Positions 1 to 64,000 of a stretch of DNA of 64,000 nt are shown piece after piece. The stretch spans positions 1,163,101 through 1,227,100 of the forward strand of contig NC_088654.1 in assembly GCF_964019385.1 (NCBI RefSeq), read 5' to 3'. The first letter of the stretch is position 1. Every line of letters starts with the position of its first letter. Under the pieces are notes generated by a model. The model had not been told where the DNA came from, did not search any database, and saw nothing but the letters and a program-made list of their open reading frames with translations. The stretch comes from Sycon ciliatum. Its lineage: Eukaryota; Porifera; Calcarea; Leucosolenida; Sycettidae. The translations under genes were made by a program, and so were the position numbers.

Positions 1-607
1 ACCGGCAAGCAGCGAGCTGCATCAAGTGAAAATGACTTCAAGCTGGTCGAGCAGGCTGCATCGCTTGATGGGGCTTGTCTACTTGGCCACCTGGCGTCCC
101 GAGGGGTGTCCAGCTGGCTCAACCCACTGCCACTGCGGGACCATGATTACCACCTCTAGAAAGGAGATTTCCGTGATGCTTTTGCGCTGCGGTACGACTG
201 GGCACTGGCGGATGTCCCGTTAACCTGCTCCTGTGGCCGTCCATTTAGTGCAGCCCATGCCATGAGCTGCCTGACTGGAGGATTCCCGACAATACGGCAT
301 ATCGAAGTGCGAGACATCCTGGCTGATTTGCTCACTGAAGTGTGCGTGGATGTTGCTGTGGAGCCAGTGCTCGCGCCACTCTCTGGTGAGGTGTTTGTCG
401 CCGCGTCTACGAATACAGGGGATGATGCCCGGGCAGACATTCGCGCGAGGGGGCTGTGGACCCGGGCCCAGAACGCCTACATGGACGTTCGAGTATTTCA
501 TCCTGATGCGCCTTCCTATGCTGCGTTTTGGCAGAGCACGAGCGCAGAAAGAAATCTGAGTTTGCTGAACGCATAATCAATGTGGATCGTGGTACATTCA
601 CTCCTCT
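1..607 (+). pseudogene. RT-type retroelement, C-terminal part (unit A)
   Basis: This is the 3' part of the ORF seen more completely at 17088 and 37156. It contains a Cys/His segment (CSCG ... HAMSC) followed by a conserved stretch ending in ADIRARGLW and DVRVFHPDAPSY. That organisation is common in retroelement polyproteins of marine invertebrates, downstream of an RT domain. Unit A has a private nonsense codon: TAG at 157-159, where the other units read TCG. All three units then change frame near 545; after it the expected family continuation (KSEFAERIINVDRGTFTPL) is readable in the +1 frame to about 607. The window edge removes the start. The exact retroelement clade is not certain, and any nuclease activity of the D..R/DVRV region is inference. 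Confidence 0.7.
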
Positions 608-699
608 CACCGTCCAGGAGCGACACTATCTGGTGTTCACGAAGTGTTTGTCGCGCTGGAAATGGAGCGTCTCTGCAAGTTTGTATCCCTGGTGATGTT

Positions 700-741
700 T
701 GTGCCTGGAGAGCACTATATAAGTGGTGCTCTTCAGGCACA
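700..741 (+). other. strong hairpin around TATATAA upstream of the ribozyme
   Basis: TGTGCCTGgAGAGCAC pairs with GTGCTCTtCAGGCACA, a 15-bp stem with one internal mismatch, leaving TATATAAGTG in the loop. It is kept in all full copies of the module (for example about 19074-19115, 25138-25180 and 38341-38382). It may be a promoter, a processing structure, or a stem that helps the downstream ribozyme fold; the sequence alone cannot tell. Confidence 0.6.
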
Positions 742-751
742 ATCTTTCTCA

Positions 752-814
752 GCCTACTCAAGCTCAACTGATGAGGGGTGAATTCCCCGAAACACTGTGT
801 ATTGAGCAGGGAGT
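752..814 (+). ncRNA. hammerhead ribozyme, family 1 (unit A)
   Basis: The type I hammerhead core is complete. Stem I GCTCAA (762-767) pairs with TTGAGC (802-807) and is extended by ACTC/GAGT beyond an internal loop. Core CTGATGA is at 768-774. Stem II GGGG (775-778) pairs with CCCC (785-788). GAAA is at 789-792. Stem III is only ACA/TGT with a CTG loop. The nucleotide at the cleavage position is A801, giving a GUA triplet, which satisfies the NUH rule. Predicted cleavage is after 801. Such short stem III hammerheads are known from animal retroelements and often cleave best as dimers. Confidence 0.88.
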
Positions 815-1096
815 GGTGCTTTCTGGCAGGTTTGCCGAGTCGAAGGTTCGATGGACTTCTCGTGTGCTCTGGATGGCAGTCGTGAGTCAGTCAAGTGTCA
901 AGTAAAGTCGGCGGAATAGCGCGAGCTCCGAAGTGGGGAGCAAACCCTTTCTTACAAATAATATTATTATTATTTGTAAGAAAGGTTTGCTCCCCACACC
1001 GGAGCTCGCCGGGCTCGCCGGGCTCACCTTTCTTACAAATCATCGCCGAAGTCGCAACCACTACTTTGTGTTATTATTATTATTATTATTATTATT

Positions 1097-1380
1097 AACT
1101 GAGGGAAAGAGACAAACAGGAAAAGTCTGAAGAAAAAATTGACTGTCACCACCAGGACTCGAACCAGGGACCCTCGCTTGTAGCCAGCGATGCTCTAACC
1201 ACAGAGCTATGGTGTAGTCGTCGTCCCAGCGGAGGCAGCTCAACATTTTCTTCAGACTTCGTAACTCACACTTCCTGTGAATCCGCACAGGCGGGTGGGA
1301 CGCAGCCCTCACTGTACCCACACACTTCACGTACAAACTAGCACGCGGGGAGCCCCAAGTCACAAAATATTAACTGGTTT
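1097..1380 (-). mobile_element. tRNA-derived SINE-II (unit A, copy 1)
   Basis: Read on the minus strand, a tRNA-like core (1144-1216) contains a perfect A box region (TAGCTCnGTGGTTAGAGC) and B box (GGTTCGAGTCC). The anticodon stem pairs, but the acceptor and T stems carry mismatches and the loop lacks T33, so this is a SINE head and not a working tRNA. The sense strand ends ...TTTCCCTCAGTTAATAATAA, a (TAA)n tail merging with the tract at 1070-1096. The 5' flank (gggctgcgtcccacccgcc ... cacaggaagtgtga) is shared by all copies. A partial duplicate of the 5' part follows at 1381-1465. Confidence 0.75.
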
Positions 1381-1465
1381 GGCGGGTGGGACGCAGCCCT
1401 CACTGTAACCCACACACTTTACGTACAAACTAGCACGCGGGGAGCCCCAAGTCATAACATATTAA

Positions 1466-1852
1466 GGTGCCTGGGGCGGTACAACTTTTTTGGGAAAATT
1501 TGACTTCATTTTTGAGTTTATCGGCAAGGCAGAGATGAAATTTGAAAATGTTTTCGGGTGAATGTCTGGAGAAGAGCCTTCTCTAGCCTACTATAGTTTT
1601 ATTTTTACTTTTGGACTAAATTTGAAAACGTTTTATGAAAGGTTCGTGTTATTTTTTCACGGACCTTTCATAAAACTTTTTCAAATTTTGTCCAAAAGTA
1701 AAAATAAAACTATATGAGGCTAGAGAAGGCTCTTCTCCAGAGATTCAACAGAAAACATTTTCAAATTTCATCTCCACCTTGCCGATAAACTCAAAAATGA
1801 AGTCAAAATGTGATCAAAATAACCCCTAAAAAGTTGTACCGCCCCAGCCACC
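1466..1852. mobile_element. piggyBac-type foldback MITE (unit A)
   Basis: A 387-bp near-perfect palindrome with arms of about 185 bp. The ends read GGTGCCTGGGGCGGTACAAC and its complement. TTAA lies directly outside both ends (1462-1465 and 1853-1856). The empty site is visible in the same window (for example at 2130-2140, where one TTAA continues into ctggtttgag), so TTAA is a true target duplication. TTAA duplication is typical of the piggyBac superfamily. There is no coding capacity. The same element at the same site is in unit C but not in unit B. Confidence 0.85.
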
Positions 1853-1856
1853 TTAA

Positions 1857-2224
1857 CTGGTTTGAGGAAAAGAGACAAACGGGGAAAGTCTGAAGAAAAA
1901 ATTGACTGTCACCACCAGGACTTGAACAAGAGACCCTCGCTTGTAGCCAGCGATGCTCTAACCATTGAGCTATGGTGTAGTCGTCATCTCAGCAGAGGCC
2001 GTTCAACATTTTCTTCAGACTTCGTAACTCACACTTCCTGTGAATCCACACAGGCGGGTGGGACGCAGCCCTCACTGTAACCCACACACTTCACGTACAA
2101 ACTAGCACGCGGGGAGCCCCAAGTCATAAAATATTAACTGGTTTGAGGGAAAGAGACAAACGGGAAAAGTCTGAAGAAAAAATTGACTGTCACCACCAGG
2201 ACTCGAACCAGGGACCCTTGCTAG
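1857..2224 (-). mobile_element. SINE-II copies 2 and 3 (unit A), the last truncated
   Basis: Copy 2 (tRNA-like core 1908-1980) has a damaged B box (cttgaacaag on the plus strand). Copy 3 keeps only the 3' part and stops inside the tRNA-like core at 2224, where the (TAA)n tail of the minus-strand LINE begins. Copies are joined by the same junction (aatattaactggtttgag), so they form a tandem array. This array is also present in unit C and shorter in unit B. Confidence 0.65.
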
Positions 2225-5200
2225 TATTATTATTATGGAGTTGGCTTTATTTCACTCACGTTGTCATGACATGAGGTAAGAACCCCATCACCGGGCCAAA
2301 AGAGACCAAGGGTAATGAGAGAAAAAAAATAGATAAATGGCCAACGCAATGAAGACCGAAGCAAAAAGGATTGTAAAAACCAAAGCAAAAATTAATATTG
2401 AAAGCCGGCGCAGAAACTGAGAGACAGACAGAAATAAGCAGAACGATGGAGGAGGCCAGGACCTATTCGAATACAAAAAGATCGAGGAGGACAGGACATA
2501 TTCGAATACAAAAAGAGTAATCACAAAAATGGACTACCAGTACAGGAATAGACCTGTAGAAATAGAGGAAGAGATGAATGCCGGACATACTCAAATGGCA
2601 AGAGAAAAATCAGGCTGTGAGGACCGTCATACTGCACATTCATGGATGTCAAAGCAAATGCGGTATTGGAGGTTTATACGGACTAGCTCTACCCGTAACA
2701 TGAGGAGCCTAATGCCGAATGCCAAGAACCGACTTGACGATGTTCAGCGTGCCCAGGATAGCACATTGCTGAGCCCTTTCAATGTGCAGAGTGCCTGCCA
2801 ATGCCAACACAAAGTGTGAGAGGGACACACCAGTCAGTCCACCAAGCGCCCCAACAACCAGGGGCACAACGCGGACATCATCCACATGCCAGATGCGGCG
2901 CAGCTCTTGGCAAAGGGGAGCGTACTTTGTTATTTTTTCGGCGATTTTTGTGGGCACATTCTGGTCCAATGGAACACTGACATCCATCAGCAGCACCTGT
3001 GTGCTGGACCGCAACACCAGGTCTGGACGGTTGTGGCGTATCCGTTGGGATATTGAACTCCCATAGGAGCTTCATGTCAAGATTTTCCGTGACAGGCACA
3101 ATATGATGCTTCAGCGGGTTGCTTTCCGGCCGACCCAGACCATGCCGCTTGCATGATGCCCAATACACCAACTTGACGAGCGTGTCATGCCGTTCGATAT
3201 ACAGTGTTTTGGCTAGGGCTAGGCAACAGGCCACAATGTGATCAACTGTTTCTCTGCGAGTGCCGCAAACTCGACAAATGTCCACAACGTCTCCCCGTGC
3301 AATGACCGTGACCTGATAGTGCCTGGTCGCAATGGCCTGATCCTGTACAGCCAGCAAGAGTCCCTCTTTCGCAGGCCTGATCGTTGGCGATTTCAGCCAG
3401 CGAAAACTCAAGCCCAGGTCCAAGCCAGCATCAGAAGCTCATCTCGAGAACTGGCCATAGAGAGGCTTACCTTGGATAACGGCAAGGCACCGGAGAGCAA
3501 CGGCCTTCTTGACAATGACTTTTGTGGCAGTCTCCAAGTCGGGTAGGTCAAGTTCACCCAGAAGTCTGGAGGCTTGACGTGTAACTGATTTTGACGGTGC
3601 CACATCATTGTCGTGATGGCGCTTAACAGCAGCCAACAGTGGCACGTTTGGGTGGGCTTGTAGGTACCGCGCCACCCGGACACGGGTTATATCCAGGAGA
3701 TCCCGGAATGATAAAATTCCTCGACCACCCATGTCACGAGGCAGGTGGACCCTGGCGGCAGAGTCCTTTGGGTGGCGGGCGTGTGCGTTAAACAGTGCTT
3801 GGCGGGTCTGTCGGTCGAGTTCCTCTATCTCTGCCTTTGCCCACTCAATGATGCACAGAGAGTAGAGGATGACTGGAATGGCAAAGGTGTTGATGGCTTT
3901 GACCAAGTTCCTGGCGTTCAATTGAGACGAGCAGATCAATTGAAGACGGCGGCCGAACTCAGACTTTGCTGTCGTCTTCAATTCGGCGGCGTGAAAATGT
4001 GCTGATTCCGGGACACCAAGGTACCTGTAGGACTCCTCCGCCTGCAGCTTAGCAATGGCGTGACCCTGGAGTGTCTGGAGAGCAGACTGCTGATCGCTCT
4101 GGGCTCTCCCCCGTTTCATAGTGAGCCAGCTAGACTTTGACGGGTCGAAACGCATACCAATGCAGTCGCCCATTGACTCCACAACATTGGTCATGGAGAG
4201 CAGATTATTGTCGTTTCGGGCGAAGAGCTTCATGTCGTCCATGTACCACAGGTGCGATACAGGGCACACCTGGGCCGGTGGGCCACAGCGGTAGCCAAGA
4301 CCCGTCCTGGTCAACTCGCCACTGATCAGATTTAGAGACAGGCAAAATAGCAGTGGAGAAAGGGAATCGCCCTGGAAAATGCCACGGTGGATAGATATTG
4401 GGCGACTGAATGCACGGGATGTTTGACCAGGCAGTACCATTTGCGTTTTCCAATGATCCATCATGCTTGAGATGCATGAGACAAGATTGTCTGCAAAGCG
4501 GGTAGATCAACAGGCATCTCCGGATCCACTGGTGAGACAGGCTATCGAAGGCTTTGCGGAAGTCCACCCAGCACGTCGAAAGATTCCGACTACGGGATGC
4601 TGCATCCTCTAGAACCATCTTGTCGATCATTAGTTGGTCAAGGCATCCACCACGCCCTGGAGTACAGCCAACTTGCTCATCTGCAAAGATATCCTTTGAA
4701 GATAAATGGCGCCACATGGCAGCAGCGAGTAAGGATGTGAATATATTGCTAATCGTTGGCAGGCATGTTATTGGGCGATAATTCTCAGGCCTAGAAAGGT
4801 CTCCTTTCTTAGGCAGTAGAGTGGTGATACCAAACGAGAACCAGGCCGGCGACTCTGTCTCTGCATCCAGGATTGATTGAAAGGAGACCACAAGATGCTC
4901 GTGGATAGACGAAAACTTCTTCCACCAAAATGCATGGATCTTGTCCCGTTCTAGGGCTTTCCAGTTGTTTGATTTCTTCAAGATGTCCCTGAGGTCCTCC
5001 AGTTGAAGAATGACACGGTCTTGTTGTTGAATCTCCTCACAGTCCCTCTCCAAATTATCAAGCCAAGCACCGCAACGCAGCTCCACGGGTTGTTCCAGTA
5101 TAGATGACCAGAACTCAGTAACAGCCTCAGCCGATGGATGCGCAGCAGCCTGGTCAACAGGGGGCTGCCCAGGCATTTCCGTAGACTTGTTCATATTGCG

Positions 5201-6022
5201 GTAGAACTGACGCTCATTCGTGACGAAAACACGATTCTCCGACCTGCGTGTTGCCTCTAGCTTATAGCGCCGGATCTGTGCGGCTGTTGCTTCTAGCTGC
5301 ATTTTCGTATGCTCCAGTAGCTGGCGGGCCTGATCCAAAGTCTGGACTTTATATTGCCGGTGGATCCTGTGCTACTTGATGTTGGTGTCAAAGAGGGATC
5401 CATCACGCAGGAAGCTGGTCAGCCGGGAGACGTCAGCCCTCAGTGCACAAACACGTTTTTCAAGGCGTTGTCGCCAGGCAGGCAAGGAGCGTTCTCCTCT
5501 AGCTGTGTCAGGGGTACCATCTGTATTGATATCCAGCAGTGAGAGTACAAGCTTGGCCCCAGCATAGACCATGTCACTGATCTGGCCAAGCGAGATGGTG
5601 TCATTTCGCACCTCACGGTCAAACTCCAGGAGTCTAGGGAGTATCTTGTTCACACGGGCAGTGGCAGAGGCCAGAGACTTCCTGGCCACGTGCCTAGGTA
5701 CTGGTAGGCTCGACCTGGACTCTGGAGTAGTTGCACCGTACTGTTCGTAGATTTCAACAAGTTTGGCGTAAAGTGGTGTACTATCTGGCTCGAACGCACC
5801 CAGGGTGTCACTAGCGTTGGTGCCAGTTTGCATTGCTGCGCCAGTGCCATCACCCGAACACCCTGATGTAACTGAGGTGTCATGACTAGCTCCACGCAAA
5901 CCATCAACAGAAGCGTCCAGCAACTCACTGTGGGTGGCCTCAGCAACGTCTGGGCTAGTCACCATGGCGTCACACGAACCAGGCACCAAGATCGACGCAC
6001 CAGACTCACCCAAAGCATTCGC
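2225..6022 (-). mobile_element. R4/Dong-like LINE bounded by (TAA)n (unit A)
   Basis: One minus-strand LINE whose 3' end (gtgaaataaagccaactcc then TAATAATA) lies at about 2236 and whose 5' end meets TAATAATAA at about 6022. Both ends sit in TAA repeats. The Bombyx element Dong (R4 clade) is known to insert in TAA repeats, and this element has the matching layout: one ORF, RT, CCHC, and a restriction-like endonuclease at the C-terminus. The 3' UTR of about 470 bp (2237-2708) has no gene. Confidence 0.8.
2709..5965 (-). pseudogene. R4/Dong-like RT + restriction-like endonuclease ORF, broken (unit A)
   Basis: Homologous to the better copy at 20197-23461. RT motifs are readable: NYRPITCLPT, FRKAFDSLSH, GIFQGDSLSPLLF and the catalytic YMDDMK (4231-4245). 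Downstream are the zinc-knuckle CRVC...H...C with RHD, and the nuclease part with LLMDVSVP. Lesions are a TAG where the family has CAG near 5374 (after TNIK), an extra G at 4500-4502 that shifts frame (shared with unit C), and an 8-bp deletion between two GCG repeats at about 3038, private to this unit. It is not functional as it stands. Confidence 0.85.
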
Positions 6023-6033
6023 CTTATTATTAT

Positions 6034-6041
6034 TACATGTA
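6034..6041. other. Tc1/mariner-type excision footprint (TA CATG TA)
   Basis: The sequence TACATGTA interrupts TTATTATTA/TATTATTATC at exactly the point where unit B carries a 511-bp element with CAGT...ACTG ends flanked by TA. A CATG remnant between duplicated TAs is the canonical scar left by Tc1 excision. Both flanks match unit B base for base over the adjacent tract. Confidence 0.85.
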
Positions 6042-6105
6042 TTATTATCATTATTAAGCTTCCGTGGAGATAAAAATGTAATCAACGCAATAAATAGAGT
6101 AAGCT

Positions 6106-6434
6106 ACGTACAAACCGGCTAAGAGACTCCCCCATCTATGCTTCTCTTGATCTCTTTAATAGCATCCCACCCAGCATCCAGCAAATCAACCCCAGACGAG
6201 ATTTCAAAGCAAACATCCTACCACTTGTCATCTCTTCCGTATGTACTTGCTCACATTGCTCAGCACATCTATAGCTCCATTGCGCCCAGCCTACGTGATT
6301 AACTCCCAATTAGTATTGCCATCGCTACTGCCTCAGCAAAGCAGCTAAACTTTGATCTCTCTGTATCTGATCCCCGTGCCTGTAATTATTTTTCTCTTAT
6401 TGGCCACAGGCCATCGTGAGAATAAAAGAATTCA
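6106..6434 (+). mobile_element. 5'-truncated APE-LINE (family 3) inserted in unit A only
   Basis: Flanked by the 5-bp duplication AAGCT (6101-6105 and 6435-6439); unit B has the uninterrupted site. It encodes a remnant of the RT C-terminus (SPIYASLDLFNSIP-like) and ends with a 3' UTR hairpin, TTATTGGCCACAGGCCATCGTGAGAATAAA. The same 3' end is found at 51840-52152. This is a private, hence later, insertion. Confidence 0.8.
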
Positions 6435-6439
6435 AAGCT

Positions 6440-6723
6440 GCGCACTCAGTGCAAACACCATAAGCAAAACTTGTTTTCATGTAAATAAAGAAGCTTGTTC
6501 CTAAACGTTTTCGTCGCCATGTCATCAGAGGATTACTGGCAAATCAACAATAGCTCTTAACTCAATATATATATATATATGCACAATGCAAGTAATAAAT
6601 TAGACCCTAACTAGCGCGATAAAATGAGAGCTGAAAGAAACATTACACCATTCAACGATATCAGGTGACAAGAGATGCGATAAATTCACCACCAGAAAGT
6701 TACCATGCAACCACAAACGAGAA
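6440..6723 (-). other. 3' UTR of Penelope-like element 2, with hammerhead-like motif
   Basis: No gene. On the minus strand, 6532-6499 reads TCCT-CTGATGA-...-GAAA-ACGTT-T-AGGA, the order of a hammerhead with a 4-bp stem I and palindromic stem III (AACGTT). Stem II is almost absent. Unit B (24168-24201) keeps the more canonical CTGATGAG...CGAAA. A (TA)n tract lies at about 6567-6581. This follows the stop of the minus-strand Penelope-like ORF, a position where hammerheads are known in this group. Confidence 0.5.
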
Positions 6724-7848
6724 CTACTGATCTAAATTCACAAACACTTTCAACGTAAACAAATTCTTTTTCTGCCTACACAAAATCGGCTTGGTGGTAA
6801 ACATGTAGATAGACTCCAATACACGCAAATACCTTTGGCTACGTGAACGAGACCAAACAGAAAAGCAATCATCAGCATAACTAGAACGACAATCAATATT
6901 CTGAACAAGATGGTTGGCAACAGAAGATTCATACACCCTAACAACGCTACTAGAACCAGTACATACTTTGGAATTACGTGACAATGAAACCGACCTGACA
7001 TTCCTTGCCGCTACTGCCAATCCAGACGAGGCCGATGTAGATGTTAGTACCAAAGGCACGTCCGTTCCTGGCACTGCCTGCTGCGATGATGCTCCCTCTG
7101 ACGTTCCAATGGCTGTTGATGTTGATGAAGAGGAGGGAGATGAGGAAGACGCTGACGACGACGATGACGACAACAACGGAGACGATAAAGACTCTGCTAA
7201 CCTCGCCCTAGAGCGAGTCACTGGTCCCGCAGACACACCATCCGGTGGTTTCCTCGGTGGCCGGCCACGCTTTTTGCCACCGGAGGTAGACACACCGGAT
7301 GACGGTACCAAGTAAGTCAAAGAAGCCGAAACCGCAGATACCAACGATGATGACGGGATAGAAGGAAGAGACGGTAAAGACGAAGGCAATGACGAACAAG
7401 CCGATGCCGACGAAGAAGACAACGACACCCCAGTTGGTTCCGTCTCCAGCGAGAGTGCACCTCCAGTCGCAGTACCAATCTTTGGGGGACGACCTCGTCT
7501 AGGCCTTGACGACCGTGCCTCAACAGGCATAACGTGAAGAGGCACATGCTGGTGGATCCCGTGCCACCAGGTGCTGAAGGGTCCTACCCACATACCAGCT
7601 CCCACATTGCCGGCACTCGAAGTTGTAAATAAGATAATTTAAGAGTGGGTAGGACATCCTTCTTCACCATGAAGGCACGAGCTGTTGTGTAGACGAACCG
7701 GACACTAACATTACGAACGTTCGATTCTACAGCTGACTTAACTCGACGTTGCATGGTACGGCAAACAGCTTCACCCTTCCAAGGCAAACAAAGACACACC
7801 GGAGTGGTCTCGGAGGACACTTCCTTCGTTCCAACCAGTGTACTAACT
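6724..7848 (-). pseudogene. Penelope-like element 2: GIY-YIG endonuclease part with AT-hook insertion (unit A)
   Basis: On the minus strand the linker (VCLCLPWKG...YTTARAF..KKDVLPTL) leads into the GIY-YIG start, which is frameshifted near 7600, then HQHVP. Instead of continuing into the nuclease, about 170 residues follow: AT-hooks (SRPRRGRPPK, KKRGRPPRKPP), GPVTRSRARLAE, and long Ser runs. The nuclease then resumes: VANHLVQNIDC, FSVWSRSRSQRYLRVLESIY, LCRQKKNLFTLKVF. RT is missing. The same insertion occurs in the separate family at 9437, so it is a lineage feature and not a local accident. Confidence 0.75.
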
Positions 7849-8208
7849 ACGACATATTTAGATATCACATACTCCGGGTACCCTTTTAAACGAAACAAAG
7901 TGTGTAGTGTATACCACCTCGAGTGCAAATGTGGTGATAAATATGTCAGAGAGACGTACCGCAGCCTCGCCACCAGGACAAAAGAACACAACGGCGACGC
8001 ACGCAACACAGTGAGCGGCACCGCGCTGGGTGAGCATTTCGCAGCCAAGCATGCATCTGATCCATTGCCATTGGGAGCAACGGCCTTCTCGGGTATCCGG
8101 GTTCTCGGTTCTGAGCGTGACCGCCCCAGGAGGAGGATCCGGGAGGCCATCAAAATCAGGGAGCGATCCCCGGAAATCAACAACAACAGTGGCTGGGATC
8201 TGCTATAA
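7849..8208 (+). pseudogene. GIY-YIG domain of a third Penelope-like family
   Basis: VYHLECKCGDKYVRET.RSLATRTKEH, then ALGEHFAAKH and RRRIREAIKIRERSPEIN, is the usual GIY-YIG endonuclease order of Penelope-like elements. The invariant Gly of the second motif is replaced (YVRET for YIGET). The Arg of LATR and the Glu of REAI are kept. It lies head-to-head with the minus-strand element, so at least one insertion or rearrangement joined them. Absent from unit B, where other sequence occupies the place. Confidence 0.72.
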
Positions 8209-8532
8209 CACCACCTGTGCGGCCTTATTGGCTTCTAGCATGCGTTCTGGGTGATGCACTCGGCACATGTGTGTGGGCAAAGCATACATTGCAGACCATG
8301 GTAGTGGTCTGCAATCATCTTTCTCGCTCAGCTACCTTTAGCATCATGCATGGGATGTTGTTGTACTGACCTGTGCGCTTTGCCGGCGTTGAAAACAGCT
8401 GTTATTTACTGCGAGTGGCGCCTCACTGGTGGTGTGAGACTGGAACTGGGCTTGTATCACTGCTGAAGCGCAGTATCTACTTTCCTCGCCGTTTGTGCTT
8501 GGGTTGTCATGTATATGAGAACTAGAGGAGAA
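8209..8532. other. no gene; probable Penelope-like 3' flank
   Basis: No supported coding region. TTGCAGACC (about 8288) and GGTCTGCAA form a 9-bp hairpin. The sequence probably belongs to the 3' flank of the GIY-YIG fragment just upstream. Confidence 0.4.
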
Positions 8533-9261
8533 AACGCCAGACCCACCAGGACTCGAACCTGGGACCCTGCTTGTCATGAGCAATGCTCTAACCACTGAGC
8601 TATGGGACCAGGCTGAACCTAGAAGACGCTGACAAGTTTTTCACTCCAAAGGCAGCTCACAACAGTCCTGGTGGGTCTGGCGTTTTTTTCTTTTTTCAGG
8701 CAGTTCACTTCCCCGACTGATCCTTTGAATTTGAAGTTCTCCCAATCCTTTCCAAAATTTAATCACTTTCTTTCACGTGCCACACATACTGATGGCACTT
8801 GGGTCTTTTTCCCTCCCCCAGGGGACCAACCACGGTCAGTTTCTGGAAACTACCAGAGGTGAAAGAAAGTGATTAAATTTGGAAAGGATTGGGAGAACTT
8901 CAAATTCAAAGGATCAGTCGAGGAAGTGAACTGCCTGAAAAGAGAAAAAACCGCCAGACCCACCAGGACTCGAACCTGGGACCCTGCTTGTCATGAGCAA
9001 TGCTCTAACCACTGAGCTATGGGACCAGGCTGAACCCAGAAGGCGCTGACAAGTTTTTCACTCCAAAGGCAGCTCACAACACGTGCCACACATACTGATG
9101 GCACTTGGGTCTTTTTCCCTCCCCCAGGGAACCAACCACGGTCAGTTTCTGGAAACTACCAGAGGTGAAAGAAAGTGATTAAATTTGGAAAGGATTGGGA
9201 GAACTTCAAATTCAAAGGATCAGTCGGGGAAGTGAACTGCCTGAAAAGAGAAAAAAACAAC
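8533..9261 (-). mobile_element. tRNA-Thr-like SINE-I array, two copies (unit A)
   Basis: tRNA-like cores at 8539-8611 and 8956-9027 (minus). Each shows GGTCCCATAGCTCAGTGG, a paired anticodon stem, and GGTTCGAGTCC. The acceptor pairs 6 of 7 and resembles tRNA-Thr, but position 33 is not T, so a SINE head is likelier than a tRNA gene. Body: tctggcg, T-run, caggcagttcacttccccg ... ctcccaatcctttccaaatt. The copies are 417 bp apart. Unit B has four cores in the same place (27596-28696), so this array varies in copy number. Confidence 0.75.
8666..8970. repeat. inverted repeat made of two SINE-I bodies
   Basis: The SINE-I body runs forward at 8666-8779 and back at 8859-8970, about 110 bp per arm, around an 80-bp spacer (cacatactgatggcacttgg...). 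The same structure is in unit B near 28026-28330. It would fold into a long hairpin as RNA or single-stranded DNA. Confidence 0.7.
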
Positions 9262-9436
9262 TTGGGTGGGTCATAAATATCAAAGATAAGTAAAGAAAGG
9301 GAAGCTTTGCGAAAACGAATTGTACAAGCCCAAAGCCAAACTCCTACAGTACTCCTCATGCATGACATTGTGATGGACTAGTTGACTTTTTGCTCGTTTT
9401 CGTTGCGCTTGCCTTCCCCTCTTTAACAGGTCTATC
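9262..9436 (-). mobile_element. fragment of repeat module IV upstream of Penelope-like gene 1
   Basis: Matches the minus-strand module at about 11755-11885 (gggtgggtcataaatatc ... gatggactagttgac) and then a short plus-strand piece (gctcgttttcgttgcgc). Since module IV carries a hammerhead and sits beside the Penelope-like ORF, it may be the pseudo-LTR of that element. That is inference. Confidence 0.5.
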
Positions 9437-11045
9437 ACTCCCCCAGATTGGAATGAAACAGAGTTCGTGAAACTTATGCTCATGGTCACGTCTGGTGTAG
9501 AGTTTTCATCCGACAATATTATGTACAAACAGAATGATGGAGTCGCCATGGGATCGCCTTTGGGACCAGTCTTGGCGAACATATTTGTTGGCTTCTGCGA
9601 GTCGTCTATTGACCCTTCACTTTGGCCATCAATGTACTGTCGTTTTGTTGACGATGTGTATTGTCACGACGACGACAAGGAAACCTGTGATAGGTTTATG
9701 GAAACTCTCAACTCCTTACATCCAGCATTAAAATTCACATCAGATGGTGAAAACAATGGTACCCTTTCTTTCCTGGATGTTAGTATTTCTCGTAACATGG
9801 ATACGCACAACATGGACACGACCATTTATGGAAAGCCCACTTTCACAGGCTTGTATATCCCATGGTCAAGTTTTACTCCAACTAAGTCCAAAACACACCT
9901 CGTCAAGGCCCTTGTCTACCGTGCACATAGGATATGTTCCCCTCATCTGCTGGACGAGGAACTAGAACGACTCTTAACCATAATGACAAAGAATGGCTAT
10001 CCAAAGACACTTTTAATGAAACTCATCAACCAGAAACCGACCTTGGAAAAGACGATCACTTTTGGGCCAGAAAGATGCCGTGTGGTACTACGTTTGCCAT
10101 GGGTTGGTGCCGGTTCTTCGTGCGTCGAGAAGGAGGTGCAGAATATTGTTTGTTTCTCTTATCCGTGTGTCAAATTGTATGTCATCTTTGGGACGACCCG
10201 TGCGTTCAGCTTGAAGAAGGACGTTCTACCTACCCTAAGCAAAAATAATTTAATCTATTTCTTTCAGTGCCGAAATTGTGAAAATCAGTACGTAGGTAGA
10301 ACCTTTCTGCACCTGGGCGCACAAACTCGTCAACATGTACCGTTAAATCTTGTCCCTGTAGCTGCACGTGGTTCTCGACCTCGGCGTAGTCGTAGTCGTC
10401 CACCGAAGTGTCCAGTGCAGTCTGTGTCTGAGGTGGACTTGTCCAAGTCTGCTGTGGATACGCTTGTCGACGCCTCCTCCTTTTCGTCGGGCGCAGAGCT
10501 GGAGCCAGCCCAAACAACAGTCAACAAGAAGAAGAGACCAATACGGAAACCACCGAAACTGACAATCGAGCCCCGGACGAGTCACCAGAAGTCAATTGAG
10601 GAGACGAATTGATGACGAATCAAAAGAACCAATACTGGAAGTGACAACAACGGTTAATGTGAAGAAACGAGGTAGACCACGGAAGCAGGACAAACTGGAC
10701 GTGGAGCAGCACACTGATCTCGACCGAGGCAATTCGAATTGCAGGGACGCAGGGCGTAATGAGAGAGATTCGCAAGCGGCAATATCGGAGGTGACAACGG
10801 CCAAGTCGTCGGGTCAGGGAAACGGTACCTCGGCAATCAAGTGTCACCTGTCGGTCAGTGCTAGTTGTCGTGAGTGGTATTCCGATGATGTATTCTCTGT
10901 TTCGTCGCGTGGTAGGTCTTTGTTACATCTTGCCGTGTTGGAAGCTTTGTACATACGTGAGTAAGACCCTGAGCTTTGTGTTCAGAAGGAGAATGTGTTG
11001 TCTTTGCAGTTGTTTGGCACTGTTCGTCGTGAAGGTGCGAAATAG
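9437..11045 (+). pseudogene. Penelope-like element 1: RT + GIY-YIG with AT-hook insertion (unit A)
   Basis: 5'-truncated. The RT part shows DGVAMGSPLGPVLANIF and catalytic FVDD (9644-9655), then a linker (ITFGPERC...LPWVGAG). The GIY-YIG starts at IYFFQCRNCENQYVGRT. The LxxRxxxH Arg is Gln here (LGAQTRQH); unit B keeps Arg. After QHVP comes an insertion of about 170 residues with AT-hooks (SRPRRSRSRPPK, KKRPIRKPPK, KKRGRPRKQ), then the nuclease C-terminus (AIKCHLS, FSVSSRGRSLLHLAVLEALY, LCVQKENV). A frameshift near 10560 is shared with unit B. Penelope-like elements encode RT and GIY-YIG; the AT-hook insertion is unusual. Confidence 0.85.
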
Positions 11046-11393
11046 ATCTCTTGATATTTCTCTCTTTTTCTTGTCACCACTTTTTTGTCACTTATTGGAT
11101 TTGCATGCTGTTTTCTTGATTCTTCACATCTATTTTTTCGTGTCACTTCTACACATAATTGGAGTGATATATTTCTGAACTTCTTTTCCTTATAGTTGTA
11201 GTCTTTTAGCTTATTTTCATCATTCCCTGTAGTATTTTGACAAGAAGGGAACGAAAACGTTCAATACTTTGACACATGTCCTAATGGGCTGGTGGTGACT
11301 CTTGCGTAGATGCATGCGTAGATAATACATTTTTTGTAATATTTTCTGCCTCCGTCCTACTTTCAAATTATTATTATTATTATTATTATTATT
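11046..11393 (+). other. 3' UTR of Penelope-like element 1 with hammerhead-like motif and (ATT)n end
   Basis: No gene. 11231-11268 reads AGTATT-TTGACAAG-...-GAAAACGTT-C-AATACT. Stem I pairs perfectly, and stem III is the palindrome AACGTT. The core differs from CTGATGA, but C3 and G8 have changed together to T and A, which would keep that tertiary base pair. The element ends on (ATT)n at 11367-11393. Confidence 0.5.
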
Positions 11394-12360
11394 GTAGAAG
11401 AGAAAAGGACATATGGATACGAGTTAAGAGTAACTCTCCATCACTGTCACATGATACTTTATACAGTCAGAAAGTGCAATAACTAGGCACAAAACTGACA
11501 GAGTACTGAAACATTCGACGTCCTGACACCTAGCTTCAACACATCTCCGTAGCGCTAACCGAAAGCCTTCCAACTTGGAAGGTTCAAGGTTATGGAAAGA
11601 CCAAAGCGGGGAAGGCAAGAGGAACGAAAACGAGCAAAAGCTACAGTCCCAACTGAACAAAGAATGTCGATTGTTACTGGACGATGACGAGACCAGTACG
11701 ATATTTGACAAAGCGGTCTAACTACAATTCGAAGCAGCAAAGCAGCACACCACCCAACTTGGGTGGGTCATAAATATCAAAGATAAGTAAAGAAAGGGAA
11801 GCTTTGCGAAAACGAATTGTACAAGCCGAAAGCCAAACTCCTACAGTACTCCTCATGCATGACATTGTGATGGACTAGTTGACTACAAAACAAGTTGTTT
11901 CACACGACGTACGTTTCGCCGTATGGTTCGTGACGGCTCATCAGGTGTGCAATATGAAACTCGGATGTTGAGCCATAAATAAATGTAGAAGAGAAAAAGG
12001 ACATATGGATACGAGTTAAGAGTAACTCTCCATCACTGTAACATGATACTTTATACAGTCAGAAAGTGCAATAACTAGGCACAAAACTCGTTTTCGTTGC
12101 GCTTGCCTTCCCCTCTTTGGTCTTTCCATAACCTTGAACCTTCCAAGTTGGAAGGCTGTCGGTTAGCGCTACGGAGATGTGTTGAAGCTAGGTGTCAGGA
12201 CGTGGAATGTTTCAGTACTCTGTCAGTTTTGTGCCTAGTTTTTGCACTTTCTGACTGTATAAAGTATCATGTTACAGTGATGGAGAGTCACTCTTAACTC
12301 GTATCCATATGTCCTTTTCTCTTCTACATTTATTTATGGCTCAACATCCGAGTTTCATAT
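11394..12360 (-). mobile_element. module IV, tandem LTR-like repeat with hammerhead (unit A)
   Basis: On the minus strand a block of about 100 bp (gtgcctagttattgcac ... ccttttctcttctaca) occurs twice in direct orientation, near 12085-11985 and 11495-11394, about 590 bp apart. Between them lie the hammerhead, gacccacccaagttggg and gtagttagaccgctttg. From about 12080 to 12355 the same block runs on the plus strand and stops at (ATT)n. Tandem LTR-like repeats with a hammerhead are typical of Penelope-like pseudo-LTRs and retrozymes. No credible ORF. Confidence 0.65.
11901..11949 (-). ncRNA. hammerhead ribozyme, family 3 (module IV)
   Basis: On the minus strand: stem I CACAC (11949-11945) with GTGTG (11905-11901), core CTGATGA (11944-11938), stem II GCCGT (11937-11933) with ACGGC, then GAAA, then stem III ACG/CGT in the self-complementary ACGTACGT, and cleavage nucleotide C (plus-strand G11906) in a GUC triplet. 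All helices pair perfectly. The two-base loop of stem III makes a dimeric form likely. Predicted cleavage is on the 3' side of that C. Confidence 0.88.
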
Positions 12361-12716
12361 TATTATTATTATTATTCAAAGTATCAGTCGGGGAAGTGAA
12401 CTGCCTGAAAAGAGAAAAAAACGCCAGACCCACCAGGACTCGAACCTGGGACCCTGCTTGTCATGAGCAATGCTCTAACCACTGAGCTATGGGACCAGGC
12501 TGAACCTAGAAGGCGCTGACAAGTTTTTCACTCCAAAGGTTCAGCCTGGTCCCATAGCTCAGTGGTTAGAGCATTGCTCATGACAAGCAGGGTCCCAGGT
12601 TCGAGTCCTGGTGGGTCTGGCGTTTTTTTCTCTTTTCAGGCAGTTCACTTCCCCGACTGATATTTTGAATTTGAAGTTCTCCCAATCCTTTCCAAATTAT
12701 TATTATTATTATTATT
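12361..12716. mobile_element. head-to-head inverted dimer of SINE-I between two (ATT)n tracts
   Basis: A minus-strand SINE-I (tRNA-like core 12426-12497) faces a plus-strand copy (core 12547-12618). The heads are separated by about 45 bp, and the 3' ends point outward into (ATT)n at about 12358-12375 and 12697-12719. The arms are nearly identical over about 130 bp. The plus copy gives the clearest SINE-I structure: tRNA-like head, T-run, body ending tcctttccaaatt, (ATT)n. Confidence 0.8.
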
Positions 12717-13520
12717 ATTTGAAACTCGGATGTTGAGCCATAAATAAATGTAGAAGAGAAAAGGACATATGGATACGAGTTAAGAGTAACTCTCCATCAC
12801 TGTAACATGATACTATATACAGTCAGAAAGTGCAATAACTAGGCACAAAACTGACAGAGTACTGAAACATTCGAAGTCCTGACACCTAGCTTCAACACAT
12901 ATCCGTAGCGCTAACCGACAGCCTTCCAACTTGGAAGGTTCAAGGTTATGGAAAGACCAAAGAGGGGAAGGCAAGCGCAACGAAAACGAGCAAAAGCTAC
13001 AGTCCCAACGGAACAAAGAATGTCGATTGTTACTGGACGATGACGAGAGGAGTACTGTAGGAGTTTGACTTTCGGCTTGTACAATTCGTTTTCGCAAAGC
13101 TTCCCTTTCTTTACTTATCTTTGATATTTATGACCCACCCAAGTTGGGTGGTGTGCTGCTTTGCTGCTTCGAATTGTAGTTAGACCGCTTTGTCAAATAT
13201 CGTACTGGTCTCGTCATCGTCCAGTAACAATCGACATTCTTTGTTCTGTTGGGACTGTAGCTTTTGCTCGTTTTCGTTGCGCATTGCCTTCCCCTCTTTG
13301 GTCTTTCCATAACCTTGAACCTTCCAAGTTGGAAGGCTGTCGGTTAGCGCTACGGAGATGTGTTGAAGCTAGGTGTCAGGAGGTCGAATGTCTCAGTACT
13401 CTGTCAGTTTTGTGCCTAGTTATTGCACTTTCTGACTGTATATAGTATCATGTTACAGTGATGGAGAGTTACTCTTAACTCGTATCCATATGTCCTTTTC
13501 TCTTCTACATTATTATTATT
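12717..13520. mobile_element. inverted dimer of module IV between two (ATT)n tracts (unit A)
   Basis: Module IV runs minus at about 12721-13045 and plus at about 13160-13507, with arms of about 320 bp, both free ends meeting (ATT)n. The centre contains gacccacccaagttggg. It ends before the hammerhead (gaaactcgg is the last part kept). Unit B has the same dimer at 31056-31865. Confidence 0.75.
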
Positions 13521-14530
13521 ATTCAAACAGTAGTTTGGAGGCGGTGGAAAAACAGTTTCGTACACAATATTTGCATGCAACGACGCAAATCCACACAATT
13601 CAGTAGACACTTCCTTTCTATCAAACGTTTTCTTTCCCTTCTCTTCAGGATAGTACAGGGAATGTTGGAAATTTGGAAAAACACATAACTATATAGAAAA
13701 AATAGAGAAAAAGTCAACACTTCAACATAGGCGATAAAATGAGGATCCAGCTCTGCATAGAGTCTTGGTTGAGCGGAATCGGATCTTTGCGTCATAATAC
13801 CGTACAAATCTGAGGGGAACCCGGGGAGTCGCGGGTACTCTTGGATCAAAAACAATGGTGCCCTGCCTCGAGACCGGCCTTGCACTGGTGTGGAGTGTAC
13901 GCATGACATCAGAAGATCCGATTCCGCTCGACCAAGACCCTATGCAGAGCTGGATCGGCGTTGCACACTCTGGGGGGGGTTATGTACTCTTGACCCAATG
14001 AATAGAGTAAGCTGCGCACTCAGTACAAACACCATTAGTAAAACTTGTTTTCATGTTAATATAGTAGTATTTTGACAAGAAGGGAATGAAAACGTTCAAT
14101 ACTTTGAATTATGTCCTAATTGGCTGGTGGTGACTCTTGCGTAGATGCATGCGTAGATAACAACTTTTTTTGTATTATTTTTATTACTTATTTTTAATTT
14201 TTACAAGAGGTCGGAGGCGGATAATACTTTAAAAACGAAGGTACGTTTTGGGTCGTAAGTATCCACGCAACACCCATCCATCCTCATTATTAGTTTCCTT
14301 CGAGTTTTGTGTCGTGCTGAACTTGATAATTTTCCACCTTGGCACGAGTGTTGTTATCTCATTTTCTTTACGCTATATAAGTTTTAGTCTTTCCAACTTG
14401 AGCCATTCCCTGTATAATCCTTGATGAGAAGGGACCGAAAACGTTCGGATACTTTTGACAAGTGCTTTATTTTGACTTGATGTGTGTTGCGTGGATACTT
14501 GCGACCCAAAACTTACCTTCGTTTTTAAAT
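13521..14530. other. no gene; Penelope-like flanks, an inverted repeat and two hammerhead-like motifs
   Basis: An inverted repeat (about 13742-13784 and 13911-13955; ctctgcatag / ctatgcagag) surrounds a GC-rich spacer, and an 8-G run lies at 13972-13979 (17 G in unit B). Motif 14066-14103 repeats the AGTATT...AATACT form. Motif 14413-14452 reads ATCC-TTGATGA-G...C-CGAAA-ACGTT-C-GGAT, with 4-bp stem I and C3 changed to T. TCCCT upstream could also pair with AGGGA of the stem II region. No ORF is convincing. Confidence 0.45.
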
Positions 14531-14539
14531 TATTATTAT

Positions 14540-14905
14540 TATTATTATTGAAGTGTGTGGGTACAGTTAGGGCTGCGTCCCACCCGCCTTTGTGGATTCA
14601 CAGGAAGTGTGAGCTACGAGGTCTGAAGAAAATGTTGAACAGTCTCTGCTCGGATGACGACTACACCATAGCTCAGTGGTTAGAGCATCGCTAGCTACAA
14701 GCAAGGGTCTCTGGTTCGAGTCCTGGTGGTGACAGTCAATTTTTTCTTCAGACTTTTCCCGTTTGTCTCTTTCCCTCAAACTAGTGAAGATGTTATGACT
14801 TGGGGCTCCGCGTGCTAGAGTGTACGTGAAGTGTGCGGGTACAGTGAGGGCTGCGTCCCACCCGCCTGTGTGGATTCACAGGAAGTGTGAGCTACGAAGT
14901 ACCAG
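14540..14905 (+). mobile_element. SINE-II, plus orientation (unit A)
   Basis: tRNA-like core 14662-14733 with A box TAGCTCAGTGGTTAGAGC and B box GGTTCGAGTCC, followed by gacagtcaattttttcttc and tttgtctctttccctcaa. It starts next to an (ATT)n tract. A second partial 5' segment follows (14820-14900: gggctgcgtcccacccgcc). Confidence 0.7.
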
Positions 14906-15939
14906 CCTGCTATGTCGGATACCGCCAACCATGCATCGACCAGGCGCCAGGTGCAAACTGATGGTGGTGGTGGTGAGAAGGAGAGCTCTGTGCCAGAACT
15001 TTGCAGGTCAGAGAGCGTGGCGTGGGTTTACTGCCATATTGCCAGGTGTTTTTTACCACCATATTGATCAGCTTGGCAAATCATTTCATCTAATGTGGCC
15101 TGATATGAAAAAAGCCAAAATGTGTGATTCCATGAAAAGGACATCACGATACCAGAAACAATTTGCTGGTTAACTCATGTTTATCTCGCTAAACTCCTGC
15201 TTGGGTCAGAGAGTCAGAGGGTTAGAGAGTGGTCGAATAGCAGTCCAAATTGAAATCTTGATGAATGCGTAAATCTTTGAAAGACAATTTAAAACAAAAA
15301 AGAGTTTGTGGACACATTGTGCAGCATAAAAGTCAATCAGTCACCAAAACAAGATTTGAAGAGTTTTACTGGAGTCTCCGAAATAAGAATAATGCATGAT
15401 GAACATCATTGTACGCGATCAGAAAACCAAAAGAGAATCAGCTTGAGGACCAATTCACGCCTCCATTGTTGTTTTCTCAGAAATTTCGAGTCCAAGCTTA
15501 GCAGTGTAGTTAAACCCTCATTCCATGTTAACATTTTTTTACTACGTTACCAGTTTATTGGGGTCTTTTTGCAATCCAGGAACGTTTTGGGTGGTATTCT
15601 TGCAAACTCTCCATTTTATATAACTTTTGTGCTGTGTTACCTTCCCATAGACCAATGCTTTGACCAATCTGCATTTGTTGACAGCTCTGAAGTTTGCCGG
15701 GATAATTTGCAAGTTGCAAAATACCAGCCAAAACGATCCTGGGGTCCAAAAGGACCCCAATATACTGGGAGCATAGGAAAAAAGGCCACATGGAATGAGG
15801 GATAATGCCTGTAGGAGAACATTTTCTTGCAGGGCCTCATACGTCAGTGGATGTCATTCATGTGTTCGGTGAACATGGAGATAATTACCAAAACTAACCT
15901 CTAACCCAAATTAATTATGGATCTCGGTTATGCCGTTTT
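14906..15939. other. no recognised gene (unit A)
   Basis: A short open stretch near 14912-15050 (Gly-rich after MSDTANHAS) is also open in unit B but is too short to call. The single TTAA at 15528-15531 is the empty site of the 988-bp element in unit B. A hairpin GGGGTCC...GGACCCC lies at about 15743-15760. Confidence 0.4.
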
Positions 15940-16560
15940 CATTATGCAGAGCTCACGGACTTGTCAGTTTGAGCACTCCGGCAAGGTATGTTCGGGCCTG
16001 GTTTAAGTAGGGCTCTAAATAGGGCTTTGCAAAATATATTTTTCATTGCTATCAGGTTCGGCCTCATTTTAGCTGTTCTGCTCTGATAAATCCACAAAGG
16101 ACGAAACAGGTCTGGAACAGGTCTGTCCGCAGATTGAGTATTTTGCTCCTGCTCTTGTAGCAGTTGAGCACTCTGGCAAGGTACGTTCTGGCCTGGATTA
16201 AATAGGGCCTTGACAATTTTATTTTTCATTGCCATCAGTTTTGGCCTCATTTCCTCTGTGCTACGCTGATGAGTCCACAACGGACGAAACAGGTCTTTCC
16301 GCAGATTGAGGATTTCGCTACTGCTCTTCTAGCAGTTGAGTACTCATGTGTGGGGTAGCGCTTTTGGCGCTTGTGATATGCAGAGCTCACTGACTTGTCA
16401 GTTTAAGCACTATGACAGGGTACGTTTGGCCTGGTTTACTTAAAATAGGGTTTTGGATTTTTTCATTGTCATCATGTTTGGCCTTATTTCCTCTGTGCTG
16501 CGCTCATGAGTCCACAAAAGACGAAAGAGGTCTGTCTGCAGACTGAGTACTTATCTAGGG
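15940..16560 (+). repeat. hammerhead-bearing tandem repeat, three degenerate monomers (unit A)
   Basis: Three related blocks, each gcagagctcac..cttgtcag ... ggttcggcctcattt..., end in a hammerhead-like core. The first (16078-16132) has CTGATAA, losing G8, and an internal duplication in stem III. The second (16253-16311) has CTGATGA-GTCC/GGAC-GAAA, with CCTC/GAGG extending stem I and one stem I mismatch. The third (16498-16541) has CTCATGA, losing G5. Unit B and the region at 44.2 kb have the same three-block order. Confidence 0.7.
16253..16311 (+). ncRNA. hammerhead ribozyme, family 2 (unit A, block 2)
   Basis: CTACG (16261-16265) pairs with CGCAG (16300-16304) except for one A.C. Core CTGATGA is 16266-16272, stem II GTCC/GGAC, GAAA 16286-16289. 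Stem III is weak (ACA against TTT), and the cleavage nucleotide is C16299. It is the only one of the three with an intact core, but the weak stem III makes activity doubtful. Confidence 0.6.
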
Positions 16561-17087
16561 TATTGTGTTGTTGAGGAATACATGAAATTTCAAGGAGATG
16601 TGATGCAGCAAAGTAAAAATATTTCAAAAATCATACCCCTGGGGACCCTTTGGACCCCACAACCCGGAATGACGGTTAACTTACAGTTGCTCAAGCTTTG
16701 GTAGGTTAGCAAATACATTTGTAGGAAGACTTGTAAGTTGATTCCTGTCCAGGCCTCTACAAAGGGAGAGGAGAAAAGGGTACTAAACATATTTGCGCAT
16801 ATTTGGGTTCAGTGATGGCCGCTGACATACCAGGCGGCAAACCTTTATAGGAGGAGTAGAACACAAGTCAAGGATCTGAAAACCATTGCATGAAAAAAAG
16901 AATGTGATGAAAAAAATTGGAACCCTACCCAAACACAGCAAAATTCAATGAAGCGAGAACTGTAATAGAATAAGCATGCCATACACTCTCAGTAGTATGA
17001 CAGAAAAGAAACATGCTAAGAGAAATGACATAATGTACTTGTACCTAACAATATCACACTCCAGCACACCACAGGACGACGGGTCAT
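16561..17087. other. no gene; 5' flank of the RT-type ORF (unit A/B boundary)
   Basis: AT-rich sequence without a supported ORF, shared with 36640-37155 and, more diverged, with 44661-45060. ccccttttctcctctccc-type stretches and hairpins are present, but I see no promoter I can defend. Confidence 0.4.
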
Positions 17088-18125
17088 TTGTTTGTGAGCC
17101 TGAGGCGGTGGCTGGTCTGGGTGAGGAAGAGGGTGGATAGTTGGTCGCGGGAGTTGCGGAAGCTGTCTCGGTTTGCCAAGACGGAAACACATGCTGCCTA
17201 TGCAGCACTAACCTATGGTTTACGGTGTAGGTGGGTGTACCTTTTCCGCACTGTGCCCCTCCCGGATGAGTGCATCAAGAGCTTAGACAATATCATCGCT
17301 TTCGAGTTTTTCCCAGCACTGACGGGTCGTGCTGCCTTCACCGAGGAGGACTTACGCATGCTAAGACTGCCCACCCGGTTGGTTGGTCTGGAAATCCTGT
17401 CGTTCCAGAGGATGAGTCAGACGGAACGTGGCGCGTCAGTGAAAATGACAGAGGCTCAGGTTGCTGAGCTAGTCAGCCAGAGCAACACATCCTGGGAAAG
17501 ACGCAAGACTGAATGCATAAGGGAGGCTGCTTTTAACGCAAAAAGATGCACCGGCAAGCAGCGAGCTGCATCAAGTGAAAATGACTTCAAACTGGTGGAG
17601 CAGGCTGCATCGCTTGATGGGGCTTGTCTACTTGGCCACCTGGCGTCCCGAGGGGTGTCCAGCTGGCTCAACTCGCTGCCACTGCGGGACCATGATTACC
17701 ACCTCTCGAAAGGAGATTTCCGAGATGCTTTTGCGCTGCGGTACGACTGGGCACTGGCGGATGTCCCGTTAACCTGCTCCTGTGGCCGTCCATTTAGTGC
17801 AGCCCATGCCATGAGCTGCCTGACTGGAGGATTCCCGACAATACGGCATATCGAAGTGCGAGACATCCTGGCTGATTTGCTGACTGAAGTGTGTGTGGAT
17901 GTTGCTGTGGATCCAGCGCTCGCGCCACTCTCTGGTGAGGTGTTTGTCGCCGCGTCTACGAATACAGCGGATGATGCCCGGGCAGACATTCGCGCGAGGG
18001 GGCTGTGGACCCGGGCCCAGAACGCCTACATGGACGTTCGAGTATTTCACCCTGATGCGCCTTCCTATGCTGCGTTTTGGCAGAGCACGAGCGCAGAAAG
18101 AAATCTGAGTTTGCTGAATGCATAA
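17088..18125 (+). CDS. RT-type retroelement, C-terminal ORF, 345 aa (unit B)
   Basis: Longest clean copy with 37156. The N-terminal third (PHAAYAAL-like, FFPALTGR, RLPTRLVGLEIL) matches the region just after the RT domain in retroelement polyproteins common in cnidarian and sponge genomes. The middle is helical. The C-terminal part has CSCGRPFSAAHAMSC, RHIEVRDILADLLTEV, then DIRARGLWTRAQNAYMDVRVFHP. The RT domain itself is absent, so the start is a truncation and ATG use is doubtful. Like the other copies it changes frame at the end before KSEFAERIINVDRG. DVRV could be part of a restriction-like nuclease fold; that is unproven. Confidence 0.7.
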   Translation: MFVSLRRWLVWVRKRVDSWSRELRKLSRFAKTETHAAYAALTYGLRCRWVYLFRTVPLPDECIKSLDNIIAFEFFPALTGRAAFTEEDLRMLRLPTRLVGLEILSFQRMSQTERGASVKMTEAQVAELVSQSNTSWERRKTECIREAAFNAKRCTGKQRAASSENDFKLVEQAASLDGACLLGHLASRGVSSWLNSLPLRDHDYHLSKGDFRDAFALRYDWALADVPLTCSCGRPFSAAHAMSCLTGGFPTIRHIEVRDILADLLTEVCVDVAVDPALAPLSGEVFVAASTNTADDARADIRARGLWTRAQNAYMDVRVFHPDAPSYAAFWQSTSAERNLSLLNA

Positions 18126-18228
18126 TCAATGTGGATCGTGGTACATTCACTCCTCTCATTTCACCACGGCCGGTTGTTGTGCGGTTATCAAATGCGGTTA
18201 TCAAATTGTTGTCTCCTCGCCGTTTGTT

Positions 18229-18344
18229 CAATTATTATTATTATTATTATTTGTAAGAAAGGTTTGCTCCCCACACCGGAGCTCGCCGGGCTCGCCGGGC
18301 TCACCTTTCTTACAAATCATCGCCGAAGTCGCAACCACTACTTC

Positions 18345-18378
<34 letters not shown>
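18229..18378 (+). repeat. GC-rich end of the hammerhead module between (ATT)n tracts
   Basis: tttgtaagaaagg ... ctcgccgggctcgccgggctcac ... gtcgcaaccactacttcgta, with (ATT)n at about 18229-18251 and 18346-18377. It is the 3' end of the module without its ribozyme. The retroelement 3' flank differs from units A and C from about 18158 on. Confidence 0.6.
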
Positions 18379-18548
18379 GAAGTAGTGGTTGCGACTTCGG
18401 CGATGATTTGTCAGAAAGATTTGCTCCCCACACCGGAGCTCGCGCTATTCCGCCGACTTTACTTGACACTTGACTGACTCACGATTGCCATCCAGAGCAC
18501 ACGAGAAGTCCATCGAACCTTCGACTCGGCAAACCTGTAAGAAAGCAC

Positions 18549-18612
18549 CACTCCCTGCTCAATACACAGTGTTTCGGGGAATTCACCCCTCATCAGTTGA
18601 GCTTGAGTAGGC
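18549..18612 (-). ncRNA. hammerhead ribozyme, family 1, minus strand (unit B, left arm)
   Basis: GCTCAA (18602-18597), CTGATGA, GGGG/CCCC, GAAA, ACA/TGT, then A and TTGAGC (to 18557), all identical to the unit A ribozyme on the opposite strand. Confidence 0.85.
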
Positions 18613-18648
18613 TGAGGAAGATTGTGCCTGAAGAGCACCACTTCCTCA

Positions 18649-18711
18649 GCCTACTCAAGCTCAACTGATGAGGGGTGAATTCCCCGAAACACTGTGTATT
18701 GAGCAGGGAGT
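18649..18711 (+). ncRNA. hammerhead ribozyme, family 1 (unit B, right arm)
   Basis: GCTCAA 18659-18664 with TTGAGC 18699-18704; core, stem II and stem III as in unit A. Predicted cleavage after A18698. Confidence 0.87.
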
Positions 18712-18890
18712 GGTGCTTTCTTACAGGTTTGCCGAGTCGAAGGTTCGATGGACTTCTCGTGTGCTCTGGATGGCAATCGTGAGTCAGTCAAGTGTCAAGT
18801 AAAGTCGGCGGAATAGCGCGAGCTCCGGTGTGGGGAGCAAATCTTTCTGACAAATCATCGCCGAAGTCGCGACCACTACTTCGTACTGTT

Positions 18891-19349
18891 GTGCCCAGCG
18901 CGGGCTTGCGACTAGTTGGTTTGGAGGTGACAGCGTTGCGAATGACCGAGGGTCCTCAACGTCTGTCTCACCGTCCAGGAGCGACACTGACTCACGCTGC
19001 TATCTGGTGTTCACGAGGTGTTTGTCGCGCTGGAAGCGGAGCGTCTCTGTAAGTTTGTATCCCTGGTGATGTTTGTGCCTGGAGAGCACTATATAAGTGG
19101 TGCTCTTCAGGCACAATCTTCCTCAGCCTACTCAAGCTCAACTGATGAGGGGTGAATTCCCCGAAACACTGTGTATTGAGCAGGGAGTGGTGCTTTTTTA
19201 CAGGTTTGCCGAGTCGAAGGTTCGATGGACTTCTCGTGTGCTCTGGATGGCAATCGTGAGTCAGTCAAGTGTCAAGTAAAGTCGGCGGAATAGCGCGAGC
19301 TCCGGTGTGGGGAGCAAATCTTTCTGATTATTATTATTATTATTATTAA
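18891..19349 (+). mobile_element. hammerhead module, second plus copy (unit B)
   Basis: After about 70 bp not seen elsewhere (gcgcgggcttgcgac...), the module runs from caccgtccaggagcgac to ggggagcaaatctttctga and ends in (TTA)n. The tail starts about 50 bp earlier in the module than in unit A, so the junction with the microsatellite is not fixed. Confidence 0.7.
19126..19188 (+). ncRNA. hammerhead ribozyme, family 1 (unit B, third copy)
   Basis: GCTCAA 19136-19141, TTGAGC 19176-19181; core and stems identical to the unit A copy. Confidence 0.87.
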
Positions 19350-19722
19350 CTGAGGGAAAGAGACAAACAGGAAAAGTCTGAAGAAAAAATTGACTGTCAC
19401 CACCAGGACTCGAACCAGGGACCCTCGCTTGTAGCCAGCGATGCTCTAACCACTGAGCTATGGTGTAGTTGTCATCCCAGCGGAGGCCGTTCAACGTTTT
19501 CTTCAGACTTCGTAACTCACACTTCCTGTGAATCCACACAGGCGGGTGGGACGCAGCCCTCACTGTAACCCACACACTTCACGTACAAACTAGCACGCGG
19601 GGAGCCCCAAGTCATAAAATATTAACTGGTTTGAGGGAAAGAGACAAACGGGAAAAGTCTGAAGAAAAAATTGACTGTCACCACCAGGACTCGAACCAGG
19701 GACCCTTGCTAGTATTATTATT
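19350..19722 (-). mobile_element. SINE-II array (unit B), no MITE
   Basis: One full copy (tRNA-like core 19395-19467) and one 3' piece ending at about 19708 where the LINE tail begins. Compared with units A and C, one SINE copy and the piggyBac-type MITE are missing; the site aatattaactggtttgag is uninterrupted. Confidence 0.72.
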
Positions 19723-22700
19723 ATGGAGTTGGCTTTATTTCACTCACGTTGTCATGACATGAGGTAAGAACCCCATCACCGGGCCAAAAGAGACCAAGGG
19801 TAATGAGAGAAAAAAAATAGATAAATGGCCAACGCAATGAAGACCGAAGCAAAAAGGATTGTAAAAACCAAAGCAAAAATTAATATTGAAAGCCGGCGCA
19901 GAAACTGAGAGACAGACAGAAATAAGCAGAACGATGGAGGAGGCCAGGACCTATTCGAATACAAAAAGATCGAGGAGGACAGGACATATTCGAATACAAA
20001 AAGAGTAATCACAAAAATGGACTACCAGTACAGGAATAGACCTGTAGAAATAGAGGAAGAGATGAATGCCGGACAAACTCAAATGGCAAGAGAAAAATCA
20101 GGCTGTGAGGACCGTATTACTGCACATTCATGGATGTCAAAGCAAATGCGGTATTGGAGGTTTATACGGACTAGCTCTACCCGTAACATGAGGAGCCTAA
20201 TGCCGAATGCCAAGAACCGACTTGACGATGTTCAGCGTGCCCAGGATAGCACATTGCTGAGCCCTTTCAATGTGCAGAGTGCCTGCCAATGCCAACACAA
20301 AGTGTGAGAGGGACACACCAGCCAGTCCACCAAGCGCCCCAACAACCAGGGGCACAACGCGCACATCATCCACATGCCAGATGCGCCGCAGCTCTTGGCA
20401 AAGGGGAGCGTACTTTGTTATTTTTTCGGCGATTTTTGTGGGCATATTCTGGTCCAATGGAACACTGACATCCATCAGCAGCACCTGTGTGCTGGACCGC
20501 AACACCAGGTCTGGACGGTTGTGGCGCACTTGCGTATCCGTTGGGATATTGAACTCCCACAGGAGCTTCATGTCAAGATTTTCCGTGACAGGCACAATAT
20601 GGTGCTTCAGCGGGTTGCTTCCCGGCCGACCCAGACCATGCCGCTTGCATAATGCCCAATGCACCAACTTGACGAGCGTGTCATGCCGTTCGATATTCAG
20701 TGTTTTGGCTAGGGCTAGGCAACAGGCCACAATGTGATCAACTGTTTCTCCGCGAGTGCCGCAAACTCGACAAATGTCCACAACGTCTCCCCATGCAATG
20801 ACCGTGACCTGATAGTGCCTGGTCGCAATGGCCTGATCCTGTACAGCCAGCAAGAGTCCCTCTGTCGCAGGCCTGATCGTTGGCGATTTCAGCCAGCAAA
20901 AACTCAAGCCCAGGTCCAAGCCAGCATCAGAAGCTCGTCTCCAGAACTGGTCATAGAGAGGCTTACCTTGGATAACGGCAAGGCACCGGAGAGCAACGGC
21001 CTTCTTGACAATGACTTTTGTGGCAGTCTCCAAGTCGGGTAGGTCAAGTTCACCCAGAAGTCTGGAGGCTTGACGTGTAACTGATTTTGACGGTGCCACA
21101 TCATTGTCGTGATGGCGCTTAACAGCAGCCAACAGTGGCACGTTTGGGTGGGCTTGTAGGTACCGCGCCACCCGGACACGGGTTATATCCAGGAGATCCC
21201 GGAATGATAAAATTCCTCGACCACCCATGTCACGAGGCAGGTGGACCCTGGCGGCAGAGTCCTTTGGGTGGCGGGCGTGTGCTTTAAACAGTGCTTGGCG
21301 GGTCTGTCGGTCGAGTTCCTCTATCTCTGCCTTTGCCCACTCAACGATGCACAGAGAGTAGAGGATGACTGGAATGGCAAAGGTGTTGATGGCTTTGACC
21401 AAGTTCCTGGCGTTCAATTGAGACGAGCAGATCAATTGAAGACGGCGGCCGAACTCAGACTTTGCTGTCGTCTTCAATTCGGTGGCGTGAAAATGTGCTT
21501 GATTCCGGGATACCAAGGTACCTGTAGGACTCCTCCGCCTGCAGCTTAGCAATGGCGTGACCCTGGAGTGTCTGGAGAGCAGACTGCTCATCGCTCTGGG
21601 CTCTCTTCCGTTTCATAGTGAGCCAGCTAGACTTTGACGGGTCGAAACGCATACCAATGCAGTCGCCCATTGACTCCACAACATTGGTCATGGAGAGCAG
21701 ATTATTGTCGTTTCGGGCGAAGAGCTTCATGTCGTCCATGTACCACAGGTGCGATACAGGGCACACCTGGGCCGGTGGGCCACAGCGGTAGCCAAGACCT
21801 GTCCTGGTCAACTCGCCACTGATCAGATTTAGAGACAGGCAAAATAGCAGAGGAGAAAGGGAATCGCCCTGGAAAGTGCCGAGGTGGATAGATTTTGGGC
21901 GACTGAATGCACGGGGTGTTTGACCAGGCAGTTCCATTTGCGTTCTCCAATGATCCATCATGCTTGAGATGCATGAGACAAGATTGTCTGCAAAGCGGTA
22001 GATCAACAGGCATCTCCGGATCCACTGGTGAGACAGGCTATCGAAGGCTTTGCGGAAGTCCACCCAGCACGTCGAAAGATTCCGACTACGGGATTCTGCA
22101 TCCTCTAGAACCATCTTGTCGATCATTAGTTGGTCAAGGCATCCACCACGCCCTGGAGTACGGCCAACTTGCTCATCTGCAAAGATATCCTCTGAAGATA
22201 AATGGCGCCACATGGCAGCAGCGAGTAAGGATGTGAATATCTTTCTAATCGTTGGCAGGCATGCTATTGGGCGATAATTCTCAGGCCTAGAAAGGTCTCC
22301 TTTCTTAGGCAGTAGAGTGGTGATACCAAACAAGAACCAGGCCGGCGACTCTGTCTCTGCATCCAGGATTGATTGAAAGGAGACCACAAGACGCTCATGG
22401 ATAGACGAAAACTTCTTCCACCAAAATGCATGGATCTTGTCCCGTTCTGGGGCTTTCCAGTTGTTTGATTTCTTCAAGATATCCCTGAGGTCCTCCAGTT
22501 GAAGAATGACATGGTCTTGTTGTTGAATCTCCTCACAGTCCCTCTCCAAATTATCAAGCCAAGCACCGCCACGCAGCTCCACGGGTTGTTCCAGTATAGA
22601 TGACCAGAACTCAGTAACAGCCTCAGCCGATGGATGCGCAGCAGCCTGGTCAACAGGTGGCTGCCCAGGCATTTCCGTAGACTTGTTCATATTGCGGTAG

Positions 22701-23529
22701 AACTGACGCTCATTCGTGACGAAAACACGATTCTCCGACCTGCGTGTTGCCTCTAGCTTATAGCGCCGGATCCGTGCGGCTGTTGCTTCTAGCTGCATTT
22801 TCGTATGCTTCAGTAGCTGGCGGGCCTGATCCAAAGTCTGGACTTTATATTGCCGGTGGATCCTGTGCTGCTTGATGTTGGTGTCAAAGAGGGATCCATC
22901 ACGCAGGAAGCTGGTCAGCCGGGAGACGTCAGCCCTCAGTTCACAAACACGTTTTTCAAGGCGTTGTCGCCAGGCAGGCAAGGAGCGTTCTCCTCTAGCT
23001 GTGTCAGGGGTACCATCTGTATTGATATCCAGCAGTGAGAGTACAAGCTTGGCCCCAGCATAGACCATGTCACTGATCTGGCCAAGCGAGATGGTGTCAT
23101 TTCGCACCTCACGGTCACACTCCAGGAGTCTAGGGAGTATCTTGTTCACATGGGCAGTGGCAGAGGCCAGAGACTTCCTGGCCACGTGCCTAGGTACTGG
23201 TAGGCTCGGCCTGGACTCTGGAGTAGTTGCACCGTACTGTTCGTAGATTTCAACAAGTTTGGCGTAAAGTGGTGTACTATCTGGTTCGAGCGCAACCAGG
23301 GTGTCACTAGCGTTGGTGCCAGTTTGCATTGCTGCGCCAGTGCCATCACCCGAACCACCTGATGTAACTGAGGTGTCATGACTAGCTCCACGCAAACCAT
23401 CAACAGAAGCGTCCAGCAACTCACTGTGGGTGGCCTCAGCAACGTCTGGGCTAGTCACCATGCCGTCACACGAACCAGGCACCAAGATTGACGCACCAGA
23501 CTCACCCAAGGCATTCGCCTTATTATTAT
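19709..23529 (-). mobile_element. R4/Dong-like LINE (unit B), the best copy
   Basis: 3' end at about 19724 with a TAATAATA tail; 5' end against TAATAATAA at about 23520, now carrying a Tc1-like insertion. Both ends in TAA repeats match the known target of Dong. The 3' UTR (about 19724-20196) is gene-free and identical in layout to unit A. Confidence 0.82.
20197..23461 (-). pseudogene. R4/Dong-like RT/endonuclease ORF with one frameshift (unit B)
   Basis: About 1087 codons if one 1-nt insertion is disregarded. The start at 23461 (MVTSPDV) is the first Met after the TAA repeat. N-terminal part: Ser/Thr-rich, then a helical segment. RT: NYRPIACLPT, FRKAFDSLSH, GTFQGDSLSPLLF, YMDDMK (catalytic, 21728-21742). 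C-terminal: CRVCGTRGETVDHIVACC with ERHD, then NRPDLVL and LLMDVSVP, the PD...D of a restriction-like endonuclease. The break is an extra T at about 21497 (gtgcttgattcc; A and C read gtgctgattcc). B lacks the extra G that breaks A and C, so each lineage died separately. Confidence 0.88.
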
Positions 23530-23531
23530 TA

Positions 23532-24042
23532 CAGTCAGTATCGCCTATAGCGTTGGTGTTTGATTTTGAGCATTTTATCACTATAAGCGATATATCACTA
23601 TGGCCGATACTGCATGCAATGTATGCGAGTGGGGTGTCAAACGACTCCGGGCGGCGTGCACATACGCACTGCATAGCTGGCTACAGCTCATGTCACACAA
23701 CATGAGCATTTCCTCACGATGGAGGCATATTTGGCAACTTGTACAAGCAGAACTCACCAAACAACACTGGACAAGTTAGTTCTTCACGAAGAATTAACAC
23801 CCTGGTCTCCTCTGACACCACTTGATTTTACATCAATCACTATAATCGATGCAAAAATAACGTAACAAAGGTCTTTTGAAAGAAGAATTTGATCACTATA
23901 GGCGATATATTACTATAGACGATTATTACTATACGCGATAACTGTGTATACTTAGTTATGGCAAATGAAAATGAATTTGTAAAATTGATCACTATATCCA
24001 GTATATTACTATAGCCGCCAACCTTATAGGCGATACGTACTG
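23532..24042. mobile_element. Tc1/mariner-type non-autonomous element, 511 bp (unit B)
   Basis: Ends CAGTCAGTATCGCCTATA and its imperfect complement (TATAGGCGATACGTACTG), inserted at TA (23530-23531 and 24043-24044). Internally the motif CACTATAnnCGATA repeats many times (sub-terminal repeats). No transposase. Unit A shows the excision scar at the same site. Confidence 0.85.
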
Positions 24043-24058
24043 TATTATTATCATTATT

Positions 24059-24392
24059 AAGCTTCCGTGGAGATAAAAATGTAATCAACGCAATAAATAG
24101 AGTAAGCTGCGCACTCAGTGCAAACACCATAAGCAAAACTGGTTTTCATGTAAATAAAGAAGCTTGTTCCTAAACGTTTTCGTCGCCATCTCATCAGAGG
24201 ATTACTGGCAAATCAACAATAGCTCTTAACTCAATATATATATATATATGCACAATGCAAGTAATAAATTAGACCCTAACTAGCGCGATAAAATGAGAGC
24301 TGAAAGAAACATTACACCATTCAACGATATCAGGTGACAAGAGATGCGATAAATTCACCACTAGAAAGTTACCATGCAACCACAAACGAGAA
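24059..24392 (-). other. 3' UTR of Penelope-like element 2 (unit B) with hammerhead-like motif
   Basis: The minus-strand motif 24201-24168 has the canonical CTGATGAG...CGAAA, stem I TCCT/AGGA and palindromic stem III AACGTT. Stem II is poor. No insertion of the family 3 LINE, unlike unit A. Confidence 0.5.
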
Positions 24393-25112
24393 CTACTGAT
24401 CTATATTCACAAACAATTTCAACGTAAACAAATTCTTTTTCTGCCTACACAAAATCGGCTTGGTGGTAAAAATGTAGATAGACTCCAATACACGCAAATA
24501 CCTTTGACTACGTGAACGAGACCAAACAGAAAAGCAATCATCAGCATAACTAGAACGACAATCAATATTCTGAACAAGATGGTTGGCAACAGAAGATTCA
24601 TACACCCTAACAACGCTACTAGAACCAGTACATACTTTGGAATTACGTGACAATGAAACCGACCTGACATTCCTTGCCGCTTCTGCCAATCCAGACGAGG
24701 CCGATGTAGATGTCAGTACCAAAGGCACGTCCGTTACTGGCACTGCCTGCTGCGATGATGCTCCCTTTGACGTTCCAATGGCTTTTTGATGTTGATGAAG
24801 AGGAGGAGGGAGATGAGGAAGATGCTGACGACGACGATCACGACAACGACGGAGACGATAAAGACTCTGCTAACCTCGCCCTAGAGCGAGTCACTGGTCC
24901 CGCAGACACACCATCCGGTGGTTTCTTCGGTGGCCGGCCACGCTTTTTGCCACCGGAGGTGGACACACCGGATGACGGTACCAAGGAAGTCAAAGAAGCC
25001 GAAACCGCAGATACCAACGATGATGACGGGATAGAAGGAAGAGACGGTAAAGACGAAGGCAATGCCGAACAAGCCGATGCCGACGAAGAAGACAACGACA
25101 CCCCAGTTGGTT
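24393..25112 (-). pseudogene. Penelope-like element 2, GIY-YIG C-terminal part (unit B)
   Basis: Same AT-hook/Ser-rich insertion and nuclease C-terminus as unit A, shortened by in-frame and out-of-frame changes in the acidic-looking (antisense) low-complexity tract near 24785. It is cut at 25112 and joined directly to a hammerhead module, so the linker and the first GIY motif are gone. Confidence 0.7.
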
Positions 25113-25443
25113 CCAGAGTTTGTATCCCTGGTGATGTTTGTGCCCGGAGAGCACTATATAAGTGGTGCTCTTCAGGCACAATCTTCCTCAGCCTACTCAA
25201 GCTCAACTGATGAGGGGTGAATTCCCCGAAACACCGTGTATTGAGCAGGGAGTGGTGCTTTCTTGCAGGTTTGCCGAGTCGAAGGTTCGATGGACTTCTC
25301 GTGTGCTCTGGATGGCAGTCGTGAGTCAGTCAAGTGTCAAGTAAAGTCGGCGGAATAGCGCGAGCTCCGGTGTGGGGAGCAAACCCTTTCTTACAAATTA
25401 TCGCCGAAGTCGCAACCACTACTTCGGATTATTATTATTATTA
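25113..25443 (+). mobile_element. hammerhead module fused to Penelope-like element 2 (unit B)
   Basis: Starts mid-module at gtttgtatccctggtgatg, keeps the TATATAA hairpin and ribozyme, and ends ...accactacttcgga then (TTA)n. The junction with coding sequence has no visible duplication. Confidence 0.7.
25191..25253 (+). ncRNA. hammerhead ribozyme, family 1 (unit B, fourth copy)
   Basis: GCTCAA 25201-25206 with TTGAGC 25241-25246. Stem III loop is CCG instead of CTG; all paired and core positions are unchanged. Predicted cleavage after A25240. Confidence 0.87.
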
Positions 25444-26028
25444 CTTGGTCCTAGAATTGCGATCAACAGAACGAGCTGAACCGACATTTTCACAAAGGCT
25501 TTTATTGTATTCAAAAAAACGAGTGTATACGAAGGCAGTGAAGAACATGTAAGAAAGAAAAAATGTGATATGGAAGAAATGATGAACAAAAAATTGTACT
25601 TCGAACTAGTTTTCTAGTTTTAGTTTTTGGTTGGCCATGGTGTCATATCTTGTGTCACAGTATACTATTAGTCTTTACAAGTTCGTTAAGTGCTTTCGCA
25701 GTTTTTCCTGTTTTTACCTTAGTGCTAGGATTATCATTTTCATAGGTGTTGTTTCTTCTCACTCCATTTCTCTTTATTAGTATCTTTCTGGATTGTTTTT
25801 CATTAGTACAACGTAGCTTCCTGAGGAGTGTTGTGCGAAAACTAGTTCGAAGTACAATTTTTTGTTCATCATTTCTTCCATATCACATTTTTTTTTTCTT
25901 TCTTACATGTTCTTCACTGCCTTCGTATACACTCGTTTTTTGAATACAATAAAAGCCTTTGTGAAAATGTCGGTTCAGCTCGTTCTGTTGATCGCAATTC
26001 TAAAACTATTGTCGCCTCGACGCCTATT
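25444..26028. repeat. long inverted repeat, about 165-bp arms (unit B only)
   Basis: Arms 25451-25614 and 25837-26002 (tagaattgcgatcaac ... gaactagttttc and complement) around about 220 bp of AT-rich spacer. It begins with ACTTGGTCC directly after (ATT)n, the same nine bases as the end of the next element, so the two may be one nested transposon. Confidence 0.75.
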
Positions 26029-27192
26029 ACTTGGTCCGCCCAGTTAAAATTGGCGCTTATCTTCACACTTGTCTCAGGAAAGAAATACGAATATTTGAAG
26101 CAAACCACGATCACAAAGCACTATATACATGATTATTTACATGTCAGTAAGCAACTCAGTCGAAAATTCAAGCAAGTTACACATCCTCCTCGCCACTATC
26201 GTCGCTGGAGGAAGAGCTCAAAATGTACGATCCGGACAGCTGCTGCACGAGTCGTTTCATAGCTTGTTCCACTTCTCCTCGTCTCGAATCACGCTCAAAG
26301 GCAGTGCGTGCCTGTCACCTTCCCATCAGAAGCAGAGTGAGACTGCCTGCATGTTGACTGTAAGTGTTATCCCCGTTCGTCGCAATAATGCGTCTTTGTT
26401 TGAGACAAAAAGGCAACGCCATATCAGTGTCCTTTTTTCAAATCGCCTCTTGCGCTTGTCGTACTTGCTGATCAGCACCCGTACCCACGCGAGCCGCTGG
26501 CGCTTGAAGATCTACATGCAGCGCAGTGATAGCTTCCGCTTGATGTAGCACCTGTGGCCTCTGCGTACTGCACCTACAACGCCGTGCACCAGGCTTTTCG
26601 GCTAGTTTCCTGAACGTCCTTTGCACGAGTGTTTCTCTCAGGACTTGGTGTTTTCTTTGATTAGCTCCTTTGGCCTGTCCTCTGTGAGTTTCAAAGTGTG
26701 TCCGCTGGATTGGTCTCACTTTCTGGAGATATCGACATGAGCTGCAGTTTCTTCGTCAGCGATTTGCTGGTGATAGCCCTTCACTAGGCGCTGTACTGTG
26801 CAAGCAATGAAATTCAAGCTCGCGAAGCGCTTTTTCAGCTTTTCTATACCTCCCCGGGGTTAACAATCCTTGCCATCAGACAGCTGGAAGTAGACAGAAA
26901 CTGTATTGTCCATCGCTCTGAAATGCGAACATCCTGACCTATTTTACGGACTCGAGCGGAGGTTGCAGTGTTTTCTTGCGCTGACGGAAGTGTTCGTCGG
27001 CGGAAGCTCCGTCAAAAAGACTCAAACGAACCGATCGCAACTTCTGTGGTGGTTTGTGCTGCCATGTCGTCGGATGCAATGGTCAATGGTTATGTTCGGA
27101 TGGTGAATCGGTGGTTCCATGCCGTGTGGCACAGGCAGAACACCAAAAAATCAAGTTAGACGATAAGCGCCTATTTAACTGGGCGGACCAAG
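26029..27192. mobile_element. DNA-transposon-like element with about 30-bp terminal inverted repeats (unit B only)
   Basis: Ends ACTTGGTCCGCCCAGTTAAA and its complement, continuing as ggcgcttatc. The left flank ends ATT and the right flank begins ATT (microsatellite), compatible with a 3-bp duplication. No transposase recognised in 1.16 kb. Superfamily not determined. Confidence 0.65.
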
Positions 27193-27200
27193 TATTATTA

Positions 27201-27298
27201 TTAGGAAATTTGAGGCCACATGCCACGTACTGCTCTTTTCTCTCCAAAACTCAACACTTGCAAGCCACGTGGCATGTGGCCTCAAATTTCCTAACACT
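27201..27298. mobile_element. small hairpin MITE inside (ATT)n
   Basis: TTAGGAAATTTGAGGCCACA...GCCACG and its complement form arms of about 29 bp around a 38-bp spacer. It sits between ATTATTATTA and about 35 bp leading to another (ATT)n. Confidence 0.65.
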
Positions 27299-27350
27299 TT
27301 GAAAATTCTCCGTGAAGTCCAAATTTGAAATTAATATTATTATTATTATT

Positions 27351-27493
27351 CTTCACTAGTTTGAGGGAAAGAGACAAACGGGAAAAGTCTGAAGAAAAAA
27401 TTGACTGTCACCACCAGGACTCGAACCAGGGACCCTCGCTTGTAGCTAGCGATGCTCTAACCACTGAGCTATGGTGTAGTCGTCATTCCAGCA

Positions 27494-27525
<32 letters not shown>
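27351..27525 (-). mobile_element. SINE-II fragment and (ATT)n (unit B only)
   Basis: tRNA-like core 27408-27479 (minus); the 5' part is cut off at 27491 by an (ATT)n tract of about 34 bp. Here the microsatellite truncates the 5' side of a SINE, so it is not that SINE's own tail. Confidence 0.7.
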
Positions 27526-27526
<1 letters not shown>

Positions 27527-28925
27527 TGGAAAGAATTGGGAGAACTTTAAAGGATCAGTCGGGGAAGTGAACTGCCTGAAAAGAGAAAAAACGCCAGACC
27601 TACCAGGACTCGAACCTGGGACCCTGCTTGTCATGAGCAATCCTCCAACCACTGAGCTATGGGACCAAGCTGAACCCAGGAGGCGCTGACAAGTTTTTCA
27701 CTCCAAAGGCAGCTCATAACACGTGCCACACATACTGATGGCACTTGGGTCTTTTTCCCTCCCCCAGGGGACCAACCACGGTCAGTTTCTGGAAACTACC
27801 AGAGGTGAAAGAAAGCGATTAAATTTGGAAAGGACTGGGAGAACTTCAAATTCAAAGGATCAGTCGGGGACGTGAACTGCCTGAAAAGAGAAAAAAACGC
27901 CAGACCCACCAGGACTCGAACCTGGGACCCTGCTTGTCATGAGCAATGCTCTAACCACTGAGCTATGGGACCAGGCTGAACCTAGAAGACGCTGACAAGT
28001 TTTTCACTCCAAAGGTAGCTCACAACAGTCCTGGTGGGTCTGGCGTTTTTTTCTTTTTTCAGGCAGTTCACTTCCCCGACTGATCCTTTGAATTTGAAGT
28101 TCTCCCAATCCTTTCCAAATTTAATCACTTTCTTTCACGTGCCACACATACTGATGGCACTTGGGTCTTTTTCCCTCCCCCAGGGGAACAACCACGGTCA
28201 GTTTCTGGAAACTACCAGAGGTGAAAGAAAGTGATTAAATTTGGAAAGGATTGGGAGAACTTCAAATTCAAAGGATCAGTCGAGGAAGTGAACTGCCTGA
28301 AAAGAGAAAAAAACCGCCAGACCCACCAGGACTCGAACCTGGGACCCTGCTTGTCATGAGCAATGCTCTAACCACTGAGCTATGGGACCAGGCTGAACCC
28401 AGAAGGCGCTGACAAGTTTTTCACTCCAAAGGCAGCTCACAACACGTGCCACAAATACTGATGGCACTTGGGTCTTTTTCCCTCCCCCAGGGAACCAACC
28501 ACGGTCAGTTTCTGGAAACTACCAGAGGTGAAAGAAAGTGATTAAATTTGGAAAGGATTGGGAGAACTTCAAATTCAAAGGATCAGTCGGGGAAGTGAAC
28601 TGCCTGAAAAGAGAAAAAACCGCCAGACCCACCAGGACTCGAACCTGGGACCCTGCTTGTCATGAGCAATGCTCTAACCACTGAGCTATGGGACCAGGCT
28701 GAACCCAGAAGGCGCTGACAAGTTTTTCACTCCAAAGGCAGCTCACAACACGTGCCACACATACTGATGGCACTTGGGTCTTTTTCCCTCCCCCAGGGAA
28801 TCAACCACGGTCAGTTTCTGGAAACTACCAGAGGTGAAAGAAAGTGATTAAATTTGGAAAGGATTGGGAGAACTTCAAATTCAAAGGATCAGTCGGGGAA
28901 GTGAACTGCCTGAAAAGAGAAAAAA
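27526..28925 (-). mobile_element. SINE-I array, four copies (unit B)
   Basis: Minus-strand tRNA-like cores at 27596-27667, 27902-27973, 28319-28390 and 28625-28696, spaced 306, 417 and 306 bp. The first has a damaged A box. The 417-bp spacing includes the same SINE inverted repeat as unit A. B has gained two copies relative to A. Confidence 0.75.
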
Positions 28926-29117
28926 ACAAATTGGGTGGGTCATAAATATCAAAGATAAGTAAAGAAAGGGAAGCTTTGCGAAAACGAATTGTACAAGCCC
29001 AAAGCCAAACTCCTACAGTACTCCTCATGCATGACATTGTGATGGACTAGTTGACTTTTTGCTCGTTTTCGTTGCGCTTGCCTTCCCCTCTTTAACAGGT
29101 CTATCACTCCCCCAGAT

Positions 29118-30715
29118 TTGAATGAAACAGAGTTCGTGAAACTTATGCTCATGGTCACGTCTGGTGTAGAGTTTTCATCCGACAATATAATGTACAAACA
29201 GAATGATGGAGTCGCCATGGGATCGCCTTTGGGACCAGTCTTGGCGAACATATTTGTTGGCTTCTGCGAGTCGTCTATTGACCCTTCACTTTGGCCATCA
29301 ATGTACTGTCGTTTTGTTGACGATGTGTATTGTCACGACGACGACAAGGAAACCTGTGATAGGTTTATGGAAACTCTCAACTCCTTACATCCAGCATTAA
29401 AATTCACATCAGATGGTGAAAACAATGGTACCCTTTCTTTCCTGGATGTTAGTATTTCTCGTAACATGGATACGCACAACATGGACACGACCATTTATGG
29501 AAAGCCCACTTTCACAGGCTTGTATATCCCATGGTCAAGTTTTACTCCAACTAAGTCCAAAACACGCCTCGTCAAGGCCCTTGTCTACCGTGCACATAGG
29601 ATATGTTCCCTCATCTGCTGGACGAGGAACTAGAACGACTCTTAACCATAATGACAAAGAATGGCTATCCAAAGACACTTTTAATGAAACTCATCAACCA
29701 GAAACCGACCTTGGAAAAGACGATCACTTTTGGACCAGAAAGATGCCCTGTGGTACTACGTTTGCCATGGGTTGGTGCCGGTTCTTCGCGCGTCGAGAAG
29801 GAGGTGCAGAATATTGTTTGTTTCTCTTATCCGTGTGTCAAATTGTATGTCATCTTTGGGACGACCCGTGCGTTCAGCGTGAAGAAGGACGTTCTACCTA
29901 CCCTAAGCAAAAATAATTTAATCTATTTCTTTCAGTGCCGAAATTGTGAAAATCGGTACGTAGGTAGAACCTTTCTGCACCTGGGTGCACGGACTCGTCA
30001 ACATGTACCGTTGAATCTTGTCCCTGTAGCTGCACGTGGTTCTCGACCTCGGCGTAGCCGTCCACCGAAGTGTCCAGTGCAGTCTGTGTCTGAGGTGGAC
30101 TTGTCCAAGTCTGCTGTGGATACGCTTGTCGACGCCTCCTCCTTTTCGTCGGGCGCAGGGCTGGAGCCAACCCAAACAACAGTCAACAAGAAGAAGTTAC
30201 AGATACGGAAACCACCGAAACTGACATCTGGACAATCGAGCCCCTGACGAGTCACCAGAAGTCAATTGAGAAGACGAATTGATGACGAATCAAAAGAACC
30301 AATACTGAAAGTGACAACAACGGTTAATGTGAAGAAACGAGGTAGACCACGGAAGCAGGACAAACTGGACGTGGAGCAGCACACTGATCTCGACCGAGGC
30401 AATTCGAATTGCAGGGACGCAGGGCGTAATGGGAGAGATTCGCAAGCGGCAATATCGGAGGTGACAACGGCCAAGTCGTCGGGTCAGGGAAACGGTACCT
30501 CGGCAATCAAGTGTCACCTGTCGGTCAGTGCTAGTTGTCGTGAGTGGTATTCCGATGATGTATTCTCTGTTTTGTCGCGTGGTAGGTCTTTGTTACATCT
30601 TGCCGTGTTGGAAGCTTTGTACATACGTGAGTAAGACCCTGAGCTTTGTGTTCAGAAGGAGAATGTGTTGTCTTTGCAGTTGTTTGGCACTGTTCGTCGT
30701 GAAGGTGCGAAATAG
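29118..30715 (+). pseudogene. Penelope-like element 1: RT + GIY-YIG with AT-hook insertion (unit B)
   Basis: About 98 percent like unit A by eye. Catalytic FVDD at 29313-29324. A one-base loss at about 29612 (gttccctcatc; A has gttcccctcatc) breaks the frame. The GIY-YIG Arg is kept here (LGARTRQH). The AT-hook insertion, the shared frameshift near 30240 and the C-terminus (KKRGRPRKQ, HLAVLEALY, LCVQKENV) are all present. The 3' UTR hammerhead-like motif is at 30901-30938, with one stem I mismatch. Confidence 0.83.
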
Positions 30716-31055
30716 ATCTCTTGATATTTCTCTCTTTTTCTTGTCACCACTTTTTTGTCACTTATTGGATTTGCATGCTGTTTTCTTGATTCTTCACATC
30801 TATTTTTTCGTGTCACTTCTACACATAATTGGAGTGATATATTTCTGAACTTCTTTTCCTTATAGTTGTAGTCTTTTAGCTTATTTCCATCATTCCCTGT
30901 AGTATTTTGACAAGAAGGGAACGAAAACGTTCAATAATTTGACACATGTCCTAATTGGCTGGTGGTGACTCTTGCGTAGAAGCATGCGTAGATAATACAT
31001 TTTTTGTAATATTTTCTGCCTCCGTCCTACTTTCAAATTATTATTATTTCTATTA
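30716..31055 (+). other. 3' UTR of Penelope-like element 1 (unit B), no gene
   Basis: Matches 11046-11393. It ends on an (ATT)n tract interrupted by one tct. Confidence 0.55.
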
Positions 31056-31865
31056 TTATTATTTGAAACTCGGATGTTGAGCCATAAATAAATGTAGAAG
31101 AGAAAAGGACATATGGATACGAGTTAAGAGTAACTCTCCATCACTGTAACATGATACTATATACAGTCAGAAAGTGCAATAACTAGGCACAAAACTGACA
31201 GAGTACTGAGACATTCGACGTCCTGACACCTAGCTTCAACACATCTCCGTAGCGCTAACCGACAGCCTTCCAATTTGGAAGGTTCAAGGTTATGGAAAGA
31301 CCAAAGAGGGGAAGGCAAGCGCAACGAAAACGAGCAAAAGCTACAGTCCCAACGGAACAAAGAATGTCGATTGTTACTGGACGATGACGAGAGGAGTACT
31401 GTAGGCGTTTGACTTTCATCTTGTACAATTCGTTTTCGCAAAGCTTCCCTTTCTTTACTTATCTTTGATATTTATGACCCACCCAAGTTGGGTGGTGTGC
31501 TGCTTTGCTGCTTCGAATTGTAGTTAGACCACTTTGTCAAATATCGTACTGGTCTCGTCATCGTCCAGTAACAATCGACATTCTTTGTTCCGTTGGGACT
31601 GTAGCTTTTGCTCGTTTTCGTTGCACTTGCCTTCCCCTCTTTGGTCTTTCCATAACCTTGAACCTTCCAAGTTCGAAGGCTGTCGGTTAGCGCTACGGAG
31701 ATGTGTTGAAGCTAGGTGTCAGGACGTCGAATGTCTCAGTACTCTGTCAGTTTTGTGCCTAGTTATTGCACTTTCTGACTGTATATAGTATCATGTTACA
31801 GTGATGGAGAGTTACTCTTAACTCGTATCCATATGTCCTTTTCTCTTCTACATTATTATTATTAT
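31056..31865. mobile_element. inverted dimer of module IV between (ATT)n tracts (unit B)
   Basis: Same layout as 12717-13520: minus arm 31056-31400, plus arm about 31520-31850. The tandem LTR-like copy with the intact hammerhead and the SINE-I inverted dimer of unit A are both missing here. Confidence 0.75.
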
Positions 31866-32890
31866 TCAAACAGTAGTTTGGAGGCGGTGGAAAAACCGTT
31901 TCGTAATCAATATTCGCATGCAACGACGCAAATCCACACAATTCAGTAGACACTTCCTTTCTATCAACGTTTTCTTTCCCTTCTCTTCAGGATAGTACAG
32001 GGAATGTTGGAAATTTGGAAAAACACATAACTATATAGAAAAAAATAGAGAAAAAGTCAACACTTCAACATAGGCGATAAAATGACGATCCAGCTCTGCA
32101 TAGGGTCTTGGTCGAGCGGAATCGGATCTTTGCGTGATAATACCGTACAAATCTGAGGGGAACCCGGGGAGTCGCGGGTACTCTTGGATCAAAAACAATG
32201 GTGCCCTGCGTCGAGACCGGCCTTGCACTGGTGTGGAGTGTACGCATGACATCAGAAGATCCGATTCCGCTCGACCAAGACCCTATGCAGAGCTGGATCG
32301 GCGTTGCACACTCTGGGGGGGGGGGGGGGGGTTATGTACTCTTGACCCAATGAATAGAGTAAGCTGCGCACTCAGTACAAACACCATTAGCAAAACTTGT
32401 TTTCATGTAAATATAGTAGTTTTTTGACAAGAAGGGAATGAAAACGTTCAATACTTTGAATTATGTCCTAATTGGCTGGTGGTGACTCTTGCGTAGATGC
32501 ATGCGTAGATAACAACTTTTTTTGTATTATTATTTTTATTACTTATTTTTAATTTTTACAAGAGGTCGGAGGCGGATAATACTTTAAAAACGAAGGTACG
32601 TTTTGGGTCGTAAGTATCCACGCAACACCCATCCATCCTCATTATTATTTTCCTTCGAGTTTTGTGTCGTGCTGAACTTGATAATTTTCCACCTTGGCAC
32701 GAGTGTTGTTATCTCATTTTCTTTACGCTATACAAGTTTTAGTCTTTCCAACTTGAGCCATTCCCTGTATAATCCTTGATGAGAAGGGACCGAAAACGTT
32801 CGGTTACTTTTGACAAGTGCTTTATTTTGACTGGATGTGTGTTGCGTGGATACTTGCGACCCAAAACTTACCTTCGTTTTTGAATTATTA
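31866..32890. other. no gene; Penelope-like flanks (unit B)
   Basis: Counterpart of 13521-14530, with a 17-G run at 32315-32331. Hammerhead-like motif near 32768-32806 (TTGATGA ... CGAAAACGTT, stem I with one mismatch). Confidence 0.4.
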
Positions 32891-32894
32891 TTAT

Positions 32895-33260
32895 TATTAT
32901 TATTGAAGTGTGTTGGTACAGTTAGGGCTGCGTCCCACCCGCCTGTGTGGATTCACAGGAAGTGTGAGCTACGAGGTCTGAAGAAAATGTTGAACAGTCT
33001 CTGCTCGGATGACGACTACACCATAGCTCAGTGGTTAGAGCATCGCTAGCTACAAGCAAGGGTCTCTGGTTCGAGTCCTGGTGGTAACAGTCAATTTTTT
33101 CTTCAGACTTTTCCCGTTTGTCTCTTTCCCTCAAACTAGTGAAGATGTTATGACTTGGGGCTCCGCGTGCTAGAGTGTACGTGAAGTGTGCGGGTACAGT
33201 GAGGGCTGTGTCCTACCCGCCTGTGTGGATTCACAGGAAGTGTGAGCTACGAAGTACCAG
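32895..33260 (+). mobile_element. SINE-II, plus orientation (unit B)
   Basis: tRNA-like core 33017-33088, with intact A and B boxes. Counterpart of 14540-14905. Confidence 0.7.
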
Positions 33261-33859
33261 CCTGCGATGTCGGATACCGCCAACCATGCATCGACCAGGC
33301 GCCAGGTGCAAACTGATGGTGGTGGTGGTGGTGAGAAGGAGAGCTCTGTGCCAGAACTTTGCAGCTTAGAGAGTGTGGCGTGGGTTTACCGCCATATTGC
33401 CAGGTGTTTTTTACCACCATATTTATCAGCTTGGCAAATCATTTCATCTAAATGTGGCCTGATATGAAAAAAGCCAAAATGTGTGATTCCATGAAAAGGA
33501 CATCACGATACCAGAAACAATTTGCTGGTTAACTCATGTTTATCTCGCTAAACTCCTGCTTGGGTCAGACAGTCAGAGAGTCAGAGAGTGGTCGAATAGC
33601 AGTCCAAATTGAAATCTTGATGAATGCGTAATCTTTGAAAGACAATTTAAAACAAAAAAAGAGTTTGTGGACACATTGTGCAGCATAAAAGTCAATCAGT
33701 CACCAAGACAAGATTTGAAGAGTTTTACTGGAGTCTCCGAAATAAGAATAATGCACGAAGAAAAAACCAAAATAGAATCAGCTTGAAGACCAATTCACGC
33801 CTCCATTGTTGTTTTCTCAGAAATTTCGAGTCCAAGTGTAGTTAAACCCTCATTCCATG
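33261..33859. other. no recognised gene (unit B)
   Basis: Counterpart of 14906-15527; a short open stretch (MSDTANHAS, Gly run) is not enough for a call. Confidence 0.35.
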
Positions 33860-33863
33860 TTAA

Positions 33864-34851
33864 CCCTTTACCGTTTTAGGTATTTGTACAGCATAAACCG
33901 ACCGTCATTGTTCATGCCGTAACTTTTTTATTTTTCACTTTTATTATGTACAAAATGGGGTGATTCTGAAAGTAAAAACCCTCAGGAATGCGATGCAACA
34001 ACTTTCAAGTCCAGAAAACGAACACAGATTTCACTATTTAGCACTAATAATTATTTGGATTTATTCCCGATCGGGCAAACTGTTGCAATTTGCAATAAAT
34101 CAGATCCTTGCACTGGAGTGGCTCCCTCAGGTAAGTGGATACCAGGTTCGTTCTCTGGGTGGAATGCAGGAGTGTTACCAGTCACAGCGGTGTCAGCATT
34201 GTCCCAAGTATTGCAAATATCGACTAGTGCAGGTTGCACCGCTGGCTGTACATAGTACCTGTGCACCACGACCTCTACCGTGACGACGGCCTATTCCACG
34301 GCCGAATCCTCTCTCTCTGCCACGTCCCCTTCCACCATTAGTGGCACTCATCTCAGCGACACTGTCGTCGTCTGTGACATCCATGTCACTCTCACTGGCG
34401 CTGCTTTCACTCGCCATGTCATCGTCGCGGTCGTCGTCAGAATAAATATTTTCAACAGGATTGTCTGGCTCCACAAACTCATCTTCGCTGGATGAGGCAG
34501 CGACAGAGTCGTCAGGAAGGGTCTCCAGAAGCGAAAGAGCTTGCTCTGCGTCCATGGCTTGCACAGCAGGGCAGACAGTCGTGAGGCCAGCTCAAGCAAA
34601 AGTCGAAATAATCTGCAGGCAATACCAAAAGTCGCAGGGTACGCACTTTTCCCAAAGCGCATTTTTCAAGTCGCGATTTTCGCGATTTTTTATATTGCAT
34701 CACACAAAAAATTTGTCGGCACCCTCTGCGCGTACATCTTGGCTACCAGTAGGGAAAATCCCAGCTCTCTGCGGTGAACCAGTCCAGCGCTGTGCGCATA
34801 GAAGTCATCGACCGCGAGCGGTCGAAATTTGTACGTACAAACGGTAAAGGG
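33864..34851 (-). mobile_element. piggyBac-superfamily element, 988 bp, truncated (unit B only)
   Basis: Ends CCCTTTACCGTTT and AAACGGTAAAGGG, flanked by TTAA (33860-33863 and 34852-34855). Unit A has a single TTAA at the same point. It carries the N-terminal part of a transposase-like ORF on the minus strand and little else, so it cannot move by itself. Confidence 0.88.
34193..34564 (-). pseudogene. piggyBac-like transposase N-terminus
   Basis: Acidic start (EQALSLLETLPDDS, SSEDEF, DDDRDDD) typical of piggyBac transposase N-termini, then an Arg/Gly-rich stretch (GRGRGRERGFGRG). The catalytic DDD domain is absent. The call rests largely on the element's ends and TTAA. Confidence 0.6.
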
Positions 34852-35264
34852 TTAACATTTTTTACTACGTTACCAGTTTATTGGGGTCTTTTTGCAATCC
34901 AGGAACGTTTTGGGTGGTATTCTTGCAAACTCTCCATTTTATATAACTATTGTGCTGTGTTACCTTCCCATAGACCAATGCTTTGACCAAACTGCATTTG
35001 TTGACAGCTCTGAAGTTTGCCGGGATAATTTGCAAGTTGCAAAATACCAGCCAAAACGATCCTGGGGTCCAAAAGGACCCCAATATACTGGGAGCATAGG
35101 AAAAAAGGCCACATGGAATGAGGGATAATGCCTGTAGGAGAACATTTTCTTGTAGGGCCTCATACGTCAGTGGATGTCATTCATGTGTTCGGTGAACATG
35201 GAGATAATTACCAAAACTAACCTCCAACCCAAATTAATTATGGATCTCGGTTATGCCGTTTTCA
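34852..35264. other. no gene (unit B)
   Basis: Counterpart of 15528-15939; hairpin GGGGTCC...GGACCCC retained. Confidence 0.35.
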
Positions 35265-35876
35265 TTATGCAGAGCTCACGGACTTGTCAGTTTGAGCACT
35301 CCGGCAAGGTATGTTCGGGCCTGGTTTAAGTAGGGCTCTAAATAGGGCTTTGCAAAATATATTTTTCATTGCTATCAGGTTCGGCCTCATTTTAGCTGTT
35401 CTGCTCTGATAAATCCACAAAGGACGAAACAGGTCTGGAACAGGTCTGTCCGCAGATTGAGTATTTTGCTCCTGCTCTTGTAGCAGTTGAGCACTCTGGC
35501 AAGGTACGTTCTGGCCTGGATTAAATAGGGCCTTGACAATTTTATTTTTCATTGCCATCAGTTTTGGCCTCATTTCCTTTGTGCTACGCTGATGAGTCCA
35601 CAACGGACGAAACAGGTCTTTCCGCAGATTGAGGATTTCGCTACTGCTCTTCTAGCAGTTGAGTACTCTTGTGTGGGGTAGCGCTTTTGGCGTTTGTGTT
35701 ATGCAGAGCTCACTGACTTGTCAGTTTAAGCACTATGACAGGGTACGTTTGGCCTGGTTTAATTAAAATAGGGTTTTGGATTTTTTCATTGTCATCATGT
35801 TTGGCCTTATTTCCTCTGTGCTGCGCTCATGAGTCCACAAAAGATGAAACAGGTCTGTCTGCAGGTTGAGTACTTA
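35265..35876 (+). repeat. hammerhead-bearing tandem repeat, three monomers (unit B)
   Basis: Cores at 35401-35455 (CTGATAA), 35576-35634 (CTGATGA, intact core) and 35821-35864 (CTCATGA). The core defects of monomers 1 and 3 are the same as in unit A, so they predate the duplication. Confidence 0.7.
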
Positions 35877-35881
35877 TCCAG

Positions 35882-36634
35882 CAGGCGCGTACGCAGGGGG
35901 GGTTTCCCGTTGCCCGGAAACCCCCCAAATGTTCAAAACGAGCAACGTTTTTGGGCATTTTTTGGTAGGGCGCATGATCGATCTGGCAAGAATAGCAAAA
36001 CTTCAAAAGATCATAACTCATTCAAATCTCGCTCAAATCCAACGATCCAAATATCCAGGTCGAATAGAAAACTCTCAGCTGTCGGTTGAAACAATTTGCG
36101 AAGCGCTGCGAGCAATGTATCGTGAGATAAATCATTCGTAAGTCGAGCCGCGATCTCGGCAATTTCAAAAGCGCACAGCGCGACTTGAGTATTGAGAATT
36201 TCGTCGCGCTAATTTGCTCAAATTTGCAGGGGCTTCACTTGTGATATTTTCAAGAGTACACAGCAAAAAAATCGAAACTCTGCGATCGAGAAAAACGAAA
36301 ACGTTGGAGCAGGACGCGTTTGGGCCTGTTTGGGGCATTTTTCGCACCGTCGCTGCACTCTACCGCTATAGCCTATAGCGCTGGATATGTACATGACTGT
36401 ACTGTGTCCTGGCTATCATGGTCGACCTCATTCTCTCCCGGGTACCTTTCCACTTCCAGGAAGCCCAAGACAATGAAGATTGAGTGAGTAGAATTGAAGG
36501 TATGATCCAAACAACACGAAAAAATGCATAATTTTTTGAAAATGTCCTAGGGCTCTTTAGAAAGGTAAAACTTAAAACTCATTGTTTGGATTCGCTTGGA
36601 AACCCCCCTAGAGGTGACCCTGCGTACGCGCCTG
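35882..36634. mobile_element. DNA transposon, non-autonomous, CAGGCGCGTACGCAGG ends (unit B only)
   Basis: Terminal inverted repeats CAGGCGCGTACGCAGG / CCTGCGTACGCGCCTG, then a ggggtttcc / ggaaaccccc sub-terminal pair. TCCAG lies on both sides (35877-35881, 36635-36639); unit A has the uninterrupted site (tctag). The ends look hAT-like, but the visible duplication is 5 bp, not 8, so the superfamily is open. No transposase. Confidence 0.75.
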
Positions 36635-36639
36635 TCCAG

Positions 36640-37155
36640 GGTATTGTGTTGTTGAGGAATACATGAAATTTCAAGGAGATGTGATGCAGCAAAGTAAAAA
36701 TATTTCAAAAATCATACCCCTGGGGACCCTTTGGACCCCACAACCCGGAATGACGGTTAACTTACAGTTGCTCAAGCTTTGGTAGGTTAGCAAATACATT
36801 TGTAGGAAGGCTTGTAAGTTGATTGAAGTTCAGGAATCTGCAAAGGGAGAGGAGAAAAGGGGACTAAACATATTTGTGAATATTTGGGTTCAGTGATGGC
36901 GGCTAACATACCAGGCGGTAAACCGTAATAGGAGGAATAGAACACAAGTCATGGACTGAAAACAATTGCATGAAAAAAAGAATGTTATAAAAAAAATTGG
37001 AACCCTACTCAAACGCAGCAAAATTCAATGAAGCGAGAACTGTAATAGAATAAGTATGCCATACACTCTCAGTAGTATGACAGAAAAGAAACATGCTAAG
37101 AGAAATGACATAATGTACTTGTACCTAACAATATCACACTCCAGCACACCACAGG
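36640..37155. other. no gene (B/C boundary)
   Basis: Counterpart of 16561-17087; AT-rich flank before the RT-type ORF. Confidence 0.35.
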
Positions 37156-38205
37156 ATGACGGGTCATTTGTTGGTGAGCCTGAAGCGGTTGCTGGTCTGG
37201 GTGAGGAAGAGGGTGGATAGTTGGTCGCGCGAATTGCGGAAGCTGTCTCGGTTTGCCAAGACGGAGCCACATGCTGCCTATGCAGCACTGACCTATGGTT
37301 TACGGTGTAGGTGGGTGTACCTTTTCCGCACTGTGCCCCTCCCGGGTGAGTGCGTCAAGAGCTTAGACAATATCATCGCTTTCGAGTTTTTCCCAGCACT
37401 GACGGGTCGTGGTGCCTTCACCGAGGAGGACTTACGCATGCTGAGACTGCCCACCCGGTTGGTTGGTCTGGAAATCCTGTCGTTCCAGAGGATGAGTCAG
37501 ACGGAACGTGGCGCGTCAGTGAAAATGACAGAGGCTCAGGTTGCTGAGCTAGTCAGCCAGAACAACACATCCTGGGAAAGACGCCGGACTGAATGCATAA
37601 GGGAGGCTGCTTTTAACGCAAAAAGATGCACCGGCAAGCAGCGAGCTGCATCAAGTGAAAATGACTTCAAACTGGTGGAGCAGGCTGCATCGCTTGATGG
37701 GGCTTGTCTACTTGGCCACCTGGCGTCCCGAGGGGTGTCCAGCTGGCTCAACTCACTGCCACTGCGGGACCATGATTACCACCTCTCGAAAGGAGATTTC
37801 CGTGATGCTTTTGCGCTGCGGTACGACTGGGCACTGGCGGATGTCCCGTTAACCTGCTCCTGTGGCCGTCCATTTAGTGCAGCCCATGCCATGAGCTGCC
37901 TGACTGGAGGATTCTCGACAATACGGCATATCGAAGTGCGAGACATCCTGGCTGATTTGCTGACTGAAGTGTGCGTGGATGTTGCTGTGGAGCCAGTGCT
38001 CGCGCCACTCTCTGGTGAGGTGTTTGTCGCCGCGTCTACGAATACAGCGGATGATGCCCGGGCAGACATTCGCGCGAGGGGGCTGTGGACCCGGGCCCAG
38101 AACGCCTACATGGACGTTCGAGTATTTCATCCTGATGCGCCTTCCTATGCTGCGTTTTGGCAGAGCACGAGCGCAGAAAGAAATCTGAGTTTGCTGAACG
38201 CATAA
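37156..38205 (+). CDS. RT-type retroelement, C-terminal ORF, 349 aa (unit C)
   Basis: Third copy, uninterrupted, with the same Cys/His and DVRV parts as 17088-18125 and the same terminal frame change. It agrees with unit A at several sites where B differs (for example EPVLAPL rather than DPALAPL), supporting an A-C relationship. No RT domain upstream. Confidence 0.7.
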   Translation: MTGHLLVSLKRLLVWVRKRVDSWSRELRKLSRFAKTEPHAAYAALTYGLRCRWVYLFRTVPLPGECVKSLDNIIAFEFFPALTGRGAFTEEDLRMLRLPTRLVGLEILSFQRMSQTERGASVKMTEAQVAELVSQNNTSWERRRTECIREAAFNAKRCTGKQRAASSENDFKLVEQAASLDGACLLGHLASRGVSSWLNSLPLRDHDYHLSKGDFRDAFALRYDWALADVPLTCSCGRPFSAAHAMSCLTGGFSTIRHIEVRDILADLLTEVCVDVAVEPVLAPLSGEVFVAASTNTADDARADIRARGLWTRAQNAYMDVRVFHPDAPSYAAFWQSTSAERNLSLLNA

Positions 38206-38235
38206 TCAATGTGGATCGTGGTACATTCACTCCTC

Positions 38236-38712
38236 TCACCGTCCAGGAGCGACACTGACTCACGCTGCTATCTGGTGTTCACAAAGTGTTTGTCGCGCTG
38301 GAAATGGAGCGTCTCTGCAAGTTTGTATCCCTGGTGATGTTTGTGCCTGGAGAGCACTATATAAGTGGTGCTCTTCAGGCACAATCTTCCTTAGCCTACT
38401 CAAGCTCAACTGATGAGGGGTGAATTCCCCGAAACACTGTGTATTGAGCAGGGAGTGGTGCTTTCTTGCAGGTTTGCCGAGTCGAAGGTTCGATGGACTT
38501 CTCGTGTGCTCTGGATGGCAGTCGTGAGTCAGTCAATTGTCAAGTAAAGTCGGCGGAATAGCGCGAGCTCCAGTGTGGGGAGCAAACCTTTCTTACAAAT
38601 AATATTATTATTATTTGTAAGAAAGGTTTGCTCCCCACACCGGAGGTCGCCGGGCTCGCCGGGCTCACCTTTCTTACAAATCATCGCCGAAGTCGCAACC
38701 ACTACTTCGTAA

Positions 38713-38754
<42 letters not shown>
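38236..38754 (+). mobile_element. hammerhead module (unit C)
   Basis: Complete copy with the TATATAA hairpin, the ribozyme, the small (ATT)n inverted repeat and a (TTA)n end of about 45 bp. Confidence 0.7.
38394..38456 (+). ncRNA. hammerhead ribozyme, family 1 (unit C)
   Basis: GCTCAA 38404-38409 with TTGAGC 38444-38449; core and stems identical to unit A. Predicted cleavage after A38443. Confidence 0.88.
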
Positions 38755-38757
<3 letters not shown>

Positions 38758-38905
38758 AAGGATCAGTCGGGGAAGTGAACTGCCTGAAAAGAGAAAAAAA
38801 CGCCAGACCCACCAGGACTGGTGGGTCTGGCGTTTTTTTCTCTTTTCAGGCAGTTCACTTCCCCGACTGATCCTTTGAATTTGAAGTTCTCCCAATCCTT
38901 TCCAA

Positions 38906-38938
<33 letters not shown>
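38755..38938. mobile_element. perfect SINE-I body palindrome between (ATT)n tracts (unit C)
   Basis: The SINE-I body runs into its own complement with almost no spacer (ccaccagga / ctggtgggt at about 38818), arms of about 60 bp. The tRNA-like heads are deleted from both copies, and the free ends enter (ATT)n. Confidence 0.8.
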
Positions 38939-38942
<4 letters not shown>

Positions 38943-39975
38943 GAGGGAAAGAGACAAACAGGAAAAGTCTGAAGAAAAAAATTGACTGTCACCACCAGGA
39001 CTCGAACTAGGGACCCTCGCTTGTAGCCAGCGATGCTCTAACCACAGAGCTATGGTGTAGTCGTCATCCCAGCGGAGGCAGTTCAACATTTTCTTCAGAC
39101 TTCGTAACTCACACTTCCTGTGAATCCGCACAGGCGGGTGGGACGCAGCCCTCACTGTAACCCACACACTTTACGTACAAACTAGCACCCGGGGAGCCCC
39201 AAGTCATAACATATTAAGGTGCCTGGGGCGGTACAACTTTTTTGGGAAAATTTGACTTCATTTTTGAGTTTATCGGCAAGGCAGAGATGAAATTTGAAGA
39301 TGTTTTCGGGTGAATCTCTGGAGAAGAGCCTTCTCTAGCCTACTATAGTTTTATTTTTACTTTTGGACTAAATTTGAAAACGTTTTATGAAAGGTTCGTG
39401 TTATTTTTTCACGGACCTTTCATAAAACTTTTTCAAATTTTGTCCAAAAGTAAAAATAAAACTATATGAGGCTAGAGAAGGCTCTTCTCCAGAGATTCAA
39501 CAGAAAACATTTTCAAATTTCATCTCCACCTTGCCGATAAACTCAAAAATGAAGTCTAAATGTGATCAAAATAATCCCTAAAAAGTTGTACCGCCCCAGC
39601 CACCTTAACTGGTTTGAGGAAAAGAGACAAACGGGAAAAGTCTGAAGAAAAAATTGACTGTCACCACCAGGACTTGAACAAGAGACCCTCGCTTGTAGCC
39701 AGCGATGCTCTAACCATTGAGCTATGGTGTAGTCGTCATCTCAGCAGAGGCCGTTCAACATTTTCTTCAGACTTCGTAACTCACACTTCCTGTGAATCCA
39801 CACAGGCGGGTGGGACGCAGCCCTCACTGTAACCCACACACTTCACGTACAAACTAGCACGCGGGGAGCCCCAAGTCATAAAATATTAACTGGTTTGAGG
39901 GAAAGAGACAAACGGAAAAAGTCTGAAGAAAAAATTGACTGTCACCACCAGGACTCGAACCAGGGACCCTTGCTA
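38939..39975 (-). mobile_element. SINE-II array with piggyBac-type MITE (unit C)
   Basis: tRNA-like cores 38988-39059 and 39660-39731, plus a truncated third copy. The 387-bp MITE is at 39218-39604 with TTAA on both sides. Same order as unit A (without A's extra 80-bp piece), unlike unit B. Confidence 0.78.
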
Positions 39976-42969
39976 GTAATATTATTATGGAGTTGGCTTT
40001 ATTTCACTCACGTTGTCATGACATGAGGTAAGAACCCCATCACCGGGCCAAAAGAGACCAAGGGTAATGAGAGAAAAAAATAGATAAATGGCCAACGCAA
40101 TGAAGACCGAAGCAAAAAGGATTGTAAAAACCAAAGCAAAAATTAATATTGAAAGCCGGCGCAGAAACTGAGAGACAGACAGAAAAAAGCAGAACGATGG
40201 AGGAGGCCAGGACCTATTCGAATACAAAAAGATCGAGGACGACAGGATATATTCGAATACAAAAAGAGTAATCACAAAAATGGACTACCAGTACAGGAAT
40301 AGACCTGTAGAAATAGAGGAAGAGATGAACGCCGGACATACTCAAATGGCAAGAGAAAAATCAGGCTGTGAGGACCGTCATACTGCACATTCATGGATAT
40401 TATTATTATTAAAAGCATGTCCGCGTAGGTGGCGGGGGTGCCACTTTCGCTTATGCCATTCAGGATTGATGTCTGAAGAGTAATACGATACAATGAAATG
40501 ACAGAAGTGACGCCAACAAAAGCCGTTAGCAACAACACAAATATGACTAATGGAAAACTTCATCCAAAGTATAAAATAAAAATATGCATACAACATGTCT
40601 GATCAGTCCTGTTAGGTGGGGCGGGCTCCACGCCATGCCTGTCGGTCCGCTGCCATTGTGCGGACTGCGTCAACATCTAGCGGCTGGTGGAGGGTAAGTC
40701 CATGCCATGATAACAGTTCCGTCTGTAAGACCGTTACCAAAGTCGTCCGAGGTCGACCCCTGAAGCGTTCAGTGCCCTCGTCGTTGGCCAGGCGAAGATA
40801 CATATCCACTGCCAACTGTGGAGGAGCAGTTGGGGCCAAACGAAAGATATGGCCAGCGAGACTGTAGCGCTGCCTTGTGATCATGTCGCTGATGGGGACA
40901 GCTCCGCAGCGCTTATACAGAGTGTCATTGCTAATTCGTTTAGGGTACCGCATGTCGATGATGCTCCTTAGCTGGGTCCTGTGGAACGAATCCATTCATG
41001 GATGTCAAAGCAAATGCGGTATTGGAGGTTTATACGGACTAGCTCTACCCGTAACATGAGGAGCCTAATGCCGAATGCCAAGAACCGACTTGACGATGTT
41101 CAGCGTGCCCAGGATAGCACATTGCTGAGCCCTTTCAATGTGCAGAGTGCCTGCCAATGCCAACACAAAGTGTGAGAGGGACACACCAGTCAGTCCACCA
41201 AGCGCCCCAACAACCAGGGGCACAACGCGGACATCATCCACATGCCAGATGCGCCGCAGCTCTTGGCAAAGGGGAGCGTACTTTGTTATTTTTTCGGCGA
41301 TTTTTGTGGGCACATTCTGGTCCAATGGAACACTGACATCCATCAGCAGCACCTGTGTGCTGGACCGCAACACCAGGTCTGGACGGTTGTGGCGCACTTG
41401 CGTATCCGTTGGGATATTGAACTCCCACAGGAGCTTCATGTCAAGATTTTCCGTGACAGGCACAATATGATGCTTCAGCGGGTTGCTTCCCGGCCGACCC
41501 AGACCATGCCGCTTGCATAATGCCCAATGCACCAACTTGACGAGCGTGTCATGCCGTTCGATATACAGTGTTTTGGCTAGGGCTAGGCAACAGGCCACAA
41601 TGTGATCAACTGTTTCTCCGCGAGTGCCGCAAACTCGACAAATGTCCACAACGTCTCCCCGTGCAATGACCGTGACCTGATAGTGCCTGGTCGCAATGGC
41701 CTGATCCTGTACAGCCAGCAAGAGTCCCTCTGTCGCAGGCCTGATCGTTGGCGATTTCAGCCAGCGAAAACTCAAGCCCAGGTCCAAGCCAGCATCAGAA
41801 GCTCGTCTCCAGAACTGGTCATAGAGAGGCTTACCTTGGATAACGGCAAGGCACCGGAGAGCAACGGCCTTCTTGACAATGACTTTTGTGGCAGTCTCCA
41901 AGTCGGGTAGGTCAAGTTCACCCAGAAGTCTGGAGGCTTGACGTGTAACTGATTTTGACGGTGCCACATCATTGTCGTGATGGCGCTTAACAGCAGCCAA
42001 CAGTGGCACGTTTGGGTGGGCTTGTAGGTACCGCGCCACCCGGACACGGGTTATATCCAGGAGATCCCGGAATGATAAAATTCCTCGACCACCCATGTCA
42101 CGAGGCAGGTGGACCCTGGCGGCAGAGTCCTTTGGGTGGCGGGCGTGTGCTTTAAACAGTGCTTGGCGGGTCTGTCGGTCGAGTTCCTCTATCTCTGCCT
42201 TTGCCCACTCAACGATGCACAGAGAGTAGAGGATGACTGGAATGGCAAAGGTGTTGATGGCTTTGACCAAGTTCCTGGCGTTCAATTGAGACGAGCAGAT
42301 CAATTGAAGACGGCGGCCGAACTCAGACTTTGCTGTCGTCTTCAATTCGGTGGCGTGAAAATGTGCTGATTCCGGGACACCAAGGTACCTGTAGGACTCC
42401 TCCGCCTGCAGCTTAGCAATGGCGTGACCCTGGAGTGTCTGGAGAGCAGACTGCTGATCGCTCTGGGCTCTCCCCCGTTTCATAGTGAGCCAGCTAGACT
42501 TTGACGGGTCGAAACGCATACCAATGCAGTCGCCCATTGACTCCACAACATTGGTCATGGAGAGCAGATTATTGTCGTTTCGGGCGAAGAGCTTCATGTC
42601 GTCCATGTACCACAGGTGCGATACAGGGCACACCTGGGCCGGTGGGCCACAGCGGTAGCCAAGACCCGTCCTGGTCAACTCGCCACTGATCAGATTTAGA
42701 GACAGGCAAAGTAGCAGTGGAGAAAGGGAATCGCCCTGGAAAATGCCACGGTGGATAGATATTGGGCGACTGAATGCACGGGGTATTTGACCAGGCAGTA
42801 CCATTTGCGTTTTCCAATGATCCATCATGCTTGAGATGCATGAGACAGGATTGTCTGCAAAGCGGGTAGATCAACAGGCATCTCCGGATCCACTGGTGAG
42901 ACAGGCTATCGAAGGCTTTGCGGAAGTCCACCCAGCACGTCGAAAGATTCCGACTACGGGATGCTGCAT
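39976..42969 (-). mobile_element. R4/Dong-like LINE (unit C), 5' part lost and interrupted
   Basis: 3' end at about 39988 in TAATAATA. The coding part (41065-42828 uninterrupted) contains GIFQGDSLSPLL, YMDDMK (42595-42609), CRVC...ERHD, NRPDLVL and LLMDVSVP. It shares the extra G (42864-42866) with unit A. Another LINE is inserted in the 3' UTR. The 5' end is cut at 42969 (gatgctgcatc), where the tandem block stops. Confidence 0.85.
40397..40994 (-). mobile_element. 5'-truncated LINE with TAA tail inserted in unit C
   Basis: Flanked by CATTCATGGAT on both sides (11-bp target duplication); units A and B have the empty site. Minus ORF (40612-40995) is an RT C-terminus (QLRSIIDMRYPKRISNDTLY, RPRTTLVTVL, DRQAWR). 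The tail is TTAATAATAATAAT. A LINE with a TAA-type tail that is mobile here could also move the SINEs with such tails; that is inference. Confidence 0.8.
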
Positions 42970-43900
42970 CAAACAACACACACCACGTCACATACTTCCA
43001 CCTTGCGCACAACAACAAAGACCAAAGCGAGGGCGACCTAGAAAACAACCATTAACCACACAGCCGTTGCCTACACAACCCGCGGATCCTGGCTCTCAGA
43101 CTGTGCTTGCTCCGCCGTCGTTGGTGGCGGTGGTGGAGGAGAATGGGCGTGGTGGCTCATCGGGTCGGCTTGTGTCGCATGGGAGGTCCGGTCGAGGTTC
43201 CATCCTCAAGCCGCATCACAGCCCTGCTCAAGGGCTTAGAGAGGGAGAGAGCGTCGCCTCCAAGGCATCCATCGGCACGAAACCAGCACCAAGCGATCAC
43301 CGTTCACCAGCTGAAGGCTCTCCACCAGTTCTTGGATCTGTCCTTGTACTCAGCAGACAGACTACAGCTATGGGCTGCCCTGACGATAGCCTTCCATTGC
43401 CTGCTATGTGTGAGTGAGTACATGTCGCTGTCACCGCACGGTGCCGGCGGCCTCAAGACTTAGAGTTGTGAACACCTTCGAATAGCCAAGCAGGAGGCCT
43501 CTCTGCAGCTCCAGAGGACGAAGACGTCTCAATTAACAACAGGCGAGGAGGTAGCGCTGCATCGCTACCCTGACCCCGTATTATGCCCGTCCGAGCACTG
43601 CAGGCTTACGCTTGGTCCAGCAAATGTAGCAATGACAAGCGACTCCTCTTCAAGTTTCAGGATGGTCGCCATCTCACGGCGAACGACATCAATGCTGTCC
43701 TATACAAAGTGCTAGGTCCAAGCATCAGCAGCCATTCCTTATGCGTCGGGGGAGCCACACACAAGGCAGATCGAGGCGCCCCAAAGTATGCCCTGATGGC
43801 GGTAGGCCGCTGGTCTAGCAGGGCATATCGCACGTACATTCGCAGGCCCTCAGGCATGCCACAGCACTACTAGAGCCTGTGTGTCGCAAGCCATTCGGTA
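42970..43900 (+). pseudogene. tyrosine recombinase of a Crypton- or DIRS-like element, decayed
   Basis: N-terminal side: an AT-hook (PKRGRPRKQ), then a frame change, then SSSRITALLKGLERERA, ITVHQLKALHQFLDLSL and LCVSEYMSLSP. C-terminal side (43583-43873): LLFKFQDGRHLTANDINAVL, SHSLCVGGATHKADRGAP, ALMAVGRWSSRAYRTYIR. The family needs Arg in both LxVSE and SHSLR; both are Cys here, each explained by CGN to TGN. The final Tyr region (Y.TYIR) is kept. At least two frame breaks. Not active. Confidence 0.75.
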
Positions 43901-44225
43901 CCTTTATTGGAGGCACGGGTGCTGCCGATGCGCGCCGCAGAGTGCACGCACATCGACACCATTGAACTATTCATATGTACTAAGATTTAGTGTTCCGCTG
44001 CCATAGCAACCTAGTAGTACACGTAGCCGTTCCGACGGCGCACGACCCCGCGGGTCGCTTCTGTTGTCCTTGCCTCTCTGATGCGTGATATGAGTACATC
44101 ATAATAGTCATGACCTCATACTGAGTACATGTACGTCATACTTGATTACCGATCGCAGGCTCATGATTATTCATGCTGGAATAAACGCTTGCGCCACCCC
44201 ATGGGCTCATCTGTCTTGTGTCGCA
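43901..44225. other. no gene; flank of the recombinase element
   Basis: Nothing coding. aataaacgcttgcgcc near 44180 may be a polyadenylation region. Confidence 0.35.
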
Positions 44226-44660
44226 CGAGGGTTAATTTATTTTTCATTGCTATCAGGTTCGGCTTCATTTTCTATGTTCTGCGCTGATGAGTCCACAAAG
44301 GAAGAAACAGGTTTGGAACAGCTCTGTCCACAGATTGAGTATCTCGCTCCTGCTATCAGTTTCGGCCTCATTTCCTCTGTGCTGCGCTGATGAGTCCACA
44401 AAGGACGAAACAGGTATGTTCACAGATTGAGGAGTTCGCTTCTGCTCTTGTAGCAGTCGAGCACTCTTGTGTGGCGTTTGCGTTATGCAGAGCTCACTGA
44501 CTTGTCAGTTTGAGCACTCTGACAGGGTACGTTCAGGCCTGGTTTAATTAAAAAGGGCTTTGGACAATATATTTTCATTGCCACCATGTTTAGTCTCATT
44601 TCCTCTGTGCTGCGCTCATGAGTCCACAAAGGACGAAACAGGTTTATCCGCAGATTGAGT
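44226..44660 (+). repeat. hammerhead-bearing tandem repeat, fourth locus
   Basis: Same three-block order as 15940-16560 but clearly diverged. Block 1 (44279-44333): CTGATGA intact, stem II closing pair lost (GGAA). Block 2 (44374-44432): intact. Block 3 (44610-44653): CTCATGA, stem III weak. Confidence 0.7.
44374..44432 (+). ncRNA. hammerhead ribozyme, family 2, best copy
   Basis: Stem I CTGCG (44382-44386) with CACAG (44421-44425), one mismatch, extended by CCTC/GAGG. Core CTGATGA 44387-44393, stem II GTCC/GGAC, GAAA 44407-44410, stem III ACA/TGT with GGTA loop, cleavage nucleotide T44420 (GUU). All core bases are canonical. Confidence 0.82.
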
Positions 44661-45408
44661 ATTTACGTCGGGTATTGTGCCTGTGAGAAATACATGAAGT
44701 TTCAGGAAGATGTGATGCAGCAAAGTAAAAAAAAACCAAAAATCATACCCCTGGGGTCCGTTGGGATCCAACAACCCGGAATAAGGGTTAACTTACATGA
44801 CTTGAAGGGCTGTTAGGTTGGCAAATACATTTGTAGGAAGGCTTGCAAGTTGATTATTGCCCAGGTTTCTACAAAGGGAGAGGAGAACAGTTCATTCAGA
44901 ATATTTGCGAATATTTGGGTTTAGTGATGGCCGCTAACATACCAGGCGGTAAACCGTAATAGGAGGAATAGAACACAAGTCAAGTACTGAAAAGAATTGC
45001 ATGAAAGCAAAAATGTGATAAGAAAATTGGAAAACTACTTAAACCCAGCAAAATTCAATGAAGCGAGCACTGTCACAGAAAAAGTCCATCGCCAAGGGCG
45101 CAAGGCATTGATAGGGCAATGTTTCGCGGTGCTAGCTTTTCATACGGCACATGATGGCTGCGCGAAGTACGGCAAAGGATAGCTGACATCGCATGTATGA
45201 CACCACGTGCCCATAGGGTTTGCTGTCATGCTGCGCCAACATGCCACGCATGCGCTTTAGAAACATTCTGGGGATGTTCTTTCAGCCGTGGACAAGACAA
45301 GCGGAGTAAATTCCCCACGGTGAACATGAATTTTTTCTGCCTCTAGTGTTGCAGAAAAAGCGCTGAAATATTCTGACTAGCATGTGGAGCTGCATCTGGA
45401 TGGAACAC
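44661..45408. other. no recognised gene
   Basis: To about 45060 this is a diverged copy of 16561-17000; the rest is unlike anything else in the window. Confidence 0.35.
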
Positions 45409-46152
45409 TCATGCATTGATAGAATTTAATGTGTTTTGCGCACGAGTCCAAAACCCTCGTACTCGAAGTACACGAATATCCAACCTTGCATCATTTGCTG
45501 TGAGATTACTGGCTACAGTGAATACCTCACTCTGAAAGAGAGCTAACAAAGGTTCAATCACTACCTCTGGGAAAACTTTAGTTAGCAAATCAGCAAAGAT
45601 GTCACACACTTCGTAATATTGTAGCATTGTTCCTGACGGTGGGTAAGACCCCCCCCCCCCCCCCCCCGTCGAACTAGACATGGCATGTGCTGGAGTGAAA
45701 TCCTTTCGCCATACACACGTTAATGGTACATCTTTCAGAGTCCATCCATACGTCAATGCAATGGCATCGCGGAAGTCACAACTCGACAGGCTGACACCAT
45801 GCTCCTTCAATGCCAGAGTGTTCAGCTAGCCAGAGACACCCTTGGCGGAAAGGTGCTCAAGGTGGCGAACAGTTGATGTATCTAGCATCCTATGAACGTC
45901 AGCACACCGCAAATCATCGATTTCTACGCGACGATTTGCAGCAGCAGCTTTGGCACGCTTGGCGGAATCACAGGCCAGTTCAATAGCAACCGATGGAGAA
46001 TACACTTCTTTACAGTCGGTTTGTGATTGGAGGAACTTGAACAAGATTATAAGATCACAAATTAGAACAAGGCATACTTCCATATTTGCATGGTGGTGGT
46101 TTGTTCTTAGCTCCATCGTGTACGTTTTAGCAGCGCTCGTTTTTCGACCCAA
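45409..46152 (-). pseudogene. diverged antisense copy of the RT-type C-terminal ORF
   Basis: On the minus strand: VRHLEHLSAKGVSG, (stop), KEHGVSLSSCDFRDAIALTYGW, DVPLTC, AHAMSSSTGG, then VCDIFADLLTKV and DARLDIRVLRVRGFWTRAQN. This is the same order as 17088-18125. A 19-C tract (45649-45667) disrupts it after the Cys/His motif. Multiple stops and Cys losses. Confidence 0.72.
45649..45667. repeat. poly-C tract, 19 bp
   Basis: Uninterrupted C run inside a pseudogene. Similar runs lie at 61856-61873 (18 C) and 32315-32331 (17 G). Confidence 0.9.
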
Positions 46153-46214
46153 TATTCAGTCGAATTTTGGGCCCATTTCGAGGTGGTCGCCAGTTCCAAG
46201 GTGTCCGTAAGTTA

Positions 46215-46560
46215 TGCAACGAGCCCTCTCCCATGGTTGTACTCGTAGACCGAAAGGAAACCTACTTGCAAAAATTGGAGAGAGGGCCCAGCCTTGCTTT
46301 TCGGGTTTTCTCAGGCATGAGGTTCGTCGAATCATGTGGCATTTTGCAGCCTACCAAGAGTGGTCAGCCTAGGTATGGTTTGGCTCCATCTCTCACAATA
46401 CAAGATAAACCTTGGAATTACATATCAATGAATTTCATTTTTGGGTTGCCTGAGACCCTTAGGGGAGAGCAGGTCTGAGAATACAAAAGTATGTGTGCAA
46501 GTAGATCTCTCCAATTTTGGTCGACATTTTGGAGGTATGTTCTCTTTGGGGTGCAATTCC
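46215..46560 (+). pseudogene. Ty3/gypsy integrase fragment
   Basis: CGILQPTKSGQP..GLAPSLTIQDKPWNYISMNFIFGLPETLRG follows the integrase order (zinc region, then PW..ISMDFI.GLP). The second zinc Cys and the catalytic Asp are lost or outside the fragment. From about 46474 on it resembles 63880-63970. Confidence 0.65.
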
Positions 46561-47127
46561 TGAGGGAGTCGCCGGAGAAGTGACCACTCACGGAGCTCCG
46601 CAGACCAGGAGAGCTACCCATTGAGTTGAAAAGGAAGGTGTTGATGGCGTTCGCAACCCGACTAGTGGGTGGCCCGCAAGATTATGTGGGGGAGAGAGTC
46701 AGACTTGACAAAGCAGCAAGTCAGGACCCCAGCTCCCACATCTCCGCAACCTTCCACGGACGTGTGTAACAGTTCTCACCTCATGCCTAGCACCTGAGGT
46801 GCACACTGCGCTTATTACCAGCTTTCACACTTATTTGTCATAATATAACGTGTTGGGTAGATGAGTTGATTATTCGTTTGAAACGGTTATTCAGTTACAC
46901 TGGTTGCTTTGAGGATGGTTGTCCTCGACCCGTGCGATTTTTTGGTCAATGTCGTCCTAAAAGTCATCGTTACCCTGATAAAGTATACCAGCTACGTGCA
47001 AAGCGCTGTAGGACATCCGCGACTGCAACTCTAGCTGTTCAGTCTTCCCGCTAACGCATCTCCAGTGCAGCCTTCGTCCGCTCCCCCTCTACCGGACCGG
47101 GATGGAGACTGCCGCTAGTTCTCTGAG
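46561..47127. other. no recognised gene
   Basis: Short open stretches only, none with recognisable motifs. Probably retroelement interior. Confidence 0.3.
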
Positions 47128-47790
47128 ATGACCTCAGAGCCGCCATTTTCTCGCAAATTCAGGCTCAGAAACGTCAAGGAACCTCCAGTCTTGACCTGTG
47201 CAGTCGAAGGTTTCAGGCAGTGGGTATTTGCAATGGAGCTGGCAATGGGAGCGCTGCTGCGCCAAAGTGCGAAAGACAAGGTGGCCTATGCAGAGAGTTA
47301 TCTGGCAGAAAATGCACAGATTTGGCTAATGTCATGAATCGATGCTGGCCAGTTGGTCCCAGATTGGTATACAATGAAGGAAGCCATTGGAAGCGCGTAC
47401 GGACCTATTCTTGACCAAGAACAGGCTCAACTGCGGTTGTTGAGCATTTGCCAGTCGGGTCCCTGGACGACTACATCACCGACTTCACTAAGTCTTGCAA
47501 AAGTATAATGGTGGAGGACTTGGACGAGCATATGCGAGCGGTGTTGTTTTCAAGGGATTATCAGATACGCACCGTTTCATTGCGGTCAGAGAACCCCTCG
47601 AATACAGTGACGGAATCTATCCGAGCACCGAGGCTGAGTGCTCTACCATGCCAAAGACACACGCTCCACGAAACAGTGTCGCTCGTGGCAGAAACTGGTG
47701 GAGGGAAGGCGCTAGCCCGGAGAGCAGGAAGCGCCGTGAAGGCGTTTCTCGGCATGGACAATTCGTATGGGAACGAAATCTATTATAAAC
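47128..47790 (+). pseudogene. Ty3/gypsy Gag remnant
   Basis: FRQWVFAMELAMGALL, KVAYAESYLAENAQIWLMS, (stop at 47335), WYTMKEAIGSAYGPILDQEQAQLRLL, SLDDYITDFTK, DLDEHMRAVLFS and AKDTRSTKQCRSW are Gag (retrotrans_gag) motifs in order, across at least three frames. Confidence 0.7.
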
Positions 47791-47859
47791 AACGAGACAA
47801 GAGACCAAGACAAATGAAACAACTACATTGAAGAGTGAGAAAGAGATTATTTGAAGAGA

Positions 47860-47955
47860 AAGTGAGTAGGACGTAGTACGGGTGCATGCAGGCCGGCCAG
47901 CTTAGGAAAGGTTGTAGGTAAGATTGTACGGGAAGGGGTACCTAACATACCGCCC
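47860..47955 (-). mobile_element. LTR fragment (outer end)
   Basis: Shares gacgtagtacgggtgcatgc and ggccggccagct with the LTR at 48549-48807 and runs to cctaacata. On the minus strand it would begin TGTTAGGTACC, a TG start for an LTR ending CTCAACA. Confidence 0.55.
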
Positions 47956-48475
47956 CTGAGCAAAAAAATGAACCGCGGCCTCGCGGGAGATATTTAGACG
48001 ATGAGAAAAAAACACACACACACACAACGCACGGATCTGACAAAAATGCTATACAGTACTACATGTTACAACACTACAGTTTGTTCTGCTTCGCATGGCT
48101 AAACAGCTTAGTTATGCACTTTTTGCAACCAGAATGATAGAGCATGGCTCACCAACAGGTCCCTAATATTGATGGCTGGCAACACGCGCGCACACACACT
48201 AATAAACCGAAATAAATTTGACGAAGTAGGACGCATGAAAAATATACACGACTCCCTGCTCCGAACCCATGACCCTCGTCCTCTACCGCCCTGCATTCGT
48301 CTCGTCGTCAGTCTCGTCTCGTCTTCAACCTTGTCTCGTCTACCTCGTCTCGCCCAAGTCATGCAGGTCAGCTATTTTACTTTATTCCTCTCTCTCTCTT
48401 TTCCCCAGTCTCTCTTTGTCGTGAGTCCTACTTCGTCAAATTTATTTTCGGTTTATTAATTTCTTGATTTTTTTT
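47956..48475. other. no gene; (AC)n and an inverted repeat
   Basis: Inverted repeat 48200-48232 / 48425-48458 (taataaaccgaaataaattt and complement, one bulge), spacer about 190 bp rich in gtctcgtc. (CA)n at about 48012-48026 and 48190-48200. Probably a MITE. Confidence 0.55.
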
Positions 48476-48547
48476 CTCAGTCGGTAGAGCATGAGACTCT
48501 TATTCTTAATCTCAGGGTCATGGGTTCGAGCCCCACGTTGGGCGCCA
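48476..48547 (+). other. tRNA-Lys(CUU)-derived sequence serving as minus-strand primer-binding site
   Basis: ctcagtcggtagagcatgagactctt...aatctcagggtc.tgggttcgagcccc...gggcgcca is tRNA-Lys(CUU) from the D arm to a genomically encoded CCA, with 6 extra bases (attctt) in the anticodon loop. CCA in the DNA and the LTR edge one base away show it is the complement of a primer-binding site extending over most of the tRNA, for a minus-strand Ty3/gypsy-like element. It is not a host tRNA gene (no 5' half, no intact anticodon loop). Confidence 0.75.
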
Positions 48548-48548
48548 A

Positions 48549-48807
48549 TGTTGAGTATGAATTAGACCCAATATTCTCCAGACACAATTCACAACAGGAC
48601 AGGTAGGTGGAACGACATTTATTAGGCTAGACAAAGAGACAGAGACAAAGACAAACTACTAGGACTACATTATGATTATTGACGAGAGCAAAGCAATATA
48701 ACGGACCTGGGTGGCTATGGCAAACATGGGCGCGCAAGTAGCTACCCAGGCCAACGGATCGAAGGGTGAGTATGACGTAGTACGGGTGCATGCAGGCCGG
48801 CCAGCTT
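48549..48807 (-). mobile_element. LTR fragment of a Ty3/gypsy-like element
   Basis: On the minus strand it ends ...CATACTCAACA at 48549, one base before TGGCGCC. Cut at 48807 (ggccggccagct) by the 3' end of the next LINE. Confidence 0.65.
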
Positions 48808-49898
48808 TTGGATTTGGATTGGATTGGTTTATTTAATGTCGAATAACAAACAGGCAGTGTTGCCTTATTACATGAGATCGACTAAAGTTACAGGCACACA
48901 AATGTAAGGAAAATATTAAAAGAAAAAAAATAGAAAAATAGAGTAGGATTTAAGACAGCAGCTAGCTAGCAGAGGAAAGATTGCATAATTATTTGATCAG
49001 TGAGCAACGTAAGTCAGTGAATTTTTCAGGTGGGATAAGAGAGCAGTCCGGAATTGACCTGGTTTCTTCAGCGATCGTATAGATGCAGGCAACTTATTCT
49101 AGAGAGGACATTGATATGAAGGGCTGCGTGTGGCAGCGGTAGATATGATCCTCGGGAAAAGAAGCAGGGGAACATCTGTGCTCCTCGTTCGACGGGTGTT
49201 GACAGAGGTGTAACGAGGTCATGAAGAAGCACACTACAGTTATTATGAATTACACGAAAAGTTAGCAGGAGGAGTTTGCGGCAATACATTGATTGCAGGG
49301 GTTGAATGCTGAGGCGTTCAAAAAGAGGGGCAGTTGCGGACAGGAAGGGAGCAGAGCAGACAACACGCACAGCTCGCTTGAGACGTTTTTCAAGACGATC
49401 ACGTTGTGCAGAGGAAAGGGAAGAGGAAAAGCTGTTGCATGCGTATTGGAATGTGGGTAAAATTATACATCTCAAGTAGGTTGAGCGGCATGGCATTGGG
49501 AGGCACTGCCTGCGGCGGAAGAGAATGGCAATCTTTGAGGACACTGTCTTGGCTATATGGTCAACCATTGTGTTCCATTTCAGGTCGTCATCGATGTGCA
49601 AGCCCAGGTACTTGGCGCTTGTCACTTGCTGGAGGAGTGTAGCTGCACAGTGCACATTCAATGTCTTGTCGTCATGACGATTGGCAGGAATAAACAATAT
49701 TTGTGTTTTTCGACTATTCAGGATTAGGTTGCGCTTGCCAAGCCAGTTGCTAAGTTGGGTGATGGCTGAAGACAGGTTGTTTGACAGCACTACCTTGTCC
49801 TTCTTGCTATCATGTAGCATGATGTCGTCTGCGAATTGGGTTAACTGGACGGCAAACTGATCCACTTCACTGGCAACATCCCTGACGTATATGACAAA

Positions 49899-50080
49899 CC
49901 GTATTTTCCGGAGTATAGTGCGCACTTTAGATGCGCTATTTTAGGCCCTTAAATCACAGGTGCGCACTATGCTCCAAATATGAAATGCATGTACTTCAAT
50001 GAAGATTGAAGTGCGCACCCCCAATGAAGATTCGGGGTGCGCGTTATACAACGGTGCGCACTATACTCCGAAAAATACGG
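49899..50080. mobile_element. 182-bp MITE with CCGTATTTTCCGGAGTATAG ends
   Basis: Terminal inverted repeats of about 28 bp (ccgtatttt...cggagtatagtgcgcac and complement); gtgcgcac occurs several times inside. It splits GPL|LFVIY of the host RT exactly. The ends resemble a widespread animal MITE type whose superfamily I will not assert. Confidence 0.82.
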
Positions 50081-50445
50081 TAGTGGTCCCAGTACAGACC
50101 CTTGGGGAACCCCACTTGAGCATGTGAAAGATGAGCTGCTATCGCCGCTGATGACGACTTGTTGTTGACGATTTGAGAGGTAGTCGCTTAACCAGTTCAG
50201 GGCTGTGCCGGAGATTCCAAGCTGGAATAGGTCTTCGACAAGTGTCTGATGCTGGACCTTGTCAAAGGCCTTTGACATGTCCAGGAAAGCAGCGCCAGTT
50301 GACAGCCCGTCATCTCGGGCTCTTAGGAATTTGTCTGTAACCATTGTGAGAGCATCCTCTGTAGAGTGCTGGCGTCTGAAGCCAAATTGACAGGAAGGGT
50401 AAAGATTATGTTCAGCCAGGTATTGACAATGTCCAGAGGACAAAA

Positions 50446-51395
50446 GTGTTGTATATTTCTGCACAACCACCATCTGCACCGTTGACGTTTCCGAACTGCA
50501 CCCAGGCCCTGGAAGTTGTAACATCTCACAGGCACCTGGGAATCGTTCTTGACTCGAAGCTATCATGGTCCAAACATGCTGACCATATTTGCCTTAAAGC
50601 ATCCAGAATGTTAGGAACTCTGAAGCCTCACTGCCGTTATCTGCCTCACGACTGTAGATCTCTGTTTTTCTCTTTGTATATTTGTCCGAACTTCGACTAC
50701 TGTGACGTAGCGTGGTGCGGGTTATCAACCAAGATATCAGACAAACTCGAAGTTTGCCAACGAAAATTATTAAAAATGCTATTTTGCTTGCCCCGTGATT
50801 TCTCCTCTGCACAACTCTATGTTCTCGCTCGTGTTTGCCCCCTTTCTATTCGACGCAGTCTCCACAGCAACATGCTAATTCAAAAGATAAAACTCGAGAA
50901 AGTACCAATGCATCTCTTTCCCTATGACTGGTTTGTGCAGAGCCGTTCAACAACGGCACAAGTCTCGCTACCTGCAGCTCGCACTGCCCAGTTTACAAAA
51001 TCCCCTTTGTTTCATTCCTGTTCTGACTGGCTTAAGCTATCAAGCCTCGCCCACCACTGCCACAGCATGCCTCAGTTTCGCCAAGTTGTTTGTACTGAGT
51101 TGCGTTTTCCTGCAGCACACACGCGTGCTTAGCTAAACAATGTAATTTCCGGCTGTCTCGCTTAATTGGCTGAGCTTTGTTTTCCCCCTGTTCCTTTCTT
51201 TCCACTGTTTCTTTGTTTTCTTTTGTACTTTCACCATGGCTGGTTATCGCCCTCATCTCTGGGGTTGCTCCCCACATTAGCAATGAGTGCACATGCTATG
51301 AGATTGAGTTTAAAAATAATAAAATTTTAACGTTTGATGCGCTCCCCAAAATATCAAGCGAAAGGCCGAGGGCCCTCTTGATTGGTGTGTCGGTT
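50446..51395 (+). mobile_element. 5'-truncated APE-LINE, C-terminal RT part, nested in opposite orientation
   Basis: ORF to 51132: RHLGIVLDSKLSWSKHADHI, FDYCDVAWCG and further thumb/C-terminal residues. 3' end about 51330 (ataataaaattttaacg). It separates the two RT halves of the minus-strand LINE. A hairpin (gtgtcggttgg..ccaaccgacac, 51386-51415) lies at the right junction. Confidence 0.7.
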
Positions 51396-51839
51396 GGCGC
51401 TTCACCAACCGACACATGCCCACAACCCGATCCAATACACAGTCATTCTGGCGATTTTCATGCTCGGTGGCAGCTGGCCTTCGGACAATGATTTGTTGAA
51501 AATGAGCATCAGTGAGGGTGCAAGAAGGTCTGCGCATGATTTAAGAATCGTTCTGGGCAAGCCATCACTGCCAGTAGCTTTTGTCGTGGCTATTGACAAT
51601 AGGAGCTTTTGCACATGGGCAATGGTAACAGGCTTAAAGATTGAAAGGCTGTTCGGAGACATGGGGCCTTGAGGTAGAGTCAAGGCTGAGGGACGTTGAG
51701 GATTTTTGACAATGCCTGCAAACACATTACCAATGTAATCCGGGGAGCATTTTGGAAGAGTGTGGACTGGCTGCCGTCCGCTCAGCTGATTCAATACACG
51801 CCAAGTCTGCTTCGGGTTCCCCGTAGCGTTCACAAATGC

Positions 51840-52159
51840 TTTATTGACTCCCCCATCTATGCTTCTCTTGATCTCTTTAATAGCATTCCACTCAGCCTCC
51901 GGCATATCAACTCCAGACGAAATTTCAAAGCAAACATCCTACCACTTGTCATCTCTTCCGTATGTACTTGCTCAAATCGCTCAGCACATCTATAGCTCCA
52001 TTGCGCCCAGCCTACGTGATTAACTCCCAAATAGTATTGCCATCGTTACTGCCTCAGCAAGCAGCTAAACTTTGATCTCTCTGTATCTGATCCCCGTGCC
52101 TGTAATTATTTTTCTCTTATTGGCCACAGGCCATCGTGAGAATAAAATATTTCAACAAC

Positions 52160-52191
<32 letters not shown>

Positions 52192-52196
52192 CACAA
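51840..52196 (+). mobile_element. family 3 LINE 3' end with (CAA)n tail
   Basis: Same 3' end as 6106-6434: SPIYASLDLFNSIPLS, HINSRRNFKANIL, 3' UTR hairpin TTATTGGCCACAGGCCATCG, GAGAATAAA, then (CAA/CCA)n to 52196. Confidence 0.75.
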
Positions 52197-52620
52197 ACTG
52201 CTTGTGGCACCCCAGCGACACCACTGATGCCTTAGGTGAGGACCTGCATTGGCTGTGCGTGACTCGTGGCCTCACACAACACGTTTCCTTTGCCACCCAC
52301 CTACGCCAACACACACCTACATCGTGCATGGACCTGGCCATCTCTAGCCTCAGCCGCAATAATATCACCATCACAAGCCTGCTCCCTATGGGTGCCTCTG
52401 ATCCTGTTGTTATACAAGACAACCTACGAACCCAGCAGCACACCACCCACAGAAACAATAATACCAATAAAAATAAAAATAAAAATAAAAATGAGAGCAG
52501 TACTACACAGCAAAGCACCTCCAGTACATACTGGTTGTGGAGCGAGGAACGCATTGCGTCCCTGCGTGAAGCTCTTGCTACCTGCAATCTGCAGTAAGAT
52601 CCACATCCCACTGACCCTCA
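52197..52620 (+). mobile_element. family 1 LINE fragment (end of APE endonuclease)
   Basis: Starts mid-domain (CLWHPSDTTDALGEDLHWLC) directly after a (CAA)n tail and ends at about 52620, before the RT. Premature stop after ATCNLQ. Matches 58510-58915. Confidence 0.75.
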
Positions 52621-53130
52621 CGGGGACAAGTGTCGAACTTGCTTCAAGTTCCCTTTCTTCGTGGGCCTGCGGGACGATCGACCATGATGTTTTGGGGAAG
52701 CATTCTCTGGAACGCTCTCCCCTCTGATTTCAGAGTGATAGGTGTCCCTGGTCCCTTCCGAAAAGCTCTTTCTGCCATTGATATACTTACCTTGTGAATA
52801 TCCTCGTTATACCTTTGTTATCTGCGATGAATTCCAACCTTCTCATCTATCAATCATTTGTGCATGCATGTCTATAAAATCCACCACGTATTCCTGACTC
52901 CATGAAATTGTCATTCTATTCTTTGACTCCATGAAATTATTGTCTTTCTATTTCTGACTCCATGAAATTTTCTTCTTATAATTTTTTTCCTTTTCTTCTT
53001 TTGGTCCTTTCTGTCTTATATTATTATCATTTCTTGTTTTCCCTTGCATATCATCCCTTCATCATTCTGTGAGAACCTGTCCTATGGGCAGGTGAGAAGG
53101 CATCTCTGCCTGTTCATTTGGTGAAGTAAA

Positions 53131-53165
<35 letters not shown>

Positions 53166-53166
53166 C
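52621..53166 (+). mobile_element. 3' end of another LINE family with (CAA)n tail
   Basis: FWGSILWNALPSDFR...PGPFRKALS is a typical LINE C-terminus. The 3' UTR ends gtgaagtaaaataaa then (CAA)n (53135-53166). cctgtcctatgggcaggtgag may form a short hairpin. Confidence 0.65.
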
Positions 53167-53668
53167 GCATCAAATGGCCAACAATATTTTCACTCTTTAA
53201 AGTTACTCTTCGCGCATTCTCTGCGCCATAATTATGCCCCACCACATATACTCTCGCTGTATACTGCTAGCAACGTGCAACCTTCGTATAATTTACGTCG
53301 CTCTCGTACTTGGCACTTGCCAACTCCGTGGACTGACGGCTGTCTCCATTCTCCCCTGTACAAGGCCCTTCATTACTTTAATTGCTTGCCCGCCCAGCTT
53401 CGCGAAAACCCTTTTCGTACTCCCTTCAAATCCGAGATATCCCTGCTGTTGCACAACTCTGTATGCTCGTGTAGCGACCACCCCTGCCCGTACACTTAAG
53501 TACACAACTATGTATGCTCGTGTGGCGACCACCCCTGCCCGTACACTTAAGTAGTCATTAACCCCTACGCCCTGCCCACCCAATTCTTGCTCACACTTTC
53601 TCCTTTCTTACACTATTATCTCTTATTGACCACTGGCTATCGTGAGAATAAAGAGCTGAAACAACAAC
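53167..53668 (+). mobile_element. family 2 LINE, 5'-truncated 3' end
   Basis: Matches the end of 62546-63868 (IKWPT onwards) with a small deletion and a local duplication (tgtatgctcgtgtagcgacc twice). 3' UTR hairpin region TTATTGACCACTGGCTATCG, GAGAATAAAG, short CAA tail. Confidence 0.72.
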
Positions 53669-54225
53669 CCTCAGCCAGTAACCTCATTCTGGAACTTCTG
53701 AAGAGACCAGATACTGAAACTAGGCGTGCACCACTGCCAAGTGACCAGAAGCAAATCCCGCAAAAATACTACGCCCACTCGTCCCCGGATGACGAAGGAT
53801 CTCCTCAGCCAGATCAAAACAAAGCACAAACAGTTCCGCATCTACAAGGTGACCCAACTAGACTCAGATTGGAAACTGTACACAGCCCAGCGTAACCGAG
53901 TAACCGCTCTTTTGCGACAGGCTAAGTCCGATTTCGTCCACCAAACAACGTCAACGGGTACAAACCTCCACCGTCTACTGAAACACCTGAAGAAACCGCC
54001 TAAGCAAACAATTCCCACACTATCGACAGCCAACTCCACTGCAGCCACGGCTATGGAGAAGGCAACACCTCTCAACAAGTTATTTATCTCCCAAAGCCAA
54101 CAGTCCATTGACAAGACCGCCTGTACTACACCAGAAATCAACACTACCCTGACATCAGTCATACTCTAAATACAATTGCAGCAACAAGGAAGAGGTCAAG
54201 AAGCTTCTAAGCAGTCTAGACATAT

Positions 54226-54464
54226 ACTATGAAGAGAATTTCCAAAAGTATGTTTCGCGGAGCGATCGATCAACCTACGTCATTCAAACTTTGCAGGATG
54301 GTTCAGACGTACATGCTAGGCATGGAACCACAGGCGATGATCCAATAGCTGACACACAGAGTAACACACACAGCAGATTCGTGTGCACAGATACTAAATT
54401 AGTGGACGTCGTCATCTTCTTCCCGCTGATCTCGAATGTACTACGACGTGCTATTTCGCCTGAC
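54226..54464. mobile_element. DNA transposon, left piece (moved by the inversion)
   Basis: Ends at 54464 with ATTTCGCCTGACG read toward the LINE RT. No ORF recognised. Confidence 0.6.
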
Positions 54465-55621
54465 GGAGGAGTGAAGAGGGGGAGACGGAGGCAAATTCTG
54501 GCCGCCTTGCGCTGGATTCGCTCAAGACGGTCAAGGGCTGCGATTGAGAGCGGGGTGACAGCAGTGCATGCATATTCAATTATAGGCAGGATATACGTTT
54601 TGTAAATGAGAGAGAGTGATTTAGTGTGTAGAGTTGATTTGAGCCTAAAGAGAATATTAAAAGATTTTACAGCTTTCTTCAGCACAAAGTCAAGGTGGGC
54701 TGACGATCTTAGGTCGTGCTGAAAGATGATGCCGAGGTGACGATGTTGTGTTACTGTTTCTAGTATTGTTTGGCCAAGTTTTATTTCGGGTAGTCGTGGT
54801 GGGGGTCGGTTAGCATGGTAGAACGGGAGGATGACGGTTTTCGTTTTATTGATTAGCAGGTGCCAGCGCTCTAGCCATTCTGCTGCGGCATCGACGCTTC
54901 TTTGTAGCGCAGCCTCACACTCAATGTAGCTGCCTGCAATGGCAATCAGTGCGGTGTCGTCCGCGAACTGGCTACACGAGGTCGTAGCATTTTCACAGGC
55001 AGTGGGCAGGTCAATGGTGTACGCCAGGAACAGAAGTGGTCCTAGGACCGAGCCCTGGGGCACTCCCGCTGGTATTGGTGTGAAGGCGGATGTTGTGCCT
55101 TCAACCTGCACCCGCTGTCTGCGTCCTGTCAAGTAGGCTTCGAGCCACTTGTGAGCCTTGCCGTCGAGCCCGTAGTGGCTCAGCTTTTGCAGCAAGCCTT
55201 GATGCCATACACGATCAAAGGCTTTACTAAGATCGAAGAAACACGTAAAAACATGCTTCCCCGCATCCCTAGCTGTGTATCTGGTGGACGATCCGTGCGA
55301 GTTGCAGTTCAGTCCCGTCTTGTTTCCTGAAGCCGGATTGGTTGGAGGGTAAGTGCGGTGCTATGTGATTGTACAGACGAGAGTGGACTATAAAAATTTT
55401 CTTGTGTTTTTGATATTATACTGAGCAGGGAGATGGGTAGGTAGTTGGAAGGGTGGGAGGGGTTGCCCGACTTGGGGATGGGTGTAATAGTTGCGTCTTT
55501 CCAATCCTGTGGTATTTCTCCGGTTTTGAAGAACAGATTGTAGAGACTAGTGAGAGATGGGGAGATTTCCTTTGCAGTTTCTTTCAGGAGCCGAGTTGGG
55601 ATGTTGTCGTAGATCACAAAC

Positions 55622-55962
55622 AATTTGATACCGCGCAAATTGATCTCATCATCGTGCGTACGGTATTATATATTCAGAAAATCCCAAAGTGTCTCTGTGT
55701 GGCCGTCCTATGCCACGAGAAACTCCAATCAGGCTCCTATGTCCTCTGCCTTCATGATTGAATGTCCACTTCGTTTGAACAACGAACACAACAATCGAGG
55801 ACGGCTTTGCAATGAAAAATACAGTTATACTGGAGCTGAAATAAAGAAGAAAAAACGAGCTCAGGATGAGACTCGAGTGCACGCATACTCTCCCAGCAGG
55901 TGAAACGCAAATTTTTGTGAAAAATGCGTGTTGCCGACTGACCAGTAATTTCGCCTGACGTG
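55622..55962. mobile_element. DNA transposon, right piece
   Basis: Ends ATTTCGCCTGACG at 55962, next to the resumed LINE. With the left piece put back in its original orientation, the ends become terminal inverted repeats CGTCAGGCGAAAT...ATTTCGCCTGACG. The superfamily is unknown. Confidence 0.6.
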
Positions 55963-56414
55963 AATCATTCAACCTTGCTCCATGGGCTCAAATGGCCGAC
56001 AATGTTCTCTCACCCTTCTTGCTCACTCCATAAAATACCAATATGCCCCACAACAAATACGCTTGCTCAACACCCCCGCTCAAGTTACGGCCCAGTACAG
56101 CCTTCGACACGCACGCACTTGGCACCTTCCACCCTCCAGAACGGATCGCTGTAAAGACTCCCCACTGTACAAGTCCCTAGAATACTACAATGCCCTCCCT
56201 GCTAGCATTCGTGACGTCTCCTCCCGACTTGCTTTCAAACAAGAAATCTGCTCACTGCTGATTAACTCAATCTGCTATTGCAGCGCTCACCCTCTTCCAT
56301 ACTTGTAAAGTTCAAAGTGATGTAAATCACTTTCCAACTGTTTAACCCACAACCTCGCCTTCTCATAAATTTATCTCTTATTGGCGATGGTGCCATCGTG
56401 AGAATAAAGAATTC

Positions 56415-56415
<1 letters not shown>

Positions 56416-56506
<91 letters not shown>
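56416..56506. repeat. (CAA)n, about 30 units
   Basis: Pure CAA after ggaattc-type AATAAAGAATTCAAA. It is the tail of the upstream LINE, and the full-length LINE begins right after it. Confidence 0.95.
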
Positions 56507-56507
<1 letters not shown>

Positions 56508-56662
56508 AATCTAAGGAACTATAGCTACAGGGCAGTTAGCTTTTTTCGAGCTCCGTAGTTTTTCGCAGGTTTTGTAGGAGCCAGCCGGCAGCCGGCCGGT
56601 CTGGAGCAGGGTAGGGACTGGATAGTTTAAAATTAGGTAGTAGATAGTTTGAGCGTTCCAAA

Positions 56663-57511
56663 ATGCCCACGTCCGGTGAAAATCGCAGTTGGAATTCGGT
56701 CTCTCCGAAAGTTCTAAAGAGGAACACGGGTACTTTCCACGCTCCACTGCACACGAAAACCCTCGAAGTTGCTGAGGCCCTGATTGAACATGGCTACACC
56801 GACTTGATGTCCGTGCAGGTGACTAGTAACTTGAGCTGCAAGGCCACGTTTCATTCCCGAGACACTCTGACACGACTTTGCCGAAACGGTTTCCATCTCA
56901 AGTCAGTGGAAGTGCGCGTCACTCAACTGGTGCCTGATTCCGTGGAAATCCAAATCCACGATGTGCCCATCTGGGTCCAAGACGACGTTATTATCGAAAG
57001 CCTGGGTGTCTTTGGATCGGCCGTTGGGCCTCTTCGCCATGGATTTGTCAAGACGAAGTCAGGGCTCGCCATTGCCACTGGTATCCGCTTCGCCACATTC
57101 TCTCTTCGCCCCAACATGCAGATTCCGTCGTATGTGAAAACATCTACGAACAACTTGTTTCGTGTACGCTACGATGGCCAGCCTGCAACCTGTCGTAAAT
57201 GCTCCCAACCGGGACACATCGCTGCAGATTGCAAACTCGCCACAGGAACGACATACGCCAAGCGAACCGCGCACACCAGAACAAGCGCAACTGCAACTGT
57301 CGGAGTGCAACCTGGTGAACTTACCGTACAGACCGGAGTCCAAAACGAGTCGCCAGACTCGGCACGCTCCAGCAGCAGCACTGCCAGCAGGCCCAGCACC
57401 AGCCCGAGTACTCTCTCGAGTACTGGATGTAGTACGAGTGCAACTCCTGTGGGGCCAAATGTTGGAGAACCCACAGTCAGCACTGAAGTGTTTGAAACGG
57501 ATTTGAATTAG
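56663..57511 (+). CDS. LINE ORF1, Gag-like with one CCHC knuckle, 282 aa
   Basis: Nucleic-acid-binding protein of the LINE ribonucleoprotein. The N-terminal two thirds (MSVQVTSNLSCKATFHSRDTL, DVPIWVQDDVI, GFVKTKSGLAIATG) resemble the RNA-binding part of Gag-like LINE proteins. CRKCSQPGHIAADC (about residues 178-191) is a CX2CX4HX4C zinc knuckle. The C-terminal tail is Ser/Thr-rich and low in complexity. ATG at 56663 follows a plausible 5' UTR. A further open part (57557-57787) continues the Gag-like region after a stop at 57509-57511, which may be a late nonsense change. Confidence 0.78.
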   Translation: MPTSGENRSWNSVSPKVLKRNTGTFHAPLHTKTLEVAEALIEHGYTDLMSVQVTSNLSCKATFHSRDTLTRLCRNGFHLKSVEVRVTQLVPDSVEIQIHDVPIWVQDDVIIESLGVFGSAVGPLRHGFVKTKSGLAIATGIRFATFSLRPNMQIPSYVKTSTNNLFRVRYDGQPATCRKCSQPGHIAADCKLATGTTYAKRTAHTRTSATATVGVQPGELTVQTGVQNESPDSARSSSSTASRPSTSPSTLSSTGCSTSATPVGPNVGEPTVSTEVFETDLN

Positions 57512-58071
57512 AAAACTACGAACGTCGATGAGGGGACTACTGAGGATACTTCAGCGTTGAAAAACCTGACAGATACGGAGCCAGACATGTTGTCCGCACA
57601 AGGATCGCTGTCAAGCATGACAGCACACCCCAGATCTCCCCTCGCGGACGTCGAAGTAGACATTGCTGCAGAGCGAGATCTAGAACGGACAGAGCGACTC
57701 CTATCAGAAGTGGCATCAAACATCAACACCGAAGCGATCCACACTTGGTTCACGCCTGAACACGAGGCATTCACGTTCTCACTATAGCCGAGACATGGTT
57801 TCGCGCCGAACAACTCCTGCAGAAGCTCAATGCAGCCGAGGAAGAATGGAAACTCTGCACCGGACGTCGCAGACGCAGAGAGCAACAACATCAACCCAGG
57901 CCAAAGCCAACCCCTTGCCCCAGCACAGGGCTCACGCTTGAGCCCACTGGCGCTGGTGTCACAGGATACGCAATCCTAGCGCTGTCCTCCACACAATATC
58001 AGTGAGAACAATACTTTCAATTGCAGAAATACCAAAAAACGAAACAAATTACAAAAATAAAAAAATAAAAA

Positions 58072-59700
58072 ATGGAAGTCGAGAATTTCATAAGCTCGAA
58101 CGTCAGGTGTCTGTTCAACAAGATGGACGAGCTTAGCCACGTGGCAGAGTTGCAACAACCGTCAATAATCGCCATCCAGGAAACCTGGGCGGATCCATCG
58201 GTCAGCGACGGGATGTACGCCATCAACGGCTACAAACTCATAAGAGCGGACCGGGACACCTTTGGTGGAGGAGTCGCCACATACATACCACACAGCTGCC
58301 AACACGAGACAATTACCATTCCCATGACTCAAGCGGAATATATTTGGATTAGAATAACAATCGGCCAAGCCTCCCTTGTGGTAGGGAACATCTACCGTCC
58401 CCCGCGGTCCGACCCGGCAGAGTTCGTGATGGAACTGGAGAGAGCCATTAAGCTAGTTGAAAGACCCCAGGATGAGATACTTCTCCTTGGCGACTTCAAC
58501 GCCAAGAACTGCTTGTGGCACCCCAGCGACACCACTGATGCCTTAGGTGAGGACCTGCATTGGCTGTGCGAGACTCGTGGCCTCACACAACACGTCTCCT
58601 TTGCCACCCACCTACGCCAACACACACCTACATCGTGCCTGGACCTGGCCATCTCTAGCCTCAGCCGCCATAACATCACCATCACAAGCCTGCCCCCTAT
58701 TGGTGCCTCTGATCATGTTGTCATACAATGCAACCTACAACCCCAGCAGCACACCACCCACAGAAACAATAATACCGATAATAATAAAAATGAGAGCAGT
58801 ACTACACAGCAAAGCACCTCCAGCACATACTGGTTGTGGAGCGAGGAACGCATTGCGTCCCTGCGTGAAGCTCTTGCTACCTGCAATCTGCAGTACGATC
58901 CACATCCCACTGACCTTCAGCCAGTAACCTCATTCTGGAACTTCTGGAGAGACCAGATACTGAAACTAGCCGTGCACCACTGCCAAGTGACCAGAAGCAA
59001 ATCCCGCAAAAATACTACGCCCACTCGTCCCTGGATGACGAAGGATCTCCTCAGCCAGATCAAAACAAAGCAAAAACAGTTCCGCATCTACAAGGCGACC
59101 CAACTAGACTCAGATTGGAAACTGTACACAGCCCAGCGTAACCGAGTAGCCGCTCTTTTGCGACAGGCTAAGTCAGATTTTGTCCAGCAAACAGCCTCAA
59201 CGGGTACAAACCTCCACCGTCAACTGAAGCACCTGAAGAAACCGCCTAAGCAAACAATTACCACACTATCGACAGCCAACTCCACTGCAGCCACGGCTAT
59301 GGAGAAGGCAACACCTCTCAACAAGTTATTTATCTCCCAAAGCCAACAGTCCATCGACAAGACCACCTGTACTACACCAGACATCAACACTACCCCTGAC
59401 ATCAGTCATACTCTAAATACAATCGCAGCAACAGTGGAACAGGTCGAGAAGCTTCTAAGCAGTCTAGACACTGGCAAGAGCCAAGGCTTTGACAACATCC
59501 CAACTCGGCTTGTGAAAGAAACTGCAAAGGAAATCTCCCCATCTCTCACTAGTCTCTACAATCTGTCCTTCAGAACCGGAGAAATACCACAGGATTGGAA
59601 AGATGCAACTATTACACCCATCCCTGAGTCGGGCAACCCCTCCCATCCTTCCAACAACCGACCCATCTCCCTGCTCCGGGTAATATCAAAAACACAATAA
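58072..59700 (+). CDS. LINE ORF2, APE endonuclease and RT N-terminus, 542 aa
   Basis: Nicks target DNA and primes reverse transcription. Endonuclease motifs: NVRCLFNKMDEL, IIAIQETW, VVGNIYRPPRS, LLLGDFNAKN, SCLDLAISS and GASDHVVI (catalytic SDH). Linker WLWSEERI and RQAKSDFV. RT start: KSQGFDNIPTRLVKE, GEIPQDWKDATITPIPESG, NRPISLL. It stops at 59698-59700 (TAA after SKTQ), where the family reads on; the rest is at 59701-60997 in other frames. Confidence 0.85.
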   Translation: MEVENFISSNVRCLFNKMDELSHVAELQQPSIIAIQETWADPSVSDGMYAINGYKLIRADRDTFGGGVATYIPHSCQHETITIPMTQAEYIWIRITIGQASLVVGNIYRPPRSDPAEFVMELERAIKLVERPQDEILLLGDFNAKNCLWHPSDTTDALGEDLHWLCETRGLTQHVSFATHLRQHTPTSCLDLAISSLSRHNITITSLPPIGASDHVVIQCNLQPQQHTTHRNNNTDNNKNESSTTQQSTSSTYWLWSEERIASLREALATCNLQYDPHPTDLQPVTSFWNFWRDQILKLAVHHCQVTRSKSRKNTTPTRPWMTKDLLSQIKTKQKQFRIYKATQLDSDWKLYTAQRNRVAALLRQAKSDFVQQTASTGTNLHRQLKHLKKPPKQTITTLSTANSTAATAMEKATPLNKLFISQSQQSIDKTTCTTPDINTTPDISHTLNTIAATVEQVEKLLSSLDTGKSQGFDNIPTRLVKETAKEISPSLTSLYNLSFRTGEIPQDWKDATITPIPESGNPSHPSNNRPISLLRVISKTQ

Positions 59701-60997
59701 AAAATAGTCCATTCTCGTCTGTACAATCACATAGCACCGTACTTAACCTCCAACCTATCCAGCTTCAGGAAACAAGACAGGACCGAACTGCAACTCTCCT
59801 GAATCGTTCACCAGATATCCACAGCTGGGGATGCGGGGAAGCATGTTGTAACGTGTTTCTTCGATCTCAGTAAAGCCTTTGATCGTGTATGGCATCAAGG
59901 CTTGCTGAAAAAGCTGAGCCACTACGGTGTCGACGGCAAGGCTCACAAGTGGCTCGAAGCCTACTTGACAGGACGCAGACAGCGGGTGCAGGTTGAAGGC
60001 ACAACATCCGCCTTCATACCAATACCAGCGGGAGTGCCCCAGGGCTCGGTCCTGGGACCACTTCTGTTCCTGGCGTACACCATTGTCCTGCCCACTGCCT
60101 GTGAAAATGCTACAACCTCGTGTAGCCAGTTCGCGGACGACACCGCACTGATTGCCATTGCAGGCAGCTACATTGAGTGTGAGGCTGCGCTACAAAGAAG
60201 CGTCGATGCCGCAGCAGAATGGCTAGAGCGCTGGCACCTGCTAGTCAATAAAACGAAAACCGTCATCCTCCCGTTCTACCATGCTAATCGACCCCCACTA
60301 CGACTACCCGAAATAAAACTTGGCCAAACCCTACTAGAAACAGTGACACAACATCGTCACCTCGGCATCATCTTTAAGCACGACCTAAGATGGTCAGCAG
60401 ACCTTTACTTTGTGCTAAAGAAAGCTGTAAAATCTTTTAATATTCTCTTTAGGCTCAAATCAACTCTACACATCAAAATCACTCTCTCTCATTTACAAAA
60501 CGTATATCCTGCCTATAATTGATTATGCATGCATTGCTGTCACCCCGCTCTCAATCGCAGCCCTTGACCGTCTTGAGCGAATCCAGCGCAAGGCGGCCAG
60601 AATCTGCCTCCGTCTCCCCCTCTACACTCCTCTGGATCATTCAACACTGCTCCATCGGCTCAAATGGCCGACAGTGTTCTCTCGCCGCAAAGTGAAGCTC
60701 ACCCTTCTTGCTCACTCCATAAAATACCAATATGCCCCACAACACATACGCTTGCTCAACACCCCCGCTCAAGTTACGGCCCAGTACAGCCTTCGACACG
60801 CACGCACTTGGCACCTCCCACCCTCCAGAACCGATCGCTGTAAAGACTCCCCACTGTACAAGTCCCTAGAATACTACAATGCCCTTCCTGCTAGCATTCG
60901 TGACGTCTCCTCCCGACCTGCTTTCAAACAAGAAATCTGCTCACTGCTGATTAACTCAATCTGCTCCTGCAGCGCTCACCCTCTCCCATACTTGTAA
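59701..60997 (+). pseudogene. LINE ORF2, RT catalytic part and C-terminus, frameshifted
   Basis: CFFDLSKAFDRVWHQGLL, AGVPQGSVLGPLLFLAYT, SQFADDTALIA (FADD catalytic), HRHLGIIFKHDLRW. Frame changes near 59700-59850 and near 60480 (ATTCTCTTTAGG... to SLIYKT). C-terminus to HPLPYL at 60997. Confidence 0.83.
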
Positions 60998-61107
60998 AGT
61001 TCAAAGTGATGTAAATCACTTTCCAACTGTTTAACCCACAATCTCACCTTCTCATAAATTTATCTCTTATTGGCGATGGTGCCATCGTGAGAATAAAGAA
61101 TTCAAAC

Positions 61108-63868
61108 AATCCCAGGCTACAAGCTGACCAGAGCTGACAGACAGGACTTTGCTGGTGGTGTTGCCTTGTACACAGCAGAACGTTTCAACACAAGGGTACT
61201 GACAATACCAATGACAGCAGAATGCGTATGGTCGAGAATTTCCACCAATAACCTTTCCCTCGTTGTTGCAAACATTTACAGACCACCCCGTAGCGATGGC
61301 ACCCTCTTCTGCGCGGAACTGGAAAGAAGCATTAAAACCGCTAGAGCCGAAGGTGACGACCTCCTACTACTTGGAGACTTCAATGCCAAGAACAGTGCGT
61401 GGCTCACCACAGACAGAACAGATCGCCTTGGGGACGACATACAAACTCTTCTACACACATACGGCCTCACACAACATGTCAGATTCCCTACTTACATCCA
61501 CCGACAAACACCTCTCTCATGTCTAGACCTTGTTATCTCCTCACTCCACAGCAATGATGTTCATATCCAATCACTTCCACCGTTTAGCGCATCCGATCAC
61601 ACTACTATCAGTGGCCTCATCAGTAATCAACTGTCCCCCATAATTAACAACTCCCCTCCACGATCCAGAAGCACCACATTCTGGTCATGGACAGACAGCA
61701 CTATCTATCCACCTTCTTCGAAAAGCCCTTTCACGCACAAATCTCAACCACCATCCAAACGAACACGACCCATGCCCAGTTGACACCTTCTGGCGATCCT
61801 GGCGCGACAAAGTCCTGAGCATCGCCCAAGAACACTGCCAAGTTACTCGCACTCACCCCCCCCCCCCCCCCCCTTGGGACAGGAAGAACGTGCCTGCATG
61901 ACCATGGATATCAAAGGGCCTCTTGAAAGAGATCAAGGATAAGCACAGAAAACACAGAATATACCTCCACTCACGCTCGCCCGAAGACTGGAACACGTTC
62001 ACTGCCCAAAGAAACCGTGTCACCACCCTCCTGCGTCGTGCAAAATCGGATTTCGTAAACAACTCAACAGCCTCCTCTACTTCCCTACACCGCCTCATGA
62101 AGCACCTAACTACAGCTACAAAACAACGCATACCCGAACTCGTCAGCCAAGCAACTCCTGCAACGACACCAGCACAAAAAGCCGCTGCCCTCAACGAATT
62201 CTTCATTTCACAGAGCAAGCTGTCCGTGGACAATGCGGATGAGCAAACTCCAGCCATCAACACCACCCCTGACATCCTCAGTCCCTTCAAGAAATCTCGA
62301 CTTCCCAGGCTGAGGTCGAAAAACTCCTCCGCGGAGTTGATACCAATAAAAGCCCCGGGTTCGACTCTATTCCAAACCGCCTACTCAAAGAAGCGGCTAA
62401 GGAACTTGCACCGTCGTTATCATCCCTCTTTAATCTATCGTTCCAAACCGGAGAAATCCCACAGGACTGGAAAGATGCCACCATTACTCCAGTACCGAAG
62501 CCCGGTGACCCAACACAACCAACAAATTACCGACCCATCTCTCTCTTGAGCACTACATCAAAAATCAAAGAAAACATTGCACATCAACTCCTCTACAAGC
62601 ACATCACACCCCACCTACCCAACCAGCAGTCCGGATTCCGTGAGAAAGACGGCACTGAGCAGCAACTCGCCTGTCTCGTCCATACCCTCTCCACTGCGAG
62701 AGACGACGGGAAACACGTCAATGCCTGCTTTTTCGATCTAAGCAAGGCCTTCGATCGTGTGTGGCATGCAGGCCTTCTAGCAAAACTCTCCCACTATGGT
62801 GTCCAGGGCAACGCCCTGGAGTGGTTCCGACGGTACCTGTTGGGGCGTCGGCAAAGGGTCCAGGTGGATGGCGACCTATCGCCTTTCCTAGAGATCCCTG
62901 CCGGCGTCCCTCAGGGATCTGTTCTTGGACCGCTTCTATTCCTCGTCTACACCATAGACCTTCCACACGCATGTGAGAATCCCGGCACCACCTGTAGCCA
63001 ATTTGCAGATGACACCGCTCTAATTTCCATAGCGAGAACGCTTCAAGACTGCACCCGAAACCTACAACAGAGTGTCACAGCAGCTGGAGACTGGCTTCAA
63101 AGATGGCACCTGCTGGTTAACACAAAGAAAACAGTCATCCTCCCGTTCTACCACAATAACCGCCCCCCTGAACAGCTACCCCAGATCACCCTCAGGAATA
63201 GTCCGCTAACCGTAGCACAACAACACAAACACCTCGGAATAATCTTGCAGCATGGCCTTCGTTGGATGGAGCATGTTGAATACATAGTTAAAAAATCACT
63301 CAAGTCTTTCAATATTCTTTTTAGACTAAGGTCTACACTCACCAGTGATTCTTTATCTCACATCTATCAGACATACATACTACCTATATTCTCATATGCG
63401 AGCAATGCTCTCACACCGTTGTCCCACACTTCCCTTGACAGGCTAGAACGACTCCAGCGGAAAGCCGCCAGAATATGTCTCCACCTTCCCCTTTACACAC
63501 ACTTAGAACACTCCCACCTTTTGCATCGCATCAAATGGCCAACACTATTTTCACGCTTTAACGTTAAACATATACTCTTCGCGCATTCTCTGCGCCACAA
63601 TTATGCCCCACCACATATACTCTCGCTGCATACTGCTAGCAACGTGCAACCTTCGTATAATTTACGTCGCTCTCGTATTTGGCACTTGCCAACTCCGCGG
63701 ACTGACAGCTGTCTCCATTCTCCCCTATACAAGGCCCTTCATTACTTTAATTGCCTGCCCACCCAGCTTCGCGAAATCCCTTCTCGTACTCCCTTCAAAT
63801 CCGAGATATCCCTACTGTTGCACAACTCTGTATGCTCGTGTAGCGACCACCCCTGCCCGTACACTTAA
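61108..63868 (+). mobile_element. family 2 APE-type LINE, 5'-truncated in the endonuclease
   Basis: Starts mid-endonuclease (PGYKLTRADR) directly after the CAA tail of the previous LINE. VVANIYRPPRSD, LLLGDFNAKN, SCLDLVISSL and SASDHT to 61783; then frameshifts around an 18-C tract (61856-61873) and up to 62545. No 3' UTR hairpin follows the stop before the window ends. Confidence 0.8.
62546..63868 (+). CDS. LINE RT and C-terminus, 440 aa open frame (family 2)
   Basis: Reverse transcriptase for target-primed insertion. CFFDLSKAFDRVWHAGLL, AGVPQGSVLGPLLFLVYT, SQFADDTALIS (FADD), HKHLGIILQHGLRW, SHIYQTYILPIFSY, ending CSCSDHPCPYT. The ORF begins inside the RT because upstream frames are broken, so ATG 62546 is not the natural start. 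The longest undamaged RT in the window. Confidence 0.83.
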   Translation: MSTTSKIKENIAHQLLYKHITPHLPNQQSGFREKDGTEQQLACLVHTLSTARDDGKHVNACFFDLSKAFDRVWHAGLLAKLSHYGVQGNALEWFRRYLLGRRQRVQVDGDLSPFLEIPAGVPQGSVLGPLLFLVYTIDLPHACENPGTTCSQFADDTALISIARTLQDCTRNLQQSVTAAGDWLQRWHLLVNTKKTVILPFYHNNRPPEQLPQITLRNSPLTVAQQHKHLGIILQHGLRWMEHVEYIVKKSLKSFNILFRLRSTLTSDSLSHIYQTYILPIFSYASNALTPLSHTSLDRLERLQRKAARICLHLPLYTHLEHSHLLHRIKWPTLFSRFNVKHILFAHSLRHNYAPPHILSLHTASNVQPSYNLRRSRIWHLPTPRTDSCLHSPLYKALHYFNCLPTQLREIPSRTPFKSEISLLLHNSVCSCSDHPCPYT

Positions 63869-64000
63869 GAGATCATGTCTGAGAAAACCAGAACATATGT
63901 GCAAGTCGATCTCTCAGATTTCGCTCAAATTTTGCAGGTAGGTTTGCTTTGGGGTGTAGATCGATATTCCAAAGCCCGCGCAAAATCTTTTGAAGGGAAC
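63869..64000. other. no gene; resembles 46474-46560
   Basis: gtctgagaa.ac...tatgtgcaagt.gatctctc.. and gctttggggtg are shared with the end of the gypsy integrase fragment. It could be another gypsy-like interior joined to the LINE stop, in place of the usual LINE 3' UTR. Confidence 0.45.

Follow-up and report, generated by a model that had tools for sequence, protein, structure and literature searches.

We have identified a 46-nt type I hammerhead motif in six copies (c1–c6) within the 64-kb stretch of DNA analysed here (the window), and we consider it probable that the motif lies within a non-LTR retrozyme of 477 nt, in the genome of an animal that is probably a calcareous sponge. The computed features that count for this reading are the intact core and helices, the dimer fold, one tandem, copies that read through the cleavage site, ATT ends, a nested insert, the fold of the circular unit, the similarity of c2 to c4 and co-resident Penelope-like reverse transcriptase (RT) genes. 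Counted against it are a covariance score below cut-off, the singleness of the tandem, the dispersal of the copies, and a GC content and length above those in print for such elements. Coordinates are collected in Table 1.

Table 1. Positions in the window of the hammerhead copies, the repeated unit and neighbouring features.
Feature	Position	Strand	Remark
Hammerhead c1	762-807	+	predicted cleavage 801/802
Hammerhead c2	18557-18602	-	head to head with c3
Hammerhead c3	18659-18704	+	predicted cleavage 18698/18699
Hammerhead c4	19136-19181	+	predicted cleavage 19175/19176
Hammerhead c5	25201-25246	+	loop CCG
Hammerhead c6	38404-38449	+	
c1 hammerhead with extended stem I	751-820	+	stem I of 6 bp, then a 2x3 internal loop, then 9 bp (one bulge)
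44-nt TATATAA hairpin	699-742; also 19073-19116, 25138-25181, 38341-38384	.	palindromic
Predicted retrozyme monomer, 477 nt	18699-19175	+	cleavage site to cleavage site
c3-c4 direct tandem, 1.44 units	18641-19348	+	ends in (ATT)n at 19327-19348
Copy with c1	605-1097	+	unit 268 to 187 + (TTA)9, broken by nested minus-strand insert
Truncated copy with c2	18376-18643	-	3' end facing ATT/AAT array 18346-18375
Copy with c5	25117-25443	+	unit 354 to 185 + (ATT)5
Copy with c6	38234-38754	+	segmental duplicate of c1 locus
Nested truncated copy, unit 120-160, AAT/ATT end	960-1026	-	flanked by 14-bp duplications 946-959, 1027-1040
Same nested structure in c6	insert 38601-38666		15-bp duplication
Nested-insert remnant	~18246-18304		
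Coding region, Penelope-like similarity	9404-11039	+	reading frame changes around 10564; candidate helper family
LINE-like RT fragment	ORFs 17049-18125, 37129-38205		matching piece 1-609

The six near-identical hammerheads of the original prediction are all present at the positions and on the strands it gave. A 26-nt core is free of mismatches in 6/6 copies, with 0 matches in 100 shuffles, and the 46-nt copies are the same save for one stem III loop base in c5 (CCG vs CTG). The structure is as had been read, all helices pairing around a canonical core with a stem I of 6 bp, a stem II of 4 bp, a stem III of only 3 bp with a 3-nt loop and the triplet GUA; the features of type I (CUGANGA/GAAA core, A15.1-U16.1, H17, three helices, open stem I) are found in every copy. 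On folding, a 6-nt loop II and an internal loop in stem I are both present, as a loop I-loop II contact would involve. A strict type I descriptor, composed with the motif already known, finds 8 sites in the window, namely c1–c6, 11901-11949 (-) and 25816-25853 (+), and a single match in 150 dinucleotide shuffles (1/150). Comparison with the hammerhead covariance model, the check suggested in the original prediction, gave a weak score: c1 (762-807), the sole copy scored singly, aligns to positions 1-45 of Rfam RF00163 with no broken pair, but the match needed a 64-base input and its 20.5 bits lie below the gathering score of 34 bits. A whole-window Rfam search lists none of c1–c6, whether at gathering or at E<=10, nor is c1 listed at E<=10 when 660-960 is searched. 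The gathering score is an annotation convention and no condition of activity, and we infer that the very short stem III causes the weak score. The identity of the motif as a type I hammerhead, predicted to be self-cleaving, is well supported by sequence and structural modelling. The exact core has 0 matches among viral contigs; a relaxed core has 2, each of which, in the 131 bases around it, is the core in other surroundings, and 0 among prokaryote genome contigs. Rfam also lists miRNA-like matches in the window, all below their cut-offs.

Because stem III (ACACYGTGT) is near-palindromic, cleavage is proposed to be most efficient in a dimer. The dimer fold, in which stem III pairs between strands, has an energy of -33.3 kcal/mol vs -11.3 per monomer, and modelling favours the double hammerhead over the monomer. 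The minimum free energy fold of the monomer differs from the hammerhead, by 0.5 kcal/mol, which counts against the retrozyme reading, and a constrained fold supports stems I and II only, stem III being unformed there. The loop change in c5, correctly predicted to preserve the structure, has no effect on the monomer fold; in the dimer it is located at the sole unpaired centre of the palindrome. The TATATAA hairpin, described as a conserved 15-bp element, is real and palindromic, but it has 19 bp across 44 nt and occurs in 4/6 copies, c2 and c3 being cut off before it and c5 having one pair broken. Folded as a circle, the 477-nt unit (53.5% GC) has a z of -4.5 vs 100 shuffles and is 71% paired.

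c3 continues into c4 with no ATT array at the join, the two hammerheads being direct and one unit apart. Window self-comparison indicates that c1, c4 and c6 are one common locus multiplied by ~17.5-21 kb duplications; the six copies are thus present but are not six independent insertions, as their original description had implied, and their identity therefore says little about selection. Pairwise, c2, c3 and c4 have 0-1 differences in 200-205 sites, vs 3-8 against c1, c5 and c6, and in sequence look as if made together. An 81-nt segment (18885-18965) is found within the window in the c3-c4 tandem only, so that what is taken as a 477-nt unit might instead consist of a shorter, linear element joined to DNA unrelated to it. 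No LTRs are detected by self-comparison of the window. Nor does the unit have a tRNA-like head, as no Rfam tRNA match is found in it at gathering or at E<=10, while tRNA matches occur elsewhere in the window; a tRNA-SINE origin was ruled out on this basis. The SINE-like carrier that could not originally be named does have (ATT)n ends, but it is not tRNA-derived, and a non-LTR retrozyme is the reading that suits it best.

The copies form five blocks (c1, c2, c3-c4, c5 and c6), all of which (5/5) end at unit 152-187 beside (ATT)n/(AAT)n. In each of the five the copy crosses the cleavage site, and the template was therefore uncleaved, multimeric or circular. All 11 of the listed 3' ends lie <=2 nt from an ATT/AAT array and 0/11 of the 5' ends lie closer than 34 nt, in a window of which 1.5% falls within 6 nt of such an array; the 11 include the nested-insert breakpoints 962 and 38603 and reflect only about five independent events. 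The nested insert went into a target with no ATT/AAT array, as the unbroken versions in c5 and c3 show, which weakens the idea that the arrays served only as pre-existing targets. Its target duplication of 14-15 bp comes from one nested copy, which could instead be a local inverted duplication of neighbouring sequence.

Tentatively, we propose that the copies record the mechanism by which animal retrozymes transpose, with an internal start at unit 152-187, an ATT/AAT tail added or joined, and read-through of the re-ligated junction in circular or concatemeric RNA, sometimes for more than one round (c3-c4, with c2 perhaps an inverted product of the same event). In the cycle that we infer, the unit would be transcribed, perhaps from a putative promoter at the TATATAA hairpin, which precedes the ribozyme, and multimeric transcripts would self-cleave after GUA, best as dimers, the monomers then being ligated into circles. 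An RT acting in trans, its most likely source being a Penelope-like element, would prime at the target site, initiate internally near unit 152-187 and copy around the circle or along a concatemer through the ribozyme junction; an early stop would usually leave copies that lack part of the 5' side and carry an ATT/AAT array at 3'. The Penelope-like elements of the window are likely helpers. Their own ORF pieces fall below Pfam cut-offs (RVT_1, 23.7 of 29.6; GIY-YIG, 13.8 of 22.6), and the assignment is made because relatives match both domains, 3/5 passing the RVT_1 and 1/5 the GIY-YIG cut-off among 5 scanned of 120 listed. A relaxed descriptor, uncontrolled by shuffling, finds six sites outside the family, four of which have a stem II of <=1 bp and are therefore not called hammerheads without reserve.

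LINE and SINE retroposition typically leaves ATT tails and truncated 5' ends, and the copies might represent a SINE-like linear element, ~400 nt long and reaching from unit 268 round to 187, whose tail is (ATT)n and whose mobility depends on a LINE; the hammerhead would then be a passenger or a trimmer of its 5' end. Homology in c1, c6 and c4 starts at one common point, the copies are ATT-tailed and 5'-truncated, and tRNA-like SINE sequences lie beside ATT arrays nearby, all of which suit such an element. We nevertheless consider it unlikely, since c3 lacks an ATT array where it joins c4, the unit lacks a tRNA-like head, and the c1, c3-c4, c5 and c6 blocks hold sequence upstream of TATATAA that a transcript started there would not contain. 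It is less probable still that the copies are pseudo-LTR fragments of an autonomous Penelope-like element and form no separate unit. Penelope-like coding matches do occur in the window, two with hammerhead-like motifs ~210 nt beyond them, and c5 lies directly 3' of a Penelope-like fragment; however, these motifs have other sequences and a stem II of 0-1 bp, no Penelope match (four query proteins) overlaps the blocks of the family, and the unit has no RT + GIY-YIG ORF.

A chance hammerhead-like motif, inactive within a repeat, would agree with the weak Rfam score and with copies too similar for covariation, but is very improbable given 8 sites in the window against one match in the shuffles. 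The module also lies directly 3' of a LINE-like RT fragment in c1 and c6, as it would if the hammerhead lay in the 3' UTR of that fragment. This we find scarcely credible, as the protein relatives P0001 and P0003 extend ~77 residues past the junction and the 17550 copy 8 codons, the junction has a TCTCA microhomology, and c5 has no such fragment upstream. That the hammerhead is part of the neighbouring LINE-like ORF was ruled out by the same extension of protein relatives.

The Sm-alpha repeats of schistosomes are SINE-like and likewise carry a type I hammerhead. Metazoan non-LTR retrozymes (Cervera & de la Pena 2020; PMC7229834) have tandem units of ~150-450 nt bounded by type I hammerheads, GC <50%, no LTR, PBS or PPT, and a target duplication of >4 bp. 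The retrozyme proposed here resembles them in its type I hammerhead, few-hundred-nt unit, lack of visible LTRs, probable target duplication >4 bp (one nested copy) and highly self-paired predicted circle. Unlike these usually tandem elements, it is mostly dispersed, truncated and ATT/AAT-ended, with one partial tandem of period 477, and what is new relative to known retrozymes is its size (477 nt), GC content (53.5%), TATATAA hairpin, ATT ends and sponge-like host. The main text of PMC7229834 uses the words 'sponge' and 'porifera' 0 times, and no hammerhead report for such a host appears among the top-ranked matches in one open-access library. The minimal hammerheads of Penelope-like elements/Terminons, according to PMC7761336, have a weak stem III and are thought to work via dimers. 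The present family shares the weak stem III and has Penelope-like genes in its window, but differs by the presence of a stem III, by stem II being 4 bp and stem I long, and by a unit that contains no Penelope gene. For one Penelope element, PMC11167929 describes ATT-preferring target cleavage and an internal start of reverse transcription, and also insertion in vitro without need for hammerhead cleavage, which counts against the retrozyme reading, with no RNA ends at the hammerhead cleavage site. In plant LTR retrozymes, as outlined in PMC12029980 and PMC7229834, ribozyme cleavage takes off the 5' end of the transcript; they too are non-autonomous with a promoter (putative here) upstream of the ribozyme, but carry type III hammerheads in LTRs and form 600-800 nt circles, whereas no LTRs are seen here.

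Section 8 of PMC7761336 names Penelope-like elements only as likely candidates for the enzyme that moves animal retrozymes. A model of internal initiation can here be tested directly, from where the copies end, from their passage through the cleavage site and from the single copy of more than one unit. If true, the proposed transposition mechanism would be genomic evidence for a circular template, and would link that template, in an animal lineage that branched early, with an enzyme of Penelope type.

The six family 1 hammerheads were found where the original prediction had placed them, a 26-nt core matching at all six with zero mismatches and in none of 100 shuffles. Their near-identity also holds, as the 46-nt motifs are alike except for a single base in c5. 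As described, nothing in the core, the helices or the GUA triplet departs from the canonical form, and the cleavage site was correctly predicted, with the 3' product beginning at 802. A strict descriptor, drawn up only after the motif was known, returned eight window sites, the six family 1 copies plus 11901-11949 and 25816-25853, with a single match in one of 150 shuffles. In the proposed covariance check, the Rfam type I model aligned with c1 end to end with no broken pair, but at 20.5 bits, below the cut-off of 34. This match was obtained solely with a 64-base input, c1 being the only family 1 copy given alone, and the other searches returned no Rfam type I match to c1. Among the best-ranked open-access literature matches, no relevant report linking hammerheads and sponges was found. 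The family 1 motif carries all the sequence features of a hammerhead, within a putative retrozyme-like element.

As a monomer, the motif attains its minimum free energy (-11.3 kcal/mol) in an alternative structure; the hammerhead, at -10.8 kcal/mol, is less stable by 0.5 kcal/mol. Two molecules fold into a double hammerhead (-33.3 kcal/mol). Stem III of the dimer pairs between molecules via ACACUGUGU, a palindrome save for its centre, which is where the sole natural variant, U to C, is located. Stem I of family 1 extends past its first 6 bp: a 2x3 internal loop follows, and then 9 additional pairs. The adjacent hairpin does present TATATAA at its tip, its stem being 19 bp and not 15; it is intact in c1, c4 and c6, has one broken pair in c5 and is cut off in c2 and c3.

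The predicted cleavage sites of c3 and c4 are 477 bp apart (GC 53.5%), and the predicted site is traversed by all five genomic blocks when these are laid on this unit as a circle. Each of the 11 listed 3' ends has an ATT/AAT array no more than 2 nt away, the nearest array to the 5' ends being at least 34 nt away. As two of the 11 are interruption points and several are segmental duplicates, about five independent end events are represented. c3 runs beyond the usual end (187), where there is no array, into c4. The intervening 81 nt (18885-18965) occur once in the window, which is the chief weakness of the 477-nt unit.

On self-comparison, the window over its first two thirds (1-43000) resolved into repeats shifted by ~17.5-21 kb, present as two or three incomplete copies into which transposons have inserted in nested fashion. 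c1, c4 and c6 have common flanks on both sides and are one ancestral locus, c2 is paired with c3 in inverted orientation next to c4, and c5 is separate, immediately 3' of a Penelope-like fragment. Thus, the six copies reduce to about three insertion loci. c2, c3 and c4 differ from one another at 0-1 sites and from the remaining copies at 3-8 sites, while those others differ mutually at 5-7 sites; this pattern is compatible with gene conversion or with a single event in which a repeated template was used. A stretch of the element itself, unit 120-160, lies on the minus strand within c1 and c6; it has an AAT/ATT end, and a 14-bp (c1) or 15-bp (c6) sequence is repeated on either side of it. That sequence is present once, without ATT, in c5 and c3, the c3 version being one base off. 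The nested piece looks like a target-primed insertion with an added tail, a local inverted duplication being a possible alternative. Foldback palindromes are abundant in the window, some with (ATT)n at their ends or separating the arms, and tRNA-like SINE heads are also present, with 11 Rfam tRNA matches at gathering.

Family 1 copies, other hammerhead-like sites and repeats in the window (unit, predicted 477-nt monomer 18699-19175 numbered from the cleavage site)
Feature	Position	Strand	Extent on circular unit or remark
c1	762-807	+	268 to 160, nested insert, then to ~187
c2	18557-18602	-	397 to 187
c3	18659-18704	+	c3-c4 block: 420, through one complete unit, to 152
c4	19136-19181	+	c3-c4 block
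c5	25201-25246	+	354 to 185
c6	38404-38449	+	As c1
Further predicted type I hammerhead	11901-11949	-	Stem III ACGTACGT, complete palindrome
Hammerhead-like motif	25816-25853	+	Within foldback sequence
Hammerhead-like sites	6499-6532, 13618-13653, 24168-24201, 31961-31995	-	Stem II 0-1 bp
Imperfect tandem-repeat arrays	15969-16558, 35292-35881, 44234-44664		Nine hammerhead cores/remnants, spacing 103-237 bp within arrays
Foldback palindromes	921-1009, 1462-1856, 12087-12990, 18305-18418, 25452-26002, 38753-38880		
tRNA-like SINE heads	8538-28695 (several), 1147-1214, 19398-19465		
Tandem repeat, period 306	28136-28925		Contains two tRNA-like SINE heads

A second descriptor search, run with no shuffle control, gave 12 distinct window sites, the six family 1 copies and six others, stem III being wholly palindromic in five of the latter (exception, 31961-31995). 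The four sites with minimal stem II form two segmental-duplicate pairs and are weak hammerhead candidates. Those at 13618 and 31961 lie in sequence ~87% like 11184-11854, which is just past another Penelope-like match. The window's top hammerhead Rfam score, 26.8 bits and under the cut-off, belongs to 11901-11949. The tandem-repeat arrays, with RF00163 scores of 20.2 bits at 16264 and 35587, constitute a predicted second retrozyme-like family; none of their hammerhead cores passes either descriptor, and the array copies therefore look decayed.

Coding regions resembling Penelope-like proteins occur in the window. These pieces score under Pfam cut-offs; among their relatives, RVT_1 and GIY-YIG matches follow one another as expected, P0130 being above the cut-off for both. 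The closest protein match is P0034 (93% over 76%), and the best named matches are P0047 of Sycon ciliatum (48% over 84%) and EukProt entries with the Sycon prefix 'scpid', at 58% over 64% (P0004) and 80% over 37% (P0014). The host is therefore probably a calcareous sponge. The hammerhead-like sites at 6499 and 24168, duplicates of each other, are on the same strand as two Penelope-like matches and 210 nt past them. LINEs and tRNA-like SINEs are likewise present, some adjoining ATT arrays. A Penelope element is described as preferring ATT targets, with an internal start of reverse transcription, and its own hammerhead as dispensable in vitro (PMC11167929); a second paper names Penelope elements as likely retrozyme helpers (PMC7761336). 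A Penelope-like enzyme may be what moves the family 1 element.
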